64,000 nt of DNA from Lysobacterales bacterium 66-474 (GTDB taxonomy: Bacteria; Pseudomonadota; Gammaproteobacteria; Xanthomonadales; Rhodanobacteraceae). The DNA lies in contig MKWP01000015.1 in the NCBI GenBank assembly GCA_001899805.1, forward strand, positions 744,001-808,000, given 5' to 3'. Each line of letters begins with the position of its first letter. The stretch's first letter is position 1. The notes below the pieces were generated by a model. That model did no database searches. It was not told where the DNA came from and saw only the letters and a program-made list of their open reading frames with translations. Of the stretch, positions 1 to 64,000 are shown piece after piece. The translations under genes were made by a program, and so were the position numbers.

Positions 1-1017
1 GTTGGCGTGCTGCGCGATCACTTCTACCGGCAGTTGCGGCCCCCACAGCACGACTTCGTCGCCGACCCTCGCGTTCGGTGCTTGGCGTAAATCCAGCGTC
101 AACAAGTCCATCGACACCCGGCCGATCACGGCGACGGGCGCATCGCCGACCCGCACCGGCGTTCCGGATGGCGCGCTGCGCGGATAGCCGTCGCCGTAGC
201 CGATCGCGGCGACGCCGATGCGCATGTCTTCCGGGCATTCCCACGTCGCGCCGTAGCCGACGCGCTCGCCCCGCGCGATGTGGTTGACCGCGACGAGGCG
301 CGTCGTCAGCGTCATCGCAGGCGCGAACCCGAAGTCGGCGCCGGTCTTGCCTGTCGCGACCGACAAGCCATACAGCAATCCGCCTATTCGAACCCAGTTT
401 TCGCGTGCCTGCGGCCAGCCGAGCAGGCCGGCGGAATTCGACAACGCGCGTTCGCCGGGGATGTCTTGCGTCGCATTCCGGAAGCATTCCGTCTGGCGCG
501 CGGTGAAGTCGTTGTCGAATTCGTCGGAGGACGCGAAGTGCGTCATCAGCACGATGGCCTTGTCCACGGCCGGCAACGCGGCGAGGCGTGCACGCATGGC
601 GTGCGCGCGCCCGGGCGGAAAGCCCAGACGATGCATCCCGGTATCGAGGTTCAGCCACACCTTCAGCGGATCGCCGCCCTGCTCGGCTTCCAGCATCGCG
701 AGCTGCGATTCGTGGTGGACGACGGCTTCCAGTTGCAGCCGGCGCATCTCGGCAAGGTCGCTGGCCGCGTCGGGACCCGACAACACCACGATGCGCTGGC
801 GATGCCCCGCCGCGCGCAGGCGCAGGCCATCCGCGATCGACGCGACACCGAATGCGTCTGCGCCGGCCAGTGCGCGCGCGCAACGTTCCAGTCCGTGGCC
901 GTAGGCGTCGGCCTTCACCACCGCCATGACTTTCGCGCCTTCGGCAAGCATGCGGACCCGCGCCAGGTTGGCGCGCAAGGCGTCGAGGTGGATCGTTGCC
1001 GTGGCGGAGCGGCTCAC
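1..1017 (-). CDS. alr: Alanine racemase, C-terminal end cut by window edge
   Basis: PLP enzyme interconverting L- and D-alanine for peptidoglycan. The reading frame runs from a GTG at 1017 off the window edge, giving 339 residues of a family usually near 360, so only about the last 20 residues are missing. The N-terminal TIM barrel carries the PLP-lysine motif VVKADAYGHG (Lys35, Tyr39). The C-terminal beta domain has GYGDGYPR and the GRVSMD motif of the second active-site half. The GTG lies 4 bp after the dnaB stop, so the two genes are probably cotranscribed, a common dnaB-alr arrangement in gammaproteobacteria. The start is chosen because it leads directly into the first barrel strand. Identity is secure. 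Confidence 0.96.
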   Translation of the reverse strand, partial: MSRSATATIHLDALRANLARVRMLAEGAKVMAVVKADAYGHGLERCARALAGADAFGVASIADGLRLRAAGHRQRIVVLSGPDAASDLAEMRRLQLEAVVHHESQLAMLEAEQGGDPLKVWLNLDTGMHRLGFPPGRAHAMRARLAALPAVDKAIVLMTHFASSDEFDNDFTARQTECFRNATQDIPGERALSNSAGLLGWPQARENWVRIGGLLYGLSVATGKTGADFGFAPAMTLTTRLVAVNHIARGERVGYGATWECPEDMRIGVAAIGYGDGYPRSAPSGTPVRVGDAPVAVIGRVSMDLLTLDLRQAPNARVGDEVVLWGPQLPVEVIAQHAN

Positions 1018-1021
1018 ACGC

Positions 1022-2413
1022 TCAATCCAGGCTGCCGACGTAGGATTCCGGCGCGTAGTTCTCGAACTTGGTGTACTGGCCGAGGAAGGTCAGCTTGACG
1101 GTGTCGATGGGGCCGTTGCGCTGCTTGCCGATGATGATTTCGGCGATGCCCTTGTGGTTGGATTCCTTGTTGTAGACCTCGTCGCGATAGATGAACAGGA
1201 TCAGGTCGGCGTCCTGCTCGATCGCGCCCGATTCGCGCAGGTCGCTCATCACCGGACGCTTGTCGTTGCGCTGTTCCAGCGCGCGGTTCAACTGCGACAG
1301 CGCGATCACCGGAACGTCCAGTTCCTTGGCCATGGCCTTGAGGTTGCGCGAGATTTCGGAAATTTCCGTCGCGCGGTTTTCCTTGTTGCCCGGCACCTGC
1401 ATCAATTGCAGGTAGTCGATCACGACGAGCCCGAGCCCGTGCTCGCGCATCATCCGGCGCGCGCGCGAGCGCAGCTCGCCGGGCGAAAGCGCGGGGGTGT
1501 CGTCGATGAAGATCTTCGATTCGGACAACAGCGATGCGGCCTGGCTGACCCGCGGCCATTCCTCTTCGGCGAGTTCGCCCGAACGCAAATCCTTCTGGTT
1601 GATCCGCCCCATCGACGAAATCAGGCGAAACGCCAGTTGCGACGCCGACATTTCCATCGAAAACACCAGCACCGGCTGCCTGGCGCGCATCGCCACGGCC
1701 TCGGCGATGTTCAGCGCGAACGCGGTCTTGCCCATCGACGGGCGTCCGGCCACGATCACCAGGTCCTGGCGCTGCATGCCCGACGTCAGATCGTCGAGAT
1801 CCTTGAAGCCGGTGGTGAGCCCGTTCAACTGGCCGCGGTTGGCGTAACGCTGTGCCAGCAGTTCCACGGCCTCCTTCACCGACTGGCGTACCGGGATCAC
1901 CTGCTTGCGCCCGCGCGCGCCGGCCTCGGCGATCTTGAACACGCGTTGCTCGGCGGCTTCGAGGATCTCCGGGGTGTTGCGGCCTTCCGGATTGAAGCCG
2001 TCGCCGGCAATTTGTGTACCGGCTTCGATCAGTTTGCGCAACACCGCCTTGTCGCGGACGATGTCGGCGTAGGCCGCGATGTTGGCCGCGCTGGGCGTGT
2101 TGTTGGCGAGTTCCGCGAGGTAGGCGACGCCGCCGATGTTGGCGGTTTCGCCGTGGCGCTCGAACCACTCGCCCAGGGTTACCGCGTCACAGGGCTTGCC
2201 GCCCATCGCGAGCTCGCCGATCGCGCGGAAGATCAGGCGGTGTTCGCGGCGGTAGAAGTCTTCCTCGACGATCCGGTCGGCGACCTGGTCCCAGGCCTCG
2301 CCGACCAGCATCAGGCCGCCCAGCACCGACTGCTCGGCTTCGATGGAATGCGGCGGCACCCGCAACACGTCGACGCGCGGCGATGGTTGGCGTTCGGGGA
2401 GGACGGCGCTCAT
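1022..2413 (-). CDS. dnaB: Replicative DNA helicase DnaB
   Basis: Hexameric 5'-3' helicase of the replication fork, 463 residues, full length for the family. An N-terminal DnaG-interacting domain (about 20-125, beginning PHSIEAEQSVLGG) precedes a linker and the RecA-like ATPase domain. Walker A is GRPSMGKT at 223-230. The Walker B region has VVIDYLQLM, and a later stretch carries SQLNRALEQR and the arginine-finger region. No intein or insertion interrupts the conserved blocks. It is followed after 4 bp by alr. About 130 bp without a gene separate it from the DadA-like gene upstream, and this gap probably holds its promoter. Confidence 0.97.
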   Translation of the reverse strand: MSAVLPERQPSPRVDVLRVPPHSIEAEQSVLGGLMLVGEAWDQVADRIVEEDFYRREHRLIFRAIGELAMGGKPCDAVTLGEWFERHGETANIGGVAYLAELANNTPSAANIAAYADIVRDKAVLRKLIEAGTQIAGDGFNPEGRNTPEILEAAEQRVFKIAEAGARGRKQVIPVRQSVKEAVELLAQRYANRGQLNGLTTGFKDLDDLTSGMQRQDLVIVAGRPSMGKTAFALNIAEAVAMRARQPVLVFSMEMSASQLAFRLISSMGRINQKDLRSGELAEEEWPRVSQAASLLSESKIFIDDTPALSPGELRSRARRMMREHGLGLVVIDYLQLMQVPGNKENRATEISEISRNLKAMAKELDVPVIALSQLNRALEQRNDKRPVMSDLRESGAIEQDADLILFIYRDEVYNKESNHKGIAEIIIGKQRNGPIDTVKLTFLGQYTKFENYAPESYVGSLD

Positions 2414-2540
2414 GCGCGCGCGACGGTCAGCGGCTTCGACATGCCGACGATCATACGAGTGTGTGTCTCGCCGCGCGATACAACACTTTCAGGGAACAGG
2501 CTGTGGAAAACCTGTGGAATCCCGGTGCACGACCAGCGCC

Positions 2541-3797
2541 TTACAACCCGAACCTCGACGGTGCATAGACCGCTGCATCCAGCACCGGCTTCTGGTCCGC
2601 GATCAACGACGCCACCAATTCCGCGGTGGCCGCGCTCATGCTGACCCCCAGCATGCCGTGGCCGGTCGCGAGCATGACGTTGTTCCAGCGCCGCACCGGC
2701 CCGATCAATGGAATCTCGTCCACGCTCATCGGCCGCCAGCCCCACCATTCCTCGCGGACTTCGGCGCCCACCGGCGCACGCAGGTAGGCTGCCGCACCGC
2801 GCTTGAGCGCATCGATCCGGGTGCGGTTGAGCGTCTGGTCGTAGCCCGAGAATTCCATGGTGCTGCCGAGCCGATACCCCGAATCCCACGCGGTCACGCA
2901 CACGCTGGGTTCGCGCAACACCAGCGCGCGGCGCGGGCACGGATCGGGCCGCGACATGGTGATGGAATAGCCCTTGCCGGGCTGGATCGGCACCTTCAGG
3001 TCGAGCTTCGCCGCGACCTGCGGCGTCCACGCACCCAGCGCCACGACCACGCGCTCGCCCGCGAATTCCCCGCGCGAGGTTTGCACCGCGTCCACCCGCC
3101 CGCGCGGGCCGCGGAAGCCGGTGACGTCCGTGCCGGTTTCGATCACGCCACCGCGTTCGCGCACCCGGCGCGCGAGTCCGTCGGCCAGTTGGTCGGGACG
3201 CAATTGCGCGTCGTCGGCGTGCAGGACGCCGCCCGCCATGCCAGGCAGCAACGCCGGTTCCATCTGCTCGACCTCGTCACCCCGCAACGCAAGCGCGGCG
3301 ATGCCCAGTCGGTGCAGCCATTCGATTTCGGAACGGTCGTGCTCCAGCATCCGCGCGTCGCGATGGACGAAAAGACTGCCGGACGGCGCGTACTCGCATT
3401 CGATGCCTTCCTCCACCAGCAGTCGCGGCAGCAGCGTCCACGAACGCTGCAGGATCGCGGCGCGCGCGATCGCGGCGCGTTCGGCGAAAGCGAGGTTGCA
3501 GTGGTTCGCGAAACCCAGCAGCCAGCGCCAGCGCTGCCAATCCGGTTTCGGACTGACGTACAGGGGGGCGTCGCGCCGCAACATCCAGTGCAAGGCCTTC
3601 CACGGCATGCCCGGAACGGTCAGCGGGATGGCGTGGCTGGGCGTGAGCGTGCCGCAGTTGCCGTGCGAAGCGCCGCTGCCGGGGTCGCCGCGTTCCAGCA
3701 CCCGCACCGATGCGCCCTGTCGCAACAAGGCCAATGCGCAGGACAAACCGATCACGCCTCCACCGAGGACCAGGACATCGCTGCGCATGGCATTCAT
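2541..3797 (-). CDS. dadA: FAD-dependent D-amino acid dehydrogenase (DadA-like)
   Basis: Flavoprotein of the DAO family, 418 residues, expected to oxidise D-amino acids (in the DadA group mainly D-alanine) to 2-oxo acids and ammonia at the membrane, passing electrons to the respiratory chain. The FAD-binding Rossmann motif GGGVIGLS is at 12-19, followed by an acidic residue after strand beta 2. The substrate side has ASHGNCGTLTPSHA, typical of DadA, and the C-terminal FAD-contact segment reads GHGMLGVSMSAAT. ATG 3797 is preferred over an upstream ATG at 3863 because the extra 22 residues look non-conserved; ATG 3788 is also possible. Location close to alr suits alanine catabolism, although the 127-bp gap to dnaB argues for a separate transcript. 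Confidence 0.85.
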   Translation of the reverse strand: MNAMRSDVLVLGGGVIGLSCALALLRQGASVRVLERGDPGSGASHGNCGTLTPSHAIPLTVPGMPWKALHWMLRRDAPLYVSPKPDWQRWRWLLGFANHCNLAFAERAAIARAAILQRSWTLLPRLLVEEGIECEYAPSGSLFVHRDARMLEHDRSEIEWLHRLGIAALALRGDEVEQMEPALLPGMAGGVLHADDAQLRPDQLADGLARRVRERGGVIETGTDVTGFRGPRGRVDAVQTSRGEFAGERVVVALGAWTPQVAAKLDLKVPIQPGKGYSITMSRPDPCPRRALVLREPSVCVTAWDSGYRLGSTMEFSGYDQTLNRTRIDALKRGAAAYLRAPVGAEVREEWWGWRPMSVDEIPLIGPVRRWNNVMLATGHGMLGVSMSAATAELVASLIADQKPVLDAAVYAPSRFGL

Positions 3798-3999
3798 CGC
3801 GGCAATTGTAACGCGGTGTGACGGACGCCCCGTGTCGTCGCCATCGTGACGCGCTGCCGGCACGCGTCACATCCCGACCGGCGACGGCTCCGCAGGAGCC
3901 CGTGGCCCGGCCCTGGCCCGGGCGGGACGCCGCATTCCGGCGTTTCCACTGCGGTTGGCATCATTGTTGCAGGTACTCCCCGCAACAGAGGGAATCCAC

Positions 4000-4290
4000 A
4001 TGAACGCCAACGTCGATACCGGTTTCTGCAGCGTACCCGAAATCCTGCTGATGCTCCGCGCCCCCGGTGCGGGCTGGCTGGCCACCCTGCTTTCCGCCCT
4101 GGACGAAGCCGGACGCGATCCGGACTTCAACGCCTACCACCGCGCCATCCTTGCCCGTTGCCTCGACGAGCAGGCGGTCCCGGCGGCAGTCGCCGAATCC
4201 GCGCGCCTGCGCACGGTCCAGTTCGAAGAGGCGCTGGCGATGCAGTCGAACCACAACGATCGCCTGGGCGATCGTGCCGCGGTCTGCTAG
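4000..4290 (+). CDS. Hypothetical protein, 96 residues
   Basis: I do not recognise a family. A clear ribosome binding site (GAGGGAA) precedes ATG 4000. The product is acidic, without signal peptide or membrane segment, and is predicted to be alpha-helical, with recurring Leu/Ala heptad-like spacing (EILLMLRAPGAGWLATLL, then ALDEAGRDPDF). It stands alone between the divergent dadA-like gene and the NlpC/P60 gene. The longer in-frame start at 3955 lacks a binding site. Coding status rests on the start signal and codon bias rather than on homology. Confidence 0.6.
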   Translation: MNANVDTGFCSVPEILLMLRAPGAGWLATLLSALDEAGRDPDFNAYHRAILARCLDEQAVPAAVAESARLRTVQFEEALAMQSNHNDRLGDRAAVC

Positions 4291-4431
4291 TCCTTCGCAG
4301 CAGGCGCCGGCGCTGGACGCCGCGGTTGCCATCGGTTAACGTCACGGCTGCCGGCCATGCCAGCCCGTCGATCCGATGCCTGACCACGCCTTCCCGAACA
4401 CCCCCACGCCGCCCTTTCGGGAGTCCTTGCG

Positions 4432-4953
4432 TTGAGCGCGTGGTGGTGCCGCGGCCGCCTGCTCGCGGGCCTCGCTGCCCTCCTCTTGCTGGCCGCCTGC
4501 GCCAGCGTCCCGCCGGCACGAACGACCGCTCCGGCCGCGTCCACCACCGTCGCCAACAACGTGCTGTTCCGCGCCATCAGCCTGGTCGGCACGCCGTACC
4601 GCTGGGGCGGCAACACGCCGCAGGCGGGCTTCGACTGCAGCGGCCTGGTTGGCTACGTCTTCCGCACCGAGGCGGACATGGAACTCCCGCGCACCTCGCG
4701 CGCGATCGCCGCGCTGGACGCGCCGAAAATTTCGAAGACCGACCTGGAACCCGGCGACCTGCTGTTTTTCGGTCGCCGTCACCGCGTCAACCACGTCGCG
4801 ATCTACGTCGGCCACGGCCGCTTCGTGAATGCGCCGGACAAGGGCGGCACGGTGCGCCTCGATGAACTCGACGGCTCCTACTGGCGCGACCATTACCTGT
4901 TCGCCAAACGCGTGCTGATACCACGCGTACGCGCCGCGCTGGCGGCCGACTGA
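4432..4953 (+). CDS. NlpC/P60-family cell-wall endopeptidase lipoprotein
   Basis: Putative outer-membrane or periplasmic lipoprotein of 173 residues that would cut gamma-D-glutamyl-meso-diaminopimelate bonds in peptidoglycan peptides. A hydrophobic signal ends in a lipobox LAAC (Cys23). The NlpC/P60 domain spans about 43-165, with the nucleophile in FDCSG (Cys69) and the base in NHVAIYVG (His121). The third catalytic position falls at FVNAPD, so it is probably Asn133 rather than His, a variation seen in some members. The start is TTG at 4432, 8 bp after a GGAG; no ATG or GTG gives a sensible signal peptide. Resembles Spr/MepS-type enzymes. Confidence 0.85.
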   Translation: MSAWWCRGRLLAGLAALLLLAACASVPPARTTAPAASTTVANNVLFRAISLVGTPYRWGGNTPQAGFDCSGLVGYVFRTEADMELPRTSRAIAALDAPKISKTDLEPGDLLFFGRRHRVNHVAIYVGHGRFVNAPDKGGTVRLDELDGSYWRDHYLFAKRVLIPRVRAALAAD

Positions 4954-5023
4954 CCCGCGCGGGATGCGCCCCATGCCGTTCGCCGCTGCGCGGCGCGAAC
5001 GGCCGATTTCCACGGAATCCACG

Positions 5024-5428
5024 ATGCAGAACTTCAGCTTGCTGGTCGGACGCTTCGGACTGTCGCTGATCTTCATCCTGTCCGGGGTCGGCAAACTCAT
5101 GGCCTACCAAGCCACCGCCAAACTGCTGGTGGCGCACGGACTGCCGTCGGGCCTGCTGCCGCTGGTGATCTTCGCCGAACTCGGCGGCGGCCTCGCGGTG
5201 CTGTGCGGCCTGTGGACCCGCTGGGCGGCGGCCGGCTTGTTCGTGTTCAGCCTGCTGACGGCGGTGACCTTCCACAACAACCTCGCCGACCACGACCAGT
5301 GGATCAACTTCATGAAGAACCTGGCCATCGCCGGCGGCTTCCTGGTGCTGGCCGCGCACGGCGCGGGCGGCCTGTCGCTGGACGCGTGGCGCCGGCGGCG
5401 CAGGCAGAAGCAGAAGATCTTCTTCTGA
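5024..5428 (+). CDS. DoxX family membrane protein
   Basis: Small integral membrane protein, 134 residues, with four predicted transmembrane helices (about 5-25, 45-65, 70-90 and 100-120) and the DoxX signature region GRFGLSLIFILSGVGKL. DoxX/SURF4-type proteins are quinone- or redox-associated membrane proteins whose biochemical role is mostly undefined. ATG 5024 follows a weak GGAA. Upstream in-frame starts would add a polar leader and were rejected. The C-terminus is strongly basic (RRRRRQKQK) and likely cytoplasmic. Convergent with slyD. Confidence 0.8.
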   Translation: MQNFSLLVGRFGLSLIFILSGVGKLMAYQATAKLLVAHGLPSGLLPLVIFAELGGGLAVLCGLWTRWAAAGLFVFSLLTAVTFHNNLADHDQWINFMKNLAIAGGFLVLAAHGAGGLSLDAWRRRRRQKQKIFF

Positions 5429-5450
5429 GGATTGAAACTGCGGTCCCGTC

Positions 5451-5951
5451 TCAGCCGTGACTGTGGCCGTCGCCCGGATGCGCGTGCCCGTGCTGGAGTT
5501 CTTCCGGCGCCGCGGCGCGAACGTCGACGATCTCGATGTCGAAGTGCAAGGTCTTGCCGGCCAGCGGGTGGTTGTGGTCGACGTCGATGGAGCTCATGCC
5601 GACCTTGTGGATGGTGACCATGCGCTGGCCGCCGTCCCTGGTCTGCAACACCGTGGTCATGCCGGGCTTCAATTTCTGCGCGTCCTGGAAATACTTTTTC
5701 GGCACGCGCTGCAGCAGGCCTTCCTGGCGTTCGCCGTAGGCGTCCTCCGGCGCGACGTCGATCTCGAACTTGTCGCCCGCTTCGCGACCGGCCAGCGCCT
5801 TTTCGACCCCCGGCACCAGTTGGCTGTGTCCCAGCAAGGCCAGCATCGGCTCGCCGCGTTTGCGTGAGTCGTCGTAGGGTTCGGCCGCGGCACCGGCCGC
5901 GTCGCGCACGCTGTAATGGAAGCTCACCACGGAATCTTTCTCGGCACGCAT
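5451..5951 (-). CDS. slyD: FKBP-type peptidyl-prolyl isomerase SlyD
   Basis: Cytoplasmic prolyl isomerase and chaperone, 166 residues. The order is FKBP half, an inserted flap (IF) chaperone domain about 70-130 with the characteristic DVDHNHPLAGKTLHFDIE that closes the FKBP fold, and a His-rich metal-binding tail (HGHAHPGDGHSHG). In Escherichia coli SlyD this tail binds nickel and supports hydrogenase maturation; here it is shorter and lacks cysteines. ATG 5951 lies 8 bp after the stop of the MFS gene, so the two are probably cotranscribed. A longer frame to 6089 overlaps the MFS gene and is not used. Confidence 0.93.
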   Translation of the reverse strand: MRAEKDSVVSFHYSVRDAAGAAAEPYDDSRKRGEPMLALLGHSQLVPGVEKALAGREAGDKFEIDVAPEDAYGERQEGLLQRVPKKYFQDAQKLKPGMTTVLQTRDGGQRMVTIHKVGMSSIDVDHNHPLAGKTLHFDIEIVDVRAAAPEELQHGHAHPGDGHSHG

Positions 5952-5959
5952 GGAAACGC

Positions 5960-7225
5960 TCAAGCGGAAGTCGGCGAACCGTGCATGGTAGCGGCGTCCG
6001 CTTCGCCGGTCACGCCGAAGCGCACCCCGCGCGCTTCCGGACCGAACCAGGTCAGCAGCGCCAGCAGCACCGCCACCACCGCCATCCACACCGACTGCAC
6101 GATGGCGTAGTCGCCGCCGCGCGCATGGGCGATCGAGGTCATCGCGTACGCGGTCCAGGCCACCAACAGGTTGCCGAGCTGGTAGGCGAATCCCGGCAGC
6201 GTGCCGCGCACGTCGTCGGGCGAGAGTTCATTCAAATAGCTCGGCACCACGCCCCAGGCGCCCTGCACCGCGACCTGGATCCAGAACGCACCGATCGCGA
6301 GCAGCAACACCGAGCCGCCGTAGCTCCACAGCGGGATCGCGGGCAGCGCCAGCACGCAGGCGATCGCCATCGCGCGGCGCCGGCCGATGCGTTCGGACCA
6401 CTGGCCGAAAGCGAGGCCGCCCACCAGTGCGCCCAGATTCAGGATGATGGTGAGCAGGCTGGTCATCTGGGTGTCGAAATGCAACTGCAATTTCAGGAAG
6501 GTCGGATACACGTCCTGCGACCCGTGGCTGAAGGCGTTGAACACTGCCATCGTCACGATCATGTAGGCGAAAAGCCCCCAGCGGCCGCGCATGGTTTCGC
6601 GCACGCCGCGCCGCACGCCGGCGTTTTCGCGCGCTTCGAACACCGGCGATTCCGGCACGCTGCGGCGCAGGTACAGCACCAGCAGCGCCGGCACGATGCC
6701 CAGCGCGAACATCCCGCGCCAGCCGATGCTGTCGAACAGCAAGCCGTACGCCAGCGCGCACAGCAAATAGCCGCACGGATACCCCGATTGCAGGAGGCCG
6801 GATACGATGCCGCGCGAGCGCGCGGGGATCGATTCCATCGCCAGCGACGCGCCGGTGCCCCACTCGCCGCCCATCGCGATGCCGAACAGCGAGCGCAGCA
6901 CCAGCAGCACGGCCAGCGATGGCGCGAACGCACAGGCCAGACCCAGCACCGAATACAGCGTGACATCGATCATCAGGATGCGGCGGCGTCCATAACGGTC
7001 GGCCAGGCGCCCGAAGATCAGCGCCCCCAGCGGACGGAACGCGAGCGTCAGCAGCAACGCGAACGCGACGTCCTTTACCGGCACGTGGAAACTGTCCGCC
7101 ACCGCCGGCATCACCATCACCAACAAAAAATAATCGAACGCATCCAGGGTCCAGCCCAGGAAGGTGGCGGCCACGGTGTGGCGCTGGGTACGGTCGAGGG
7201 CACGCAGTTCGGCGAGTGCGGACAT
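5960..7225 (-). CDS. MFS transporter, sialate/carboxylate:H+ symporter-like
   Basis: Twelve-helix major facilitator, 421 residues. The N-terminus (TLDAFDYFLLVMVMPAVADSF) and the loop 2-3 motif GRLADRYGRRR match the metabolite:H+ symporter branch that includes NanT-like and lactate/JEN-type carriers, which import organic acids. A second copy of the loop motif (GQWSERIGRRRA) follows helix 8. The real substrate cannot be told from sequence. Start ATG 7225 follows GGGAACC; in-frame upstream sequence is arginine-rich non-coding DNA. Divergent from rsxB and followed closely by slyD. Confidence 0.85.
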   Translation of the reverse strand: MSALAELRALDRTQRHTVAATFLGWTLDAFDYFLLVMVMPAVADSFHVPVKDVAFALLLTLAFRPLGALIFGRLADRYGRRRILMIDVTLYSVLGLACAFAPSLAVLLVLRSLFGIAMGGEWGTGASLAMESIPARSRGIVSGLLQSGYPCGYLLCALAYGLLFDSIGWRGMFALGIVPALLVLYLRRSVPESPVFEARENAGVRRGVRETMRGRWGLFAYMIVTMAVFNAFSHGSQDVYPTFLKLQLHFDTQMTSLLTIILNLGALVGGLAFGQWSERIGRRRAMAIACVLALPAIPLWSYGGSVLLLAIGAFWIQVAVQGAWGVVPSYLNELSPDDVRGTLPGFAYQLGNLLVAWTAYAMTSIAHARGGDYAIVQSVWMAVVAVLLALLTWFGPEARGVRFGVTGEADAATMHGSPTSA

Positions 7226-7314
7226 GAACGGTTCCCATGCTGGCAACGGCTGCGAAGCGGCGAGCATAGCGCCGCGCGCAGCGGGTCTGCACGGACGCGA
7301 ATTACAATACGACG

Positions 7315-7800
7315 ATGAACGTGGAAACGGCACCCGATACACGCGCGCTGGACGCACGGGTCGCACGCATCGACGACGCCCTGCCGCAGACGCAATGCGC
7401 GCGTTGCGGCTACCCCGCCTGCCGGCCCTACGCCGAAGCGGTGGCGCGCGGCGACGCCGCAATCAATCGTTGCCCGCCGGGCGGCGAGCAAGGCGTGCAA
7501 ACGCTGGCGCGACTTACCGGGCAACCGCCACTGCCGCTCGATCCCGAGTGCGGCCCGGAAACACCGCCGCGCGTGGCCGTCATCGACGAAGCCGTCTGCA
7601 TCGGCTGTACCAAATGCATCCAGGCCTGCCCGGTCGATGCCATCGTGGGCGCCAACAAGTTGATGCACACCGTCATCGCGGATCTCTGCACGGGTTGCGA
7701 ACTGTGCGTCGCGCCCTGTCCGGTCGATTGCATCGACATGGTCGCGGCGCCGAACGCGTCCGTGCTCCTGCCACGGCCCGAACTGCCATGCCCGCCCTGA
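7315..7800 (+). CDS. rsxB: RnfB/RsxB-like double [4Fe-4S] ferredoxin
   Basis: Iron-sulfur protein, 161 residues. An Fe-S domain with CxxCxxxxC...C (Cys28, 31, 36, 53) precedes a bacterial-type ferredoxin with two CxxCxxCxxxC sets (Cys95-105 and Cys125-135). The sequence is clearly RnfB/RsxB, a subunit of the ion-translocating NADH:ferredoxin oxidoreductase that in enterobacteria keeps SoxR reduced. Compared with E. coli RsxB it lacks the N-terminal membrane anchor, so it should be soluble. None of the membrane subunits RsxA, D, E or G is present here, but the downstream RnfC tail and nth recall the rsxABCDGE-nth operon. ATG 7315 is the only credible start. Confidence 0.9.
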
Positions 7801-8816
7801 GCGCACGCGGCCGGCGCTGGCTGCTCGGCGGCGCCTGGCTCCTCGGCATCGCGGTTTTCTGCGTGCTCTGGCCCGCATGGGAATTTCCGCGGTTCACCAT
7901 TCCGCCGCAGTTGCACCTGGAAGCCTTCGTGCAGCTCGCGCTGTTCCACGGTGCCTGGCTGCTGATCCCGTTGCTCGCGCAATCCACGCTCAAGGCGTTC
8001 GTGCGGTTTCGCCAGCGCCGCAAGCTGCGGGCAACGGGCGCCGCTGCTCTGGCCGTCGTGTGCGCGCTGTTGATCTACGCGCGTTTCGTCGAACCGAACG
8101 AGCTCGTCGTGCGGCGCACGCTGATTCCCGCGCCGATCAATCTCGACATCGCACTGGTGTCCGACATCCACGTCGGGCGCTTCACGCGCCCCGCCAAGCT
8201 CGCGCAAATGGTGCGCAAACTCGATGCGCTGCACGTCGACCTGGTGCTGTTCGCGGGCGATTTCACCTACGGTCCCCCCAATGACCTCGCCGCCGCGCTG
8301 GCGCCGCTGCGGCAATTGGACAAGCCGATGTACGCGGTGCTGGGCAACCACGACGAACAGTTGCCCGGCCCGCCGGTCGCGCAACGGATCGAGCGCGCGC
8401 TGGCCGGCTCGCCGGTGCATTTCATCCAGCACCGTGTCGTCGATTTCCCGGATTTCCGGCTCGCCGGCCTGTACGACTGGTGGACGGGCCGCGACGACGC
8501 CGCGTTCCTCAGGACATTGCCGCGCGACAAGCCGCTGCTGATCCTGATGCACCAGCCGCACAGCCTGCGCGCATTGGGCGGCGTGGATTTCACGCTGGCG
8601 ATGGCGGGCCATACCCACGGTGGACAAGTCCACATCCCGTGGCTCACCGACGAAGTCTTTCGCCTGACACGCGACGAGCGCTACGTGGACGGTTACTACG
8701 ACACGCCCACGGGCAAGCTGTTCGTGACGCCGGGCGTCGGCATCACCGGTTTGCCGCTGCGCTTCGATTGCCCGCCCACCATCGACGTGCTGGAATTGCG
8801 CCGCGATGTCCATTGA
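7788..8816 (+). CDS. Membrane-anchored calcineurin-like metallophosphoesterase
   Basis: Binuclear-metal phosphoesterase of the YkuE/YpbG type, 342 residues. Three predicted transmembrane helices at the N-terminus (about 10-28, 45-65 and 83-100) precede the catalytic domain. All family metal-ligand blocks are visible: SDIHVGR, AGDFTYG, GNHDE, a lone His in LMHQPHS and GHTHGGQ. Relatives act on lipid-linked or nucleotide substrates; the substrate here is unknown. ATG 7788 overlaps the end of rsxB by 13 bp and the stop overlaps the next gene by 11 bp, which implies translational coupling within a tight operon. Confidence 0.88.
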
Positions 8817-9234
8817 TACGCCCGCCCAGCAACCTTGCGTCCATTGCGGCGACTGCGTGCGCGTGTGCCCTGACGCACTGGATCCGGAAACGCTGTTCTT
8901 CGCACTGGTCAAGGATGACTTCGCCGCGGCACGCGCCGCGCGGCTCGATGCCTGCAGCGAATGCAACCGCTGCGTCGAGGTTTGTCCCTCGCACATTCCG
9001 CTGCTCGACTGGTTCCGCTGGGGCAAGTCGGAGTCCGCCGAACGCGCTCGCGCAGACGAGGCGCGCGAGCGTTTCGAAGCCCGCAACGCGCGGCTCGCGC
9101 GCGAACGTGCGGAGCGTGCAGCGCGGCGACGCGAAGTTGCATCGCCCACCGCGCTTCCCGTGCAGACGATCAGCCACGCCGAGGTGCTGGCCGCCATCGC
9201 ACGCGGCCGTGCGAAACGTGGGCAACGTCCATGA
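8806..9234 (+). CDS. RnfC C-terminal-like [4Fe-4S] protein
   Basis: Soluble 142-residue protein with two [4Fe-4S] motifs, CxxCxxCxxxC at Cys11-21 and Cys50-60, then a charged helical tail (RFEARNARLARERAERAARR). Both the spacing of the two motifs and the tail match the C-terminal third of RnfC/RsxC. The NADH/FMN-binding front part of RnfC is absent, so this is either a stripped-down RnfC or a relic kept for electron transfer to RsxB. ATG 8806 overlaps the phosphoesterase gene, and the stop overlaps nth by ATGA. Full-length RnfC would be above 400 residues. Confidence 0.85.
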   Translation: MSIDTPAQQPCVHCGDCVRVCPDALDPETLFFALVKDDFAAARAARLDACSECNRCVEVCPSHIPLLDWFRWGKSESAERARADEARERFEARNARLARERAERAARRREVASPTALPVQTISHAEVLAAIARGRAKRGQRP

Positions 9235-9863
9235 AGCGCGAACACGTCGCGGAACTTTTCCGCCGCCTGCGCGAGTTGGATCCCCACCCCACCACCGAAC
9301 TCACGTACGCCACACCGTTCGAGTTGCTGGTCGCGGTGATCCTGTCGGCGCAGGCCACCGATGTCGGTGTCAACAAGGCCACCAAGCGGCTGTTCCCGGT
9401 CGCCAACACGCCGGCGAAAATCCTCGCACTCGGCGAGGAAGGCTTGAAACGCCATATCTCGACGATCGGCCTGTTCAACGCCAAGGCCAGGAACATCATC
9501 GCGACCTGTGCGTTGTTGATCGAACGCCACGGCGGCGAGGTGCCCTGCACGCGTGAAGAACTGGAAGCGCTGCCGGGCGTCGGCCGCAAGACCGCCAACG
9601 TGGTGTTGAACACGGTGTTCGGCGAGCCGACCATAGCGGTCGACACCCACATCTTCCGCGTCTGCAACCGCACCGGCCTCGCGCGCGGCAAGACCGTGCG
9701 CGCGGTCGAGGACAAACTGCTGAAAGTGGTGCCCGACGAATACAAACCCGGCGCGCATCATTGGCTGATCCTGCACGGCCGTTACGTGTGCACCGCGCGC
9801 AAACCGAAATGCCCGGAATGCCCGATCCGCGATTTGTGCGCGTACAAACACAAAACGAAGTGA
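9231..9863 (+). CDS. nth: Endonuclease III (DNA glycosylase/AP lyase)
   Basis: Base-excision repair enzyme removing oxidised pyrimidines and cutting the abasic site, 210 residues. The helix-hairpin-helix LPGVGRKTA carries the Schiff-base lysine Lys120, and catalytic Asp138 sits in VDTHIFRV; both fall at the same numbers as in E. coli. The C-terminal [4Fe-4S] cluster ligands are Cys187, 194, 197 and 203. Start ATG overlaps the preceding stop. Its position after RnfC-like and RnfB-like genes reproduces the end of the enterobacterial rsx-nth operon. Confidence 0.97.
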
Positions 9864-9892
9864 CGAGCAGGCGGCGCTGTTATCCTGTACCG

Positions 9893-10546
9893 ATGCACAA
9901 GCAGATCGAAGGCTACGCGGCGCGGATGGCCACGCGTTTCCGTGGGTTCCTGCCGGTGGTGGTGGATGTCGAGACCGGCGGTTTCGACGCCGAACATGAC
10001 GCGTTGCTGGAAATCGCCGCGGTGGTGGTGGGCATGGACGGCGATGGCTGGCTCGTGCCAGAGCCGGTGGTTTCCACCCACGTCGAAGCATTCCCAGGCT
10101 CGAACATCGACCCCAAGGCGCTGGAAGTCAACGGCATCGATCCCGACCAGCCTTTGCGCGGCGCCCTGCCCGAGCGCGCGGCGCTCGACCTGATCTTCAA
10201 ACCGGTGCGCGCGGCGATCAAGGCCGGCGGCTGCCAGCGCGCGATCCTGGTCGGCCACAACGCCCACTTCGACCTCGGGTTCCTCAATGCCGCGGTGCGC
10301 CGCACCGGCCACAAGCGCAACCCGTTCCATCCGTTCTCGTGCTTCGACACCGCGACCCTGGGCGGCCTCGCGTTCGGGCAGACCGTGTTGTCGCGCGCGG
10401 TGCAGGCGGCCGGCTTCGAATGGAATGCCGAGGAGGCGCACTCGGCCGTGTACGATGCCGAACGCACCGCCGCGATGTTCTGCACGATCGTCAACCGCTG
10501 GCACGCCTTCGAAGCGCTGGAACGCGACACCGTCGACGTCGGCTGA
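9893..10546 (+). CDS. rnt: Ribonuclease T
   Basis: DEDDh 3'-5' exoribonuclease that trims tRNA and other stable RNA 3' ends, 217 residues. Catalytic residues are visible as Asp25 and Glu27 (VDVETGG), Asp127 (HNAHFDLGF), and His183 and Asp188 ([12 protein letters not shown]). The sequence [14 protein letters not shown] is typical of RNase T. A start at ATG 9893 gives the normal N-terminus; the longer in-frame extension overlaps nth and is rejected. Same strand as nth with a 29-bp gap, probably the last gene of that unit. Confidence 0.94.
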
Positions 10547-10559
10547 GCGGCGCACCCGA

Positions 10560-11081
10560 TCAGGCGTGCACGTGTCCGAACACGTACGTGATCGCCTGCA
10601 GCACGATCAGCGCGTACACGCCCGCAATCACATCATCCAGCATCACGCCGAATCCGCCGTGCACGCGACGGTCGGCCACGCGTATCGGCCACGGCTTCCA
10701 GATGTCGAACAGGCGGAACAGCGCGAAGCCGACGAGCATGTAGCCGGCCATCCATGGCAAAGGGCTCCGTGGCGCGGCAAAGAGCGTGATCCACATGCCG
10801 ATCACTTCGTCCCACACCAGCGCACCGTGGTCGTGCATGCCGAGGCGCTTGCAGGCGACATCGCACGCCCAGGCACCGAGAAAAAAACCGGCGACCAGCA
10901 CCACCGCATACCAACCGAACGGCAGATCGCGCAGCAGCAACCACCACGGAAGCAACGCGACCAGCGAACCCGCGGTGCCTGGCGCTTTCGGCGACAGCCC
11001 GGCACCCAAGGCGGTGGCGATCCAGCCGGCTGGATGCGACAACAGCGCGCGGCGCTGGCTGCTGGTGAGCGGCGCACTCAT
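10560..11081 (-). CDS. pgpA: Phosphatidylglycerophosphatase A
   Basis: Inner-membrane phosphatase making phosphatidylglycerol from its phosphate, 173 residues. The PgpA signature is clear: FGAG-like segment (LGAGLSPKAPGTAGSL), VWDEVIGMWI with the conserved acidic pair, and the C-terminal HGGFGVMLDDVIAG. Four hydrophobic segments. ATG 11081 overlaps the thiL stop by 4 bp (ATGA), so translation is coupled; thiL-pgpA linkage is common in proteobacteria. This is the last gene of the operon that begins with the FMN riboswitch. Convergent with rnt. Confidence 0.95.
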   Translation of the reverse strand: MSAPLTSSQRRALLSHPAGWIATALGAGLSPKAPGTAGSLVALLPWWLLLRDLPFGWYAVVLVAGFFLGAWACDVACKRLGMHDHGALVWDEVIGMWITLFAAPRSPLPWMAGYMLVGFALFRLFDIWKPWPIRVADRRVHGGFGVMLDDVIAGVYALIVLQAITYVFGHVHA

Positions 11082-12049
11082 GGCGTGAAGTGCTCCCAGC
11101 CCGCGTGCGGCGTTGCGATTGCGTTCCCGTTCGCATCGAGTGCCCGCACACTCGTACCCGCCACGATGCATCCGATGCGCGTCACGCGACAACCCGCGTT
11201 CGTCAAGCGCGCCTCGATTTCCGCCTGTCGCTGCGCCGGCGCGGTGAAACACAATTCGTAGTCGTCGCCGCCCGACAACGCGAACTCACGGCACGCCGCT
11301 TCATCGAACGCCGCACGCAATTCCGCGGAAAACGGCAACGCTTCCATGTCGATCTCGGCGCCGACGCCGCTGGCCGCGCACACGTGGCCCAGATCGGCCA
11401 GCAAGCCGTCCGACACGTCGATGCACGCGTTCGCCAAGGCGCGCAATGCCAGTCCCGCCGCGACACGCGGCTCGGGTCGATTCAATCTCGCCCGCAACGC
11501 AACTTCCGGCGGGTTCCGCTCCCCGGTCCCCGGTCCCCGGCTCCGCAACAAGCGCAACGCGCCCACCGCATCACCCAAGGTGCCGGTGACGAATATCGCA
11601 TCGCCCGCGCACGCGCCGGCCCGCGGCAACGACTCGCCAATCGGCAGCGTGCCAAGCGCCGTGACCGTGACCGACAACGGGCCTTGCGTGGTGTCGCCGC
11701 CGACCAATGCAACGCCATGTGCGCGTGCGAGTTCCGCGAACCCGTCCGCGAAGCGTTCGACAAAACGCGCATCGGCCGTGGGCAGGGTCAAGGCCAGCAA
11801 GGCCCATGCGGGTTCGGCGCCCATCGCGGCAAGATCGGACAAGTTCACCGCCAGCGATTTCCACCCGAGATCCCCGGGAGCCGTGCCGGGCAGGAAATGC
11901 ACGCCCTCGACCATGGTGTCGGTGCAGGCCACCAGCCGCTGCCCGGCGGGCACGTCGAGCAACGCCGCGTCGTCGCCCACGCCGAGCACGACATCCGGGC
12001 GCACACCCTGCGTGCGCACGCGGATGGTTTCGATCAGGTCGAATTCCAT
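11078..12049 (-). CDS. thiL: Thiamine-monophosphate kinase
   Basis: ATP-dependent kinase converting thiamine phosphate to the active diphosphate, 323 residues. N-terminal MEFDLIETI, the Mg/ATP motif GVGDDAALL, then ACTDTMVEGVHF and SLAVNLSDLAAMGA are all diagnostic of ThiL; the C-terminal half has DVSDGLLADLGH and SGGDDYELCF. A short stretch SRGPGTGER (around residues 170-180) is encoded by an imperfect repeat of GGGGACC units and may be an expansion within a variable loop. Gap of 3 bp to the preceding acetyltransferase. Confidence 0.95.
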   Translation of the reverse strand: MEFDLIETIRVRTQGVRPDVVLGVGDDAALLDVPAGQRLVACTDTMVEGVHFLPGTAPGDLGWKSLAVNLSDLAAMGAEPAWALLALTLPTADARFVERFADGFAELARAHGVALVGGDTTQGPLSVTVTALGTLPIGESLPRAGACAGDAIFVTGTLGDAVGALRLLRSRGPGTGERNPPEVALRARLNRPEPRVAAGLALRALANACIDVSDGLLADLGHVCAASGVGAEIDMEALPFSAELRAAFDEAACREFALSGGDDYELCFTAPAQRQAEIEARLTNAGCRVTRIGCIVAGTSVRALDANGNAIATPHAGWEHFTP

Positions 12050-12052
12050 GGC

Positions 12053-12610
12053 TTAGCCGCGCGCCGGAATCGGTGCGTGCGTGAACACCAGGGTGGGCTC
12101 GTCGTGATAACGGGTCTCGCACCATTTCAGGAAGCCCGCCTTTTCGGCGACGCGGATGGACGCGTGATTGTCCGGCGCGATGATGCAGACTGCACGCTGA
12201 GCGGGCAGGTGCGCACGACGCCATGCCTCGATCGCGGCCACGGCCTCGCTGGCATAGCCCTTGCCGTGCGCAACGCCCGCGAGCGCCCAGCCGAATTCCA
12301 GCATCCCGCGCAACGACGGCTGCAGGTCGCGCTCGAATTCCGCCAAACCGGCGTCGCCGATGTAACGGCCGGTCGCCTGTTCCTCGACCGCCCAGTAACC
12401 GTAGCCGAGCATGCTCCACAATCCGGCGTAGGTCAGCATGCGCCGCCAGGCCACCTCGACGCTGGATGGCTGTCCACCGATGTAGCGGACGACGTCCGGA
12501 TCCGACCAGATCGCATGGCACGTCGCCAAATCCGACGGCCGGTGCGCGCGCAGGCGCAGGCGTGCGGTGGTGAGCTCCGGCGCGCTGGCAAACACGGTCC
12601 GGACATCCAT
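12053..12610 (-). CDS. GNAT-family N-acetyltransferase (RimJ-like)
   Basis: Predicted acyl-CoA-dependent acetyltransferase, 185 residues, of the Acetyltransf_3/RimJ-like group. The N-terminal TTARLRLRAHRPSDLA is typical, the acetyl-CoA pyrophosphate loop is GVAHGKGYASEA, and the closing segment is NHASIRVAEKAGF. Substrate unknown; members act on protein N-termini, antibiotics or small amines. Start ATG 12610 is preferred to ATG 12643, which lies within nusB. Sandwiched between nusB and thiL, it is probably read through from the riboflavin promoter. Confidence 0.82.
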   Translation of the reverse strand: MDVRTVFASAPELTTARLRLRAHRPSDLATCHAIWSDPDVVRYIGGQPSSVEVAWRRMLTYAGLWSMLGYGYWAVEEQATGRYIGDAGLAEFERDLQPSLRGMLEFGWALAGVAHGKGYASEAVAAIEAWRRAHLPAQRAVCIIAPDNHASIRVAEKAGFLKWCETRYHDEPTLVFTHAPIPARG

Positions 12611-12615
12611 GCTGC

Positions 12616-13074
12616 TCAGGTCCCCGTTTCGGTGGTGCGCCACGCGTGCGCCAGTTTGTCGAGCACGCCGTTGACGTAGGTGTGGCCCTGCTCCGAACCG
12701 AAGCGCTTGGCGACTTCGACCGCCTCGTTCAGCACCACCTTGTACGGCACGTCGAGGCGCTGCTTCAATTCATACGCGGCCATCCGCAGCACCGCGCGTT
12801 CGATCGGATCGACCCGCTCGATGTCGCGGTCGAGGAACGGCGCCAGTCCGCCATCGAGTTCCGAACGATGCGTCTCCACGCCGCGCAACAGGTCCTCGAA
12901 GTATTCGAGGTCGGCGATCTGCATGTCCTGCTCGTGGCGAAAATCGTCGATCACCTTGCGCATCGGATTGCCGCCGAGCTCCCACGCGTACAAGGCTTGC
13001 GCCGCGCGACGGCGCGCGCGCGAACGCGCCGCAGGATCGATACCGTCGCTGCGCGTAGGCTTGTTTCCGGTCAT
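12616..13074 (-). CDS. nusB: Transcription antitermination factor NusB
   Basis: RNA-binding helical protein that acts with NusE/S10 in rRNA antitermination, 152 residues. [14 protein letters not shown] near the N-terminus is the arginine-rich helix, and the C-terminal [31 protein letters not shown] carries the family hallmark. Its start overlaps the ribH stop by 4 bp, reproducing the widespread ribH-nusB pair. It is followed by a GNAT gene and thiL, where many proteobacteria have thiL directly. Confidence 0.96.
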
Positions 13075-13553
13075 GCCTGCAATTCCTGCATCTGCACCGC
13101 CACCGCGATCGCGCTCAACGCCACGTCGGCGCCCTTGTTGCCGCGCGCACCGCCGGCGCGCGCCCAGGCATCGGCTTCATCCTCGACCGCCAGCACGCCG
13201 TTCAGCACCGGCACGCCGGTGTCCAGCGCCACCCGCATCAGCCCGCGCGCGCATTCGTCGGCCACGTGTTCGTAGTGGCGGGTTTCGCCGCGCACCACGC
13301 AGCCCAGCGCAATGATCGCCGCGTACTTGCCCGATGCCGCGAGATGTTGCGCGAACACCGGCAACTCCCACGCACCGGGCACGCGCACGACATCCAGCAG
13401 CGACGCGGGCGCGCCGTGCGCCGCGAACGCACTGCGCGCGCCGTCCACCAGCGCATCCACGATCGCGCCATTCCAGCGACTCGCGAGCACGACGTAGCGC
13501 GCGCCGGGCGGCGAACCGAGATTGGGCGCGTGGGGAGTGAGTTGATCAGACAT
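13071..13553 (-). CDS. ribH: 6,7-dimethyl-8-ribityllumazine synthase
   Basis: Penultimate enzyme of riboflavin synthesis, condensing the pyrimidine intermediate with 3,4-dihydroxybutanone phosphate; 160 residues, forming icosahedral or pentameric shells. [27 protein letters not shown] (catalytic His in this stretch) and VLNGVLAVE are diagnostic. ATG 13553 gives a normal start. Longer in-frame sequence would read through the upstream heptanucleotide array as a Pro/Ser/Arg repeat and is rejected. Cotranscribed with ribE, ribB and nusB. Confidence 0.95.
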
Positions 13554-13574
13554 GGGGGCACGTGGAGCAGGAAT

Positions 13575-13627
13575 GGGACTCGGGACTCGGGACTCGGGAC
13601 TCGGGACTCGGGACTCGGGACTCGGGA
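13575..13627. repeat. Heptanucleotide tandem repeat, 7 x GGGACTC
   Basis: Seven perfect copies of GGGACTC (13575-13623) plus a partial eighth, lying in the 102-bp gap between ribB and ribH, about 21 bp upstream of the ribH start. Other arrays of the same unit occur in the 5' end of ribD (four copies, 20979-21006) and, degenerate, after ettA (28247-28266). Confidence 0.95.
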
Positions 13628-13655
13628 AAAGCGTAGCAGCCACGTCGCCGATTCC

Positions 13656-14786
13656 CTACTCCCGTTTCTCGATTCCCTGTTCTTCGACGTATTCGATCAC
13701 CTCGAGATCGAATCCCGACAGCCCGACCAGCTTGCGTGGCGTGCCCAGCACGCGCAGGCGGCGCACCCCGAGGTCGACGAGGATCTGGGCACCGAGCCCG
13801 AGTTGGCGCCATTCGCGCTGCTCGCGCTTGACCCGCGACGGTGGCGCCGCGACTGCGGCAGGCTGGCGCGACAAGCGCGCCAGCAATGCCTCAGCATCCT
13901 CGTCGCCCGCCAGTACCACCACCACGCCACGGCCTTCGGCTGCAATGCGCCGCAGCGCCGCGGTCATGGTGAGGCCAAGGTCTTCACGTTTCAGGTGCAG
14001 CACGTCGGACAAGGTGTTGCACACGTGCACACGTGCCAGCACCGGCGCGCCGTCGTCGATCGCGCCGCGCGCCAGCGCGAAATGCAGGACGCCGTGCAGG
14101 CGGTCGCGCCACGCGGTCAGGCGAAACGGGCCGAACTCGGTATCGACTTCCGATTCGTGCACGCGCTCGATGGTTTTCTCGGTGGCGAGACGATACCGGA
14201 TCAGGTCGGCGATCGTGCCGATCTTCAAACCGTGCTTCGCGGCGAACGTTTCAAGGTCGGGCCGCCGCGCCATCGAGCCATCCTCTCGCAGGATCTCGAC
14301 CAGCACGCCCGCCGGTTCGCAACCCGCGAGTTGCGCCAGGTCTGCCGCCGCTTCGGTATGCCCCGCGCGCGTCAACACGCCGCCCGGTTGCGCGAGCAGC
14401 GGAAACACGTGGCCGGGTTGGACCAGGTCGGAGGGTTTTGCATCCGGCGCGACCGCGACCTGGATGGTGCGCGCGCGATCGTGCGCGGAAATGCCGGTGG
14501 TGACGCCGCTCGCGGCTTCGATCGAGACGGTGAAGTTGGTGTGGTACGCGGAACCGTTGTCGCGCACCATCGGCTGCAGGCCGAGCCGGCGTCCGCGCGC
14601 CGGGTCGAGCGCGAGGCAGATCAACCCGCGGCCCTCGCGCGCCATGAAATTGATGTCCTCGGGCCGCACCTTGCCGGCGGCCATGATCAGGTCGCCTTCG
14701 TTCTCGCGGTCCTCGTCGTCGAGCATCACCACCATGCGGCCGGCGGCGATTTCTTCGAGGAGTTCGGGGATGGTCGCGAAGCTCAT
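13656..14786 (-). CDS. ribB: 3,4-dihydroxy-2-butanone-4-phosphate synthase with degenerate GTP cyclohydrolase II domain
   Basis: 376-residue fusion of RibB (about 1-205) and a RibA-like domain (about 210-376). RibB makes 3,4-dihydroxy-2-butanone 4-phosphate from ribulose 5-phosphate; its acidic loop DDEDRENEGD (23-32) and the HTEAAADLA segment are intact. The second half keeps the general RibA order but has lost the zinc ligands: the usual HSEC and LRCDCG motifs read HVCN and HLKREDLG. It should therefore lack GTP cyclohydrolase II activity, and a separate ribA must exist elsewhere. Start overlaps the ribE stop by 4 bp. Annotated RibBA by many pipelines; I call only the RibB activity. Confidence 0.93.
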   Translation of the reverse strand: MSFATIPELLEEIAAGRMVVMLDDEDRENEGDLIMAAGKVRPEDINFMAREGRGLICLALDPARGRRLGLQPMVRDNGSAYHTNFTVSIEAASGVTTGISAHDRARTIQVAVAPDAKPSDLVQPGHVFPLLAQPGGVLTRAGHTEAAADLAQLAGCEPAGVLVEILREDGSMARRPDLETFAAKHGLKIGTIADLIRYRLATEKTIERVHESEVDTEFGPFRLTAWRDRLHGVLHFALARGAIDDGAPVLARVHVCNTLSDVLHLKREDLGLTMTAALRRIAAEGRGVVVVLAGDEDAEALLARLSRQPAAVAAPPSRVKREQREWRQLGLGAQILVDLGVRRLRVLGTPRKLVGLSGFDLEVIEYVEEQGIEKRE

Positions 14787-15448
14787 TCGCCCCCTCCCAC
14801 TCGCGTTTCGCCCCCACCCCGCCCCTCCCCCGCGCGCGGCGGAGGGTTGGGGTGGGGGGACGTTTGCGAAAGCCGTTCGACGTAGCGCGCCAGCATATCG
14901 ATTTCCAGGTTCACCCGATCGCCCTCGCGGCGGTCATGGAACGTGGTGTGTGCCACCGTATGGGGAACAAGGTTGACCTCGAATTCATTGCCGTCAATGG
15001 CGTTGACGGTCAGGCTGACGCCATCCACGCAGATCGAACCTTTCGCGGCGATGTAGCGCGCCAGCGCCTGCGGCGCCTCGATGCGCCAGCGTTGCGAACG
15101 CGCATCGGGTTCGATCGCGACGATCCTGCCGAGGCCATCCACATGGCCCGACACCAGGTGCCCGCCCAACCGGTCGGACAGGCGCAACGCGGGCTCCAGA
15201 TTCACCGCATCGCCTTCGAGCAACCCGCCGAGCGTGGTCAGCGCCAGACTCTCGTTCGAAACGTCGAATGCCAGCGTGTCGCCTTCGCGCTCAACCACCG
15301 TCAGGCAGCAGCCCGACACCGCGATGCTGTCGCCCAATGCAATGTCGCCCACATCGAAATCGGGTGCGACCAGCGTGAAACGCAGGTCGCCCCCGCGCGG
15401 CTCGCTGCGCGTGACCCGGCCAGTGGACTGGATGATCCCCGTGAACAT
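14783..15448 (-). CDS. ribE: Riboflavin synthase, alpha chain
   Basis: Dismutates two lumazine molecules to riboflavin, 221 residues. The two tandem lumazine-binding barrels are visible: MFTGIIQ at the start with GDSIAVSGCCLTV, then SGHVDG and the second-barrel GSICVDGVSLTVN. The catalytic core ends near YVERL; the last 25 or so residues (rich in Pro, Gly, Arg, Glu) are encoded by a palindromic intergenic repeat and are absent from typical homologues. Start ATG 15448, preceded by GAGG; it is the first gene after the FMN riboswitch. The symbol ribC is used for the same enzyme in E. coli. Confidence 0.95.
   Translation of the reverse strand: MFTGIIQSTGRVTRSEPRGGDLRFTLVAPDFDVGDIALGDSIAVSGCCLTVVEREGDTLAFDVSNESLALTTLGGLLEGDAVNLEPALRLSDRLGGHLVSGHVDGLGRIVAIEPDARSQRWRIEAPQALARYIAAKGSICVDGVSLTVNAIDGNEFEVNLVPHTVAHTTFHDRREGDRVNLEIDMLARYVERLSQTSPHPNPPPRAGEGRGGGETRVGGGE
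14811..14860. repeat. Half copy of a palindromic GC-rich repeat, overlapping the ribE 3' end
   Basis: GC-rich inverted repeat built around CCCCACCCC...GGGGTGGGG with an internal CCTCCCCCGCGCGCGGCGGAGG. It matches the arms of the repeat family found at 50092-50186 and elsewhere, and it encodes the extra C-terminal residues of riboflavin synthase. Confidence 0.75.
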
Positions 15449-15575
15449 CAGCCCGCCTCGATGATGGAGACGGCGGCATTCCCGTGTGCGATGTGCATGA
15501 ACGTTCTCCGCGAGACGAAGGGCGAGAACGCTCCAAGGCATGAGGCCGGCGCACCGCGAAAGCGGGCGCCGAGCC

Positions 15576-15737
15576 GTCTTCGTTTTATCCGGACTTTCCG
15601 GCAGCGCTGACCTGCTGCCGACCGTCGGCTCCGGCATTCGACCGGATCTGCTGACCTTTCGCGGCTGCGAAAGCGCTCGCGGGCTCGTGTCCGAAGACAC
15701 CTACCGCCGGTGGGGAATTGCGCCCCGCCCTGAAGAC
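15576..15737 (-). promoter_or_regulatory. FMN riboswitch (RFN element)
   Basis: Read on the minus strand, this 162-nt stretch has the conserved RFN blocks in order: GTCTTCAGGGCGGGG, AATTCCCCACCGGCGGTA, GAGCCCGCGAGCG, GATCCGGT...GCCGGAGCCGACGGT and AAAGTCCGGAT, with P1 closed by GTCTTC/GAAGAC. It lies 128 nt upstream of ribE and should repress ribE-ribB-ribH and downstream genes when FMN is plentiful. The stretch down to ribE contains a GC-rich hairpin (GGCGCC...GGCGC near 15549-15570) that could serve as the expression platform. A TAGAAT (minus strand, about 15770) is a possible -10 box. With the riboswitch, this accounts for the 347-bp gap 15449-15795. Confidence 0.95.
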
Positions 15738-15795
15738 GTTGCCGGCATGGCCGGCGCGCGCATTCTAGCACCTTCGCCTTGCCCGCCAGCCGCAT

Positions 15796-16707
15796 TCACC
15801 CGCCGGTCAGGCTTTCCGCAAGGAAATCGATCAGGCGCCGCAAGGCCGGGTCGCGATCCGCACCCGGCAGCCACAACAGGTTCACGTCGAAAACCGGCAG
15901 TTGCCAGTCCGGAAACAGATCGACCAAACGTTTTTCGGCGACAAGCGAGTCAGCCATGTAGTCGCCCTGCAGGCCAACGCCCACCCCGGCCAACACCGCG
16001 TCGCGGATGGCCTGCGCGTCGTTGCAGACCAGCACCGGGTCGATCCGCACTGCGCGCCGCTGGCGCTGCCGGCTGAACGACCACAACGTGCCGCGGCGAT
16101 AACCGCTGAAGGTGATGCAACGATGCGCCTTGAGATCGCCGGGATCGCGCAACGCCGGTGCCGACGCGAGGTAATCCGGCGAGGCGCACGGGAAAACGCG
16201 CACCCGGTTCACCCTGTGTGCCACCAGTTGCACGTCGGCCAGCCGGCCCAACCGGACGGCCAGGTCCACCTTGCCGGCCACCATGTCGACCCAGGCATCG
16301 TCGTACACCGCATCGATGCGCAACCCCGGATGCCCGCGCATGAACCGGGCCAGCAAAGGCGCCACGCGATAGCGCCCGTAGCTGGCCGGCAGGTGCACGC
16401 ACAGACGGCCGGACAATTCGCCGTTGGGCGGCCGCAGGCCTGCGGCCAGCTCCGTCATCAGCGTTTCCATGCGTTGCCATTGCGCCAGCAATTGTTCGCC
16501 GCGCGCGGTCAGCGCCATCCGCCGCGTGGTGCGCAGGAACAGCCGCGCACCGACGGCGTCCTCCAGCGTCGCGATGCGCCGGCTCAACACCGACGCGGTG
16601 CAACCCACTTCCAGCGCCGCGCGCGAGAAGTTCAGCCTTCGCGCCGCTGCCGCGAAAGCGCGCAGTTCGCGCAGGCGGGTGGGCGTGAGGTCGAAAGATT
16701 GATTCAT
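15796..16707 (-). CDS. LysR-family transcriptional regulator
   Basis: 303-residue regulator with a winged helix-turn-helix at the N-terminus (RRLNFSRAALEVGCTASVLSRRIATLEDAVGARLFLRTTRRMALT, residues about 20-65) and a periplasmic-binding-protein-like effector domain. It is of the CrgA/DsdC-like group that often controls an adjacent divergent oxidoreductase gene. ATG 16707 is chosen over 16746, which would run into the divergent promoter region. It stands 89 bp from the divergent alcohol dehydrogenase gene, with an inverted repeat between them, so control of that gene is the likely role. Effector unknown. Confidence 0.9.
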   Translation of the reverse strand: MNQSFDLTPTRLRELRAFAAAARRLNFSRAALEVGCTASVLSRRIATLEDAVGARLFLRTTRRMALTARGEQLLAQWQRMETLMTELAAGLRPPNGELSGRLCVHLPASYGRYRVAPLLARFMRGHPGLRIDAVYDDAWVDMVAGKVDLAVRLGRLADVQLVAHRVNRVRVFPCASPDYLASAPALRDPGDLKAHRCITFSGYRRGTLWSFSRQRQRRAVRIDPVLVCNDAQAIRDAVLAGVGVGLQGDYMADSLVAEKRLVDLFPDWQLPVFDVNLLWLPGADRDPALRRLIDFLAESLTGG

Positions 16708-16731
16708 TGGATGAACAAAAGAAAGACCATT

Positions 16732-16749
16732 CGTGTGGATTATCACACG
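16732..16749. promoter_or_regulatory. Putative LysR operator: perfect inverted repeat CGTGTG-N6-CACACG
   Basis: Perfect 6-bp arms separated by six AT-rich bases (GATTAT), located 25 bp upstream of the LysR start and 47 bp upstream of the dehydrogenase start. It fits the T-N11-A rule for LysR-type boxes (TGTGGATTATCACA). Function is inferred from position and symmetry only. Confidence 0.6.
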
Positions 16750-16796
16750 GCGGCGCTTGCCGGATCATGTCCGCATTCCCGACACGGAGTTCCGCC

Positions 16797-17807
16797 ATGC
16801 GCGCCATCCAGCTTTCCGCCTTCGACCTCGATCACCTGCAACAGGTCGATCTGCCCGCCCCGCGCCCGGACCCGAACGAGGTGCTGGTGCGGATGCAGGC
16901 TGCCTCGCTCAATTTTCGCGACTCCATGGTCGTCAACGGTGAGCTCTATCGCAACGTCGCGCTGCCGATGGTGCCGGTGTCCGATGGCGCCGGCACGGTG
17001 CTGGAAGTCGGCGAGGCGGTCACCCGCTTCAAACCCGGCGACCGCGTCACCACGTTCTACAAGTCGCGCTGGATTGCCGGCGCGATGCGCCCGGAATGGG
17101 AAGGCGCCGAGATCGGCGGCCCCGAACCCGGCGTGATGCGCGAACTGGCCTGCTTCGACCAGTACTCGCTGGCGCGTGCGCCAGCGCACCTCTCCAGCGT
17201 GCAGGCCGCGACGTTGCCGATCGCCGCGCTGACTGCCTGGCAGGTGCTGGAAGAAGCCCACATCACCACCGGCCAGACCGTACTCCTGCTCGGCACCGGT
17301 GGCGTCTCGCTGTTCGCACTGCAATTCGCCAAATTGCGCGGCGCGCGGGCAATCCTGCTGTCGTCGAGCGACGACAAGCTGGCGCGCGCCAAATTGCTCG
17401 GCGCCGATGTCGGCATCAACTACAAGACGCATCCCGAATGGGGCGCGCTGGTGCGCGAAACCAGCGGCGGCGCGGGTGTGGATGCGGTGATCGAAACCAT
17501 CGGCGCGGCCACGTTGGCGCAATCGCTGGAGGCGGTGCGCATGCACGGCTTCATTGGCGTGCTCGGCTGGATCGGCGGCAACGAGGCAGCGTTGCCGCTG
17601 ACCCCGGTGGTACTGAAGCGTGTGCGCGTGCAGGGAATTTCCGTCGCGCCGCTGGAAGCACACGAACGCATGGTCGCGGCCATCGAAGCCACGGGGCTGG
17701 AACCGGTGATCGACCGCGTGTACGGCTTCGGGCAATTGCGCGAAGCCTTCGAACACATGGCCGCCGGCCGCCACTTCGGCAAGCTCGCGATCGACTTCAA
17801 CCGCTGA
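16797..17807 (+). CDS. Zinc-independent MDR alcohol dehydrogenase / quinone oxidoreductase-like
   Basis: Medium-chain dehydrogenase/reductase, 336 residues, with an N-terminal GroES-like domain and a Rossmann NAD(P)-binding domain (LLGTGGVSLFALQFAKLRGA, about 168-187). The catalytic-zinc cysteine and histidine pattern of classical alcohol dehydrogenases is not evident: the position after NFRD lacks the CH motif, and the structural zinc cysteine cluster is missing, so it belongs to the zinc-independent branch. Natural substrate unknown. ATG 16797 is preceded by CGGAG. It is followed after 11 bp by the hydrolase gene, likely one transcript under the divergent LysR protein. Confidence 0.85.
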   Translation: MRAIQLSAFDLDHLQQVDLPAPRPDPNEVLVRMQAASLNFRDSMVVNGELYRNVALPMVPVSDGAGTVLEVGEAVTRFKPGDRVTTFYKSRWIAGAMRPEWEGAEIGGPEPGVMRELACFDQYSLARAPAHLSSVQAATLPIAALTAWQVLEEAHITTGQTVLLLGTGGVSLFALQFAKLRGARAILLSSSDDKLARAKLLGADVGINYKTHPEWGALVRETSGGAGVDAVIETIGAATLAQSLEAVRMHGFIGVLGWIGGNEAALPLTPVVLKRVRVQGISVAPLEAHERMVAAIEATGLEPVIDRVYGFGQLREAFEHMAAGRHFGKLAIDFNR

Positions 17808-17818
17808 GGCGCCTTCCC

Positions 17819-18682
17819 ATGCAAATCCTGCCAACCCTGCACGGTATCGGCCGCGCCTTTCTCGCCATGGCCACGCTGACTTTCGCAACGCTCGCGCACG
17901 GCGCGGGCGCGTCGCCCGATATCCGTCTGTACGCACTCGACTGCGGCCATCTGCATTTCCAGGACATGCGCATGTTCGACGACAGCGGCGCACTGGATGG
18001 CAAACACGGCGACATGTCGGCGCCGTGTTTCCTGATCGTGCATCCCAAGGGCATCCTGCTGTGGGACACCGGCCTCGGTGACGCCATCGCCGCCGACCCC
18101 GATGGCGTCGAGCTGGCGCCGGGCATTCGCGCCACGGTGCCGGTGACGCTGGTTTCACAACTCGCAAAACTCGGCTTGAAGCCTTCCGACATCGACTACC
18201 TGGCGTTCTCGCACTGGCACGAAGACCACACCGGCAACGCCAACCTGTTCGGCAAGGCCATATGGATCCTGCAGCGCAAGGAACTGGCTGCGGCGACCGG
18301 GCACACGCCGCCACCCTTCGAGCCACTGCCGCCGGTCAGCGCCTGGCGCAACGCGCGCAAGCGCATCATCGACGGCGACGCGGATGTGTTCGGTGATGGC
18401 ACCGTGCGCCTGTTGCTGATGCCCGGTCACACCCCGGGCCATCAGGTCCTGGAGATCCATCTGGCACATGCCGGTAACGTGCTGCTCAGCGGCGACCTGT
18501 ACCACTCGCGCGAGAACCGCCAGCTGCGCCGCGTGCCGCGCGTGAATACCAATCGCGCCGCCACGCTCGCCTCGATGGACCGCTTCGAAGCCATCGCCAA
18601 ACGCGACCGCGCACGCGTGGTGATCCAGCACGATCCCCGCGATATCGCCCTGCTGCCGAAGTTTCCGGACTATCTGCATTGA
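17819..18682 (+). CDS. Exported metallo-beta-lactamase-fold hydrolase, AHL-lactonase-like
   Basis: 287 residues with a Sec signal peptide (hydrophobic core about 10-26, cleavage near AHGAG) and an N-acyl-homoserine-lactonase-type MBL domain. Metal ligands are visible: SHWHEDHTGN (His132, His134, Asp136, His137), PGHTPGH (His204), SGDLYHS (Asp226) and IQHDP (His271). The AttM/AiiA-like family hydrolyses lactones, including quorum-sensing signals, but members with other lactone substrates are common. It differs from cytoplasmic AiiA in being periplasmic. Cotranscribed with the dehydrogenase, so a lactone produced or consumed by that enzyme is an alternative substrate. Confidence 0.8.
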   Translation: MQILPTLHGIGRAFLAMATLTFATLAHGAGASPDIRLYALDCGHLHFQDMRMFDDSGALDGKHGDMSAPCFLIVHPKGILLWDTGLGDAIAADPDGVELAPGIRATVPVTLVSQLAKLGLKPSDIDYLAFSHWHEDHTGNANLFGKAIWILQRKELAAATGHTPPPFEPLPPVSAWRNARKRIIDGDADVFGDGTVRLLLMPGHTPGHQVLEIHLAHAGNVLLSGDLYHSRENRQLRRVPRVNTNRAATLASMDRFEAIAKRDRARVVIQHDPRDIALLPKFPDYLH

Positions 18683-18700
18683 CCCTCGGCCGGCAGCGGG

Positions 18701-19723
18701 TCAACTTCCCATTTTTTGTCCGGTCATGCGACGGTAATCGCGCAACACCTCGTCCATCACCCGGCTGGTGCGCGCCGCACTCTCGCCGGTGGACGGGCAG
18801 GCGCCGGGCTGGCCTGTGAGTTCGGCGACGATGGTTTCGATCAGGGGCTGCTGGATGTGGGCCGGATTCTCGACACGGAACTCGCGCACGCCATCGGCAT
18901 TCTCCAACCGTATCGGGCCGTCCCCGAAAGTGGCGAACGACAGCCGCCCGGCGTCGCCGATCACCTCGATGTTGTCTTGCCGCTGCGCGGCATCGAAGGT
19001 CCACAAGCCGGTGCCGAGCATGCCGTTGTCGAACGCGAACGACATCGCCACCGTGTCTTCGGCCGGATAGGCGCCGCGCTGGTTGCTGGCGTGGCCGCAG
19101 ACTTCGGTGATCGGTCCGAACAGCCAGTCGAGGAGGTCCAGCGTGTGGCAGCCGAGGTCCATGAACAGGCCACCACCGGAAATCTCCGGGCGTACGTGCC
19201 AATGCGTCCCTTGCGGATCGTCGTAGCGCGGGTGATGCGGTTTGGCGTACACCACATGCAGCGCGCGCGGCGCGCCGATGGCGCGATCTCGGAACAACAA
19301 TTCGCGCACCCGAGCGAAACGGGGAAGCGCGCGCCGATAGTAGGCAACGAAGACCGGTACGCCGGCGTCGCGACCGGCCCGCACGATGGCTTCGCACTCG
19401 GTGAAATCCATCGCCATGGGTTTTTCCACGTACACCGGCTTGCCCGCGGCAATCGCCATCAAGGCATACAGCTCGTGCGTCGAAGGCGGCGTGGCCACGT
19501 ACACCGCGTCGATTTCCGGGTCGGCGACCAGAGCGGCCGCGTCGCCGTACCAGCGCGGCACGCCGTGGCGTTGCGCGTAGTCACGCGCCTTGTCGGCATC
19601 CCGGCGCATGACCGCAGCGAGCCGCGAATGCGGCGCCTTCTGGAAGCCGGGGCCGCTTTTCACCTCGGTGACGTTGCCGCAACCAATGATGCCCCAACCT
19701 ATGTCGCGGGCCGGCGCGTTCAT
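18701..19723 (-). CDS. Gfo/Idh/MocA-family oxidoreductase
   Basis: NAD(P)-dependent sugar or polyol oxidoreductase, 340 residues. Rossmann motif GIIGCGNVTE near residue 10, the family EKPMA lysine motif (VYVEKPMAMDFTECE) and the C-terminal domain segment GGGLFMDLGCHTLDLLDWLFG are all present. Substrate unknown. ATG 19723 lies 4 bp after the ribD stop, so it is probably expressed as the last gene of glyA-nrdR-ribD, although nothing links it to riboflavin. Convergent with the MBL hydrolase gene. Confidence 0.9.
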   Translation of the reverse strand: MNAPARDIGWGIIGCGNVTEVKSGPGFQKAPHSRLAAVMRRDADKARDYAQRHGVPRWYGDAAALVADPEIDAVYVATPPSTHELYALMAIAAGKPVYVEKPMAMDFTECEAIVRAGRDAGVPVFVAYYRRALPRFARVRELLFRDRAIGAPRALHVVYAKPHHPRYDDPQGTHWHVRPEISGGGLFMDLGCHTLDLLDWLFGPITEVCGHASNQRGAYPAEDTVAMSFAFDNGMLGTGLWTFDAAQRQDNIEVIGDAGRLSFATFGDGPIRLENADGVREFRVENPAHIQQPLIETIVAELTGQPGACPSTGESAARTSRVMDEVLRDYRRMTGQKMGS

Positions 19724-19727
19724 CGCA

Positions 19728-21020
19728 TCACGGCCTGAGCAGCAGGCGCTGGTCTTGCCCGATCGCGCGCCGATCGACCACGCGCCAGTCACGACGATCG
19801 GCCATCGACGCCAACGGCGGCAGGCCCAGCAACGGACGCGCGCTGTCGCCCAACAGCACCGGCGCGACATACAGCAGCAGCTCGTCGACGAGGTCCGCAT
19901 CGAGCAGCGCGCCGCACAAGGTGGGGCCGGCTTCCACCTGCAATTCGTTGACTCCGCGCGCGGCGAGCAGCTTCAATACTGCGTCGAGATCGAAGCGGCC
20001 TTTTGCATCACATTCGGCCGCCGCCAGTTCAACCCGTGCGTAATGATCATCCACGGGCTTCGCATCGGGCGAATGCAATGCCAGTGTTGGTGCGCTGCTG
20101 TCGAGCAGATGCGCACCGGGTGGCAAGGCGTCGAGGCGTGCGTCGAGCACCACACGTAGCGGCTTGAAGCTTTTCCCCTCTCCCTCCCGGTACGGCCGCG
20201 GTCCATGGCCAACAGCTCCGTGGTGGCCCGAAGGGCCGGGTGAGGGTTCGGTTGTTGTGTTGTCGCCCGTCGAACCCTCACCCCAGCACTGCGCGCTCGG
20301 CGCTACGCGCCGCCTCTCCCGGTGGGAGAGGGGTTCAAGACGGGGCAACCGCACCGTCAGCCGCGGATCATCCACTCGCGCGGTACCGGCGCCCGTGAGG
20401 ATCGCCGAGCTGCGCGCGCGCCAACGCTGCACGTCGGCGCGCGCGGCTTCGCCGGTGATCCACTTCGATTCGCCGTTGGCCAGTGCGGTGCGGCCATCCA
20501 GACTCATCGCCAGCTTCACCCGCACCCACGGCCGGCCGCGTTCGAAGCGTGAGAAAAAACCTCGATTCAATTCGCGCGCAGCGTCGCGCATCAGGCCTTG
20601 CTCCACCGCCATACCGGCGTCGCGCAAGCGCCCCAGACCTGCACCGACCACTTTCGGATTGGGATCTTCCGAAGCGGTCACCACGCGCACGATGCCGGCT
20701 TCGATCAGCGCATCGGCGCACGGTGGCGTGCGGCCATGGTGCGAACAAGGTTCGAGCGTGACGTAGGCGGTCGCGCCACGCGCGCGTTCGCCCGCGGCGC
20801 GCAACGCGAATACTTCCGCGTGCGGTTCACCGGCGCGCTGGTGCCAGCCTTCACCGATGATTTCGCCATCGCGCTCGATTACGCAACCCACGCGCGGGTT
20901 GGGCTGGGTCGTGGACAGGCCGCGTTCGGCCAGCCGCAGCGCGCGCGCCATCATTACGTGATCGGCTGCGGAGAAACCGGGACTCGGGACTCGGGACTCG
21001 GGACTCGAAAGACCAGTCAT
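19728..21020 (-). CDS. ribD: Bifunctional diaminohydroxyphosphoribosylaminopyrimidine deaminase / reductase, with in-frame repeat insertion
   Basis: Second and third steps of riboflavin synthesis. The deaminase domain has the zinc site HAEVFAL and PCSHHGRTPPC; the reductase domain has KLAMSLDGRTA, WITGE and VEAGPTLCGALL. At 430 residues it is about 60 longer than usual. The excess lies between LTVRLP and FKPLRVVLD and is encoded by a copy of the palindromic intergenic repeat (20175-20333), inserted without breaking the frame. The 5' end also crosses four GGGACTC-type heptads if ATG 21020 is used; ATG 20954 or 20951 (MMARALRLAERG) are alternatives but would drop residues that normally precede this helix. 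Clustered with glyA and nrdR, apart from the rest of the rib genes. Confidence 0.92.
   Translation of the reverse strand: MTGLSSPESRVPSPGFSAADHVMMARALRLAERGLSTTQPNPRVGCVIERDGEIIGEGWHQRAGEPHAEVFALRAAGERARGATAYVTLEPCSHHGRTPPCADALIEAGIVRVVTASEDPNPKVVGAGLGRLRDAGMAVEQGLMRDAARELNRGFFSRFERGRPWVRVKLAMSLDGRTALANGESKWITGEAARADVQRWRARSSAILTGAGTARVDDPRLTVRLPRLEPLSHRERRRVAPSAQCWGEGSTGDNTTTEPSPGPSGHHGAVGHGPRPYREGEGKSFKPLRVVLDARLDALPPGAHLLDSSAPTLALHSPDAKPVDDHYARVELAAAECDAKGRFDLDAVLKLLAARGVNELQVEAGPTLCGALLDADLVDELLLYVAPVLLGDSARPLLGLPPLASMADRRDWRVVDRRAIGQDQRLLLRP
20175..20333. repeat. Palindromic intergenic repeat inserted inside ribD
   Basis: About 160 bp, bounded by CCCCTCTCCCTCCCGG and CCTCTCCCGGTGGGAGAGGGG, with CCTCACCC/GGGTGAGG motifs inside. 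Same family as the repeats at 38098-38242, 48725-48838, 51534-51655 and 55609-55725. Length is compatible with a multiple of three, and the ribD frame stays open across it. Confidence 0.85.
20979..21006. repeat. Heptanucleotide tandem repeat, 4 x GGGACTC, at the 5' end of ribD
   Basis: Four perfect copies of the same heptad as at 13575-13627, falling between candidate ribD starts ATG 21020 and ATG 20954. Gain or loss of one unit would shift the reading frame if the upstream start is used. Confidence 0.95.
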
Positions 21021-21047
21021 CGCTTGATGCTCAATCTGGAATCAATT

Positions 21048-21135
21048 CCGTTCGCGTTGAGCGTAGTTCGCACAGCGAGCGGAGTCGAAACGTCCTTCGA
21101 CTTCGGCCCTTCGGGCCTACGCTCAGGACGAACGG
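21048..21135. repeat. Inverted-repeat intergenic element between nrdR and ribD
   Basis: Arms CCGTTCGCGTTGAGCGTAG and CTACGCTCAGGACGAACGG pair imperfectly across 88 bp. Inner palindromic segments (CGAGCGGAGTCG; CTTCGGCCCTTCGGGCC) add secondary stems. It fills most of the 132-bp gap between the nrdR stop and the ribD start; no gene is seen there. Confidence 0.75.
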
Positions 21136-21152
21136 ATTTGTAGCAAGATTGC

Positions 21153-21677
21153 TCAGCGCTTCTTGTTCTTGTCGATCGGCACCACCGCGCCGCCAATCAG
21201 CGGCAACTGGCTTTCGCTGGCGGGCAGCTCGTGTTCCAGCCGGTCCAGTTCCTCACGGAAGTCGGCGACATCCTCGAACGAGCGGTACACCGAGGCATAG
21301 CGCACGTAGCCGACGTGGTCGAGCTTGCGCAGTTCGGCCATCACCAGCTCGCCGATCCGGCGCGACGGCAATTCGCGTTCGGTGCTGACACGCAACTGCC
21401 GCACCACCGCGCGCACCGCGGCTTCGATCTTTTCTTCGGTGACCGGCCGCTTGTGCAGCGCGCGGTCGAATCCGGTGCGCAGCTTGCGCGCGTCGAAGGC
21501 CTCGCGCCGGCCATCGCCCTTGATGATCGCAGGCAATTTCAGCTCCACCGTTTCCAGCGTCGAAAACCGCTCGCCACACGACGGGCATTCACGCCGCCGG
21601 CGGATGGTCGAGCCTTCCTCCGAAACGCGCGAATCGATCACGCGGGTGTCGATGTTCTGGCAGAAGGGGCAATGCAT
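21153..21677 (-). CDS. nrdR: Transcriptional repressor NrdR
   Basis: Zinc-ribbon/ATP-cone regulator that represses ribonucleotide reductase genes, 174 residues. Zinc ligands are Cys3, Cys6, Cys31 and Cys34 (CPFC...CPSC), and the ATP-cone runs from about 49 to 139 ([24 protein letters not shown]). The extra C-terminal tail is charged and ends KNKKR. The gene is 3 bp downstream of glyA and 132 bp upstream of ribD, the widespread glyA-nrdR-ribD order. Start ATG 21677 is required for the first zinc cysteine. Confidence 0.96.
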
Positions 21678-21680
21678 GCG

Positions 21681-22949
21681 TCAGGTGTAAACGGGGAATT
21701 TTGCGCATTGCGCATTCACCAGCGCGCGCACGTTGTCGATGACCTTGTCGTCATTCGGCGCATCCAGCACGTCGGCGACCCAGCCCGCGAGCTCGATGCA
21801 ATCGGCTTCCTTGTAGCCGCGGGTGGTCACCGCGGGTGTGCCGATGCGCAGGCCGGACGTCACGAACGGCTTCTGTGGATCGTTCGGCACCGCGTTCTTG
21901 TTGACCGTGATGTGGGCCTTGCCGAGCGCGGCTTCCGCGTCCTTGCCGGTGATCGGCTTGCCGATCAGGTCCACCAGCATCAAGTGGTCTTCGGTGCCGC
22001 CCGAAACGATCTTGTAGCCGCGCTCGATCAATTTCTTTGCCATCGCCTTGGCGTTCTTGACGACCTGTTTTTGATATTCCTTGAACGAAGGCTCCAGCGC
22101 CTCCTTGAACGCCACGGCTTTCGCGGCGATCACGTGCATCAGCGGGCCGCCCTGCAAACCGGGGAACACGATGGACTGCAGTTTCTTCGTGATGTCCTCG
22201 GCGTGTTCGCCCATCGCGGAGTTCTTGGCGACGACCAGGCCACCACGCGGACCGCGCAGGGTCTTGTGCGTGGTCGAGGTCACGACATGCGCGTGCGGTA
22301 GCGGCGACGGATACACGCCTGCGGCAACCAGGCCCGCGACGTGCGCCATGTCCACGAACAGGTACGCGCCGACCTTGTCGGCGATCGCGCGGAAGCGCGC
22401 CCAATCCATCACCTGCGAATACGCGCTGAAGCCCGCCACGACCATCTTCGGCTTGTGTTCGAGCGCGAGCTTTTCTACCGCGTCGTAATCGACCAGGCCC
22501 TCGTCGTCCACGCCGTACTGCACGGCGTTGAAGATCTTGCCGGACAGGTTCGGCTTGGCACCGTGGGTCAGATGCCCGCCGTGCGCGAGACTCATGCCGA
22601 GGATGGTGTCGCCCGGCTGCAGCAGCGCGAAATACACCGCTTGGTTCGCCTGCGAACCCGAATGCGGCTGCACATTGGCATAATCGCAATCGAACAACTG
22701 CTTCAGGCGTTCGATCGCCAGCGCTTCGGCGACGTCGACGTACCGGCAGCCGCCGTAATAGCGCTTGCCCGGATAGCCTTCCGCGTATTTGTTGGTGAGC
22801 ACCGAACCCTGCGCTTCCATCACGCGCGGGCTCGCGTAATTCTCACTGGCAATCAGCTCGACGTGGTCTTCCTGGCGCTGCTTCTCTTCCATGATCGCGC
22901 TGGCAAGGGCATCGTCGTAACCGGCAATCCGCATTTCGTGGCTGTACAT
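21681..22949 (-). CDS. glyA: Serine hydroxymethyltransferase
   Basis: PLP enzyme converting serine and tetrahydrofolate to glycine and 5,10-methylene-THF, 422 residues. The PLP lysine is Lys229 in [14 protein letters not shown], the same number as in E. coli; Asp200 (FVDMAHVAG) contacts the PLP ring nitrogen, and [10 protein letters not shown] and [13 protein letters not shown] are diagnostic. First gene of the glyA-nrdR-ribD-oxidoreductase cluster. The 111-bp gap to the divergent hydrolase gene at 23061 probably holds promoters for both directions; no riboswitch was seen. Confidence 0.98.
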
Positions 22950-23060
22950 CGCGATCCTCTGGCAGGCGTGTGGCGAAGCGGAATCTTAGCTCTTCCCGCG
23001 CGCGGATGCCGGTCCCCGTACCCTTACAATTGACGTCTTTGCAATTTCCGGAGCCCGTGG

Positions 23061-24137
23061 ATGAGAGTTTATTTGCCTTGGATCGCCGTTCTGTCTGGTT
23101 TGGCCTTGACGTTGCTGCTCGCGCCCCTGACCGCCTTGGCGCAAACAGCATCCGGCGTCGGCTTCGACCCGATCACGATCCACGATCCGGTCAATGGCGG
23201 CACGATGCCGGGCTACGTGTTCTATCCGACGCGCGAGGCCAGTCGCGTGACGTGGCGCGGACCGTACGAACTGCACGCCACGCCCGATGCGCCTGCCGTC
23301 CCCGGCGCCAAACCGCTGGTGGTGATTTCGCATGGCCACGGCGGTTCCGACCTCGGCCACCACGACCTCGCGGTGTATCTCGCCAGCCACGGTTTCGTCG
23401 TGGCCACGCTGGAACATCCCGGGGACAACTTCCACGACATGAGCGGCACCGGTACCTCCGCCGTGCTGGATGGCCGGCCGATCCAGGTGAAGGCCACGAT
23501 AAGCATGTTGCTCGGAGACCAGCATTGGAAAGCGCTGATCGATCCGGCCCGCATCGGCGTGGCCGGATTTTCCGCGGGCGGCTACACCGCCCTGATGGTC
23601 GTCGGCGCCGTGCCACGCTTCGATCGCTTCATTCCCTATTGCCAGCGCCATCCCGAAGACACCGGCACGTGCGGCACGCCCGACCAGATCGCCGCGATGC
23701 TGCGCGAATCCGGGCAGCCAACGATGGAGGCGTACATGGGCGCGGTGCAAAAAGACCTCGCCCGCTGGGGCGCGACCGCCGATCCGCGCGTGCAGGCCGC
23801 CTTCGTGATGGCGCCGCTGGGCCTGGTCTTCGACAAGGCAGGCCTGGCATCGATCGATCGGCCGGTCTTCCTGTATTACGGCGAGCACGACGAGGTTCTT
23901 CCGCCGAAGTACAACGTCCTGCATATCGCGCCATTGATCAAGACGCTGGCCGGCATCACGATGATCCCGAAAGCCGGCCACTACGTGTTCCTGTCGCCGT
24001 GCTCCCCGCAATTGACCAGGGATGCGCCGGACATTTGCATCGATCCGCCGGGCGTGGATCGCGTTGCGGCCCATCGGCAGATCGACACCGACGCGCTGGC
24101 GTTCTTCCGCAAGACCTTGGGCACATCCACGCATTGA
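23061..24137 (+). CDS. Exported alpha/beta-hydrolase (dienelactone hydrolase / PAF-acetylhydrolase-like)
   Basis: 358-residue protein with a signal peptide (hydrophobic core about 5-25, cleavage near ALAQ) and an alpha/beta-hydrolase fold. The oxyanion strand is [18 protein letters not shown]; the nucleophile elbow is GFSAGGY (Ser around residue 171). The acid is probably in YYGEHDEVL and the catalytic His in KAGHYVF. Several cysteines ([24 protein letters not shown]) could form disulfides in the periplasm. Substrate unknown. Followed after 31 bp by an aldo/keto reductase on the same strand. Confidence 0.8.
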
Positions 24138-24168
24138 ATTCACCGTGCAGCCAAAAGAGGGATCATCG

Positions 24169-25164
<996 letters not shown>

Positions 25165-25177
25165 GCAACCGGCGGCG

Positions 25178-26053
25178 TCAAGAGTGCGACAAGGAAATCG
25201 GCGGCCGCATATCGCGCCGGTACAGCGCCGACACCATCACGTAGCTGATGATCATCAGCAGCAGCCACGAGCCGATCTTTTCCGGTGGCACGACGTGCCA
25301 CGCGCGGTGCTGCGCGGGATACATCCACGCACGCGTGAAGGTGCCGAGGTTCTCGGCGAACCAGATGAACAACGCAACCAGCATGAAGCCGAGCAGCAAC
25401 GGCATGCGGCGATACTTGCGACGCACCCGGTAATGCACCCAGCAGGGTCCGAACAGCCACGCCACCGCGACGAACAGCAGCCAGCGGAAATCGATGCCGT
25501 AATGGTCGGTGAAGAAATTCAGGTAAATCGCCGCCGCCAGCAACGTGGTGTGGTTCCAGCGCGGATGCCGGGTAAAACGAAACTCGAACAGCCGCCACGC
25601 CCGCGCGATGTAACTGCCCACCGATGCGTACATGAAGCCGGTGAACAGCGGCACCGCGCCGATGTGCAGGATCGACGCGCCCGGATATACCCATGACCCG
25701 GTCGCGGTCTTGAACAGTTCCATCAGCGTGCCGGTGACGTGGAACAGCACGATCACCAGCGCCTCGCGGCGGGTTTCGAGACCGCTCGCCAGCAGCACGA
25801 TCTGGATCGCCACCGCCATCAAGGTCACGAAGTCGTAGCGGCCCAGCGGCGCATCGGCGGGCCAGAACATCCAGGTCGCGATCAGCAGCGCCAGCATCAA
25901 CCCACCGAACAGGCACGCCCAGGCCTGCTTCACCCCGAACCAGAACAGTTCGTGCAGGAACACCGTGAGCCTTCCGCCGCGCGAAGCACGCGCCGCGAGG
26001 CGCCGGTCGAGACCATGCCAACCCAGCCGGGCTGCGCGCAAGGCGGCGATCAT
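25178..26053 (-). CDS. DUF817 family integral membrane protein
   Basis: 291 residues with seven to nine predicted transmembrane helices and conserved polar segments such as YPGASILHIGAVPLFTGFMYASVGSYI and WFAENLGTFTRAWMYPAQ. These mark the DUF817 (YoaT-like) family, whose function is unknown. The N-terminus is basic and cytoplasmic. Convergent with the aldo/keto reductase. The 530-bp region on its other side up to ettA holds repeats (see 26188-26433 and 26476-26529) and no credible gene. Confidence 0.82.
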   Translation of the reverse strand: MIAALRAARLGWHGLDRRLAARASRGGRLTVFLHELFWFGVKQAWACLFGGLMLALLIATWMFWPADAPLGRYDFVTLMAVAIQIVLLASGLETRREALVIVLFHVTGTLMELFKTATGSWVYPGASILHIGAVPLFTGFMYASVGSYIARAWRLFEFRFTRHPRWNHTTLLAAAIYLNFFTDHYGIDFRWLLFVAVAWLFGPCWVHYRVRRKYRRMPLLLGFMLVALFIWFAENLGTFTRAWMYPAQHRAWHVVPPEKIGSWLLLMIISYVMVSALYRRDMRPPISLSHS

Positions 26054-26187
26054 GACGTGCTCCCGCTTGATTGAATCAGGCCCATGGGCGTTCCCGGATT
26101 CCCGGGGCGATGGTACCGATTGCCGGCGCCTCGTGCTTGGCGCAAACAGCCCCGACCCGTCATAATGCGCGGTTCTACCTGATCGCA

Positions 26188-26433
26188 GGCCATGGATGGC
26201 TGGTCGACGAAGTGAAAACCGCGCCGTTGCGTGACGCCACGGCGCGCAGCAGAACGGCGGAGCAAGCGCCGCATGTTCGAGCGCACGGATGCGCGAGTTC
26301 GGCGCGGCCGCCGTTCTGCGAGCACCGCGGGGAGTTTCGGCAACACGATGTTGCCGAAACCGTCACGCCCGGCGCAATGGCTTTGGTTACTTTCCCCGAA
26401 AGGAAAGTAACCCGCTCGCCGGGAGGCGAGCGG
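26188..26433. repeat. Structured dispersed repeat, copy 1 (three perfect hairpins)
   Basis: About 246 bp beginning GGCCATGGATGGC and ending CGCTCGCC-GGGA-GGCGAGCG. Three successive perfect hairpins: GTTTCGGCAAC/GTTGCCGAAAC (26334-26360), GGTTACTTTCC/GGAAAGTAACC (26385-26412) and CGCTCGCC/GGCGAGCG (26413-26432). A diverged second copy lies at 33619-33869 with compensatory stem changes. Short open frames across it look like by-products of GC bias. Confidence 0.88.
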
Positions 26434-26475
26434 AATCAAGACATGGATGTCGATTTTCGAACAGGCAAAATCAAA

Positions 26476-26529
26476 ATGGATTCCGGGTTCTGTTCGCGAT
26501 GAATCCGCGAACAGCCCCGGAATGACGAC
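26476..26529. repeat. Partial copy of the CGTCATTCC...GGAATGACG repeat
   Basis: Carries the right half of the element seen complete at 28287-28402 and 46014-46127: ATTCCGGGTTC, a central hairpin TTCGCGATGAATCCGCGAA, then GCCCCGGAATGACG. It sits directly upstream of ettA, before the GAGAGAG ribosome binding site. Confidence 0.7.
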
Positions 26530-26583
26530 GGAAAAGTTCGGGTTTCCGCCAGAACCACGCGCAAACAAAAGAGAGAGTCGCCC

Positions 26584-28245
<1,662 letters not shown>

Positions 28246-28286
28246 AGACTCGGGACCCGGGACTCGGTGAGAGCATAAAATCCTGT

Positions 28287-28402
28287 CGTCATTCCGGAGC
28301 GGGCCGCAGGCCCGAATCCGGAATCGGTTTGACTTCGGTAGCGTTGCGACACCGATTCCGGGTTCCGTCCGCGATGGAGCTGCGGCCGGCCCCGGAATGA
28401 CG
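28287..28402. repeat. MITE-like repeat CGTCATTCCGG...CCGGAATGACG
   Basis: 116 bp with terminal inverted repeats CGTCATTCCGG / CCGGAATGACG and a second internal pair around ACCGATTCCGG. Same element at 46014-46127 and half a copy at 26476-26529. Together with a degenerate GGGACTC run (28247-28266), it fills the gap between ettA and the MBL gene. Confidence 0.85.
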
Positions 28403-28452
28403 AAGTGCTAGATTGTCGAGGGCCGCATTTCACCCGGCGTCGCGCCAACCCG

Positions 28453-29445
28453 ATGTCCACCTCCATCTCGTCGAATGGCCATCTCGACCTCTCCCGCCGC
28501 CGTCTGCTGCAGGCCGCCGGCGTGTCAATCGCGGCTCTGGCGCTGGGCGTTCCACGCAAGCTCCCTGCCGCCGTGGCGACCACCGGTTCCAGCGCCGCGA
28601 CCATACGTTCGAGGCTGATCCTGCTCGGCACCGCCGGCGGTCCGACGCCGAAAGTCGATCGCTCGGCGCCCGCGAACGCGATCGTGGTCGGCGGCGACAT
28701 CTACGTGATCGACTGCGGCAACGGCGTGGCGCGCCAGATGGTGAAGGCGAGCCTCGACCTCGGCCGCATCCGCGACGTGTTCATCACCCACCAGCATTCC
28801 GACCACAACGCCGACTACGGCAACCTGTTGCTGCTGGCGTGGGCCACCGACCTGCATACGCCCGTCAACACCTACGGCCCGCCACCGCTGGAGCGGATGA
28901 CCGAACTGTTCCTGGAAATGGATGCCTACGACATCGGCATCCGCGAAAAGGACGAGGGCCGTCCGCCGCTGGCGCCCCTGATCCGCCCGCACGAAATCAC
29001 CCGCGGCGGTCCGGTGATGCACGACGCCAACGTGAAGGTCAGCGCGGCGCTGGTGCAGCATCCGCCGGTGGCGCCCGCGTTTGCCTATCGCTTCGATTGC
29101 CCCGATCGCTCGATCGTGTTTTCCGGCGACACAGGACCTTCCGGAAACCTGATCGCACTCGCGCACGGCGCCGACATTCTTGTACACGAAGTGATCGACC
29201 TGAAGGCGATCGACAAAGTGGTGAAGGACGAAGCGATGGCGACGCGCCTGCGCGCGCACCTCGAAGCCGCGCACACCCCGATGTCGGAAGTCGGCCGGAT
29301 CGCGACCAAGGCCGGCGTGAAGACCCTGGTGCTGAACCACTTCGTGCCCGGCACGCCGCCGATTCCGGATCAGGCCTGGTACGACGCGGTGAAGCCGCAT
29401 TTCAAGGGCCGCGTGATCGTCGGCCATGACTTGATGGAGCTGTAG
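28453..29445 (+). CDS. Tat-exported metallo-beta-lactamase-fold hydrolase
   Basis: 330 residues. A twin-arginine signal (SRRRLLQAAG, hydrophobic stretch about 19-36) suggests folded, metal-loaded export. The MBL domain has THQHSDHNADYG with the HxHxDH ligands, a later FSGDTGPSG aspartate and a C-terminal LNHFVPG histidine, as in arylsulfatase/tRNase-Z-like hydrolases. Substrate unknown. ATG 28453 is chosen since the upstream in-frame ATG 28405 would mask the Tat motif. Convergent with the MFS gene; the stop codons are 10 bp apart. Confidence 0.83.
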   Translation: MSTSISSNGHLDLSRRRLLQAAGVSIAALALGVPRKLPAAVATTGSSAATIRSRLILLGTAGGPTPKVDRSAPANAIVVGGDIYVIDCGNGVARQMVKASLDLGRIRDVFITHQHSDHNADYGNLLLLAWATDLHTPVNTYGPPPLERMTELFLEMDAYDIGIREKDEGRPPLAPLIRPHEITRGGPVMHDANVKVSAALVQHPPVAPAFAYRFDCPDRSIVFSGDTGPSGNLIALAHGADILVHEVIDLKAIDKVVKDEAMATRLRAHLEAAHTPMSEVGRIATKAGVKTLVLNHFVPGTPPIPDQAWYDAVKPHFKGRVIVGHDLMEL

Positions 29446-29455
29446 CGCTCGCGAG

Positions 29456-30742
29456 TCACGCTGCGGACGAAATGGATGGCGGCGAAACCCGCGCCCGGTC
29501 GTGTCGCGCCCAGTCGATCTGCGACACCGGCCCGACCCCGTACACCCACGAGACGGCCGCCAGCAACTGCAGCACTCCGGCGACCACGAACGGCAGCACG
29601 AAGCTGCCCGTCCGATCCACCAGGATTCCGGTCAGGAATGGCGCGATCAGTCCCGGGATGTTGCCGACGGAAGTCTGGATGCCGACCCAGCGTCCCGCTG
29701 CATCCGCGCCGGCCAGCGTCTGCGCCACGGCAAAGATGTTTGGCGCAACCAGCCCAAATGACGCGCAGGCAAGCAACAGCAGGAGCACCGAAGTATTTGC
29801 ATCGGCCAGCGCGCAACCGACCACGAAAACGGCCGCAAGCACGTAGCCTCCGCCCAGGCACGCCTTGCGCACCCGTGTCGCGGAGCCGCCCGCGGCGATC
29901 CTGCGATCCGTGAGCCGGCCGGTGACGAGGGACGTCAACGCCATCAGCAGGTACGCGCTGCCGCCGATCGTCGCCATCTGCGCCAGCGACCAGCCGCGTT
30001 CGTGCACCAGGTAGTACGGAATCCAGGACAACACGAAGCTGTACGCGTAGTTCCCGCAGAAATGCCCGATGCTCGCACCCCACAGCGAACGTTCGTGCAG
30101 GATATCGAGCATGCGCGGAACGGCGACGGAAACCTTGGTGCGCTGCTCCACCAGACGCGGCTGCACCATACCAAGCCAAGGCAGCAGCCAGATCAGGCTG
30201 ATCAAGCCGAACGCGATGAAGAAAGCGCGCCAACCGGACGCCACGATCAGCATTCCGCCGAAGAAAACCCCGAACGCCGGACCGCAGGCCATGCCCGCCA
30301 GGATCACGGCATTGGCGGTGCCACGGCTGCGCTCCGGAAAACAACGCGCGATGATCGCCGACGCCGCAGGCATGAACACGGATTCGCCGATGCCGAGCGC
30401 CAATCGCAGCCACACCAGGGTCATGAATCCGTGCGCAAGACCGGTCACCGTCATCACCAGCGACCACGTGGCGAAACCAATCACCAGTACGCGCGAGGCA
30501 CCGAATCGATCCACCAGCGAGCCGACGACGATCTGCACCGGCAGGTAGGTGATGTAGTAGGCGGTGAGCAGGAACCCCAGTTGGGTCGTCGAAAATTGCA
30601 GCTCATCCTTGATCAGGGGTGCGGCGGTGGCCAGGTTGCCACGATCGACGGCGCCGATGAAAATCGCGATGGCGAGCAGGCCCAGCGTTGCACGGAGCCA
30701 ACGCGGCATGGGCCTCGACGCAACCGGTCCGGTTCGACGCAT
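29456..30742 (-). CDS. MFS transporter, anion:cation symporter (hexuronate/phthalate-like)
   Basis: Twelve-helix carrier of 428 residues. IFIGAVDRGNLATAAPLIKDEL in helix 1, GSLVDRFGASR in loop 2-3 and a helix 4 segment LRLALGIGESVFMPAASAIIARCFPERSRGTANA are typical of the ACS family, which imports organic anions such as hexuronates and aromatic acids. The precise substrate is not predictable. Start ATG 30742; ATG 30709 (MPRW) is an alternative that removes a short Arg-rich leader. Downstream of rimI on the same strand with a 71-bp gap. Confidence 0.85.
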   Translation of the reverse strand: MRRTGPVASRPMPRWLRATLGLLAIAIFIGAVDRGNLATAAPLIKDELQFSTTQLGFLLTAYYITYLPVQIVVGSLVDRFGASRVLVIGFATWSLVMTVTGLAHGFMTLVWLRLALGIGESVFMPAASAIIARCFPERSRGTANAVILAGMACGPAFGVFFGGMLIVASGWRAFFIAFGLISLIWLLPWLGMVQPRLVEQRTKVSVAVPRMLDILHERSLWGASIGHFCGNYAYSFVLSWIPYYLVHERGWSLAQMATIGGSAYLLMALTSLVTGRLTDRRIAAGGSATRVRKACLGGGYVLAAVFVVGCALADANTSVLLLLLACASFGLVAPNIFAVAQTLAGADAAGRWVGIQTSVGNIPGLIAPFLTGILVDRTGSFVLPFVVAGVLQLLAAVSWVYGVGPVSQIDWARHDRARVSPPSISSAA

Positions 30743-30813
30743 GGCACAGCCCCCAGCCGTCGTGGCGCAATCTAGCACCGCGTGGCTTTCCTCGCATGTG
30801 CCCGCCGCGCCGC

Positions 30814-31293
30814 TCAGCATGCCCCCGGCGGCAGCAGCTCCATCGCCATCACGATCGCATCCTCGCGGCCACGTCGCGCCGGGTAGTAGCCGGGCCTGCG
30901 GCCGATCTCGTTGAAGCCGGCGCGCTCGTACATCGCGTGCGCGAGCTCGTTGGTCGGACGCACTTCCAGGAACACGCGCTCGGCGCGGTGCCAACGCGCG
31001 AGATCGAGCATGCGTTTCAAGATGTACGCGCCGTGCCCGCGCCCCTGGTGCAGCGGCGCCACGCACACGTTGAGGAGATGCGCCTCGCCCGCTCCCAGCG
31101 AAAGGATCCCGTAGCCGATGATCGCGCCGGCCTGTTCCAGCACCCAGCAATGATGGCCGTTGTCGAGGCAACTGCGGAAGATGCCGCGCGACCACGGGAA
31201 CTCGTACGCCGCGGCTTCGATGTTGGCGACCACCGAAGTGTCCTCGTGCGTCATCGGACGCAGGCTCGCTTCCAGCGGCGCCACCGCGACCAT
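30814..31293 (-). CDS. rimI: Ribosomal protein bS18 alanine N-acetyltransferase
   Basis: GNAT enzyme acetylating the N-terminal alanine of ribosomal protein S18, 159 residues. YEFPWSRGIFRSCLDNGHHCWVLE and LLNVCVAPLHQGRGHGAYILKRM (acetyl-CoA loop) with EVRPTNELAHAMYERAGFNEIGRRPGYYP match RimI closely. ATG 31293 starts 1 bp after the stop of the preceding HolD-like gene (TGA-C-ATG), so translation is coupled; ATG 31254 is an alternative. The holD-rimI pairing is known from E. coli. Confidence 0.92.
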   Translation of the reverse strand: MVAVAPLEASLRPMTHEDTSVVANIEAAAYEFPWSRGIFRSCLDNGHHCWVLEQAGAIIGYGILSLGAGEAHLLNVCVAPLHQGRGHGAYILKRMLDLARWHRAERVFLEVRPTNELAHAMYERAGFNEIGRRPGYYPARRGREDAIVMAMELLPPGAC

Positions 31294-31294
31294 G

Positions 31295-31765
31295 TCAGGA
31301 CCCGTTGCCGCCGCGGCCGAGCGCCTGCATCTGTTCCCACAGCAGGCGTTTGCGCTCGCGGTCGCGGTGCAGCACCACAAGCGGGTCGACGCGCAACACG
31401 CGGATCGCGGGCACGCCTTCAGGCAACGGCGCGGCGCCGAACACCATCACCGCGGCGCCCGGATCGCCCGCGACGTCGCACACCCGCACGCGCTGCAGGC
31501 CGGCCTTGCCGACCGCTTCGGTCAGCGCCGTGTACATGTTCCTGATGACCGGATCGCCCAGTTCCGCCTGGTCGGTCTGCAACGCAAGCCGCACGATGCG
31601 CGTGGCAGGCGCAGCGGCACTCGTCGTCGCGGGCGCATCGGCGATCGGCGGCGCGACGGAGGTCGTCACGGCCACCGCATCCACTCCGCGCCGACGCAGG
31701 TGCAACGGCTGCGCACCGAGCGCGCGCAAGCGGCGCGTGCGCAAAACCGGCGTCGCCGCGTTCAT
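31295..31765 (-). CDS. Putative DNA polymerase III psi subunit (HolD-like)
   Basis: 156 residues. The middle and C-terminal parts (LGDPVIRNMYTALTEAVG; VLRVDPLVVLHRDRERKRLLWEQMQAL) can be aligned by eye with E. coli HolD (DPLVSDVLRALTVS; LRANPTARAALWQQI), and the position directly before rimI is the same as in E. coli. HolD joins the clamp loader to SSB through the chi subunit. An Ala/Thr/Pro-rich linker of about 40 residues (about 35-60) follows a basic N-terminus LRTRRLRALGAQPLHLRR. The start overlaps the pssA stop by 4 bp. Similarity is weak, so the assignment stays tentative. Confidence 0.55.
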   Translation of the reverse strand: MNAATPVLRTRRLRALGAQPLHLRRRGVDAVAVTTSVAPPIADAPATTSAAAPATRIVRLALQTDQAELGDPVIRNMYTALTEAVGKAGLQRVRVCDVAGDPGAAVMVFGAAPLPEGVPAIRVLRVDPLVVLHRDRERKRLLWEQMQALGRGGNGS

Positions 31766-32580
31766 GGCTCCGATTCCGGAGGCTGTGCGGCTTGCGCCGC
31801 ATGTCGGCGCGCCATGCGCAAGCGCCGACGCGATGCCCGGCTGCGCAGTCCCCACAACGTGATCACCACGCCCGACAGGGCGTACACGGTCGCCAGGGTC
31901 AGCAGCACCAGCGCGGTATTGAGCGTCAGTGCGACGATGATGATCACCGCGAGGATGATCCACACGAACGGCACCCGGTCGCTGACCGGCAGCGTCTTGA
32001 AGCTGTAGTAGCGCACGCGGCTCACCATCAGCAACCCCGCGACCACGGCGAGGATGGGCGTGAAGAAGCACAGCCATTCCCCTTGGATGCCGAAGTTTTC
32101 CATCGACCACACGAACGACATGCACAGGCCCGCGGCGGCGGGACTGGCGAGGCCCTGGAAATAACGCTTGTCGGCGACGCCGACCTGGGTGTTGAAGCGC
32201 GCCAGCCGCAACGCCGCGCACGCGGCGTACAGGAACGCGGCGCACCAACCCACCTTGCTCCACACCGGGCCGTAGTCGCGCAGGTACTGCAGCGACCACG
32301 TGTACATCACAAGCGCCGGCGCAAGCCCGAAGCTGGTGAGGTCCGACAGCGAGTCGTACTGCACGCCGAATTCGCTCTGGGTGCCGGTGAGCCGCGCCAC
32401 GCGGCCATCCATGCCGTCCAGCAGCGCGGCAATGAAAACCGCGATCGCGGCGTGCGTGAAGAAGCCGAGGTACGCCGCCACGATCGCGTAGAAACCCGCG
32501 AACATCGCACCGGTCGTGAACAGGTTCGGCAACAGGTAGATGCCGCGTCGCGGCGGTTTGCGGGGAAGTGTTTCGACCAT
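31762..32580 (-). CDS. pssA: CDP-diacylglycerol-serine O-phosphatidyltransferase
   Basis: Membrane enzyme of the CDP-alcohol phosphotransferase family making phosphatidylserine, 272 residues. The catalytic motif DGxxAR(x8)Gx3Dx3D is present as DGMDGRVARLTGTQSEFGVQYDSLSD. About eight hydrophobic helices; the N-terminus RKPPRRGIYLLPNLFTTGAMFAGFYAIV is typical of the Bacillus-type PssA found in many proteobacteria, unlike the phospholipase-D-type PssA of E. coli. Start ATG 32580; an upstream extension overlaps the divergent promoter area. Leads the pssA-holD-rimI unit. Confidence 0.93.
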   Translation of the reverse strand: MVETLPRKPPRRGIYLLPNLFTTGAMFAGFYAIVAAYLGFFTHAAIAVFIAALLDGMDGRVARLTGTQSEFGVQYDSLSDLTSFGLAPALVMYTWSLQYLRDYGPVWSKVGWCAAFLYAACAALRLARFNTQVGVADKRYFQGLASPAAAGLCMSFVWSMENFGIQGEWLCFFTPILAVVAGLLMVSRVRYYSFKTLPVSDRVPFVWIILAVIIIVALTLNTALVLLTLATVYALSGVVITLWGLRSRASRRRLRMARRHAAQAAQPPESEP

Positions 32581-32720
32581 GTGGATTGCAGCTCCGGGCA
32601 CGGCCCAGTGTAACCCAAGCCCCGCACGGCCCGGCCGCGAAACGCGTGACGGCCTTCCGGTTACGCCCCAACGGGTGTGGCATACTCGCGCCACCGCACC
32701 ACGCGCCCCGGGGGCATCCC

Positions 32721-33194
32721 ATGCAACTGCGCACTCTTTTAGCCGCGTCGGCCGTGGGCCTGTCGCTCGCCTGCGTTGCCGGGTTCGCCAGCGCCCAGCA
32801 AATCTACAAATGGAAGGACGCCAACGGCGTCATCCACTTCTCGCAGACGCCGCCGACCAACAACACGCATTACACGAAAATGCAGCTGGCCGGCGAACCG
32901 GACGTGTCGTCCAACCCGCCTTCGCCGGCGTCCGAGGGCACGACCGGCGAGGGCGAATCCCGCCCTGCTCCGCAGGCCGCGAACTCGAACGCAACCCAGC
33001 CGGACACGCCTTCCAACCGCTCCGCACTCTGCAAGCAGCTGGATTCCAACATCGCGCTGCTGCAGGGCAAGCAGCCGGTGGTGACCGGCGGCAGCGGCGG
33101 CAACCAGCAGGTGATGAGCGACAACGCACGCGAAGCGCAGCTCGCCACCGCGCGCGCGCAACAGGTGCAGTACTGTTCGGGCGGCGCAGGCTGA
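32721..33194 (+). CDS. DUF4124 domain-containing exported protein
   Basis: 157 residues with a signal peptide (cleavage near ASAQQ) followed at once by the DUF4124 motif QIYKWKDANGVIHFSQTPP, a small beta-sheet module common in periplasmic proteins of proteobacteria. The remainder is low-complexity (Pro, Ser, Asn, Gln) with a CKQL...YC cysteine pair that could form a disulfide. Function unknown. ATG 32721 directly starts the signal peptide. Divergent from pssA with about 140 bp between. Confidence 0.8.
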   Translation: MQLRTLLAASAVGLSLACVAGFASAQQIYKWKDANGVIHFSQTPPTNNTHYTKMQLAGEPDVSSNPPSPASEGTTGEGESRPAPQAANSNATQPDTPSNRSALCKQLDSNIALLQGKQPVVTGGSGGNQQVMSDNAREAQLATARAQQVQYCSGGAG

Positions 33195-33324
33195 TTCGCG
33201 CACCCTTGCGACTCGGCGGCCGCAAGTTCTCCTGTCTGTCCCGCACGCGGCGCCGAGGCGTATTCTCGCCCACTGCGTGAGTCCTGCTGTGTAGTGTGCG
33301 CTCCGCACATGTGCTTTTAAGGCG

Positions 33325-33618
33325 GTTTCGTCGGCTGAGCCGACGATCCCCTTTCTCTTGCATCGCCAAGAGAAAGGGGCGAAAGAGAAGGCGAACCCCG
33401 CGAACACGCCCTTGGCGCGTCCCTGCGCCGCGGGTTCGCTCGCAGCCGCCGGGGTTCGCCAAAGGGCCATCCATGGCCCTGCGACGAACTGACCGGCATC
33501 CTGCCGGTCATCCTTTGGACTGCTCCGTCGTCCGCTCGCCGTGTTCGAGGGGCCCCATTTGGCGCGCATCCTGCGCGCGGAATGGACGAAGCAAGTTGCA
33601 GGTTCCTGCTCCAAACAA
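33325..33618. repeat. Hairpin-rich intergenic block preceding structured repeat copy 2
   Basis: Series of short palindromes: CGTCGGC-TGA-GCCGACG, CCCCTTTCTCTTG/CAAGAGAAAGGGG (33348-33379, 13-bp perfect stem), GGGCCATCCATGGCCC, GACCGGCA-TCC-TGCCGGTC and GCGCGCATCCTGCGCGC. Reading frames through the region on both strands change composition abruptly and show no domain, so I see no gene. Together with 33619-33869 it makes up the 808-bp gap between the DUF4124 gene and proS. Confidence 0.75.
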
Positions 33619-33869
33619 GGCCATGGATGGCCGAACTACGAAGCGACCAACGCGCCGTTGCATGCCGCCGAGTAGCGCAGTCGAGCGCGCGAGCAAGGCG
33701 CGCATGTTCGAGGGCATGGATGCCCGAGTTCGCGCCGGCGCGCGCTCGACGAGCAACACAGGGAAGTTTCGGCATCACGACGTTGCCGAAACCGGCATGC
33801 CAGGCGCAATGGTCTTTGGTGACTTTCTGCCAAAACAGAAAGTCACCCGCTCGCCGCCGAGGCGAGCGG
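33619..33869. repeat. Structured dispersed repeat, copy 2
   Basis: Diverged copy of 26188-26433: same start GGCCATGGATGGCC, same middle (GCGCATGTTCGAGGGCATGGATGCCCGAGTTCGCG, cited in part), same order of hairpins. Here the second stem is GGTGACTTTCTG/CAGAAAGTCACC, so base pairs differ from copy 1 but pairing is kept. Lies about 130 bp upstream of proS. Confidence 0.88.
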
Positions 33870-34002
33870 AACCCAACAGCGGCGTCGCGGACTCGCGGGA
33901 GAAGCAAGAAGGTGGATCCGGACTCGCACCAGAACGATGAGATTGCGAAGCTGCACCACCGCTACAATCGCGGACTTTCCATCAAATCCCAAGCCAACTG
34001 TC

Positions 34003-35709
34003 ATGCGCCTGTCCAGGTTTCATCTTGCCACCACCCGCGAGGCACCCGCCGACGCCGAGCTCGCCAGCCACAAACTGATGTTGCGCGCAGGCATGATTCG
34101 CAAGCTGGCCTCCGGCATCTACACGTGGTCGCCGCTGGGCCTGCGCGTGCTGCGCAAGGTCGAGGCCGTGGTGCGCGAGGAAATGGACCGCGCCGGCGCC
34201 ATCGAGCTTCTGATGCCGACGATCCAGCCCGCGGAGCTGTGGCAGGAAACCGGACGCTGGCAGAAATTCGGCGGCCAGCTTCTGAAAATCAGGGACCGCA
34301 AGGAAGCCGAATACTGCTATGGCCCGACCGCGGAGGAAGTGGTCACCGATTTCGCGCGCAACGAATTGCGCAGCTACAAGCAATTGCCCCTGAACCTGTA
34401 CCAGATCCAGACCAAGTTCCGCGATGAAATCCGTCCGCGCTTCGGGGTGATGCGGGCGCGCGAATTCATCATGAAGGATGCGTATTCGTTCGACTTGACG
34501 CCAGCGGGACTGGAACAGTCATACCAGGCCATGCACGACGCCTATTCGCGCATCTTCACGCGCCTGGGCTTGAAGTTCCGCGCGGTGCAGGCGGACACCG
34601 GCGCGATCGGCGGCAATGCCTCGCAGGAATTCCACGTGCTGGCCGAATCCGGCGAAGACGCGCTGGCGTTTTCCGACGGGTCCGATTACGCGGCCAACGT
34701 GGAGCGCGCCGAAGCGCTGGCGCCAGCCGCCCCGCGCCCTGCACCCGCCCAGCCGCTCACGCGCGTGGACACGCCCACGCAGAAAACCATCGAGGAAGTC
34801 AGCGCGTTCCTGGGCGTTTCACCCGCACAATGCATCAAGACCCTGATCGTGCGCGGCAACGATGGATTGGTTGCGCTGTGCCTGCGCGGGGACCATGAAT
34901 TGAACGAGGTGAAGGCCGCGAAGCTGCCCGAATTGCCGGGCGAATCGCTGCTGGCCGACGAAGCCGAGATCATGAAACGCGTCGGTTGCATGCCGGGCTT
35001 TCTCGGTCCCGTGGGCCTGTCCGATGACATCCCCGTGATCGTGGACCGCAGCGCGGCGGTGATCGCGGATTTCGTCTGCGGCGGCAACATCGAAGGCACC
35101 CATTACACCGGCGCCAACTGGGAACGCGACGCACGCGTCACCCGCATCGCCGACCTGCGCAAGGTGGTCGCAGGCGACCTTTCGCCGGACGGCAAGGGCA
35201 CGCTCGGCATCGCGCGCGGCATCGAGGTAGGACACGTGTTCCAACTCGGCACCAAATACTCCGAGGCGCTGGGCGCGACGGTACTCGACGATGCCGGACA
35301 AAATCGCGTGCTGGAAATGGGTTGTTACGGCATCGGCATCACGCGAATCGTGGCGGCGGCGATCGAGCAGAACCACGACGATGCCGGCATCATCTGGCCG
35401 GAACCGATGGCGCCATGGCGCGCGGTGGTTTGCCTGATCAATCCGAAAAACAGTCCAGCCGTCAACGAGGTAGCCGAAGCGTTGCATGCGGAGTTGAATG
35501 CACGCGGCATCGAAACCTGCCTCGATGACCGCGGCCTGCGTCCCGGCGCGATGTTCGCCGATCTCGAATTGATCGGCATTCCGCATCGCATCGTGGTCAG
35601 CGAGCGCGGCATCGCTTCCGGCACCTTCGAATATCGTGGCCGGCGCGACAGCGAAAGCCGCAACCTCGATCGCGATACCTTGCTGGCGTTATTCGCGCCG
35701 GGCCAATGA
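34003..35709 (+). CDS. proS: Prolyl-tRNA synthetase
   Basis: Class II aminoacyl-tRNA synthetase, 568 residues, prokaryotic type with an inserted editing domain between motifs 2 and 3 (about 225-385, including [15 protein letters not shown] and the editing-site region [21 protein letters not shown]) that clears misacylated Ala-tRNA(Pro). N-terminal [40 protein letters not shown], motif 2 [20 protein letters not shown] and motif 3 [17 protein letters not shown] are present. Start ATG 34003. Monocistronic; preceded by a long repeat block. Confidence 0.97.
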
Positions 35710-35831
35710 CCGGGGCATTTTGCATTCAATCCCGACATGCGCAAGAATAATCGCTGTCGACGGGGGTTTAATCGACGCGATTGCCCTTTCGATACACGGC
35801 ACCTTCAACATCCAAAAACAGCGGAGTCCAC

Positions 35832-36143
35832 ATGGCCATCGATGTCAGCTCACTCAACGAAAAACAACTGAAGGATCTCATCCGGAAAGCGCGGGGGCGC
35901 ATGAAGAACATGGACAAGGAGAAAATCGCCAAGGTCAAGGGCAAGGTCAATGCGGTACTCAAGGCCGAAGGCGTCACCTTCGCGCAGATCTATGGCAAAA
36001 AGCGCGGCGGCAAGGGCAAGGTCGCGCCGAAATACCGCAATCCGGGCGGCAGCGAAACCTGGTCCGGCCGCGGCAAGCGCCCGCGCTGGTACGTGGCGGC
36101 GCTGAAGGCCGGCAAGAAGGAAAAGGATCTGCTGATCAAATAA
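35832..36143 (+). CDS. H-NS family nucleoid-associated protein
   Basis: 103-residue DNA-binding protein. A short N-terminal helical oligomerisation part (SLNEKQLKDLIRKARGRMKNMDKEKIAKV) and the C-terminal AT-hook-like DNA-binding motif (PKYRNPGGSETWSGRGKRPRWYVAAL) define the H-NS/BpH3/XrvA group of proteobacteria, which silence AT-rich or acquired DNA. RBS GCGGAG precedes ATG 35832. The upstream region has a TTGCAT and an AGAATAAT that could be a -35/-10 pair. Followed by strong hairpins (36149-36208). Confidence 0.92.
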   Translation: MAIDVSSLNEKQLKDLIRKARGRMKNMDKEKIAKVKGKVNAVLKAEGVTFAQIYGKKRGGKGKVAPKYRNPGGSETWSGRGKRPRWYVAALKAGKKEKDLLIK

Positions 36144-36148
36144 TGATC

Positions 36149-36208
36149 GGCGATCGGGCTTCCTGCCCGACGCCGATACGGCGAGTCCGGTACACGCCCG
36201 GACTCGCC
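36149..36208 (+). terminator. Candidate transcription terminator: two stem-loops after the H-NS gene
   Basis: First stem CGGCG..CGGGC / GCCCG..CGCCG (36149-36175). Second is a perfect 11-bp stem GGCGAGTCCGG / CCGGACTCGCC (36180-36190 with 36198-36208) around a 7-nt loop. No long T-run follows, so the role is inferred from position. Confidence 0.55.
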
Positions 36209-36316
36209 TTCGCCGGAATCGCTGCGCGATCCCGCGTGCGATCCATCCATGGATCGCGATTGCCCAGCCCGATTATTCGCGCGTTGTCGAACACGTCTTT
36301 CGGTTCGACCGCGTCT

Positions 36317-37585
36317 TCACAAACTCCGTCGCGGCGCCACCAGCAGGTCGCCGAACAGCAATCCCGCGACCAGTGAGATCAGCAAAGTCACCAGCAGCAC
36401 CGCGATATGGGTGCCGCTGGCGATCTGGTTGTTGAGCAGGTCGGAGACGCTGCGAAAACCCACGCTGCCCGGCACCAGCAACAGCACGCCGGGCTCCCGC
36501 ACCAGCGCGCCGGGACGATGCCTCCATCGCGCGTAAAGATTGCTGCCCGCACCCAGCACCAGCCCGCCGATGAAAACGCCGAACGGCGCACCCATCGCGT
36601 TGCCGCACCAATACGTCACCAGATATCCGGCGATCACCGCCGTCAATACCAGCGGATAATCGCGGCGCGCGGTCTGGAACAGCATCGCGAACGCCACCGC
36701 GGCCACCGCCAGCGCCGGCCACTGCCACCACGCCGGCAACGGCGGCAGCGGGTGCGCGGCGGGAATGATGTGCGCCACCGCGCAAAGTTGCGCCGCGGCG
36801 ATCGTGCCGAAGGTCAGTTTCAGGATGGTCGCGGCCGCGCCCGCGAAACGCGCGACGCCGGACGCCAGGTGCTGGCTGGTCAATTCGCGTACCGCGTTGG
36901 TCAGCGACATGCCCGGCACCAGCACGATCAGCGCCGACAACACCACCAGCTTCAATGCCAACGGCACCAGCCACGCACTGACGATTGTCGCGATGAACGT
37001 CGCCACCAGCGCGGCGATCGCGTCGCCCGCGATCGCGAGCCGCGGGCGCCCGGAGCCCGCCACCGCGATCGCGCCGATCAACAGCCCGATCACCCCCGCG
37101 ACGATCGCGTCCGGCCCCGAGGTGTGGAACAGCACCGCGACGGCCGCCGCGGACAACCCGTAACTCGCGACCGTCGCCCACAGCGCGGCGCGCGGCAGGG
37201 GGCGACCGAGCGCCTGCAATTGCGCCATGCCGCGGCGCGGCGACAGGCTGCCGTCGGCCACCCGGTCGGCGATTTCGTCGGCGCGGCACAGGCGCGCCAG
37301 GTTCACGTCACCCGGCGCGATCCTCACCACCTGGGTGATGTCGGCAAGGCCGTCGCCCCCCGGTGCGCTGAAAGACAGCACGATCGAAGTCGGTGTGGAC
37401 AGCACGTCGCAGGCAAGGCCGAGTTGCTGGGCGACGTTGCCGATCGCCTGTTCGAGGCGCGGTGCCGCGGCGCCGTACTGGTGCAGCCGCTTCGCCAACT
37501 CGATCACGAAGCCGATGCGGGCGCGACGCTGCTCGCGGTGCACCGGATCGCACTGCCCGTCCCGGCCGGCCGAAGTTTCCGTCAT
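36317..37585 (-). CDS. Threonine/serine exporter family protein (ThrE-like)
   Basis: 422 residues: an N-terminal cytoplasmic domain (about 20-130, FVIELAKRLHQYGAAAPRLEQAI..., DUF1212) followed by about ten transmembrane helices, the fused ThrE_1/ThrE_2 arrangement of Corynebacterium ThrE, which exports threonine and serine by proton antiport. The conserved membrane segments VLSALIVLVPGMSLTNAVREL and LLVPGSVGFRSVSDLL appear in both halves. Convergent with the H-NS gene and 22 bp downstream of the NfeD gene, which may share its transcript. Confidence 0.85.
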   Translation of the reverse strand: MTETSAGRDGQCDPVHREQRRARIGFVIELAKRLHQYGAAAPRLEQAIGNVAQQLGLACDVLSTPTSIVLSFSAPGGDGLADITQVVRIAPGDVNLARLCRADEIADRVADGSLSPRRGMAQLQALGRPLPRAALWATVASYGLSAAAVAVLFHTSGPDAIVAGVIGLLIGAIAVAGSGRPRLAIAGDAIAALVATFIATIVSAWLVPLALKLVVLSALIVLVPGMSLTNAVRELTSQHLASGVARFAGAAATILKLTFGTIAAAQLCAVAHIIPAAHPLPPLPAWWQWPALAVAAVAFAMLFQTARRDYPLVLTAVIAGYLVTYWCGNAMGAPFGVFIGGLVLGAGSNLYARWRHRPGALVREPGVLLLVPGSVGFRSVSDLLNNQIASGTHIAVLLVTLLISLVAGLLFGDLLVAPRRSL

Positions 37586-37607
37586 GCGCGTGCGGCCGCC
37601 TGTCGGA

Positions 37608-38060
37608 TCACGCCGCCACCGCGCGAACCTTCAGCAACGAACCATCGACCCCGACGACCTCGACTTCGGTGCCCACCGGCAAGTCGGGCCCGGCCACCAG
37701 CCACTGGCCGTCGCCGACCCGTGCCTTGCCGCGGCCGTTGACGATGGCTTCGACCAGCACGTAACGCTGCCCGATCATCTGTTCGCCACGGCGGCTGAGC
37801 GTGCGCGCGGCGGGGTCGTCATGGCGCGCAAGGCGCGGACGGAGGAACTTCCAGTACGCAAGGCACGAGATGAACGCGAGGATCACGAACAACACCGCCT
37901 GCGCCAGCGCGCCGAGCCCCGGGACCACCCAGGTGACGACACCCATCACCGCCGCGGCGATGCCGATCCACAACATGAAGAAACCCGGCGCCAGCACTTC
38001 GCCCGCGATCAGGATCAGCGCCAGCACCCACCACCAGTAATGCAACGGTACGGCCCACAT
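37608..38060 (-). CDS. NfeD family membrane protein
   Basis: 150 residues: two or three transmembrane helices (WWWVLALILIAGEVLAPGFFMLWIGIAAAVMG; then LAQAVLFVILAFISCLAYW) and a C-terminal OB-fold domain (GQRYVLVEAIVNGRGKARVGDGQWLVAG...). Short NfeD proteins partner SPFH/stomatin proteins in membrane microdomains, and an SPFH gene lies just upstream. ATG 38060 is preceded by GGAGGG; an in-frame extension to 38267 would only translate the repeat between the two genes. Confidence 0.9.
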   Translation of the reverse strand: MWAVPLHYWWWVLALILIAGEVLAPGFFMLWIGIAAAVMGVVTWVVPGLGALAQAVLFVILAFISCLAYWKFLRPRLARHDDPAARTLSRRGEQMIGQRYVLVEAIVNGRGKARVGDGQWLVAGPDLPVGTEVEVVGVDGSLLKVRAVAA

Positions 38061-38097
38061 TTCGAAACCCTCCGCAGCTTCAATGTTCAGCCATGTA

Positions 38098-38242
38098 ACC
38101 CTCTCGCTCCGGGAGAGGGTGCCCCGAAGGGGCGGGTGAGGGTTCGAGTCTCGCCCAAGTACGTGTAAATACGCCGAAAGGCGCATGTCGAACCGGACCC
38201 TCATCCGGCGCTCCGCGCCACCTTCTCCCAAAGGGAGAAGGG
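38098..38242. repeat. Palindromic intergenic repeat between the SPFH and NfeD genes
   Basis: Bounded by CCCTCTCGCTCCGGGAGAGGG and CCTTCTCCCAAAGGGAGAAGG, with GGGTGAGGGTTCG and GGACCCTCATCCGG inside. Same family as the elements at 20175, 48725, 51534 and 55609. Confidence 0.88.
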
Positions 38243-38267
38243 AAAAGCATCGCACCATGGCCGCCAA

Positions 38268-39203
38268 TCAACGCGCCGGCGCGGCCGAATTCTTCGCCAG
38301 CACTTCCTTGCCGATTTCCGCGATGCCGGCCATCGACGAAAGGATGCCCGAAGCCTCGAACGGCAGCATCAGCATCTTCTGGTTCGGTGAATCGGCCATC
38401 GCCTTCAGGGCTTCGACGTATTTGGTCGCGACGAAATAATTGATCGCGTTGAGGTTGCCCTGCGAGATCGCGGTCGACACCAATTCCGTGGCCTTGGCTT
38501 CCGCCGCGGCCAGGCGCTCGCGCGCCTCGGCTTCGCGGTACGCGGCTTCCTTCTTGCCCTCGGCTTGCAGGATGGTCGATTGCTTTTCGCCATCGGCCTT
38601 GAGGATCGCGCTCTGCTTCAGGCCCTCGGCTTCCAGGATCTGCGCACGCTTCTCGCGCTCGGCCTTCATCTGGCGCGCCATCGCGTCGACCAGGTCCTTG
38701 GGCGGGCTGATGTCCTTGATCTCGATGCGGTTGACCTTGACGCCCCACGGATGGGTCGCCTCGTCGACGACCTTCAGCAGCCGCGCGTTGATTTCGTCGC
38801 GCTTGCTGAGCGATTCGTCGAGGTCCATCGAACCCAGCACGGTGCGGATGTTGGTCATCACCAGCGCCAGCGACGCCTGTTCCAGGTTGGCGACCTCGTA
38901 CGCGGCCTTGGCCGCGTCCAGCACCTGGTAGAACACCACGCCATCGACGCGCACCACCGCGTTGTCCTTGGTGATCACGTCCTGCGAGGGCACTGCCAGC
39001 ACCTGTTCCATCATGTTCATCTTGCGTCCGATGGCGTAGATGAACGGCATCAGGAAATGCAGGCCCGGCGGCAACGTGCGGGTGTATTTGCCGAAACGCT
39101 CGACCGTCCACTCCCAACCCTGCGGCACGATCCGCACCCACTTCGACAGCACGATCACCGCCACCACGACGATGACGATCGCAACCACGACGGATGGCCC
39201 CAT
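38268..39203 (-). CDS. SPFH/band 7 (stomatin-like, QmcA) protein
   Basis: 311 residues: an N-terminal membrane anchor ([20 protein letters not shown]) and an SPFH domain about 25-200 ([63 protein letters not shown]), then a long Glu/Lys/Ala coiled coil (about 205-260). QmcA/paraslipin proteins scaffold membrane domains and often stabilise proteases. Start ATG 39203 follows GAGGGA. Paired with the downstream NfeD gene. Confidence 0.93.
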
Positions 39204-39275
39204 GACGCGCTCCCTCTGTATTCGGTCGGGGCAGTATAGCGATTTGCGCAGCCGCCCCCGCTCCGGGAGAGCGCG

Positions 39276-40589
39276 TCAGAGCCGCGTCGTCGGCAGCGAC
39301 ACCGTCACCCGGAGCCCGCCGCCTTCGCGGTTGGCCAACACGATGCGCCCGCCGTGGGCCTCCACGATTTCGCGCGCCAGCGCGAGGCCGAGGCCGGTGC
39401 CGGAGCGCTTGGTGGAATAGAACGGCAGCAGCGCTTGCGCCAGCACAGTTTCGCTCATGCCGGGGCCGCGATCGGACACCTCGATGCGCCAATTGCGCGG
39501 ATCGTGGGTGATCGTCAGCGCCACCGCGTCGCCCTCGCTGCCGGATTCATGGGCATTCTTCACCAGGTTGATCAACACCTGTTCGATCTGCGCGGCATCG
39601 AAGCGCGCAGGTTCGGCCGGGACCTCGCCGCGCAACTGGAACTTGCAATGCAGTTTCAGCGAATCGAGGAACGCGGCCCAATCGACCTGCGCAGGATTGG
39701 GCTGCGGCAGCTTGGCGAAACTCGCGTAGCCGGCCGTGAACGAATGCAGGTGGCGGACACGGTCGCCGATCCCCTCGAACACCTTGGGCAAGCGCGCCAG
39801 GTCGTTGCGCCGCGCCAGTTCCGCGCCGGAATGCGCCAGCGAGGAAATCGGCGCCAAAGAATTGTTCAACTCGTGGCTGATCACGCGGATCACGCGCTTC
39901 CACACCGCGACCTCCTGCCGCGACAGTTCGCGCGTCATCCGCTGCACCAGGTACAACTGGTGCGGACGCCCGTGCAGGCGGAAATCGCGCCGCGACAGGT
40001 GGAAGTATTCCTCGTCGTTGCCCATTTCCACGCCGAACAGGCTGTCCTCGCTGGCGGTCAGCGCCTGCCGCATCGCCTCGGGGCAGGCCTCCAGCACTTC
40101 CTCGAAACGCAACCCCGCCGGGTTCTTGCCGTCGTTGAAGAGGTGCCGCGCCGCGAGGTTGGCGTACACGATGTGGTCGCCGGCATCGGTGAGGACCAGT
40201 GCGGTCGGCGAATGCTGCACCACGGTGTCCAGCAGCAATTCGCGTTGCACCAGGTTCTGGCGCTGTTCGCGCAGGGCGTGGCCGAGCTCGTTGTGCGCCT
40301 CGATCAGCGCGCCGAGTTCGTCGCGGCGGCGGGTGCGCAACGAAATGCTGAAATCGCCGTCGCGGTAACTCGCGACGCTGCCCGACAACGCACGCAGCAG
40401 GCGCCGCACGGGCTGCATCGCGGCGTGCGCCGCCCAGGCCAACGGGGCAAGGCACGCCGCGACCGCGATCACGCCGCCCAGCCACGCGCTGCGCGTCCAC
40501 TCGGCGATGACTGCGGCGATCGCCGCGCCGACCGCCGCGGAACCGACCAGCAACAGCGCGAGTTTGCCTTCGAGGGAGGATATGCGCAT
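39276..40589 (-). CDS. Membrane sensor histidine kinase, NtrY-like
   Basis: 437 residues: two transmembrane helices close together (about 10-28 and 36-55) with almost no periplasmic loop, a HAMP-like linker (60-105), a PAS domain (about 118-215, VVQHSPTALVLTDAGDHIVYANLAA), phospho-acceptor His239 in RVISHELNNSLAPISSLAHSG, an N box LINLVKNAHES and G boxes SDRGPGM and GTGLGLALA. The architecture points to sensing within or at the membrane. The cognate partner is the sigma-54 regulator immediately upstream (217-bp gap), and the pair ends the long unit that starts with the efflux adaptor gene. Confidence 0.92.
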   Translation of the reverse strand: MRISSLEGKLALLLVGSAAVGAAIAAVIAEWTRSAWLGGVIAVAACLAPLAWAAHAAMQPVRRLLRALSGSVASYRDGDFSISLRTRRRDELGALIEAHNELGHALREQRQNLVQRELLLDTVVQHSPTALVLTDAGDHIVYANLAARHLFNDGKNPAGLRFEEVLEACPEAMRQALTASEDSLFGVEMGNDEEYFHLSRRDFRLHGRPHQLYLVQRMTRELSRQEVAVWKRVIRVISHELNNSLAPISSLAHSGAELARRNDLARLPKVFEGIGDRVRHLHSFTAGYASFAKLPQPNPAQVDWAAFLDSLKLHCKFQLRGEVPAEPARFDAAQIEQVLINLVKNAHESGSEGDAVALTITHDPRNWRIEVSDRGPGMSETVLAQALLPFYSTKRSGTGLGLALAREIVEAHGGRIVLANREGGGLRVTVSLPTTRL

Positions 40590-40806
40590 GGCGGACCAAT
40601 GTAATCGGAAATCGGACTACTCGAACTCGGAAGTGGCTCCAGGTGGCATCATCGCCTCGGAATCACGGGCCGCGCCAACGACGCGAAGATCCAAAACCGG
40701 CGATCGGGCGAGCAATCGTCCATGGTGCAGGGCGCCGGTGCGGCCATCCCTGGCCGCCCGTTCGACCCAGCGCGCGATGCCCCCGGCATCGCGCAAGCGC
40801 TGGCTC

Positions 40807-42150
<1,344 letters not shown>

Positions 42151-42295
42151 GGTCGGAAAAAGGTCGGCGAATCATCGGGCGAGGCTATCACGGCCGGAAA
42201 CCGGATTCGCATCACACGCGGCGCGGCGCCACCATCGGCGAACACGCACGGCTGCAGCAGCATCGAGGCATGCGGCGGTTGAACCTCGACGGCAC

Positions 42296-43189
42296 TCATC
42301 GCGGCGCGGCGGACTGCGCTTCGATGACTGCCTGCCTTGCCAATCGGCTCATCACCGCAAACCCCGCCGGGTCGGGATGGACCCCGTCCACCGACAGCTT
42401 CGCCTTGAAACCATGATGACCGTCATCCAGCGGCGTGAAGTAATCGACGTAGATCAGTCCCTGCCCGTGTGCATAGGTCTTGAGCCAGTGGTTGAATGCC
42501 AAGATGGCTTGCACGGGTTCGATGGAGGGCCGCCAGGGATAACGGGCCACCGGGGTGAGCGACCCGAGGATGACTCGGACATGGTGCGCCTGCGCCAGCT
42601 CCACCATGGTCTTGATGTTGTTCTCCATCGCTTCGAGTGACGTCGGGCCGGTATTGCCGGCGATGTCGTTGGTGCCGGCCAGGATGTGCACCACGGCCGG
42701 CTTCAGATCGAGTACGTCCGCCCTGAAGCGCAGCACCATCTGGGGCGTGGTCTGACCGCTGATGCCGCGATCGATCACGTCATGCGTGAAGAGGGTGGGG
42801 TCGCCCTCGCCCCACGATTCGGTGATGGAATCGCCGATGAAGACCACGCGATGGCTGGTTGCGGGCGGCAGCGCAGCGTTTGCCTTGCGATAGCGGCACA
42901 GGTCGCCGAAATCGTCCAGCGTGCGGCGAACCCACCAGGCCTTGGACGCGGCGGCCACTTCCGCACTCGGCTCGGGCGGCGGCAGATGATTTGCCTTGGC
43001 GGCGGCGACTCGTGCGTCGAAGGCCTTCACTGCCGGTGGCTGTGGCTCGAGCACGTCACACGGACGCGGGACTACGCCGATGGTTGCGGCAGCCACGGGC
43101 GCAGCCGAGGGTGAAGGTGCAGGCGTGGCGGCCGGCTGCGCGATCGAGGCGCCGCCCGCCAGCGCCACCGCGAGGACAAGCGAAATCAT
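42296..43189 (-). CDS. Exported SGNH/GDSL hydrolase
   Basis: 297 residues with a signal peptide (ends near GGASIAQ) and a Pro/Ala-rich linker, then an SGNH esterase domain from about 110: block I FIGDSITESWGEG (catalytic Ser), block II ISGQTTPQMV, block III AGTNDIAG and block V DGVHPDPAG (Asp and His). Such enzymes deacylate lipids or glycans in the envelope. The gene sits between the last permease gene and the response regulator, on the same strand with gaps of 218 and 145 bp, so it may be part of the same regulon. ATG 43189 follows GGAGG. Confidence 0.85.
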   Translation of the reverse strand: MISLVLAVALAGGASIAQPAATPAPSPSAAPVAAATIGVVPRPCDVLEPQPPAVKAFDARVAAAKANHLPPPEPSAEVAAASKAWWVRRTLDDFGDLCRYRKANAALPPATSHRVVFIGDSITESWGEGDPTLFTHDVIDRGISGQTTPQMVLRFRADVLDLKPAVVHILAGTNDIAGNTGPTSLEAMENNIKTMVELAQAHHVRVILGSLTPVARYPWRPSIEPVQAILAFNHWLKTYAHGQGLIYVDYFTPLDDGHHGFKAKLSVDGVHPDPAGFAVMSRLARQAVIEAQSAAPR

Positions 43190-43407
43190 TTTCTTTGCCT
43201 CCGATCGTGTGCAACGTCAGGGTGGTGCGATCGCCTCGACTTTCGCCGCGCGAATGAAAGCGTTGGTCGCCAAGCCGACACATCGTGCGTGAACCTGTGC
43301 ACCCCGCAACGACTGTAGCCGATTTCCGGATCGAACAAAGATCCTCCGGTTGGCGATCCATCCGCCGGCGTTGGCGCAACCGATCGTCTCCCGGAAATCC
43401 TCGAATC

Positions 43408-44652
43408 TCACACGCTGCGCGTCGCGACCACCGGCGGCACGCGCGACGCGCGCAGCGCAGGAGCCAGCACCGCGAGCTGGCCCAACAACCACAGCATCCC
43501 TGCACCGACCGGCAGGTACCACAGCGGCAACCGCGGCAATTCGTAATGCTGCATCAGCAGCAGGTTCAGGCCGATCGACAGCAGCACGCCCAGCACCACG
43601 CCAAACGTCACGATCAGGAAGTTCTCGGTCTGGAAATAACGCAGGATGTCGCCACGCGTGGCCCCGATCGCGCGGCGGATGCCGATGCTGCGGGTACGCT
43701 GGCCCACCCAGAAATTCGCCAGGCCCGTGATGCCGAGCGCGGTGACGAACAGCAACCCCAGCGCCGAGGCGATCAGCAAGCCGATCATGGTGGTGTCGCG
43801 CTGGAAGTACTCCGCGCGGATTTGGGTATAGGTTTGCGTGTACTTCGGATTGATGATGCGACTCGGGTTGACCTTGAGCAGCGCTGCTTTGGCAGCCTTG
43901 AGGATTCGTTCGCGATTCTGGGGCGCACTGCGCATCACGTAATCGCTGCCGGGGCTGTTTGGCTTCTGCGGCCAAATAATGCTGTCGTAATTCGTGCCAG
44001 TGCCGTGCAGGTTGGGACGGAGCAAGGTCTTGACCACGCCAATCACGCGGATCGGGCTCTTCGCGCCGTTGTACATCTCCTTGCCCAGCGGGTCCTGACC
44101 CGGATAAAACCGATGCGCGAGCGCCTGGCTGATAATCGCAACCGGCGGAGTCTTCTGCCCAAGCACGTATTCGTCGGGAAGAAAATTTCGGCCCACGACA
44201 AGGTTCAGACCCAACGTCGGGATCAGGCCTGGCGAGCCGTTGTATATGCTGGAATCGATGCAGCCCGTTCCGTGCATGGACATGACTTGCATGGCCCGAT
44301 CCAGCGCCTGCTTGTCGGGACAAGTGCCAGAGGACCACTCGTTCCTGTTCAACGGCAGTGCGTAACTCACCGCGACAACCGATTCGACTCCGGGAATGGC
44401 TCGCAGTGCCGCGAGGTCGGCTTCGTGCTGCGCCCACGGATTCGTCTCGGCGTCCGGACCAATGCCAGTGCTGTGAATCACGGACAAGACGTTTTCATCG
44501 AGGCCACTCGGCAACGAAACCTGCTGCACGCGGTTGGCGATCATGAACGCGACGTTGCAGACGATGGCGCAGGTGAACGCAACCTGCAACGTCAGCAGGG
44601 TCGCGGTGAGCTTGTGGCGGCGCAGCGTTGAAATGATCGGTCGGATTTCCAC
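43408..44652 (-). CDS. MacB/FtsX-type ABC permease, type A, pair 1
   Basis: 414 residues: one N-terminal transmembrane helix (about 18-38), a periplasmic MacB_PCD domain (to about 275) and three C-terminal helices with FtsX coupling motif IGIRRAIGATRGDILRYFQTENF between the first two. No ATPase domain, so it depends on the ATPase at 54848-55579. GTG start at 44652 with a perfect AAGGAG, 11 bp after pair-mate B1. Shares the type-A start (PIISTLRRHK) and C-terminus (PPVVATRSV) with the A copies at 46160, 48851 and 51664. Family members act in lipoprotein extraction, peptide export or mechanotransmission; the substrate here is unknown. Confidence 0.88.
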   Translation of the reverse strand: MEIRPIISTLRRHKLTATLLTLQVAFTCAIVCNVAFMIANRVQQVSLPSGLDENVLSVIHSTGIGPDAETNPWAQHEADLAALRAIPGVESVVAVSYALPLNRNEWSSGTCPDKQALDRAMQVMSMHGTGCIDSSIYNGSPGLIPTLGLNLVVGRNFLPDEYVLGQKTPPVAIISQALAHRFYPGQDPLGKEMYNGAKSPIRVIGVVKTLLRPNLHGTGTNYDSIIWPQKPNSPGSDYVMRSAPQNRERILKAAKAALLKVNPSRIINPKYTQTYTQIRAEYFQRDTTMIGLLIASALGLLFVTALGITGLANFWVGQRTRSIGIRRAIGATRGDILRYFQTENFLIVTFGVVLGVLLSIGLNLLLMQHYELPRLPLWYLPVGAGMLWLLGQLAVLAPALRASRVPPVVATRSV

Positions 44653-44663
44653 GATTCGTCTCC

Positions 44664-45989
44664 TTACTGTGCCTTGAGTTGCAACGCAGGCGGCACCCGG
44701 CACGCGCGCCACGCAGGCAGCATGCCCGCCAGCACGCTCGCGACGATTGCCAACATCACTGTGCCAACCAGCATCGACGGATCCATCGAAGCGAGATGCG
44801 CATAGTCGTCGGGGCGTTGGCGGATGCTCCACAACCCGATCTGCGAAATGCCGAGCCCGAGCAAGCCGCCGGCCACGCCCACCAGCGCGGATTCGATGCC
44901 GAATTGCACGAAAATGTCGCGCGTGCGCGCACCCATCGCGCGCCGCACGCTGATTTCGCCGCTGCGACGCAGGAATTTCGCGAGCAGCAGCGCCACGATG
45001 TTGAGCATGGCGACGCCCAGGAAACCCAGCGCCAGCCACATCTGCAGCTTCACGTCATCGGGTACCAGATTCTCGTACTGCAGCCAACCCATCAGGCTGT
45101 ACAGCTTCGCGTTCGTGGGCGGCCGTTGATAGCGGCCCAGGGACTTCTGCTCGGCGGAATAGTCAACGAGGAATTGCCGGTACGTCGCCACCTGCGTTGG
45201 CGTATCCAGCTGCACCCAGAATTGAATCCATGTCGTGCTCGGGTCTCGCAGGTTGTCCCCGTTGGAATCGCTCCAACCGGAAATGTTGCCGGAAACCCGA
45301 AGGTCACCGTCCAATTGCTTGCTATTCAGTACGTCCGACAGTGGCAGGAAGAACTGATCGACATCACTGTAAAACTGGGCCGAAGCGTCGGCGTAAAACA
45401 GCGGCTTCGGCGCCCAATCCTTGGTCACTCCGACCACGCGATAGTCGAGTTCGCCAAGACGGACAGTTTTGCCCACCGCATTCGCGGCACCAAACAGCTT
45501 GCGCGCCAGCGTCTGCGTCAGAACCACTACGCGTGCGCTGGCCTGATCGTCCGTGGCTGTCCAGCCGCTCCCCTCGACAAACGGCACGCCGAACATGTCG
45601 AAGAATGCGTGCGTGGTGTAATGCCCATCCACATAGAACGGTTGCACATCGGTGCGCTGCGGCCACAACAGGACGCGGCCACCCGCCATGGCCGCCTGCC
45701 GCACCGCGCGGTGCGCGTGCAGTAAGGCCATCGCATCCGGCCAAGTCAGGTTCTGGTTCGGGTTGGTACCCAGCGGATCGGTCTTGTAATTGGTCGGCAA
45801 CGGATCAAGATGCGGGTAATACAAATGCGCGCTACGCCCCGGCAGCGGATCCTGCGTCATCACGTGCAGCACCGTGAGCATGGTCATGCTGGCGCCGATG
45901 CCGAGCCCGATCGCCAGCACCATCAGCGCGGTGAGTACCGGCGTGCGCTTCAGGCTGCGCAATGCGAGTTCGATGTAGTAGCTGAACAT
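44664..45989 (-). CDS. MacB/FtsX-type ABC permease, type B, pair 1
   Basis: 441 residues with type-B features: N-terminus MFSYYIELALRSLKR, first helix LMVLAIGLGIGASMTMLTVL, then the motif DPLPGRSAHLYYP; a large periplasmic domain; three C-terminal helices with ISVRRAMGARTRDIFVQFGIES and an end PALQLKAQ. Type B has a longer periplasmic region than type A and a distinct start, so the two are probably obligate partners of a heterodimer. Start ATG 45989 follows AAGGAGG. Preceded by a 170-bp gap that contains a MITE-like repeat. Confidence 0.88.
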   Translation of the reverse strand: MFSYYIELALRSLKRTPVLTALMVLAIGLGIGASMTMLTVLHVMTQDPLPGRSAHLYYPHLDPLPTNYKTDPLGTNPNQNLTWPDAMALLHAHRAVRQAAMAGGRVLLWPQRTDVQPFYVDGHYTTHAFFDMFGVPFVEGSGWTATDDQASARVVVLTQTLARKLFGAANAVGKTVRLGELDYRVVGVTKDWAPKPLFYADASAQFYSDVDQFFLPLSDVLNSKQLDGDLRVSGNISGWSDSNGDNLRDPSTTWIQFWVQLDTPTQVATYRQFLVDYSAEQKSLGRYQRPPTNAKLYSLMGWLQYENLVPDDVKLQMWLALGFLGVAMLNIVALLLAKFLRRSGEISVRRAMGARTRDIFVQFGIESALVGVAGGLLGLGISQIGLWSIRQRPDDYAHLASMDPSMLVGTVMLAIVASVLAGMLPAWRACRVPPALQLKAQ

Positions 45990-46013
45990 TGATCACCCCT
46001 CCTTCGCCAACCT

Positions 46014-46127
46014 CGTCATTCCGGGGCTGCCCGCGGGCTGCGCGGGCAGAACCCGGGATCGGTCTTTTGCCACGGAGACCGATTCCGGATTCCATCGCCG
46101 ATGGAGCCGGCGCGACCCCGGAATGAC
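46014..46127. repeat. MITE-like repeat CGTCATTCCGGGG...CCCCGGAATGAC between permease pairs 1 and 2
   Basis: 114 bp, same element as 28287-28402, including the internal ACCGATTCCGGATTCC and GCCGATGGAGC segments. Occupies most of the gap between the A2 stop and the B1 start. Confidence 0.87.
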
Positions 46128-46159
46128 AACTGCCACAAGTCGCGTTGCTGCGTTCCTCG

Positions 46160-47380
46160 TCACCCGCCCCTCGTCGCCACCACCGGCGGCACGTTGGACG
46201 CGCGCAACGCGGGGCCCAGCACCGCAAGTTGCCCCAGCAACCACAGTGCGATCGCACTGGCCGGCAGGTAGTACCAGGGCATGCGCAGCATCTGGTAGTG
46301 CTGCATGAGATACAGGTTGATGCCGAACGCGAGCAGCATCCCGATCGCCACTCCCGCCGTGCTCAACAGGAAATTCTCGGTCTGGAAGTACTGCAGGATG
46401 TGCGCACGCGTCGCGCCGACCGCGCGCCGGATGCCGATCTGCCTGCGCCGCTGGCCGACCCAGAAACTGGTCAAGCCGACGATGCCGAATGCGGTCACCG
46501 CCAGCATCACCACGCACACCAGCACCAGCATCCAGACCATGCTGCGGCTGTCGGCGAAATACTTGTCGCGGATTTCGGTGAAGGTCTTGCCCTTGACCAC
46601 CGCGTTGGGCAACAGCGCCTCGGTCTTGCGCACGCCGTCGCGCAACACGCGGTCGCGATCGGCAGGTGCGCTGCGTACCACGTAGTTGCTGATGTTGGGG
46701 CCGGGACTGATCGGGAAGAACAGGCTGTGGTAGAAACCGGACAGTCCCTGTCCGTTCTCGCTGGGGCGCAGCACATTCCCGACGATGCCGACCACCGTGT
46801 AGTGGAGATCGTCGCCAATCCAGATTTGTTTGCCCAGCGCCGGCTGGCCCGGCCACAGGCGCCCGGCCAGACTGGGGGTGACCAGCACCACGTGGCCGCT
46901 GGGCAGGTAGGACCCCCCGAGTTTGCTGTCGGCGTATTCGGTGGCGGTGAAAAAGCGGCCCTTCAGCAATTGCAGGCCGAGCGCCTTGTCGCCGCTTTCG
47001 GTGAACATGTACATCATCACGTTCGGCGCATTTTTCTCGAACAGTTTCCCCGGGCCGGTCGCGACATCGCTGTTCCAGCCGTTGTTCGTGAGCGGCAGGC
47101 TGTTGAACGCGGCGGCGGCGGTCACGCCGGGGATGCCGCGCAGGGCGGCAAGGTCACGCGGCACGTCCGCGGCCATCGCCTCGGGATCGAGCCCCCTGAC
47201 ATCGAGGACAGACACCCCCGACTCGTCGATCGCATTCGACAAATGGATCTCGCCGAGTCGCTGGCCGATCATGAACACGGCATTGCAGAGCACCGCGCAA
47301 GCCAGCGCGATCTCGAGCACGATCAGTGCAGTCGGAATCTTGTGCTTGCGCAGGGCCGCGAGAATGGGCTGGATTTCCAT
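46160..47380 (-). CDS. MacB/FtsX-type ABC permease, type A, pair 2
   Basis: 406 residues, type A: MEIQPILAALRKHKIPTALI at the N-terminus, first helix about 17-38, periplasmic MacB_PCD domain, coupling motif IGIRRAVGATRAHILQYFQTENF, and C-terminus PPVVATRGG. Within the periplasmic domain the segment LWPGQPALGKQIWIGDD...VVGIVGNV is the usual MacB_PCD core. ATG 47380 lies 11 bp after the B2 stop, the same spacing as in pairs 1 and 4 (10-11 bp), as expected for tandem duplicates. Needs the separate ATPase. Confidence 0.88.
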   Translation of the reverse strand: MEIQPILAALRKHKIPTALIVLEIALACAVLCNAVFMIGQRLGEIHLSNAIDESGVSVLDVRGLDPEAMAADVPRDLAALRGIPGVTAAAAFNSLPLTNNGWNSDVATGPGKLFEKNAPNVMMYMFTESGDKALGLQLLKGRFFTATEYADSKLGGSYLPSGHVVLVTPSLAGRLWPGQPALGKQIWIGDDLHYTVVGIVGNVLRPSENGQGLSGFYHSLFFPISPGPNISNYVVRSAPADRDRVLRDGVRKTEALLPNAVVKGKTFTEIRDKYFADSRSMVWMLVLVCVVMLAVTAFGIVGLTSFWVGQRRRQIGIRRAVGATRAHILQYFQTENFLLSTAGVAIGMLLAFGINLYLMQHYQMLRMPWYYLPASAIALWLLGQLAVLGPALRASNVPPVVATRGG

Positions 47381-47391
47381 GGGCGTGCTCC

Positions 47392-48702
47392 TCAGACGGC
47401 TTTCAGCTGCGGCGCCGGCGCCACCACGCAGGCGCGCCATGCAGGCAGCAGTCCCGCGACCAGGCTTGCGATCAGCGCGACCACGAAGGTGAGAGCGAAC
47501 ATCGCAAGGTCGAGGTGCGCGAGGCTGGCGTACTGTGCCGGCTGGTGGCGTACCGCCCACAATCCGAGTTCGGCGAACACCAGCCCCAGCACGCCGCCGG
47601 CCACTCCGACCATCGCCGATTCGATCATGAACTGCGCGAAGATCGCGCTGCGCGTCGCGCCCAGCGCACGGCGCACACCGATCTCGCGCGAACGGCGCAG
47701 GCACTTGGCCAGCAACAGGCCCACGGTGTTGACCACGCAGATCAACAGGAATCCGAACGCCAGGTTGGCCTGCAGGCGCGCGTCGCTGGGCACCACCTGT
47801 TGCTGGGCCAGGTAGTCCGCGAGGTCCGGCAGCGCAACTTCGGGATGGTGGAAGCGCCCCAGCGAAATCTGCTGCGCGACGTAATTGGACAGGAAGGTCT
47901 TGTAGGCGCCCGCATCCGCGGCACTCTCCAGTTCCACCCACAATGACACCCATGCGCACGGCGCGGTTTCCAGACTGGTGATGTCGGCGACCTGCCAGCA
48001 GTTGACGTTCTGCGGGTTCATCTTGTCGGCGCTGCCCGACTGCAACGGCAGGAACACCGCGTCGCCGTCGCCGTAACCGCGCCCGCCCAGGCTCACCGCG
48101 TAGAAGCGCGGTTGCGGCGCCCATTTCCCGGCGACGCCGACGATGCGGTAATCGTGGTCGTTGACGCGAACCGTCTGGCCGACGCTGTTCTTGCCGCCGA
48201 ACAGTTTGTCATTGAGCTCGGCCGCGATCACCGCCACCCGCGCGCGGTCTTCGCCGTCCTGCTCGCTCCAGCCGCCGCCGTACTCGAAGGGCACGTCGAA
48301 CATCGCGAAGAACGCCGCGGTCGTCATGACCCCGTTGCTGAAGAACGGGTGCTCGCCGGCTTGCTGCGGTCGAACCTTGACCGGGGTCAGCGCCATCGCC
48401 GCCTGCCGTTCGGCCCTGTGCGCGCGCAGCAGGTTCATGGCGTCGGTGTAGCTCATGATGTTACCCCAGCCGCGCCAGAGATCCGCAGGCTTGGTGGTAC
48501 TGTCCGCGGGCAGCGGATCGATTTCCGGTGCGAACACCCGCGCACTCTTGTGCGGCAACGGATCGCCGGACAACAGCTTCAACACCGTCAACGTGGTGAT
48601 CGACGCGCCGATGCCGAGGCCAAGTGCCAGCACCATCAGCGCGGTGAGCACGCGGTTGCGCCTGAAGCTGCGTACTGCGAGGTCGAGGTAATAGCCGAAC
48701 AT
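47392..48702 (-). CDS. MacB/FtsX-type ABC permease, type B, pair 2
   Basis: 436 residues, type B: MFGYYLDLAVRSFRRNRVLTALMVL at the start, DPLPHKSARVFAPEIDP after the first helix, a periplasmic domain with KLFGGKNSVGQTVRVNDHDYRIVGV, coupling motif IGVRRALGATRSAIFAQFMIESA and terminal PAPQLKAV. RBS CAGGAGA before ATG 48702. Compared with B1 it has a few different inserts in the periplasmic domain, which is where copies diverge most; membrane segments are nearly the same. Confidence 0.88.
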   Translation of the reverse strand: MFGYYLDLAVRSFRRNRVLTALMVLALGLGIGASITTLTVLKLLSGDPLPHKSARVFAPEIDPLPADSTTKPADLWRGWGNIMSYTDAMNLLRAHRAERQAAMALTPVKVRPQQAGEHPFFSNGVMTTAAFFAMFDVPFEYGGGWSEQDGEDRARVAVIAAELNDKLFGGKNSVGQTVRVNDHDYRIVGVAGKWAPQPRFYAVSLGGRGYGDGDAVFLPLQSGSADKMNPQNVNCWQVADITSLETAPCAWVSLWVELESAADAGAYKTFLSNYVAQQISLGRFHHPEVALPDLADYLAQQQVVPSDARLQANLAFGFLLICVVNTVGLLLAKCLRRSREIGVRRALGATRSAIFAQFMIESAMVGVAGGVLGLVFAELGLWAVRHQPAQYASLAHLDLAMFALTFVVALIASLVAGLLPAWRACVVAPAPQLKAV

Positions 48703-48724
48703 TCAATCGTCTCCTGATTCAACT

Positions 48725-48838
48725 CCCCTCTCCCGTCGGGAGAGGGGTTGGGGGTGAGGGTCCGGGTCTTGCGCAGGCGTCACGCAAGTTGCGTACCCTC
48801 ATCCGCCCCTGCGGGGCACCTTCTCCCGGAGGGAGAAG
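48725..48838. repeat. Palindromic intergenic repeat between A3 and B2
   Basis: Starts CCCCTCTCCCGTCGGGAGAGGGG, ends CCTTCTCCCGGAGGGAGAAGG; inner TGAGGGTCCGGGT and ACCCTCATCCGCCCC. Nearly the same inner right half as the element at 51534-51655. Confidence 0.9.
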
Positions 48839-48850
48839 GAAACAGCAGCT

Positions 48851-50065
48851 TCAAACGCTCCTTGTCGCCACCACCGGCGGCACCGCCGCGGCCCGCAGCG
48901 CCGGCGCCAGCACCGCCAGTTGTCCCAGCAGCCACAGCACCAACGCGCCGATCGGCAGGTACCAATACGGCAAACGAGGGACTTCGAAGAGCTTCATCAG
49001 CGACAGGTTGATTCCGACCGCCAGCACGATTCCCAGCACGATCCCGAACGTGACGATCAGGAAATTCTCGATCTGGAAATAGCGCAGGATGTCCGCGCGC
49101 GTCGCACCCAGCGCGCGGCGGATGCCGATCTGCTTGCGCCGCTGCGCGACCCAGAAACTGGCGAGCCCCACGATGCCGAGTGCGGTCACCAGCAACAGCG
49201 CCGCGATCACGCCCAGCAGGATGCCGGCCATCGCGCGGTCGGTCTTGAAGAAGGCATGGCGAAGTTCGCCGACGGTCCTGCTGGTGTCGTGATCGAGCAC
49301 CACGTCCGGTGCGATCGTGCGAACCGCGGCCTTGGCTTCCGTCATCACGCGATCGATGTTTTGCGGATCGGCGCGCACCACGTAATTCCCGGACAGCATC
49401 CCGCCCGGCGCCGCCGGCACGAACACCGACCAGTCGGCACCGCGCACGCCAGTCTCGGTGTACTGCGAAACCATCAAATGCTCGACCACGCCGATCACGC
49501 GGAAAGTGATGTTCATCCCCCAGAACTCCTTGCCCAGCGGGTTCTCACCCGGCCACAGGTGTTCGGCGAGCGTGCGCGTGATCAACACGCGGGGATTGGG
49601 AGGCATGTAGCCCTGCAAAGGCTGGTAATCGTCCGCGCCCGGCATGTGCCCGGCCACCAGCCTCAGGCCCAGCGCCTGCGGCGTGCCCGGACCGCCTTCG
49701 TAGAATTCGATGACACCGCCGGAACGCTTGCCAGCCTGATCGAGCGAGATCCCGGCGACGCCCCACTGCGGGCCGAACGGCACGCTGCTGACCACGTTCG
49801 CATCCTGCACGCCGGGGATCGCGCGCAAGCCCGTCAACATGCGGGCATTCAGGTCGTTCGCCTGCGCGGGATCGAAACCGGTCACGGCAATGTTGCCGAG
49901 CGCGCTTTCGTCCACGCCGCTGACCATGCGCATCGCAGCGATGCGGCCCGCGATCATCGACGTGGCATTGCACAGCACCGCGCAAGCCAGGGCGATCTCC
50001 AGCGCGATCAGGATTGTCGCGAGCCTGTGTTTCCTGAGTGCCGCGAGGATGGGTTGGATTTGCAT
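48851..50065 (-). CDS. MacB/FtsX-type ABC permease, type A, pair 3
   Basis: 404 residues, type A: MQIQPILAALRKHRLATILIALEIALACAVLCNATSMI, periplasmic MacB_PCD domain with LWPGENPLGKEFWGMNITFRVIGVVEH, coupling motif IGIRRALGATRADILRYFQIENF, and PPVVATRSV at the end. In this pair the A and B genes are separated by 128 bp carrying a GC-rich repeat rather than by 10-11 bp, so an insertion has split the pair. Membrane portions are close to those of A1 and A4, and the periplasmic part differs. Confidence 0.88.
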   Translation of the reverse strand: MQIQPILAALRKHRLATILIALEIALACAVLCNATSMIAGRIAAMRMVSGVDESALGNIAVTGFDPAQANDLNARMLTGLRAIPGVQDANVVSSVPFGPQWGVAGISLDQAGKRSGGVIEFYEGGPGTPQALGLRLVAGHMPGADDYQPLQGYMPPNPRVLITRTLAEHLWPGENPLGKEFWGMNITFRVIGVVEHLMVSQYTETGVRGADWSVFVPAAPGGMLSGNYVVRADPQNIDRVMTEAKAAVRTIAPDVVLDHDTSRTVGELRHAFFKTDRAMAGILLGVIAALLLVTALGIVGLASFWVAQRRKQIGIRRALGATRADILRYFQIENFLIVTFGIVLGIVLAVGINLSLMKLFEVPRLPYWYLPIGALVLWLLGQLAVLAPALRAAAVPPVVATRSV

Positions 50066-50091
50066 GGTGTATTCCGGCCTTTGCGTTGTCT

Positions 50092-50186
50092 CCTTCCCCC
50101 GCTTGCGGGGGAAGGTGCCCGAAGGGCGGATGGGGGCGAGTTTCGTTTGCCCCCACCCTGCCCCTCCCCCGCCAGCGGGGGAGGGG
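50092..50186. repeat. GC-rich palindromic repeat between B3 and A3
   Basis: CCTTCCCCCGCTTGCGGGGGAAGG at one end and CCCCTCCCCCGCCAGCGGGGGAGGGG at the other, with GCCCCCATCC/GCCCCCACCC motifs between. Related in design to the ribE-end repeat at 14811-14860. Confidence 0.88.
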
Positions 50187-50193
50187 AAATGGA

Positions 50194-51513
50194 TTACAGG
50201 GTCTTCAACTGCAGCGCAGGCGCGACGCGGCTGGCGCGCAAGGCGGGCAACGCGCCCGCGAGCAAACTCACGGCAACCGCCAACGCGAACGTCGCCACGA
50301 ACATCGCCACGTCCAGGTGCACCAGGTCGGAATACGGCATCTTCTGGCTTCGCACCAGCCACAGGCCGACCAGCGTGAGCAGCCAGCCAGCCACGCCGCC
50401 GATGAATCCGATCAATCCGGCTTCGGTCAGGCATTGCGCGAGTACCGTACGTCGCGATGCGCCCAGCGCGCGGCGCACGCCGATTTCACCGGCGCGGCGC
50501 AGGAACTTCGCCAGCAACAAGCCCACGGTGTTGAACAGGCAGATCGCCAGGAACGCAAACGCCAGCCAGGTCTGCAGCTTCACGTCGCTCGGCAACACGT
50601 GGTTGTAGTCGAGCCAGCCCATCAGGTCCAGCATGCGCGTGTCGGTCTTGGTGAACCGCCCCAGCGCCTTCTGCTGCTGGGCGTAGCTGGCGATGAAATC
50701 ACGATAGCTGGCGACTTTCGCGGCGCCCTCCAGTTCCACCCACAGGCTGACCCACACGCACGGCGAGTTCTGAAGATGCCCCGGCGTGGATGGCATGCCC
50801 CAGCAGGTGAATTGCTGGAACGCGCCATCGTTGACTTCAAGGCCGGTCTGGAACGGCACGAACACGTCTTCCGGCTTGCCGTAAAAACCCGCGGTGTCGC
50901 CGTTGGCGTAGTTGCCCGCGACCACCGTGTAGAACTGCGGCGACGGCCGCCACGGCTTCAGCACGCCAACGATGCGGACGTTGCTGTCCTTCAGGCGCAA
51001 GGTCTTGCCCACGCTGTTCTTGCCGCCGAACAGCCGGTCGTTGAGGTTGCCCGAGATGATCGCGACGCGTGCGCGATTCTCATCGTCGGCCGGCGTCCAG
51101 CCGCTGCCGTATTCGAACGGCACGTTGAACATCGGAAAGAAGTCCGACGTGGTGGACAACATCGTCAGCATCAACGGCGGCAGGTTCGCCTCGGGCGCGC
51201 GCACCTTGACGCTGCTGTCCACGATCAATGCCTGGCGGTCGGCGCGATGCGCGCTCCACAAATCCACCGCCGAACGGTAATCCAGCATGTCGAGCGGATT
51301 CTTGTTGTGCCAGTCAGCGGGCGTGGCATCGACCTGCGGGTAATAGATGTTCGCGCTCCTGCCCGGGAGCGGATCGCCGGAAAGGATGTGCATCACCGTC
51401 AGCGTGGTCATCGACGCGCCGATGCCCACGGCGATCGCCAGCACCATCAGGAACGTGAGCACCGGATTGCGCTTGAGGCTGCGGATGGCGAGGTCGAGGT
51501 AGTACGCAAACAT
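50194..51513 (-). CDS. MacB/FtsX-type ABC permease, type B, pair 3
   Basis: 439 residues, type B: MFAYYLDLAIRSLKRNPVLTFLMVLAIAVGIGASMTTLTV, then DPLPGRSANIYYPQVDA; periplasmic region with RLFGGKNSVGKTLRLKDSNVRIVGV; coupling motif IGVRRALGASRRTVLAQCLTEAG; and terminal APALQLKTL. RBS AAGGAG before ATG 51513. Intact, with no frameshift. It is preceded and followed by repeats, which separate it from both neighbours. Confidence 0.88.
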   Translation of the reverse strand: MFAYYLDLAIRSLKRNPVLTFLMVLAIAVGIGASMTTLTVMHILSGDPLPGRSANIYYPQVDATPADWHNKNPLDMLDYRSAVDLWSAHRADRQALIVDSSVKVRAPEANLPPLMLTMLSTTSDFFPMFNVPFEYGSGWTPADDENRARVAIISGNLNDRLFGGKNSVGKTLRLKDSNVRIVGVLKPWRPSPQFYTVVAGNYANGDTAGFYGKPEDVFVPFQTGLEVNDGAFQQFTCWGMPSTPGHLQNSPCVWVSLWVELEGAAKVASYRDFIASYAQQQKALGRFTKTDTRMLDLMGWLDYNHVLPSDVKLQTWLAFAFLAICLFNTVGLLLAKFLRRAGEIGVRRALGASRRTVLAQCLTEAGLIGFIGGVAGWLLTLVGLWLVRSQKMPYSDLVHLDVAMFVATFALAVAVSLLAGALPALRASRVAPALQLKTL

Positions 51514-51533
51514 TGTTGCTCCTTGCTTGGAAT

Positions 51534-51655
51534 CCCTCTCCCATCGGGAGAGGGTGGCGCGAAGCGCCGGGTGAGGGTCCGATCACACGCATGCATCACG
51601 CGGGTTCGCACCCTCATCCGCCCCTGCGGGGCACCTTCTCCCGGAGGGAGAAGGG
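51534..51655. repeat. Palindromic intergenic repeat between A4 and B3
   Basis: Starts CCCTCTCCCATCGGGAGAGGG, ends CCTTCTCCCGGAGGGAGAAGG; inner GGGTGAGGGTCCG and CACCCTCATCCGCCCC. Fills nearly all of the 150-bp gap. Confidence 0.9.
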
Positions 51656-51663
51656 AACAGCAC

Positions 51664-52923
51664 TCACACCGATCGCGTTGCCTCCACCGGCGATACCTTC
51701 GACGCACGCCGCGCCGGCGCGAACACCGCGCCCTGCCCCAGCACCAGCAGCACGACCACCCCGACGAGCACGTAAGTGATCGACATCCGGTCCATCTGGA
51801 ACTGCTTCATCAACCACAGGTTCAACCCGACCGCGAGGATCGCGCCCAGCACCACGCCGACGCCCGCGATCATCAGGTTCTCGGTCTGGAAGTAACGCAG
51901 GATGTCGACTTGCGTTGCGCCCAGCGCGCGGCGGATGCCGATCTGCTTGCGCCTCTGGCCCACCCAGAAGCTGGTGAGGCCGACGATGCCCGCGCCGGTG
52001 ACACACAGCAGGATCAGGCAGATCACGCCCATCAGGACCGCCATGCCGCGGTCGGCGCGATAGGCGTACCTGCGGATCTCGGCGAACGAATGCACAGATT
52101 TGTCTTCGAATTTGGCGCCGGTTTCGATCACTCGCATCGGATTGGACGCATACAGCGCCTTGGGCGCCTCGCGCATCGCGGCGTCGAGGCGGCCGGGCTT
52201 GGCGCGCACCGCGTAGCGGGAGAAGCCGGCATCCAGCCGCGTGGGAATCAGCACCGAATTCCAGAACCAGCTGTTGGCCCAGCTGTTCACGCTCGGCACC
52301 TGCATCCGTTCGACGATGCCGACGATGGTGGTGGGATTGCGATCGATGTAAACCGTCTTGCCCAACGCGTCGCCTTTCGGGAACAGTTTGTCGCCCAGGG
52401 CCTTGGTGACGATGATCACGGGCGGCTTGTTGTGGCCACGGAACCCCATGTGGCCGATTTCCGCGGAAGTGAAATTGCGGCCCGCGACCAGCTTGAGCCC
52501 CAGCGTGGGAACCATCTGCTCGGTGCCGAAGTAGAGCGCCGCCTGCGCGGTCGAACGTTGCTGGTCGGGCTTGAGGCTGATGCCCGTGCTCCAGGTGCTG
52601 TTGACCAGCGGCAACGTGTTGACGGCGATCGCGGATTCGACGTCCGGCAGATTGCGCAAGGTCGCGACGTCGGCCTGTTGCATCGAATCGAGCTTGTCGA
52701 TGCTGCCCTCGTCGTCGCCGGTCGGCGCGCCGACCCAGCTTTGCGTGACCAGGAACAGGTTGTTTTCGTCGATGCCGCTGGGGCGATTGATGCGGTCGAC
52801 GCGCTGGCCGATGATGAACACCGCGTTGCACACGATCGCCAGCGTCAACGCGATCTGCAGGGTGATCAGCGTGACGCCGGCCTTGTGCTTCTTCAGCGCC
52901 GCAAGGATGGGGTGGAGTGTCAT
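51664..52923 (-). CDS. MacB/FtsX-type ABC permease, type A, pair 4
   Basis: 419 residues, type A: MTLHPILAALKKHKAGVTLITLQIALTLAIVCNAVFIIGQRVDRINRP; periplasmic domain with LFPKGDALGKTVYIDRNPTTIVGIVERM; coupling motif IGIRRALGATQVDILRYFQTENL; C-terminus PVEATRSV, closest to the classical MacB/FtsX ending. ATG 52923 lies 10 bp after the B4 stop. It is the first type-A permease in transcription order and may represent the ancestral pair together with B4. Confidence 0.88.
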   Translation of the reverse strand: MTLHPILAALKKHKAGVTLITLQIALTLAIVCNAVFIIGQRVDRINRPSGIDENNLFLVTQSWVGAPTGDDEGSIDKLDSMQQADVATLRNLPDVESAIAVNTLPLVNSTWSTGISLKPDQQRSTAQAALYFGTEQMVPTLGLKLVAGRNFTSAEIGHMGFRGHNKPPVIIVTKALGDKLFPKGDALGKTVYIDRNPTTIVGIVERMQVPSVNSWANSWFWNSVLIPTRLDAGFSRYAVRAKPGRLDAAMREAPKALYASNPMRVIETGAKFEDKSVHSFAEIRRYAYRADRGMAVLMGVICLILLCVTGAGIVGLTSFWVGQRRKQIGIRRALGATQVDILRYFQTENLMIAGVGVVLGAILAVGLNLWLMKQFQMDRMSITYVLVGVVVLLVLGQGAVFAPARRASKVSPVEATRSV

Positions 52924-52933
52924 CGCGCGATCC

Positions 52934-54250
52934 TCAATTCGATTTCAACTGCCACGCCGGCTGCACCGCCGCCGCGCGCATGGTGGGATAGAGGCCGGCC
53001 AGCATCGTCGCCACGATCGCCACCGCAAGCGTGGTCGCGAACAGCGATACGTCCAGTCGCGCCAGGTCGGCGATGTCGCGCGGCAGTACCCAGCCGACGC
53101 CGACGATGCCCAGCCACGTGAGCAGCAAGCCCAGTGCGCCGCCAGCCAACCCGACCATGCCGGCCTCGATGAGGAACTGCGTGTAGATCTCGCGGCGCGA
53201 CGCGCCCAATGCGCGGCGCACGCCGATCTCGCTGCTGCGACGCAGGAATTTCGCCAGCAACAGCCCCGCGGTGTTGACCAGGCACACCAGCAGCAGGCCC
53301 AACGCCACGTACAAGGAAATCCGGGTGTCGGGCGGCACCACGTGCTCGTGGTCCAGCCAGGCCATCAAACCGCGCAGCCGCACGTTCGGCGCCCAGCCCG
53401 GATAGCGCTGGCGCGCGAAACCTTCGAGGTAATCCTTGAAGCGTTGTGCGTCCGCGGCGCTGTCGAGCTGCACCATGTATTCGATCCAGATGCAACTGGA
53501 ACGCTGCAGGCCGACGAACCCGGTTTCCTTGGGCGCCTCGGAGCAATTGGTGTTGCCGTCGTTGGACATGTCCGCGGCGATCGTGGTGTTGAACGGCAGC
53601 AACACGCCTTCGTCCTGGCTGAGGAACCCGCCGGTGTTGACGACGTCGTAGAAGCGCGGCTGGGGATTCCATTCGCCCATCACACCGACCACGCGGTAAT
53701 CGTGGCCGTCGATGTTGATGGTCTTGCCGACGCTGTCGCCGCCGCCGAAGACCCTGCGGTTGACCTTGCTGCTGATCACCGCGACCTGCGCGCGACTCTC
53801 GTCGTCCGCGGCGCTCCAGCCGCTGCCGTACTTGAACGGCACGTCGACCATCGGAAAGAATTCGCTGAAAACGGCATGCCCCATGGTGTTGAACGGGTGC
53901 TCGCCGACTTTCGCCGGAACCACCGACGGCGAGAGCATGTACATCGCCGATTGCAGCTTCCCGCGATGGTCGCGCATGAGGCCGACCGCATCACCGTAGG
54001 TCAACGCATCCGGCGGGCCCTTCTCCGGATCGGGATTGTTCTTCTGCACCGTCGGCCCCCACGCATCGATCTGCGGCACGTAGAGCTTCGACGACTTCCA
54101 CGGGATCGGATCGCCGGAGACCGCACGGAACACCGACCAGGTGGTCATCGACGCAGCCACGCCGAAGCCGATGGTCAGGATCATCAACCCGGTGAGCGCC
54201 TTGTTGCGCTTCAGGCTGCGCAGTGCGAGGTCGAGGTAATACGCAAACAT
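52934..54250 (-). CDS. MacB/FtsX-type ABC permease, type B, pair 4
   Basis: 438 residues, type B: MFAYYLDLALRSLKRNKALTGLMILTIGFGVAASMTTWSV; after the helix DPIPWKSSKLYVPQIDAWGP; periplasmic domain with RVFGGGDSVGKTINIDGHDYRVVGV; coupling motif IGVRRALGASRREIYTQFLIEAG; end QPAWQLKSN. First permease after the ATPase and small-protein genes. Conserved Cys pairs appear in its periplasmic part (NCSEAPKETG, SCIWIEYM), mirrored in B2 and B3 (NCWQ/PCAWVSLW, TCWG/PCVWVSLW) but absent from B1. Confidence 0.88.
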   Translation of the reverse strand: MFAYYLDLALRSLKRNKALTGLMILTIGFGVAASMTTWSVFRAVSGDPIPWKSSKLYVPQIDAWGPTVQKNNPDPEKGPPDALTYGDAVGLMRDHRGKLQSAMYMLSPSVVPAKVGEHPFNTMGHAVFSEFFPMVDVPFKYGSGWSAADDESRAQVAVISSKVNRRVFGGGDSVGKTINIDGHDYRVVGVMGEWNPQPRFYDVVNTGGFLSQDEGVLLPFNTTIAADMSNDGNTNCSEAPKETGFVGLQRSSCIWIEYMVQLDSAADAQRFKDYLEGFARQRYPGWAPNVRLRGLMAWLDHEHVVPPDTRISLYVALGLLLVCLVNTAGLLLAKFLRRSSEIGVRRALGASRREIYTQFLIEAGMVGLAGGALGLLLTWLGIVGVGWVLPRDIADLARLDVSLFATTLAVAIVATMLAGLYPTMRAAAVQPAWQLKSN

Positions 54251-54388
54251 GTCATTCGCCTTTGTCGATGCAGCCGTTTTCGCTGTGGACGAGGGTGTCT
54301 TGTGCCGCCCATCGAAGGGCGGTTGATGCTCGCGTGTCGCGTCGTCGCCACCGGCTCCAGGCCGGACCCGGGCGGCGCCCGCTCCGGA

Positions 54389-54691
54389 TCACCCGCCCAC
54401 CGCCACCGTGCACGGCGTCGCGAACGAGTAGTACGGCATCTCGATGCAGGCGGCCTGGCCGCCCGCATCCGCCTGCGGCGGTACGACGGCCGCGCTTTGC
54501 TCGCCGCGCAGCGCGCGCAGCTGGTCCGCGCTGGGATGCACGTGGATGACGGGCAGCGTGATGATCGCCGGGGCTGCGCCGGGAGCCGGCGCGGCACTCG
54601 CAACCACGGCGGCGCTCCACGCATGGAACCATGCGAGCACGGCACAGTTGATCAGGATGGCGGCGGTGATGGCGATGAGCTTGCGGATCAT
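54389..54691 (-). CDS. Small membrane-anchored protein of unknown function in the transporter operon
   Basis: 100 residues; family not recognised. An N-terminal transmembrane or uncleaved signal segment (IAITAAILINCAVLAWFHAW, about 6-25), a Pro/Ala linker, a short conserved-looking stretch TLPVIHVHPSADQLRALRGE (45-64), then a C-terminal piece with two cysteines, Cys82 and Cys94, around IEMPYYSFATP, ending Gly-Gly. ATG 54691 is preceded by GAGGA at good distance, supporting real translation. It lies between the ATPase gene and the first permease gene with gaps of 156 and 138 bp. It might be an accessory subunit, a regulator or a transported substrate; no evidence separates these. Confidence 0.65.
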   Translation of the reverse strand: MIRKLIAITAAILINCAVLAWFHAWSAAVVASAAPAPGAAPAIITLPVIHVHPSADQLRALRGEQSAAVVPPQADAGGQAACIEMPYYSFATPCTVAVGG

Positions 54692-54847
54692 GGTTGCGGT
54701 CCTCGGTTTGCTGCAGTAGCCCCTGTGGTTGTCAACACATCCCCAATGAGCCTTGCGTCTCCACCCTCGTTCGTGACGGCTGTCATTCCCTTCCCTCCAT
54801 GGCAGGATCCGGGGACGCCGCGCGTGCCGCGCGACATCCCGGTTTTG

Positions 54848-55579
54848 CTAAACCGCCCCGCCTTCGGCGATGGCTTCGGCACGCTTCGTTTTCGCGTGGA
54901 AACGCGGTTCCTCGGCGATGTCCACGGCCTGGCCATCGATCACGTGCACGGCGCGCTGTGCGCGCGTGGCGAGTTCGGGATCGTGGGTCACCATCACGAT
55001 GGTCGCGCCGCCGCGATGGATTTCCTCCAGCAGTTCCATCACGCCGCGCGCCATCTGCGTATCCAGGTTGCCGGTCGGTTCGTCCGCCAGCAGCAGGCGC
55101 GGCGAACCGGCCAGCGCGCGCGCGATCGCGACGCGCTGTTGCTGGCCGCCCGAGAGTTCCGCCGGGTAGTGCTTCATGCGCGAGGCCAGGCCGACGCGCT
55201 CCAGCGCCTCCTGGATGCGCTGGTTGCGTTCCGCGGACTTCATGCCGCGGTAGCGCAACGGCACTTCCACGTTGTCGTGCACGTTGAGGTCGGGGATCAG
55301 GTTGAAGCTCTGGAACACGAAACCGATCTTCTCGTTGCGGATCTTCGAGCGCGCGTTGTCGCCGAGGTTGCTGACGTCGGTGCCGTCCAGCACGTACTCG
55401 CCGCCGGTGAAGCTTTCCAGCAGGCCGGCGATGGTGAGGAAGGTGGTCTTGCCCGAACCGGACGGCCCCATCACCGCGACGAACTCGCCTTCCTTCACGT
55501 CGATGTTGAAGTCGCGCAGGGCGTAGGTCTCCACCACTTCGGTGCGGTAGACCTTGGACAGGTGGGTCATTTTCAGCAT
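54848..55579 (-). CDS. ABC transporter ATPase (MacB/LolD/YtrE type)
   Basis: 243 residues, the only ATPase in the cluster. Walker A GPSGSGKT (38-45), Q loop VFQSFNLIPDLNV, signature LSGGQQQRVAIARAL (142 on), Walker B LLLADEPTGNLD and H-loop VMVTHDPELATRAQR. The sequence is typical of the type VII (MacB/LolCDE/FtsEX) ATPases that drive permeases with large periplasmic domains. It presumably serves all four A-B permease pairs. ATG 55579 (MLKMTHLSKVY) is the normal start; longer in-frame sequence is the upstream repeat. Confidence 0.93.
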   Translation of the reverse strand: MLKMTHLSKVYRTEVVETYALRDFNIDVKEGEFVAVMGPSGSGKTTFLTIAGLLESFTGGEYVLDGTDVSNLGDNARSKIRNEKIGFVFQSFNLIPDLNVHDNVEVPLRYRGMKSAERNQRIQEALERVGLASRMKHYPAELSGGQQQRVAIARALAGSPRLLLADEPTGNLDTQMARGVMELLEEIHRGGATIVMVTHDPELATRAQRAVHVIDGQAVDIAEEPRFHAKTKRAEAIAEGGAV

Positions 55580-55608
55580 GGTTTTTTCCTCGGTGGTGGT
55601 GTTTTGCT

Positions 55609-55725
55609 CCCCTCTCCCGTCGGGAGAGGGGCGGGGGTGAGGGTTCGGGTCGCTTGCGTCCAACGTTCCGCAGGTTCCGGACCCTCATCCGGCCCTTCGG
55701 GCCACCTTCTCCCGGCGGGAGAAGG
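55609..55725. repeat. Palindromic intergenic repeat between the adaptor and ATPase genes
   Basis: CCCCTCTCCCGTCGGGAGAGGGG at one end and CCTTCTCCCGGCGGGAGAAGG at the other, with GTGAGGGTTCGGGT and GGACCCTCATCCGG inside, the same plan as the elements at 48725 and 51534. Confidence 0.9.
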
Positions 55726-55734
55726 AAAATCAAA

Positions 55735-57009
55735 TCAGTTGCTGATGGCGACTTTCGCCGCGCCGTTGAAACTGTCGGTGCCTGAGATCACGACCTTTTC
55801 GCCTTCCTTCAGGCCCTGCAGGATTTCGACCTTGTCGATGGAGCTGGGGCCGAGCGTCACCGGCGTCTTGTAGGCGATGCCGTCGCGCACGACATAGGCG
55901 TAGCGGCCGCCGGATTCGTCGACGAACGAACCGCGCGCGACGGTCAGCACGTTGTCGCGCTTGTCCAGCATGATGCGCACCGACAGCCGCTGGTTCTGGC
56001 GCAGGTCCTTGGGCTTGTCGCCCTCGAAGCGCACCCGCGCGACCACTTCGCCGTTCACGACTTCCGGAGAGATCGCGCTGACCGCGCCTTTCCAGTCGTT
56101 GCCGTTGCCGCTGATCGCGGCCGGCATGCCGGCGGCGAGGTCGCGTGCAAAGCTTTCGGGCACGTTCACCTGCACTTCCAGCGCGGACAGGTCCACCACC
56201 GTCAACAGCTTGGCGTCCTTCGGCACCGTCGCGGTCTGCGCGATGAACAGCTGGCCGACCTGGCCGCTGACCGGCGAGCGCACGTTCAACTCGTCGACCT
56301 GGCGCTGCACGTCCGCGACCAGCAGCTTCTGGCGATCGTAGGCGAGTTTCTTGGCCTTGATCTCCAGCGTCAGGCTGGAGTCGTCCATGCCGAGGTTGTC
56401 CTGGGCGTGCTGCATCTGGATCTGCGCCTTTTCCAGCGCGTCCTGGTGGCGGTCGACGTCGAGCTTCGACACCGCGCCCTTCTGGTAGGCCTCCTGGTAT
56501 CGCGCGAGGTCGCGCTTGGCGCTTTGCGCATCGATCTTGGCGTTCTCGAACGCTTCCTGCAGCTTGGAACGCTGCTGGTTGGCGTCGATCTTCGCCTGCT
56601 CGTACGCGACCTGCATCGCATCCTCGTTGTTCTGTTCCTGCGCGAGCTTGTTGGTGAGCTCGGGGCTCGCGATCACCGCCAGCACCTGGTCCTTCGCGAC
56701 CTTGTCGCCGGCGTGCACCTTCAGCACCACCGCGCCGCCCGCCCGCGCATACAGCGTGGGACTGACCGCCGCGACCACCCGCCCGTCGGCGGCGATGTCG
56801 CGCACGAAGTCGCCGCGTTCCACCGTCGCGATCTGCAGGCGCGAGGCGCTGACCGACGAGCCGGCACCCATCAACCGGATCGCGCCCGGCAGCAGCCAGA
56901 CCAGCAACAGCAACACCGCCACGCCGATGCCGGCTAAGACACCGAGTTTCTTCTTGCTGACGCGCTTCTCGATGATGCGGTCCTGCGCCGATGTATCGCG
57001 GATGCTCAT
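55735..57009 (-). CDS. MacA/HlyD-family periplasmic adaptor protein
   Basis: 424 residues: a short cytoplasmic N-terminus, one membrane anchor (LGVLAGIGVAVLLLLVWLLPGAI, about 22-44), a biotinyl-lipoyl half-motif (ARAGGAVVLKVHAGDKVAKDQVLAVI), a long alpha-helical hairpin (about 115-235, rich in Gln, Glu, Lys and Ala), the second lipoyl half (NVRSPVSGQVGQLFIAQTATV), a beta barrel and a membrane-proximal domain. Such adaptors link an inner-membrane pump to TolC-like outer-membrane channels; no channel gene is in the window. First gene of the transport unit, 43 bp downstream of the -24/-12 promoter. Start ATG 57009 follows AAGGA. Confidence 0.92.
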   Translation of the reverse strand: MSIRDTSAQDRIIEKRVSKKKLGVLAGIGVAVLLLLVWLLPGAIRLMGAGSSVSASRLQIATVERGDFVRDIAADGRVVAAVSPTLYARAGGAVVLKVHAGDKVAKDQVLAVIASPELTNKLAQEQNNEDAMQVAYEQAKIDANQQRSKLQEAFENAKIDAQSAKRDLARYQEAYQKGAVSKLDVDRHQDALEKAQIQMQHAQDNLGMDDSSLTLEIKAKKLAYDRQKLLVADVQRQVDELNVRSPVSGQVGQLFIAQTATVPKDAKLLTVVDLSALEVQVNVPESFARDLAAGMPAAISGNGNDWKGAVSAISPEVVNGEVVARVRFEGDKPKDLRQNQRLSVRIMLDKRDNVLTVARGSFVDESGGRYAYVVRDGIAYKTPVTLGPSSIDKVEILQGLKEGEKVVISGTDSFNGAAKVAISN

Positions 57010-57051
57010 GCTCGGGTCCTTGCCGCACCATTGCGGCCACGCCCAAACAGG

Positions 57052-57068
57052 AGCAAGTGCGATGCCAA
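57052..57068 (-). promoter_or_regulatory. Predicted sigma-54 (-24/-12) promoter of the transport operon
   Basis: Minus-strand sequence TTGGCATCGCACTTGCT fits the sigma-54 consensus (YTGGCACGRNNNTTGCW) with GG and GC exactly 12 bp apart. The predicted start of transcription is near 57041, about 30 nt upstream of the adaptor start codon. The intergenic region 57010-57313 contains this element and the inverted repeat at 57130; I see no gene in it. Confidence 0.8.
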
Positions 57069-57129
57069 CCGAAGCGAAACATTTATTCGATTTATTTCAA
57101 TGCGTTGGCTGCGTCAGCGTGATGCTGAA

Positions 57130-57156
57130 AGTGTCCGCGGACAGTCTGCGGACACT
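57130..57156. promoter_or_regulatory. Putative enhancer-binding site: AGTGTCCGC-N9-GCGGACACT
   Basis: Perfect inverted repeat with 9-bp arms and a 9-bp spacer, centred about 100 bp upstream of the predicted sigma-54 transcription start. The distance and symmetry suit the upstream activating site of an NtrC-family regulator, most likely the one encoded at 40807-42150. A role in the divergent ECF sigma gene is also possible. Confidence 0.7.
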
Positions 57157-57313
57157 CCGCACACGACCGACGCCATCCGTCCATCCAATCGCTGCGACCC
57201 TTTCGCGTTCCGGTGCATCTAAGGTCTGTTGACGCCGTGCCATGCGGCCATCCCCGGATCGGAGTCCGGGCAGGTTGGGTCCCTTGCCCACGGGGCAAGC
57301 AAGAGCGAGGAAG

Positions 57314-57991
57314 ATGCATGTCGATACATCGACGAGCCATGACGCAGCCGTGCGGATGCAGGGGCCCGGCCCGCTGGCACGACATCGACAGACCCTGATC
57401 GTGGACACCCCGTCGACCTTCCGGCAACACGTCGAGCCCGACCTGATCGAGCGCTTCAAGCGTGGCGATCTCGCGGCGTTCGAATCGGTCTACCGGCGCT
57501 TCGAACGCGCAGCCTGGACGCTGGCGTTGCGCCTGACGGGCCGCCGCGACGTGGCGCAGGAAGCCTTGCAGGATTCCATGCTGAAAGCCTTCGAACGCGC
57601 GCGCCAGTTCCGCGGCGAAGCGCCATTCGGCGCATGGCTGCGCAAGCTGGTGGTGAACGAGGCGCTGATGCAGTTGCGCCACGACCGCCTGCACATCATC
57701 GAGGTGTTCGACGAAGACCTCCGCGGCGACGACGACGCACCGCCGCCGTGGCTGCTGGCCGACGCCGCCGCGCTGGATCGCGCCCTGAATCGCCTGCCCG
57801 ATGCAGCGCGCGTGGTGCTGTGGCTGTACCACGTCGAAGGCTTCACCCACATCGAGATCGCCGAGCAGTTCGGACGCTCGACCAGCTTTTCCAAATCGCA
57901 ACTCGCGCGCGCGACCAGGCGCCTGCGCGAACTGCTCATTCCCCAAGTGGAGGACACGCCATGCACGACCGGCTCGACCACCACGGCATGA
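57314..57991 (+). CDS. ECF-type RNA polymerase sigma factor
   Basis: 225 residues. Region 2 (about 44-115: LIERFKRGDLAAFESVYRRFERAAWTLALRLTGRRDVAQEALQDSMLKAF) and region 4 (about 155-210: LPDAARVVLWLYHVEGFTHIEIAEQFGRSTSFSKSQLARATRRLREL) are intact. There is a 40-residue N-terminal extension of uncertain reality; alternatives are ATG 57356 or a GTG at 57401. The start at 57314 follows GAGGAA. It is divergent from the transport operon and overlaps the putative anti-sigma gene, the usual arrangement for a cognate pair. Target genes unknown. Confidence 0.9.
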   Translation: MHVDTSTSHDAAVRMQGPGPLARHRQTLIVDTPSTFRQHVEPDLIERFKRGDLAAFESVYRRFERAAWTLALRLTGRRDVAQEALQDSMLKAFERARQFRGEAPFGAWLRKLVVNEALMQLRHDRLHIIEVFDEDLRGDDDAPPPWLLADAAALDRALNRLPDAARVVLWLYHVEGFTHIEIAEQFGRSTSFSKSQLARATRRLRELLIPQVEDTPCTTGSTTTA

Positions 57992-58557
57992 ACGAAGACG
58001 CCTCGCTCGCCGCGGCCCTGCGCGCACTGCCCGACGAGAGGCCGCCACCGGACGCGTGGCCGCAGCTCGCGGCGCGCACCCGCCGCCGCCGCACCGCGCG
58101 GCGCATCCTCTGGACCGGCCTGCCGGCGGCACTGGCGGCGTGCGCCGCACTGTTCATCGCCTGGCCGCACCTGGCCTTGGACCGCCACATGCCTGCGCCG
58201 GTGCGGATCGCGCAATCCCCGGCGCCCGCGCCCGCCACGCCATCCCGCCCATCCGTCCCCGCCACGGGAACATCGAACCTGGTGGCGCTGCAGGTGAGTT
58301 CCACGCAATGGCAGGCGTGGGTGCAGAACCTCGACCGCAACGGCGCGCCGCTGGACGGCCGCGCGCTGGCCAGCGCGGTCACGCTGCAGGACCGCATCGG
58401 CCTGATCGACCTGCAATTGAGCGCCGCACGCAATCCGGCGACCGTCGCGGACCTTTGGCAACAACGCATCACCCTGCTGCAGCAGCTCGGGCTGCTGCAC
58501 CTGCAGCCCTATCTGGTCGCCGAACAGGCACGGCCCGGCCGCACCATCCCCATGTGA
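57961..58557 (+). CDS. Putative anti-sigma factor, single-pass membrane protein
   Basis: 198 residues: a cytoplasmic N-terminus of about 48 residues, one transmembrane helix (ILWTGLPAALAACAALFIAW, 49-68), then a periplasmic Pro/Ala-rich linker and a helical domain (SSTQWQAWVQNLDRNGAPLDGRAL...). It has no detectable zinc-binding anti-sigma motif (no HxxxCxxC), so the function is inferred from position: its start overlaps the sigma gene by 31 bp and the topology suits a membrane-tethered anti-sigma. ATG 57988 is an alternative start. Followed by the PDZ gene after 14 bp. Confidence 0.7.
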   Translation: MHDRLDHHGMNEDASLAAALRALPDERPPPDAWPQLAARTRRRRTARRILWTGLPAALAACAALFIAWPHLALDRHMPAPVRIAQSPAPAPATPSRPSVPATGTSNLVALQVSSTQWQAWVQNLDRNGAPLDGRALASAVTLQDRIGLIDLQLSAARNPATVADLWQQRITLLQQLGLLHLQPYLVAEQARPGRTIPM

Positions 58558-58571
58558 ACGAGAGAACCGCC

Positions 58572-59693
58572 ATGAAACGAACGCTCGCCTTCTGCATCCT
58601 GTCGTCGCTATCCGGCGCGGTGCTCGCCGTGCCGCCTGCTTCCACCCCGGCGCCCGCAGCGGAAACCGATGCCGCCCTCCAGCAACAGATGGCCGCACTG
58701 CAGGCGCGCATGAACGCCCTCGCCAGCCGCATGGCCGCGCTGTCCGCGAAGGCCGGCGACGAAGCCAATGCCAGCGCGTTGCGTTACCTTTCCGACAGCC
58801 GGCGCGGCCTGTTCGGCATGGCCGTGAGCCCGGACGGCGACGCGCTGCGCGTGAACGCCGTGACCCCCGGCGGCCCCGCCGAACGCGCCGGCCTCGCGGC
58901 CGGCGATGCCATCACGGCGATCGACGGCAAGCCGTTGGCGCGGAACGCCGCTTCCGTGCTGGCCGAACTTCCGCCCGGCAAGCCGGTGCGGCTGGACGTG
59001 GCCCGCGACGGCAAGACCCGGCAGGTCGAGGTCACGCCCGAACGTTTCCAGGCGAACGACTGGCAAGACATTGCGCGCGCGGCCGAACGCGCGGCGAATG
59101 AAGCCACCGCCGAAGTGCGTTCGCCCGAGTTCCAGCGGCAGATCCAGCAAAGCATCGACGACGCGATGAAGAGCGCGTCCGACGCGCTGGCAAGCGCCGG
59201 TGTCGCGCGCGAAAACGCCAGGGCGGCACGCGAGGCCGCCATCGAGGCGGGCAGGCAGGGCCACGCATGGACCATCAACATGTCGCCGTGGTGGGGCCTG
59301 AACCTGGCACCGCTGAATCCCGACCTCGGCCGCTACTTCGGCACCGACAAGGGCGCATTGGTGCTGTCGCGCAACGACGGACAATTTCCCGAACTGCATC
59401 CCGGCGACGTGCTGGTCGAGATCGACGGCAAGTCCGTGGCGCAACCCGAGGACGTGCAACGTGCCCTGCGCGCCGCCGCCGTCGACCAGCGCGTTCCGGT
59501 CATCCTGCGCCGGCACGGCAAGACGCTCACGCTGGCGATGAAAGTGCCGGCGAAGTGGAACCTGGTTCCGCCGCCACCGCCCGCCCCGCCACCGCCTCCG
59601 CCGGAACCGCCGAAGCCTCCGAAGCTCGCCGCACCCCTTCCACCACCACCGCCCGCGCCACCGCCGTCCGCACCCATCGTGCCGGTGCGGTAA
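58572..59693 (+). CDS. Exported double-PDZ-domain protein
   Basis: 373 residues: signal peptide (about 1-19), a coiled-coil stretch (DAALQQQMAALQARMNALASRMAAL), PDZ domain 1 about 80-155 (RRGLFGMAVSPDG...AGLAAGDAITAIDGKPL), a helical region (about 160-235), PDZ domain 2 about 250-335 (GTDKGALVLSRNDGQFPELHPGDVLVEIDGKSV) and a Pro-rich tail with runs of prolines. No protease domain is present, so it is not a HtrA/DegP enzyme. It may act as a periplasmic peptide sensor or scaffold for the sigma/anti-sigma pair with which it is cotranscribed. Confidence 0.82.
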   Translation: MKRTLAFCILSSLSGAVLAVPPASTPAPAAETDAALQQQMAALQARMNALASRMAALSAKAGDEANASALRYLSDSRRGLFGMAVSPDGDALRVNAVTPGGPAERAGLAAGDAITAIDGKPLARNAASVLAELPPGKPVRLDVARDGKTRQVEVTPERFQANDWQDIARAAERAANEATAEVRSPEFQRQIQQSIDDAMKSASDALASAGVARENARAAREAAIEAGRQGHAWTINMSPWWGLNLAPLNPDLGRYFGTDKGALVLSRNDGQFPELHPGDVLVEIDGKSVAQPEDVQRALRAAAVDQRVPVILRRHGKTLTLAMKVPAKWNLVPPPPPAPPPPPPEPPKPPKLAAPLPPPPPAPPPSAPIVPVR

Positions 59694-59711
59694 CGACAGC
59701 GACAAGCGGTT

Positions 59712-60197
59712 TCAGCGCACGCCGCTCGACCACGTCGCGGCGTAGCAGCGCCAATGGCTGCCTTCGCGGCGCCATGCGGTGGTCATCGCGTAGATCGCGG
59801 ATTGATCCGGCAGCAGGTCGCCCGGTTTGCCGCCGGTCAGCACCAGGTTGAATTTCGCGATGATGCGGTCGCCCTTGCGTTCGAATGAAACCGGTCCGGT
59901 CAACACACCGGTCTTGTCCTGGCGCAGCGCGCGCAACGCCAGCAAGCGACGCAGGCCGTCGCGATCGAGATCGCCGTCGTTGCCGATGAAATCGTCGCCG
60001 ACGACGTCCAGCACATCGGCCGCGTCATTGGCGCGTGCCGCGGCGGCCGCCGAATCGATCGCCTGCCGGATCTGCTGCTCGGCCGGCGCGCGATGGCACG
60101 ATGCCAGCATCCACGCCGCCAGCAGCAGGCAGGCGACGCCCATCACCCGATGCAGCTTCGTGCGTGGCGCCCGCACGGATTTCCCGACGACGAACAT
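59712..60197 (-). CDS. Putative lipoprotein, NTF2-like
   Basis: 161 residues; a signal sequence with lipobox MLASC (Cys34) is followed by a domain with helix AEQQIRQAIDSAAAAARANDAADVLDVVGDDFIGNDGDLDRDGLRRLLALRAL and a beta-rich rest ending WRREGSHWRCYAATW. This helix-then-sheet order suggests an NTF2-like/SnoaL fold; function unknown. ATG 60197 gives the signal peptide, while the much longer upstream frame overlaps the fadD promoter region. Convergent with the PDZ gene, divergent from fadD. Confidence 0.75.
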   Translation of the reverse strand: MFVVGKSVRAPRTKLHRVMGVACLLLAAWMLASCHRAPAEQQIRQAIDSAAAAARANDAADVLDVVGDDFIGNDGDLDRDGLRRLLALRALRQDKTGVLTGPVSFERKGDRIIAKFNLVLTGGKPGDLLPDQSAIYAMTTAWRREGSHWRCYAATWSSGVR

Positions 60198-60307
60198 GCG
60201 TGGTTCCCATGGCGGAGCGATTGCCGCAATGCAGCTTGCCGCCTTCGCGCCTATCGTGCTCCAATGCCGTGAATACGCGCAACCGGCGATCCGAACAGGA
60301 GGGAACA

Positions 60308-61996
60308 ATGGCCGACCCACGTCCCTGGCTCTCGCATTATCCGCCCGGCGTGCCGGTGGAAATCGACGCCGGCCAGTTCGCATCCATCGTCGCGATGTTC
60401 GAACAGGCCTGCACGCACCACCCGCAGCGGCCGGCGTATTCCAGCTTCGGCAAGGTCTTGAGTTGGGCGGAGCTGGACCGGCAGAGCGCGGCGTTCGCGG
60501 CATTCCTCGCCACCGAGTGGAAGCTCGGCAAGGGCGATCGCCTCGCGATCATGCTGCCCAACCTGCTGCAGTATCCGATCGCGCTGTTCGGCGCGCTGCG
60601 CGCCGGCCTGACGGTGGTCAACGTCAACCCGCTCTACACCGCGCGCGAGTTGCAGCACCAGCTCGAAGACTCCGGCGCAACAACCATCCTGGTGCTGGAG
60701 AACTTCGCGGCGACGCTCGCGGAGGCAATCGGCAAGACCCACGTCGAGCACGTGATCGTCACCTCGATCGGCGACCAGCTGGGTTTCCCGAAAGGGCCTC
60801 TGATCAGTTTCGCGGTGAAGCACGTCAGGAAGATGGTGCCGGCGTGGTCGTTGCCGGGGCACCTGCGTTTCGGCGACGTGCTGCGGCGTGGCGCCGGCAT
60901 GCAGGCGCCGAAAGTACCCCTCGGCCACGACGACATCGCGTTCCTGCAATACACCGGCGGCACCACCGGCGTCGCCAAGGGCGCGATGCTCACGCACGGC
61001 AACATGGTCGCGAACACGCTGCAACTGGTGGCGTGGGTGGGCGACCTGTTCACCCAGGGCGAAGAACAGATCGTCACCGCGCTGCCGCTCTATCACATCT
61101 TTTCGCTGACGGTGAATGCCATCCTGATGGCTTACTTCGGCGGCGAGAACGTGCTGATCACCAATCCGCGCGACATCCCGGCCTTCATCAAGACGCTGAA
61201 GAAATCCCGCTGGAGTGCGATCACCGGGGTCAACACGTTGTACAACGCGCTGCTCAACCACCCCGGTTTCGCGTCAGTCGATTGCTCGCGGGTGAAGTTC
61301 GCGCTGGCCGGCGGCATGGCGGCGCAACGCGCGGTCGCCGAACGCTGGAAGAAGGCCACCGGCATCCCGCTGATCGAAGGCTACGGGTTGACCGAAACCT
61401 CGCCCGTGGTCACGGCCAACCGCCTGGACATCAAGGACTACACCGGTTCGATCGGCATGCCGCTGCCGTCCACCGACGTGACGTTGCGTGACGACGACGG
61501 TCACGTTGTCGCGGCAGGCCAACCCGGTGAACTGTGCGTGCGCGGCCCGCAGGTGATGAAGGGCTACTGGAACCGTGTGGAGGAAACCGCCAAGGTCATG
61601 GACGCGGAGGGCTGGCTGCGCACCGGCGACATCGCGCGCATGGACGAGAGCGGACTCTTCTACATCGTCGATCGCAAGAAGGACATGATCCTGGTGTCGG
61701 GCTTCAACGTGTATCCCAACGAGATCGAGGACGTGGTCGCCCACCATCCCGGCGTGCTGGAAGTCGCCGCGATCGGGGTGCCCGACGAGCACTCTGGCGA
61801 AGTGGTCAAGTTGTTCGTGGTGAAGAAGGATCCCGCGCTCACCGAAGCCGCACTGAGGCAGTATTGCCACGACGAACTCACCGGCTACAAACGGCCGAGG
61901 TACATCGAGTTCCGCACCGAACTGCCCAAGAGCAACGTCGGCAAGATCCTGCGGCGCGAACTGCGCGACGAGGAAGCCAGGAAAACGGCGCACTGA
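60308..61996 (+). CDS. fadD: Long-chain fatty acid-CoA ligase
   Basis: Adenylate-forming enzyme activating fatty acids for beta-oxidation or signalling, 562 residues. AMP-binding motif YTGGTTGVAKGAMLTH (215-230), the FACS segment RTGDIARMDESGLFYIVDRKKDMILVSGFNVYPNEIEDV, and the C-terminal lysine region PKSNVGKILRREL are all intact. RBS AGGAGG sits before ATG 60308. Length and motifs match E. coli FadD; in xanthomonads the homologue RpfB also contributes to DSF quorum-signal turnover, but no rpfF or rpfC is nearby. Single gene. Confidence 0.95.
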   Translation: MADPRPWLSHYPPGVPVEIDAGQFASIVAMFEQACTHHPQRPAYSSFGKVLSWAELDRQSAAFAAFLATEWKLGKGDRLAIMLPNLLQYPIALFGALRAGLTVVNVNPLYTARELQHQLEDSGATTILVLENFAATLAEAIGKTHVEHVIVTSIGDQLGFPKGPLISFAVKHVRKMVPAWSLPGHLRFGDVLRRGAGMQAPKVPLGHDDIAFLQYTGGTTGVAKGAMLTHGNMVANTLQLVAWVGDLFTQGEEQIVTALPLYHIFSLTVNAILMAYFGGENVLITNPRDIPAFIKTLKKSRWSAITGVNTLYNALLNHPGFASVDCSRVKFALAGGMAAQRAVAERWKKATGIPLIEGYGLTETSPVVTANRLDIKDYTGSIGMPLPSTDVTLRDDDGHVVAAGQPGELCVRGPQVMKGYWNRVEETAKVMDAEGWLRTGDIARMDESGLFYIVDRKKDMILVSGFNVYPNEIEDVVAHHPGVLEVAAIGVPDEHSGEVVKLFVVKKDPALTEAALRQYCHDELTGYKRPRYIEFRTELPKSNVGKILRRELRDEEARKTAH

Positions 61997-62200
61997 AGGC
62001 CCCCGGCGGACAGGAGGGAAGCCCGGACAGCCTGGCCAAGGCCGACATGCACGAGGCGGCCGGCCGTACCCGGCCCGGCGCTGAACTCCCGCCCAATGCC
62101 TGATGAACGGTGGATCACCGCCGATCTTCCGCGCGTCAACAATGCCCCTGGCATCGCGTTCCAAGGGTTGGGCCATTTCGGCCGACCAGGAGAACACACC

Positions 62201-63256
62201 GTGAAACGCATCGCGACAACGTTGCTTGTTGCAGGCCTCATGGCCACGCCCATGCTGGCGTTGCCGCCGCCCGCCGCCGCGGCGGTCAGCGTGGGCATAT
62301 CCATCGGCATCGCGCCGCCGCCGATGCCCGTGTACGCGCAGCCGATCGCGCCGGGTCCGGGTTACCTCTGGACGCCGGGCTACTGGGCCTGGGACCCCGG
62401 CTATGGCGACTACTACTGGGTGCCGGGCACCTGGGTGATGCCGCCCCAGATCGGCCTGCTGTGGACACCGGGCTGGTGGGGCTGGTCGGCGGGCTACTAC
62501 CGCTGGAATCCCGGTTATTGGGGGCCCCGCGTCGGCTTTTACGGCGGCATCAACTACGGCTACGGCTACTTCGGCACGGGATACGTGGGCGGCTACTGGC
62601 GCGGTCGTGATTTCTACTACAACCGCGCGGTCAACAACGTCAACGTCACCAACATCCGCAACGTGTACGTCAACAAGACCGTGATCAACAACGTCCACGT
62701 CAACCGCGTCAGCTACAACGGCGGCCGCGGCGGCCTGACCGCGCAGCCCAGCGCCTCGCAACGCAGGTTCGCAAACGAGCGGCGCTGGTCGCCGACTTCG
62801 ATGCAGGCGCAGCAGCGCGACCGGGCGATGCGCGATCCCGCCCAGCGCGCCAAGGCCAACCAGGGCCGGCCGGCCGTGTTCGCCACCCAGCGCGCGGGAC
62901 GCTTCGACAACCCGCACGCCGTGCGCACGCAGGGAGCGCCGCGTAATCGGATGGTCGCGGCCCCCGAGCGCGCACGTGCCACGACGGCCGCGCCGAATCG
63001 CCAACGCGGCATGGCCGAAGCACCCCGCGACCGCAGGCAACCGATGCGCGCCGAGCAACCGCGTCCGCAACGCACGGCGCCGGCGCGCGATCAGGCCCGA
63101 CCCGACGCGAACGCCATGCCGCGCCAGCGCGAACCCAATACGCGCACGCCCCGCAACGAAGGGCCGCGCGGCAGGCCGGCGCAGATGCGCGAAGCACCGC
63201 GCCAGGAACGCGGCGGCAACGACCGCCACGAGAAGAAGCCGAACGGCGGCCACTGA
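62201..63256 (+). CDS. Exported YXWGXW-repeat (Gly/Tyr/Trp-rich) protein
   Basis: 351 residues. Starts at GTG 62201 after CAGGAGA. A signal peptide (cleavage near AAAAV) precedes an aromatic region with repeated PGYWAWDPGY / PGTWV / PGWWGWSAGYY / NPGYWGPR units (about 50-110), the YXWGXW family hallmark, then an Asn/Val-rich stretch (VNNVNVTNIRNVYVNKTVINNVHVN) and a long basic low-complexity tail (Arg, Gln, Pro, Ala; about 185-351). Members are surface or outer-membrane associated; function unknown. The 204 bp upstream, back to the fadD stop, hold no other gene. Confidence 0.83.
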   Translation: MKRIATTLLVAGLMATPMLALPPPAAAAVSVGISIGIAPPPMPVYAQPIAPGPGYLWTPGYWAWDPGYGDYYWVPGTWVMPPQIGLLWTPGWWGWSAGYYRWNPGYWGPRVGFYGGINYGYGYFGTGYVGGYWRGRDFYYNRAVNNVNVTNIRNVYVNKTVINNVHVNRVSYNGGRGGLTAQPSASQRRFANERRWSPTSMQAQQRDRAMRDPAQRAKANQGRPAVFATQRAGRFDNPHAVRTQGAPRNRMVAAPERARATTAAPNRQRGMAEAPRDRRQPMRAEQPRPQRTAPARDQARPDANAMPRQREPNTRTPRNEGPRGRPAQMREAPRQERGGNDRHEKKPNGGH

Positions 63257-63328
63257 CCGGGATCACGTACACGCGAGGTGGCTCGGGCCATGGATGGCCC
63301 GTCGCCGATCCGCCGATTGATCCGCGAA

Positions 63329-63388
63329 GCCGAGTCCGGACATGCATCGGACTCGGCGCGTGAAAAAGCACGGGATTGTGCTTTTCCA
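63329..63388. terminator. Candidate bidirectional terminator between converging genes
   Basis: Perfect 10-bp stem GCCGAGTCCG/CGGACTCGGC (63329-63357), followed by a second stem AAAAGCAC-GGGATT-GTGCTTTT (63364-63385). The second has A/T-rich ends on both sides, so it can work in both directions. It lies between the stop codons of the plus-strand YXWGXW gene and the minus-strand PilZ gene. Confidence 0.75.
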
Positions 63389-63431
63389 ATATCAGGCGGC
63401 AGCCGCCTCGTTCGTTCCCGGCCCCGCGGTT

Positions 63432-63821
63432 TCAGGTCGCCGGATCGGAATCCTCGTCCCAGGCTTCCAGCGTATCGGCGTAGCCGCCCAGGAGCGTCCA
63501 CAACGCCTGCTGGGTTTCCTCGGGGATGCGTGCGAACGTGAGCGCGATGTTGTCGCGCGACACCCGCACCACCTCGGCCATCACGTGCACGTTGATGTCC
63601 TCGGCGAACAGCATGTCGAGCACCCAGACATCGCCCGTCTGGCCGTGCCACCCGGCCGGGCGCGCCAGCCTGACGCCCGTCGCCGAAATGTCGGCGAGAT
63701 CGGTCTGCCAGACATCCCCGCGCCGGCTCATCAGCACCGCCGTCTGCCGCACCATCCGCGCGTGCCGCACGTGGCTGTCGACAGCAGGGTCCGCTTTATG
63801 GTCGATTGCCACGTCGAACAT
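63432..63821 (-). CDS. PilZ domain protein
   Basis: 129 residues forming one PilZ domain, a c-di-GMP receptor module. The RxxxR-like element is RHARMVRQ (Arg19-Arg25 region), followed by the D-x-S-x-x-G motif in DISATGVRL. The distance between them is normal. The second arginine of RxxxR is not fully clear, so binding of c-di-GMP is likely but not certain. ATG 63821 has a poor binding site; a GTG four codons downstream is an alternative. Antiparallel to the YXWGXW gene. Confidence 0.8.
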   Translation of the reverse strand: MFDVAIDHKADPAVDSHVRHARMVRQTAVLMSRRGDVWQTDLADISATGVRLARPAGWHGQTGDVWVLDMLFAEDINVHVMAEVVRVSRDNIALTFARIPEETQQALWTLLGGYADTLEAWDEDSDPAT

Positions 63822-64000
63822 TCCCCTGGCACCTCGTATCCCGAACGCATTCGCGCAAGCGGCAGGACGGGATTCTCCCGCATCTGCCTGTCGTTTTCAG
63901 GCAAGCAAAATGCGGGCCAACCTGCCGGCGCCGACCTCTGGACTTGCGGCGCTTTCGGCCTTACCCTAGGCAACCAGTAACCGGCGCGGTATCGGGCCGG

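Follow-up and report, generated by a model that had tools for sequence, protein, structure and literature searches.

Organization of the locus

The window analysed here is a 64,000-nucleotide (nt) stretch of the genome of Lysobacterales bacterium 66-474 (G000), and all positions refer to this whole stretch. An operon on its minus strand, running from 57009 to 39276, encodes in transcription order an adaptor, an ATPase, a small membrane protein, four pairs of permeases of types A and B, an SGNH hydrolase, a sigma-54 regulator, and a kinase. The pairs are numbered along transcription, A1-B1 to A4-B4, the reverse of the first-pass annotation, which ran B then A and from 4 to 1. The features are as follows.

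57130..57156, no strand assigned: putative upstream activator site AGTGTCCGC-N9-GCGGACACT, core palindrome TGTCCGCGGACA at 57132-57143
57052..57067, minus: putative sigma-54 (-24/-12) promoter TGGCATCGCACTTGCT, 64 nt downstream of the core
55735..57009, minus: periplasmic adaptor (RND/MacA-type membrane fusion protein), 424 aa; Pfam HlyD_D23, NCBIfam RND_mfp above cut-off
54848..55579, minus: ABC ATPase, 243 aa, ATG at 55579; ABC_tran, top NCBIfam model DarD, below cut-off
54389..54691, minus: small membrane-anchored protein, 100 aa, two Cys near the C-terminus
52934..54250, minus: permease A1, type A, clade c6 by tree; MacB_PCD and FtsX, AlphaFold pLDDT 84.3
51664..52923, minus: permease B1, type B, partner of A1; MacB_PCD and FtsX, AlphaFold pLDDT 92.1
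50194..51513, minus: permease A2, clade c7; ADOP/MacB models, identity to A1, tree
48851..50065, minus: permease B2; ADOP genome search, identity to B1, tree
47392..48702, minus: permease A3, clade c9; ADOP/MacB models, identity to A1, tree
46160..47380, minus: permease B3; ADOP genome search, identity to B1, tree
44664..45989, minus: permease A4, clade c14; ADOP/MacB models, identity to A1, tree
43408..44652, minus: permease B4, GTG start; ADOP genome search, identity to B1, tree
42296..43189, minus: secreted SGNH/GDSL hydrolase; Lipase_GDSL_2
40807..42150, minus: NtrC-type response regulator with receiver, AAA+ domain with GAFTGA, and Fis HTH
39276..40589, minus: sensor histidine kinase with two N-terminal hydrophobic segments, a very short loop, HAMP, and PAS
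38268..39203, minus: SPFH/band-7 protein adjoining the kinase, found in the same place in several related loci

The gene set, order, and single strand described in the first-pass annotation were all recovered, every gene being present and intact at the coordinates it had assigned. As to the extent of the operon, its core order held, while the SGNH hydrolase did not prove to be a conserved member, and the orphan permease pairs, tolC, and regulatory sites described below had been missed, lying outside the region covered. None of the 46 loci scanned besides the window carries an SGNH gene in this operon, ruling it out as a core part. The small membrane protein has no Pfam match and was detected in the window's genus only.

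The proposed check of gene order across genomes revealed that the layout recurs in related genomes, and the arrangement is therefore not a matter of chance. The system is widespread in Rhodanobacteraceae, with dozens of species and many isolates (Dyella, Rhodanobacter, Luteibacter, and Frateuria) among the matches listed. The related loci discussed below are the best 80 of 417, ten of which (L073-L081 and L129) look like the window's own genus, as repeat contigs. No description of this layout was found in the open-access PMC literature, in line with the earlier impression that it was undescribed. A role in anti-phage defence was considered but appears unlikely, as what PADLOC matches in the ATPase seems to be generic to such proteins and its matches to A1 look like a weak LolE-like transmembrane (TM) resemblance.

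Permease types A and B

Pfam domains MacB_PCD and FtsX were identified in A1 and B1, the two permeases scanned, and both proteins have four TM segments with a periplasmic domain between TM1 and TM2, as in type VII permeases of the MacB/LolCE/FtsX kind. Fold comparison matched A1 and B1 to the Streptococcus permease 5xu1, MacB, and LolE; of the proteins with solved structures, MacB is the closest in sequence and one of the closest in fold. The ADOP and MacB models match A1-A4 plus B1, and a genome search with ADOP (TIGR03434) recovered all eight window permeases, none of the G000 permeases scoring above its cut-off of 622.3 bits. Type A corresponds to the first half of ADOP (about residues 7-403 of 803) and type B to the second (about 412-801). 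Judged by these model matches, A and B together represent an ADOP permease split over two genes, which bears out the earlier division of the permeases into two types.

All eight window permeases are intact, as had been claimed, and sister genomes carry three permease genes with internal stops against 149 full-length ones. Identity to A1 is 42-48% for the other A copies, and identity to B1 is 41-43% for the other B copies. Among the seven G000 copies of each type, the coupling segment is conserved (identity 0.70 for A 331-360 and 0.73 for B 331-360), and identity in the periplasmic part (residues 61-300 of A and of B) ranges from 0.26 to 0.51.

Pairing and age of the paralogues

Trees were built from full-length sequences only (264 A and 253 B), with L073-L081 excluded and L129, a copy of L039, included, contributing two of the 242 pairs compared. 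Distances in the A and B trees correlate with r 0.93 over these pairs, while 500 within-genome partner shuffles, taking one named locus as one genome, gave a mean of 0.12 and a maximum of 0.24. Since the two trees mirror each other, the pairs are inherited as units and are most likely heterodimers. The heterodimers suggested in the first-pass annotation are well supported by these trees and by 256 neighbour pairs in which B comes directly after A, some of them from loci that duplicate one contig. Fused A-B (ADOP) homologues flanked by similar genes add to this support; in three loci (L193-L195), which belong to other families of the order, such fusions form tandem arrays after an adaptor and an ATPase.

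The four window types are, by their tree positions, old paralogues. Copies within G000 differ from one another by 0.65-2.58 substitutions per site in A and by 1.01-3.22 in B, and for each of the seven G000 pairs the nearest pair in another genome lies at 0.11-0.36 in A and 0.12-0.47 in B. The clade order of the window, c6-c7-c9-c14, also occurs in G004 and G014. The question raised earlier, whether copies duplicated within the lineage, is thus answered mostly in the negative, as the main types are old and common to the genus and beyond, which rules out recent duplication for them. A simple story of one ancestral pair expanding once may not hold, since the single pair of G016 falls among the multi-pair copies and the deep branch tested in the permease tree has very low support (0.028); any order of duplications and losses read from this tree would be tentative.

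One ATPase and several permease pairs

G000 encodes a single ATPase orthologue at E 1e-70 or better and seven permease pairs, of which the operon holds four and a different contig the remaining three, as orphans. Within the genus, 14 of 16 genomes have this orthologue, one each, with the exception of G009, where a second ATPase (57% identity) lies beside a fused ADOP; the two genomes without an ATPase match are G007, probably owing to a contig break, and G010. Exactly one ATPase at an identity of at least 85% was found in each of the 22 named genomes, including Dyella nitratireducens with 14 pairs and one close ATPase, and related operons elsewhere hold up to eight pairs with one matching ATPase gene. 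Further ATPases at 55-71% identity occur in 12 of the 22 named genomes and adjoin fused ADOP genes in both genomes checked; an orphan pair could use such an ATPase in genomes that have one.

Types c1 and c11, orphan in G000, sit within the ATPase operon of G013, and c1 does likewise in G003 and G009. By gene counts, with one orthologue for several permease sets, the protein is a candidate multitask ATPase. The earlier proposal that one ATPase serves several pairs gains support from these counts, the shared regulon, the orphan types in sister ATPase operons, and the conserved coupling segment, which together suggest a common motor.

A putative sigma-54 regulon

The core palindrome TGTCCGCGGACA has four copies in G000, three of which precede this operon, the orphan pairs, and tolC (about 950 nt ahead). 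Across the 16 genus genomes, 53 cores were found, 14 before the adaptor, 14 before tolC, 12 before an orphan A gene, and 3 before a secreted GSGD-repeat protein, which is toastrack-like in three genomes (Pfam match below cut-off). A promoter-like site with up to two mismatches accompanies 43/43 of these assigned cores, at 64-65 nt in 41 cases and at 53 nt in two, but only 1/43 on the opposite side and 1/10 at the remaining cores. The strict promoter pattern is present at only 4/12 orphan-A and 6/14 tolC sites.

Among the best 80 of 417 related loci, the core upstream of the adaptor is exact in 78 and has at most one mismatch in all 80, with a sigma-54-like site at a matching distance in 80/80; tolC lies within the operon in 11. 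In the 1.49 Mb covered by these loci, the core occurs 78 times, against a mean of 0.3 and a maximum of 3 for 40 control palindromes. The 22 named genomes hold 52 site-plus-promoter matches, of which 19 were assigned to the adaptor by coordinates and the other 33 were examined in their sequence context, save that of L166, which is cut at the edge. Reversed-pattern controls yielded no sites in three, one in G021, and one palindromic site in G014. A chance motif is ruled out by the control palindromes, the opposite side of the sites, the shuffles, and the reversed patterns. A second match to the promoter pattern in the window, at 3956-3971, is taken as unrelated.

The locus has the elements of a sigma-54 two-component system, namely an NtrC-type regulator, a -24/-12 promoter, and a putative upstream site. 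The wider regulon also includes a small MKxE peptide, which, save for one marginal match, is absent from the 16 genomes of the window's genus; as it is lacking there, its role as the window's own cargo is not supported.

Comparison with known transport systems

The system resembles MacAB-TolC in its adaptor, its 4-TM permeases with a large periplasmic domain, and a putative TolC partner, to which the adaptor in the operon and the site and promoter that tolC shares at 14 genus sites may point, although TolC-family proteins usually serve several pumps. However, MacB carries its own ATPase domain and forms a homodimer, as described in excerpts of PMC5985334, whereas here the ATPase is a separate gene and the permeases form several A-B pairs, so that no fused ATPase is found. 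The predicted heterodimeric 4-TM permeases and their separate, putatively shared ATPase are reminiscent of LolCDE, yet LolCDE has one pair, an adaptor and TolC are found here, and the ATPase falls below the LolD equivalog cut-off (215.5 vs 307.75 bits). A and B correspond to the halves of ADOP, differing in being split into two genes. Among NCBIfam models, DarD of the darobactin exporter ranks first for the ATPase and DarC second for the adaptor, but their scores of 258.8 and 92.4 fall far short of the respective curated cut-offs of 375 and 450.

Multitask ATPases, MsiK among them, are known from sugar importers; these are type I importers, whereas the present system would be a type VII exporter with a sigma-54 regulon. 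According to excerpts of PMC7658222, MsmX and MsmK each energise several permease sets, including ones without an ATPase gene. The YbbAP-TesA system combines a type VII permease with a GDSL-family esterase, comparable to the SGNH gene adjoining the window permeases; however, YbbP is one long permease, the excerpts of PMC12646458 mention no adaptor or TolC as part of the system, and the SGNH gene is not conserved here. In each of the type VII exporters covered by the review excerpts, the ATPase works with a single permease or a single permease pair.

Proposed mechanism and alternatives

As judged from sequence, the locus probably encodes a sigma-54-controlled, MacAB-TolC-like type VII exporter in which a single ATPase powers interchangeable heterodimeric permeases. 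The kinase would activate the NtrC-type regulator, which would bind TGTCCGCGGACA and switch on the whole set. A homodimer of the ATPase, with a single adaptor and a single TolC, would then serve alternative A-B heterodimers, each docking on the same ATPase via the conserved cytoplasmic coupling segment, while the diverged periplasmic domains may fit each dimer to different periplasmic or membrane-extracted cargo to be handed on to adaptor and TolC. In G000, seven pairs, four from the operon and three orphan, would share the ATPase. The choice of periplasmic specificities envisaged in the first-pass annotation is consistent with paralogues that are old, have been maintained separately, and have diverged in their periplasmic domains. 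More tentatively, it could be speculated that the exporter is modular, a single multitask ATPase driving as many as 14 interchangeable heterodimeric permeases per cell. A single sigma-54 regulon would take in the exporter, tolC, and, in genera other than that of the window, small membrane-anchored peptides with a Cys pair; these might be its cargoes or guide its cargo, which would make the permeases a repertoire for small peptides or lipids.

Rather than setting export specificities, the pairs may act as sensor or extraction modules like BceAB-BceS or YbbAP-TesA, detecting or pulling antimicrobial peptides or lipids from the membrane and signalling to the short-loop kinase, which would raise the whole set via sigma-54. 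Intramembrane-sensing kinases have two hydrophobic segments with a short loop, and hydropathy gives the kinase here two such segments and a loop of about 7 residues. The toastrack-like GSGD protein under the same sites in three genus genomes (Pfam below cut-off) would suit such a role, as would the SGNH gene beside the window permeases, since YbbAP-TesA joins a type VII transporter with a GDSL esterase (excerpts of PMC12646458). Sensing is nevertheless unlikely, as the MacA-type adaptor and co-regulated TolC argue for outer-membrane export, no scanned locus other than the window has the SGNH gene, and BceB-type permeases are, in excerpts of PMC5985334, single proteins with fused halves, whereas A and B are 4-TM halves.

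That the copies are redundant, raising the amount of a single exporter or joining in a bigger mixed complex, with no specificities of their own, would agree with their common coupling segment and promoter system, but appears quite improbable: copies retained for dosage should be young and similar, whereas the types are old and have remained distinct in different genera, and partners have stayed unmixed over evolution. Orphan pairs might also run on other ABC ATPases, leaving the operon ATPase to the operon pairs, given that G000 encodes further MacB/LolD-like ATPases (L003 and L004) and that a second related ATPase occurs in 12/22 named genomes. This is very improbable in view of the orphan types within the ATPase operon of sister genomes and the sigma-54 control that orphan pairs share with the operon.

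Implications

The palindrome TGTCCGCGGACA offers a ready handle on the regulon. If the favoured reading, a single ATPase powering interchangeable heterodimeric permeases, is true, the idea of a multitask ATPase, known from sugar importers, would extend to exporters, and the periplasmic domain would be the exchangeable specificity part of the machine. Related paralogues on one motor would then make the substrate code directly testable by swaps.

Operon organisation and distribution

The window carries an intact operon on its minus strand, running from an adaptor through an ATPase, a 100-residue membrane-anchored protein and four permease pairs to an SGNH hydrolase, an NtrC-type sigma-54 activator and a histidine kinase. 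Each pair joins a type A and a type B FtsX/MacB-type permease, the split halves of ADOP. The layout of adaptor, ATPase, four pairs, regulator and kinase reported in the first-pass annotation is real, and the system is wider than was stated there.

Features of the operon region
57130-57156: upstream palindrome, ahead of the adaptor
57067-57052, minus strand: -24/-12 promoter of 16 bases, ahead of the adaptor
42296-43189, minus strand: secreted SGNH hydrolase, between B4 and the regulator
about 45980-46175, 48690-48870, 51500-51680 and 55560-55750: REP-like repeats

The SGNH hydrolase, not found at this position in the 46 other loci scanned, recalls by its place beside the permeases YbbAP-TesA, a type VII transporter partnered by a GDSL esterase (PMC12646458). 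REP-like GC-rich repeats, e.g., CTTCTCCC..GGGAGAAGG..ATGAGGGT..CCCTCACCC, separate several permease genes and also lie 5' of the ATPase gene. The window's 3.7-Mb genome (G000) holds a second, distantly related MacB-like system with an adaptor, an ATPase and two permeases (L003:8311-12916).

Among the best 80 of 417 loci from the adaptor alignment, named relatives are, by record title, mostly Rhodanobacteraceae (Dyella, Rhodanobacter, Frateuria, Luteibacter, Oleiagrimonas, Pinirhizobacter and Fulvimonas). In a class-level sample, 7 of 274 genomes, including G000, encode an adaptor at E 1e-60 or better.

Permease pairs and the single close ATPase

When pairs were clustered by the sum of their A and B distances, types emerged that recur across genera. 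The order c6-c7-c9-c14 is identical in the window and two other genomes of its genus (G004, G014), while G005 has c6-c7-c9 and G011 c6-c7. In G000, distances between copies range over 0.65-2.58 substitutions per site for A and 1.01-3.22 for B, the minima belonging to two c11 copies discussed below; for all seven G000 pairs, the nearest pair in another genome lies at 0.11-0.36 (A) and 0.12-0.47 (B). Judged by these distances, the permease copies are old. Of the permease genes counted, 149 are full-length and three, in sister genomes (L015, L018, L022), are interrupted by stops. Pairs per ATPase vary from one (L045, L199, L201-L204) through two (L039), three (L011), four in another family (L200) and five, one with a stop-interrupted A (L018), to eight in Dyella lutea and Dyella nitratireducens (hand count from search rows). 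A parallel multi-permease layout exists in other families of the same order, where fused ADOP genes lie in tandem downstream of an adaptor and ATPase (L193-L195), with a second ATPase in two of the three loci.

An ATPase orthologue (E 1e-70 or better) is present in 14 of 16 genus genomes and is the sole one in each except G009, whose second ATPase (57% identity) adjoins a fused ADOP. None was found at this threshold in G007 or G010; G007 is 81% complete, and its apparent adaptor contig breaks off within the ATPase gene (L078). Each of the 22 named genomes has exactly one ATPase at or above 85% identity; in 12 of them, others at 55-71% are also present. The single close ATPase is accompanied by seven pairs in G000. 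In D. nitratireducens there are 14 pairs to one such ATPase, of which eight form a tandem array and the other six lie elsewhere (hand count).

Three of the G000 pairs (c1, c11, c11) are orphans on another contig (L001), where the 20 kb retrieved contain neither an ATPase nor an adaptor. Yet c1 lies inside the ATPase operon of G003 and G009 (c1-c6-c7-c9), c1 and c11 lie inside that of G013 (c1-c11-c6-c7-c9), and the orphan types also occur within many Dyella and Rhodanobacter operons. Since, in addition, the orphan cluster carries the upstream site of the operon and a sigma-54 promoter, the orphan pairs appear to be part of the ATPase-operon system. By ORF reading, a biotin-dependent carboxylase-like and an HMG-CoA-lyase-like gene flank the cluster.

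A probable shared sigma-54 regulon

The palindrome TGTCCGCGGACA occurs four times in G000: ahead of the operon, ahead of the orphan pairs, ahead of a TolC-family gene at a distance of ~950 nt (L006) and, by our reading, within a chloride-channel-like coding region. The 16 genus genomes contain 53 sites: 14 at adaptors, 14 at tolC (928-1010 nt ahead of the TolC match), 12 at A genes located apart from the ATPase, and a further 13. Three of the latter precede a secreted GSGD-repeat protein, and a likely coding frame covers nine of the remaining ten. A strict promoter pattern accompanies 14/14 adaptor, 3/3 GSGD, 4/12 A and 6/14 tolC sites. A relaxed one (TGGCACN5TTGC, up to two mismatches, GG and GC fixed) accompanies all 43, at 64-65 nt in 41 and nearer by roughly one helical turn, at 53 nt, in two; controls gave 1/43 on the opposite side and 1/10 at the remaining sites. 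In G014, a PCMT methyltransferase gene sits between site and tolC (L072). The GSGD-repeat (toastrack-like) proteins have the palindrome and a sigma-54-like promoter (L050:4754, L064:4703, L071:4834). In each case an OmpR-type response regulator comes next, and L050 has a kinase as well.

In the best 80 of 417 loci, the palindrome upstream of the adaptor is exact in 78 and differs by at most one base in all 80, each of which also has a sigma-54-like site, spaced 64-69 nt in 74, 55-56 nt in five and 75 nt in one; tolC lies within the operon in 11. The core is found 78 times in the 1.49 Mb of these loci, where 40 palindromes of equal composition averaged 0.3 occurrences and none exceeded 3. The exact core is present in two of seven systems checked outside the genus (L199, L200) and absent from the other five (L045, L201-L204). 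Judging from linkage, the regulator encoded in the operon is probably the protein that binds TGTCCGCGGACA.

A search of 22 named genomes for site plus promoter found 52 matches, spread over 21 of them (reversed control, 0); 19 of the matches are adaptor promoters by coordinate. Of the 33 others fetched, 32 were readable. A 28-73 residue peptide with an MKxE start (one VKFE) and one hydrophobic segment follows 23 of them; TolC genes follow two, an orphan pair another two, and the last five lie ahead of other genes, including some for proteins reading as secreted alpha/beta hydrolases. Two C-terminal cysteines are invariant in the 17 longer peptides aligned. Conserved membrane-anchored Cys-pair forms of 63-73 residues (L153-L185, e.g., L155:441-638) mostly adjoin trmL/ubiJ/ubiB-like genes in Dyella and Rhodanobacter, and shorter forms lie ahead of genes reading as secreted hydrolases and peptidases.

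Beyond one marginal match, the MKxE peptide was not found in the 16 genus genomes. Here a different small membrane-anchored protein lies between ATPase and A1, detected in 21 loci, all of this genus (window and repeated contigs counted); its cysteines are not in every member. The ATPase-to-A1 gap is 384-649 nt with it, against 31-493 nt where both it and TolC are absent. MacAB exports STII, a small disulfide-bonded peptide, and dispersin is the substrate of a related pump (PMC5985334); it could be speculated that either small protein is cargo or a cargo guide.

Proposed mechanism

The short-loop kinase may sense the state of the envelope, perhaps via the transporters themselves, and would then activate the sigma-54 regulator, so that operon, orphan pairs and tolC are produced together. 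The ATPase dimer would couple to any A-B dimer via the segment between TM2 and TM3, energising them all, and cargo would leave via adaptor and TolC. This segment is, together with the A N-terminus, the best conserved (identity 0.70-0.74 in A, 0.68-0.73 in B), whereas the periplasmic domains of both diverge. No description of such an arrangement was found in the open-access PMC literature searched. Its parts are of known kinds; what is new relative to that literature is a separate single ATPase set beside many co-inherited, probably heterodimeric permeases in one proposed sigma-54 regulon.
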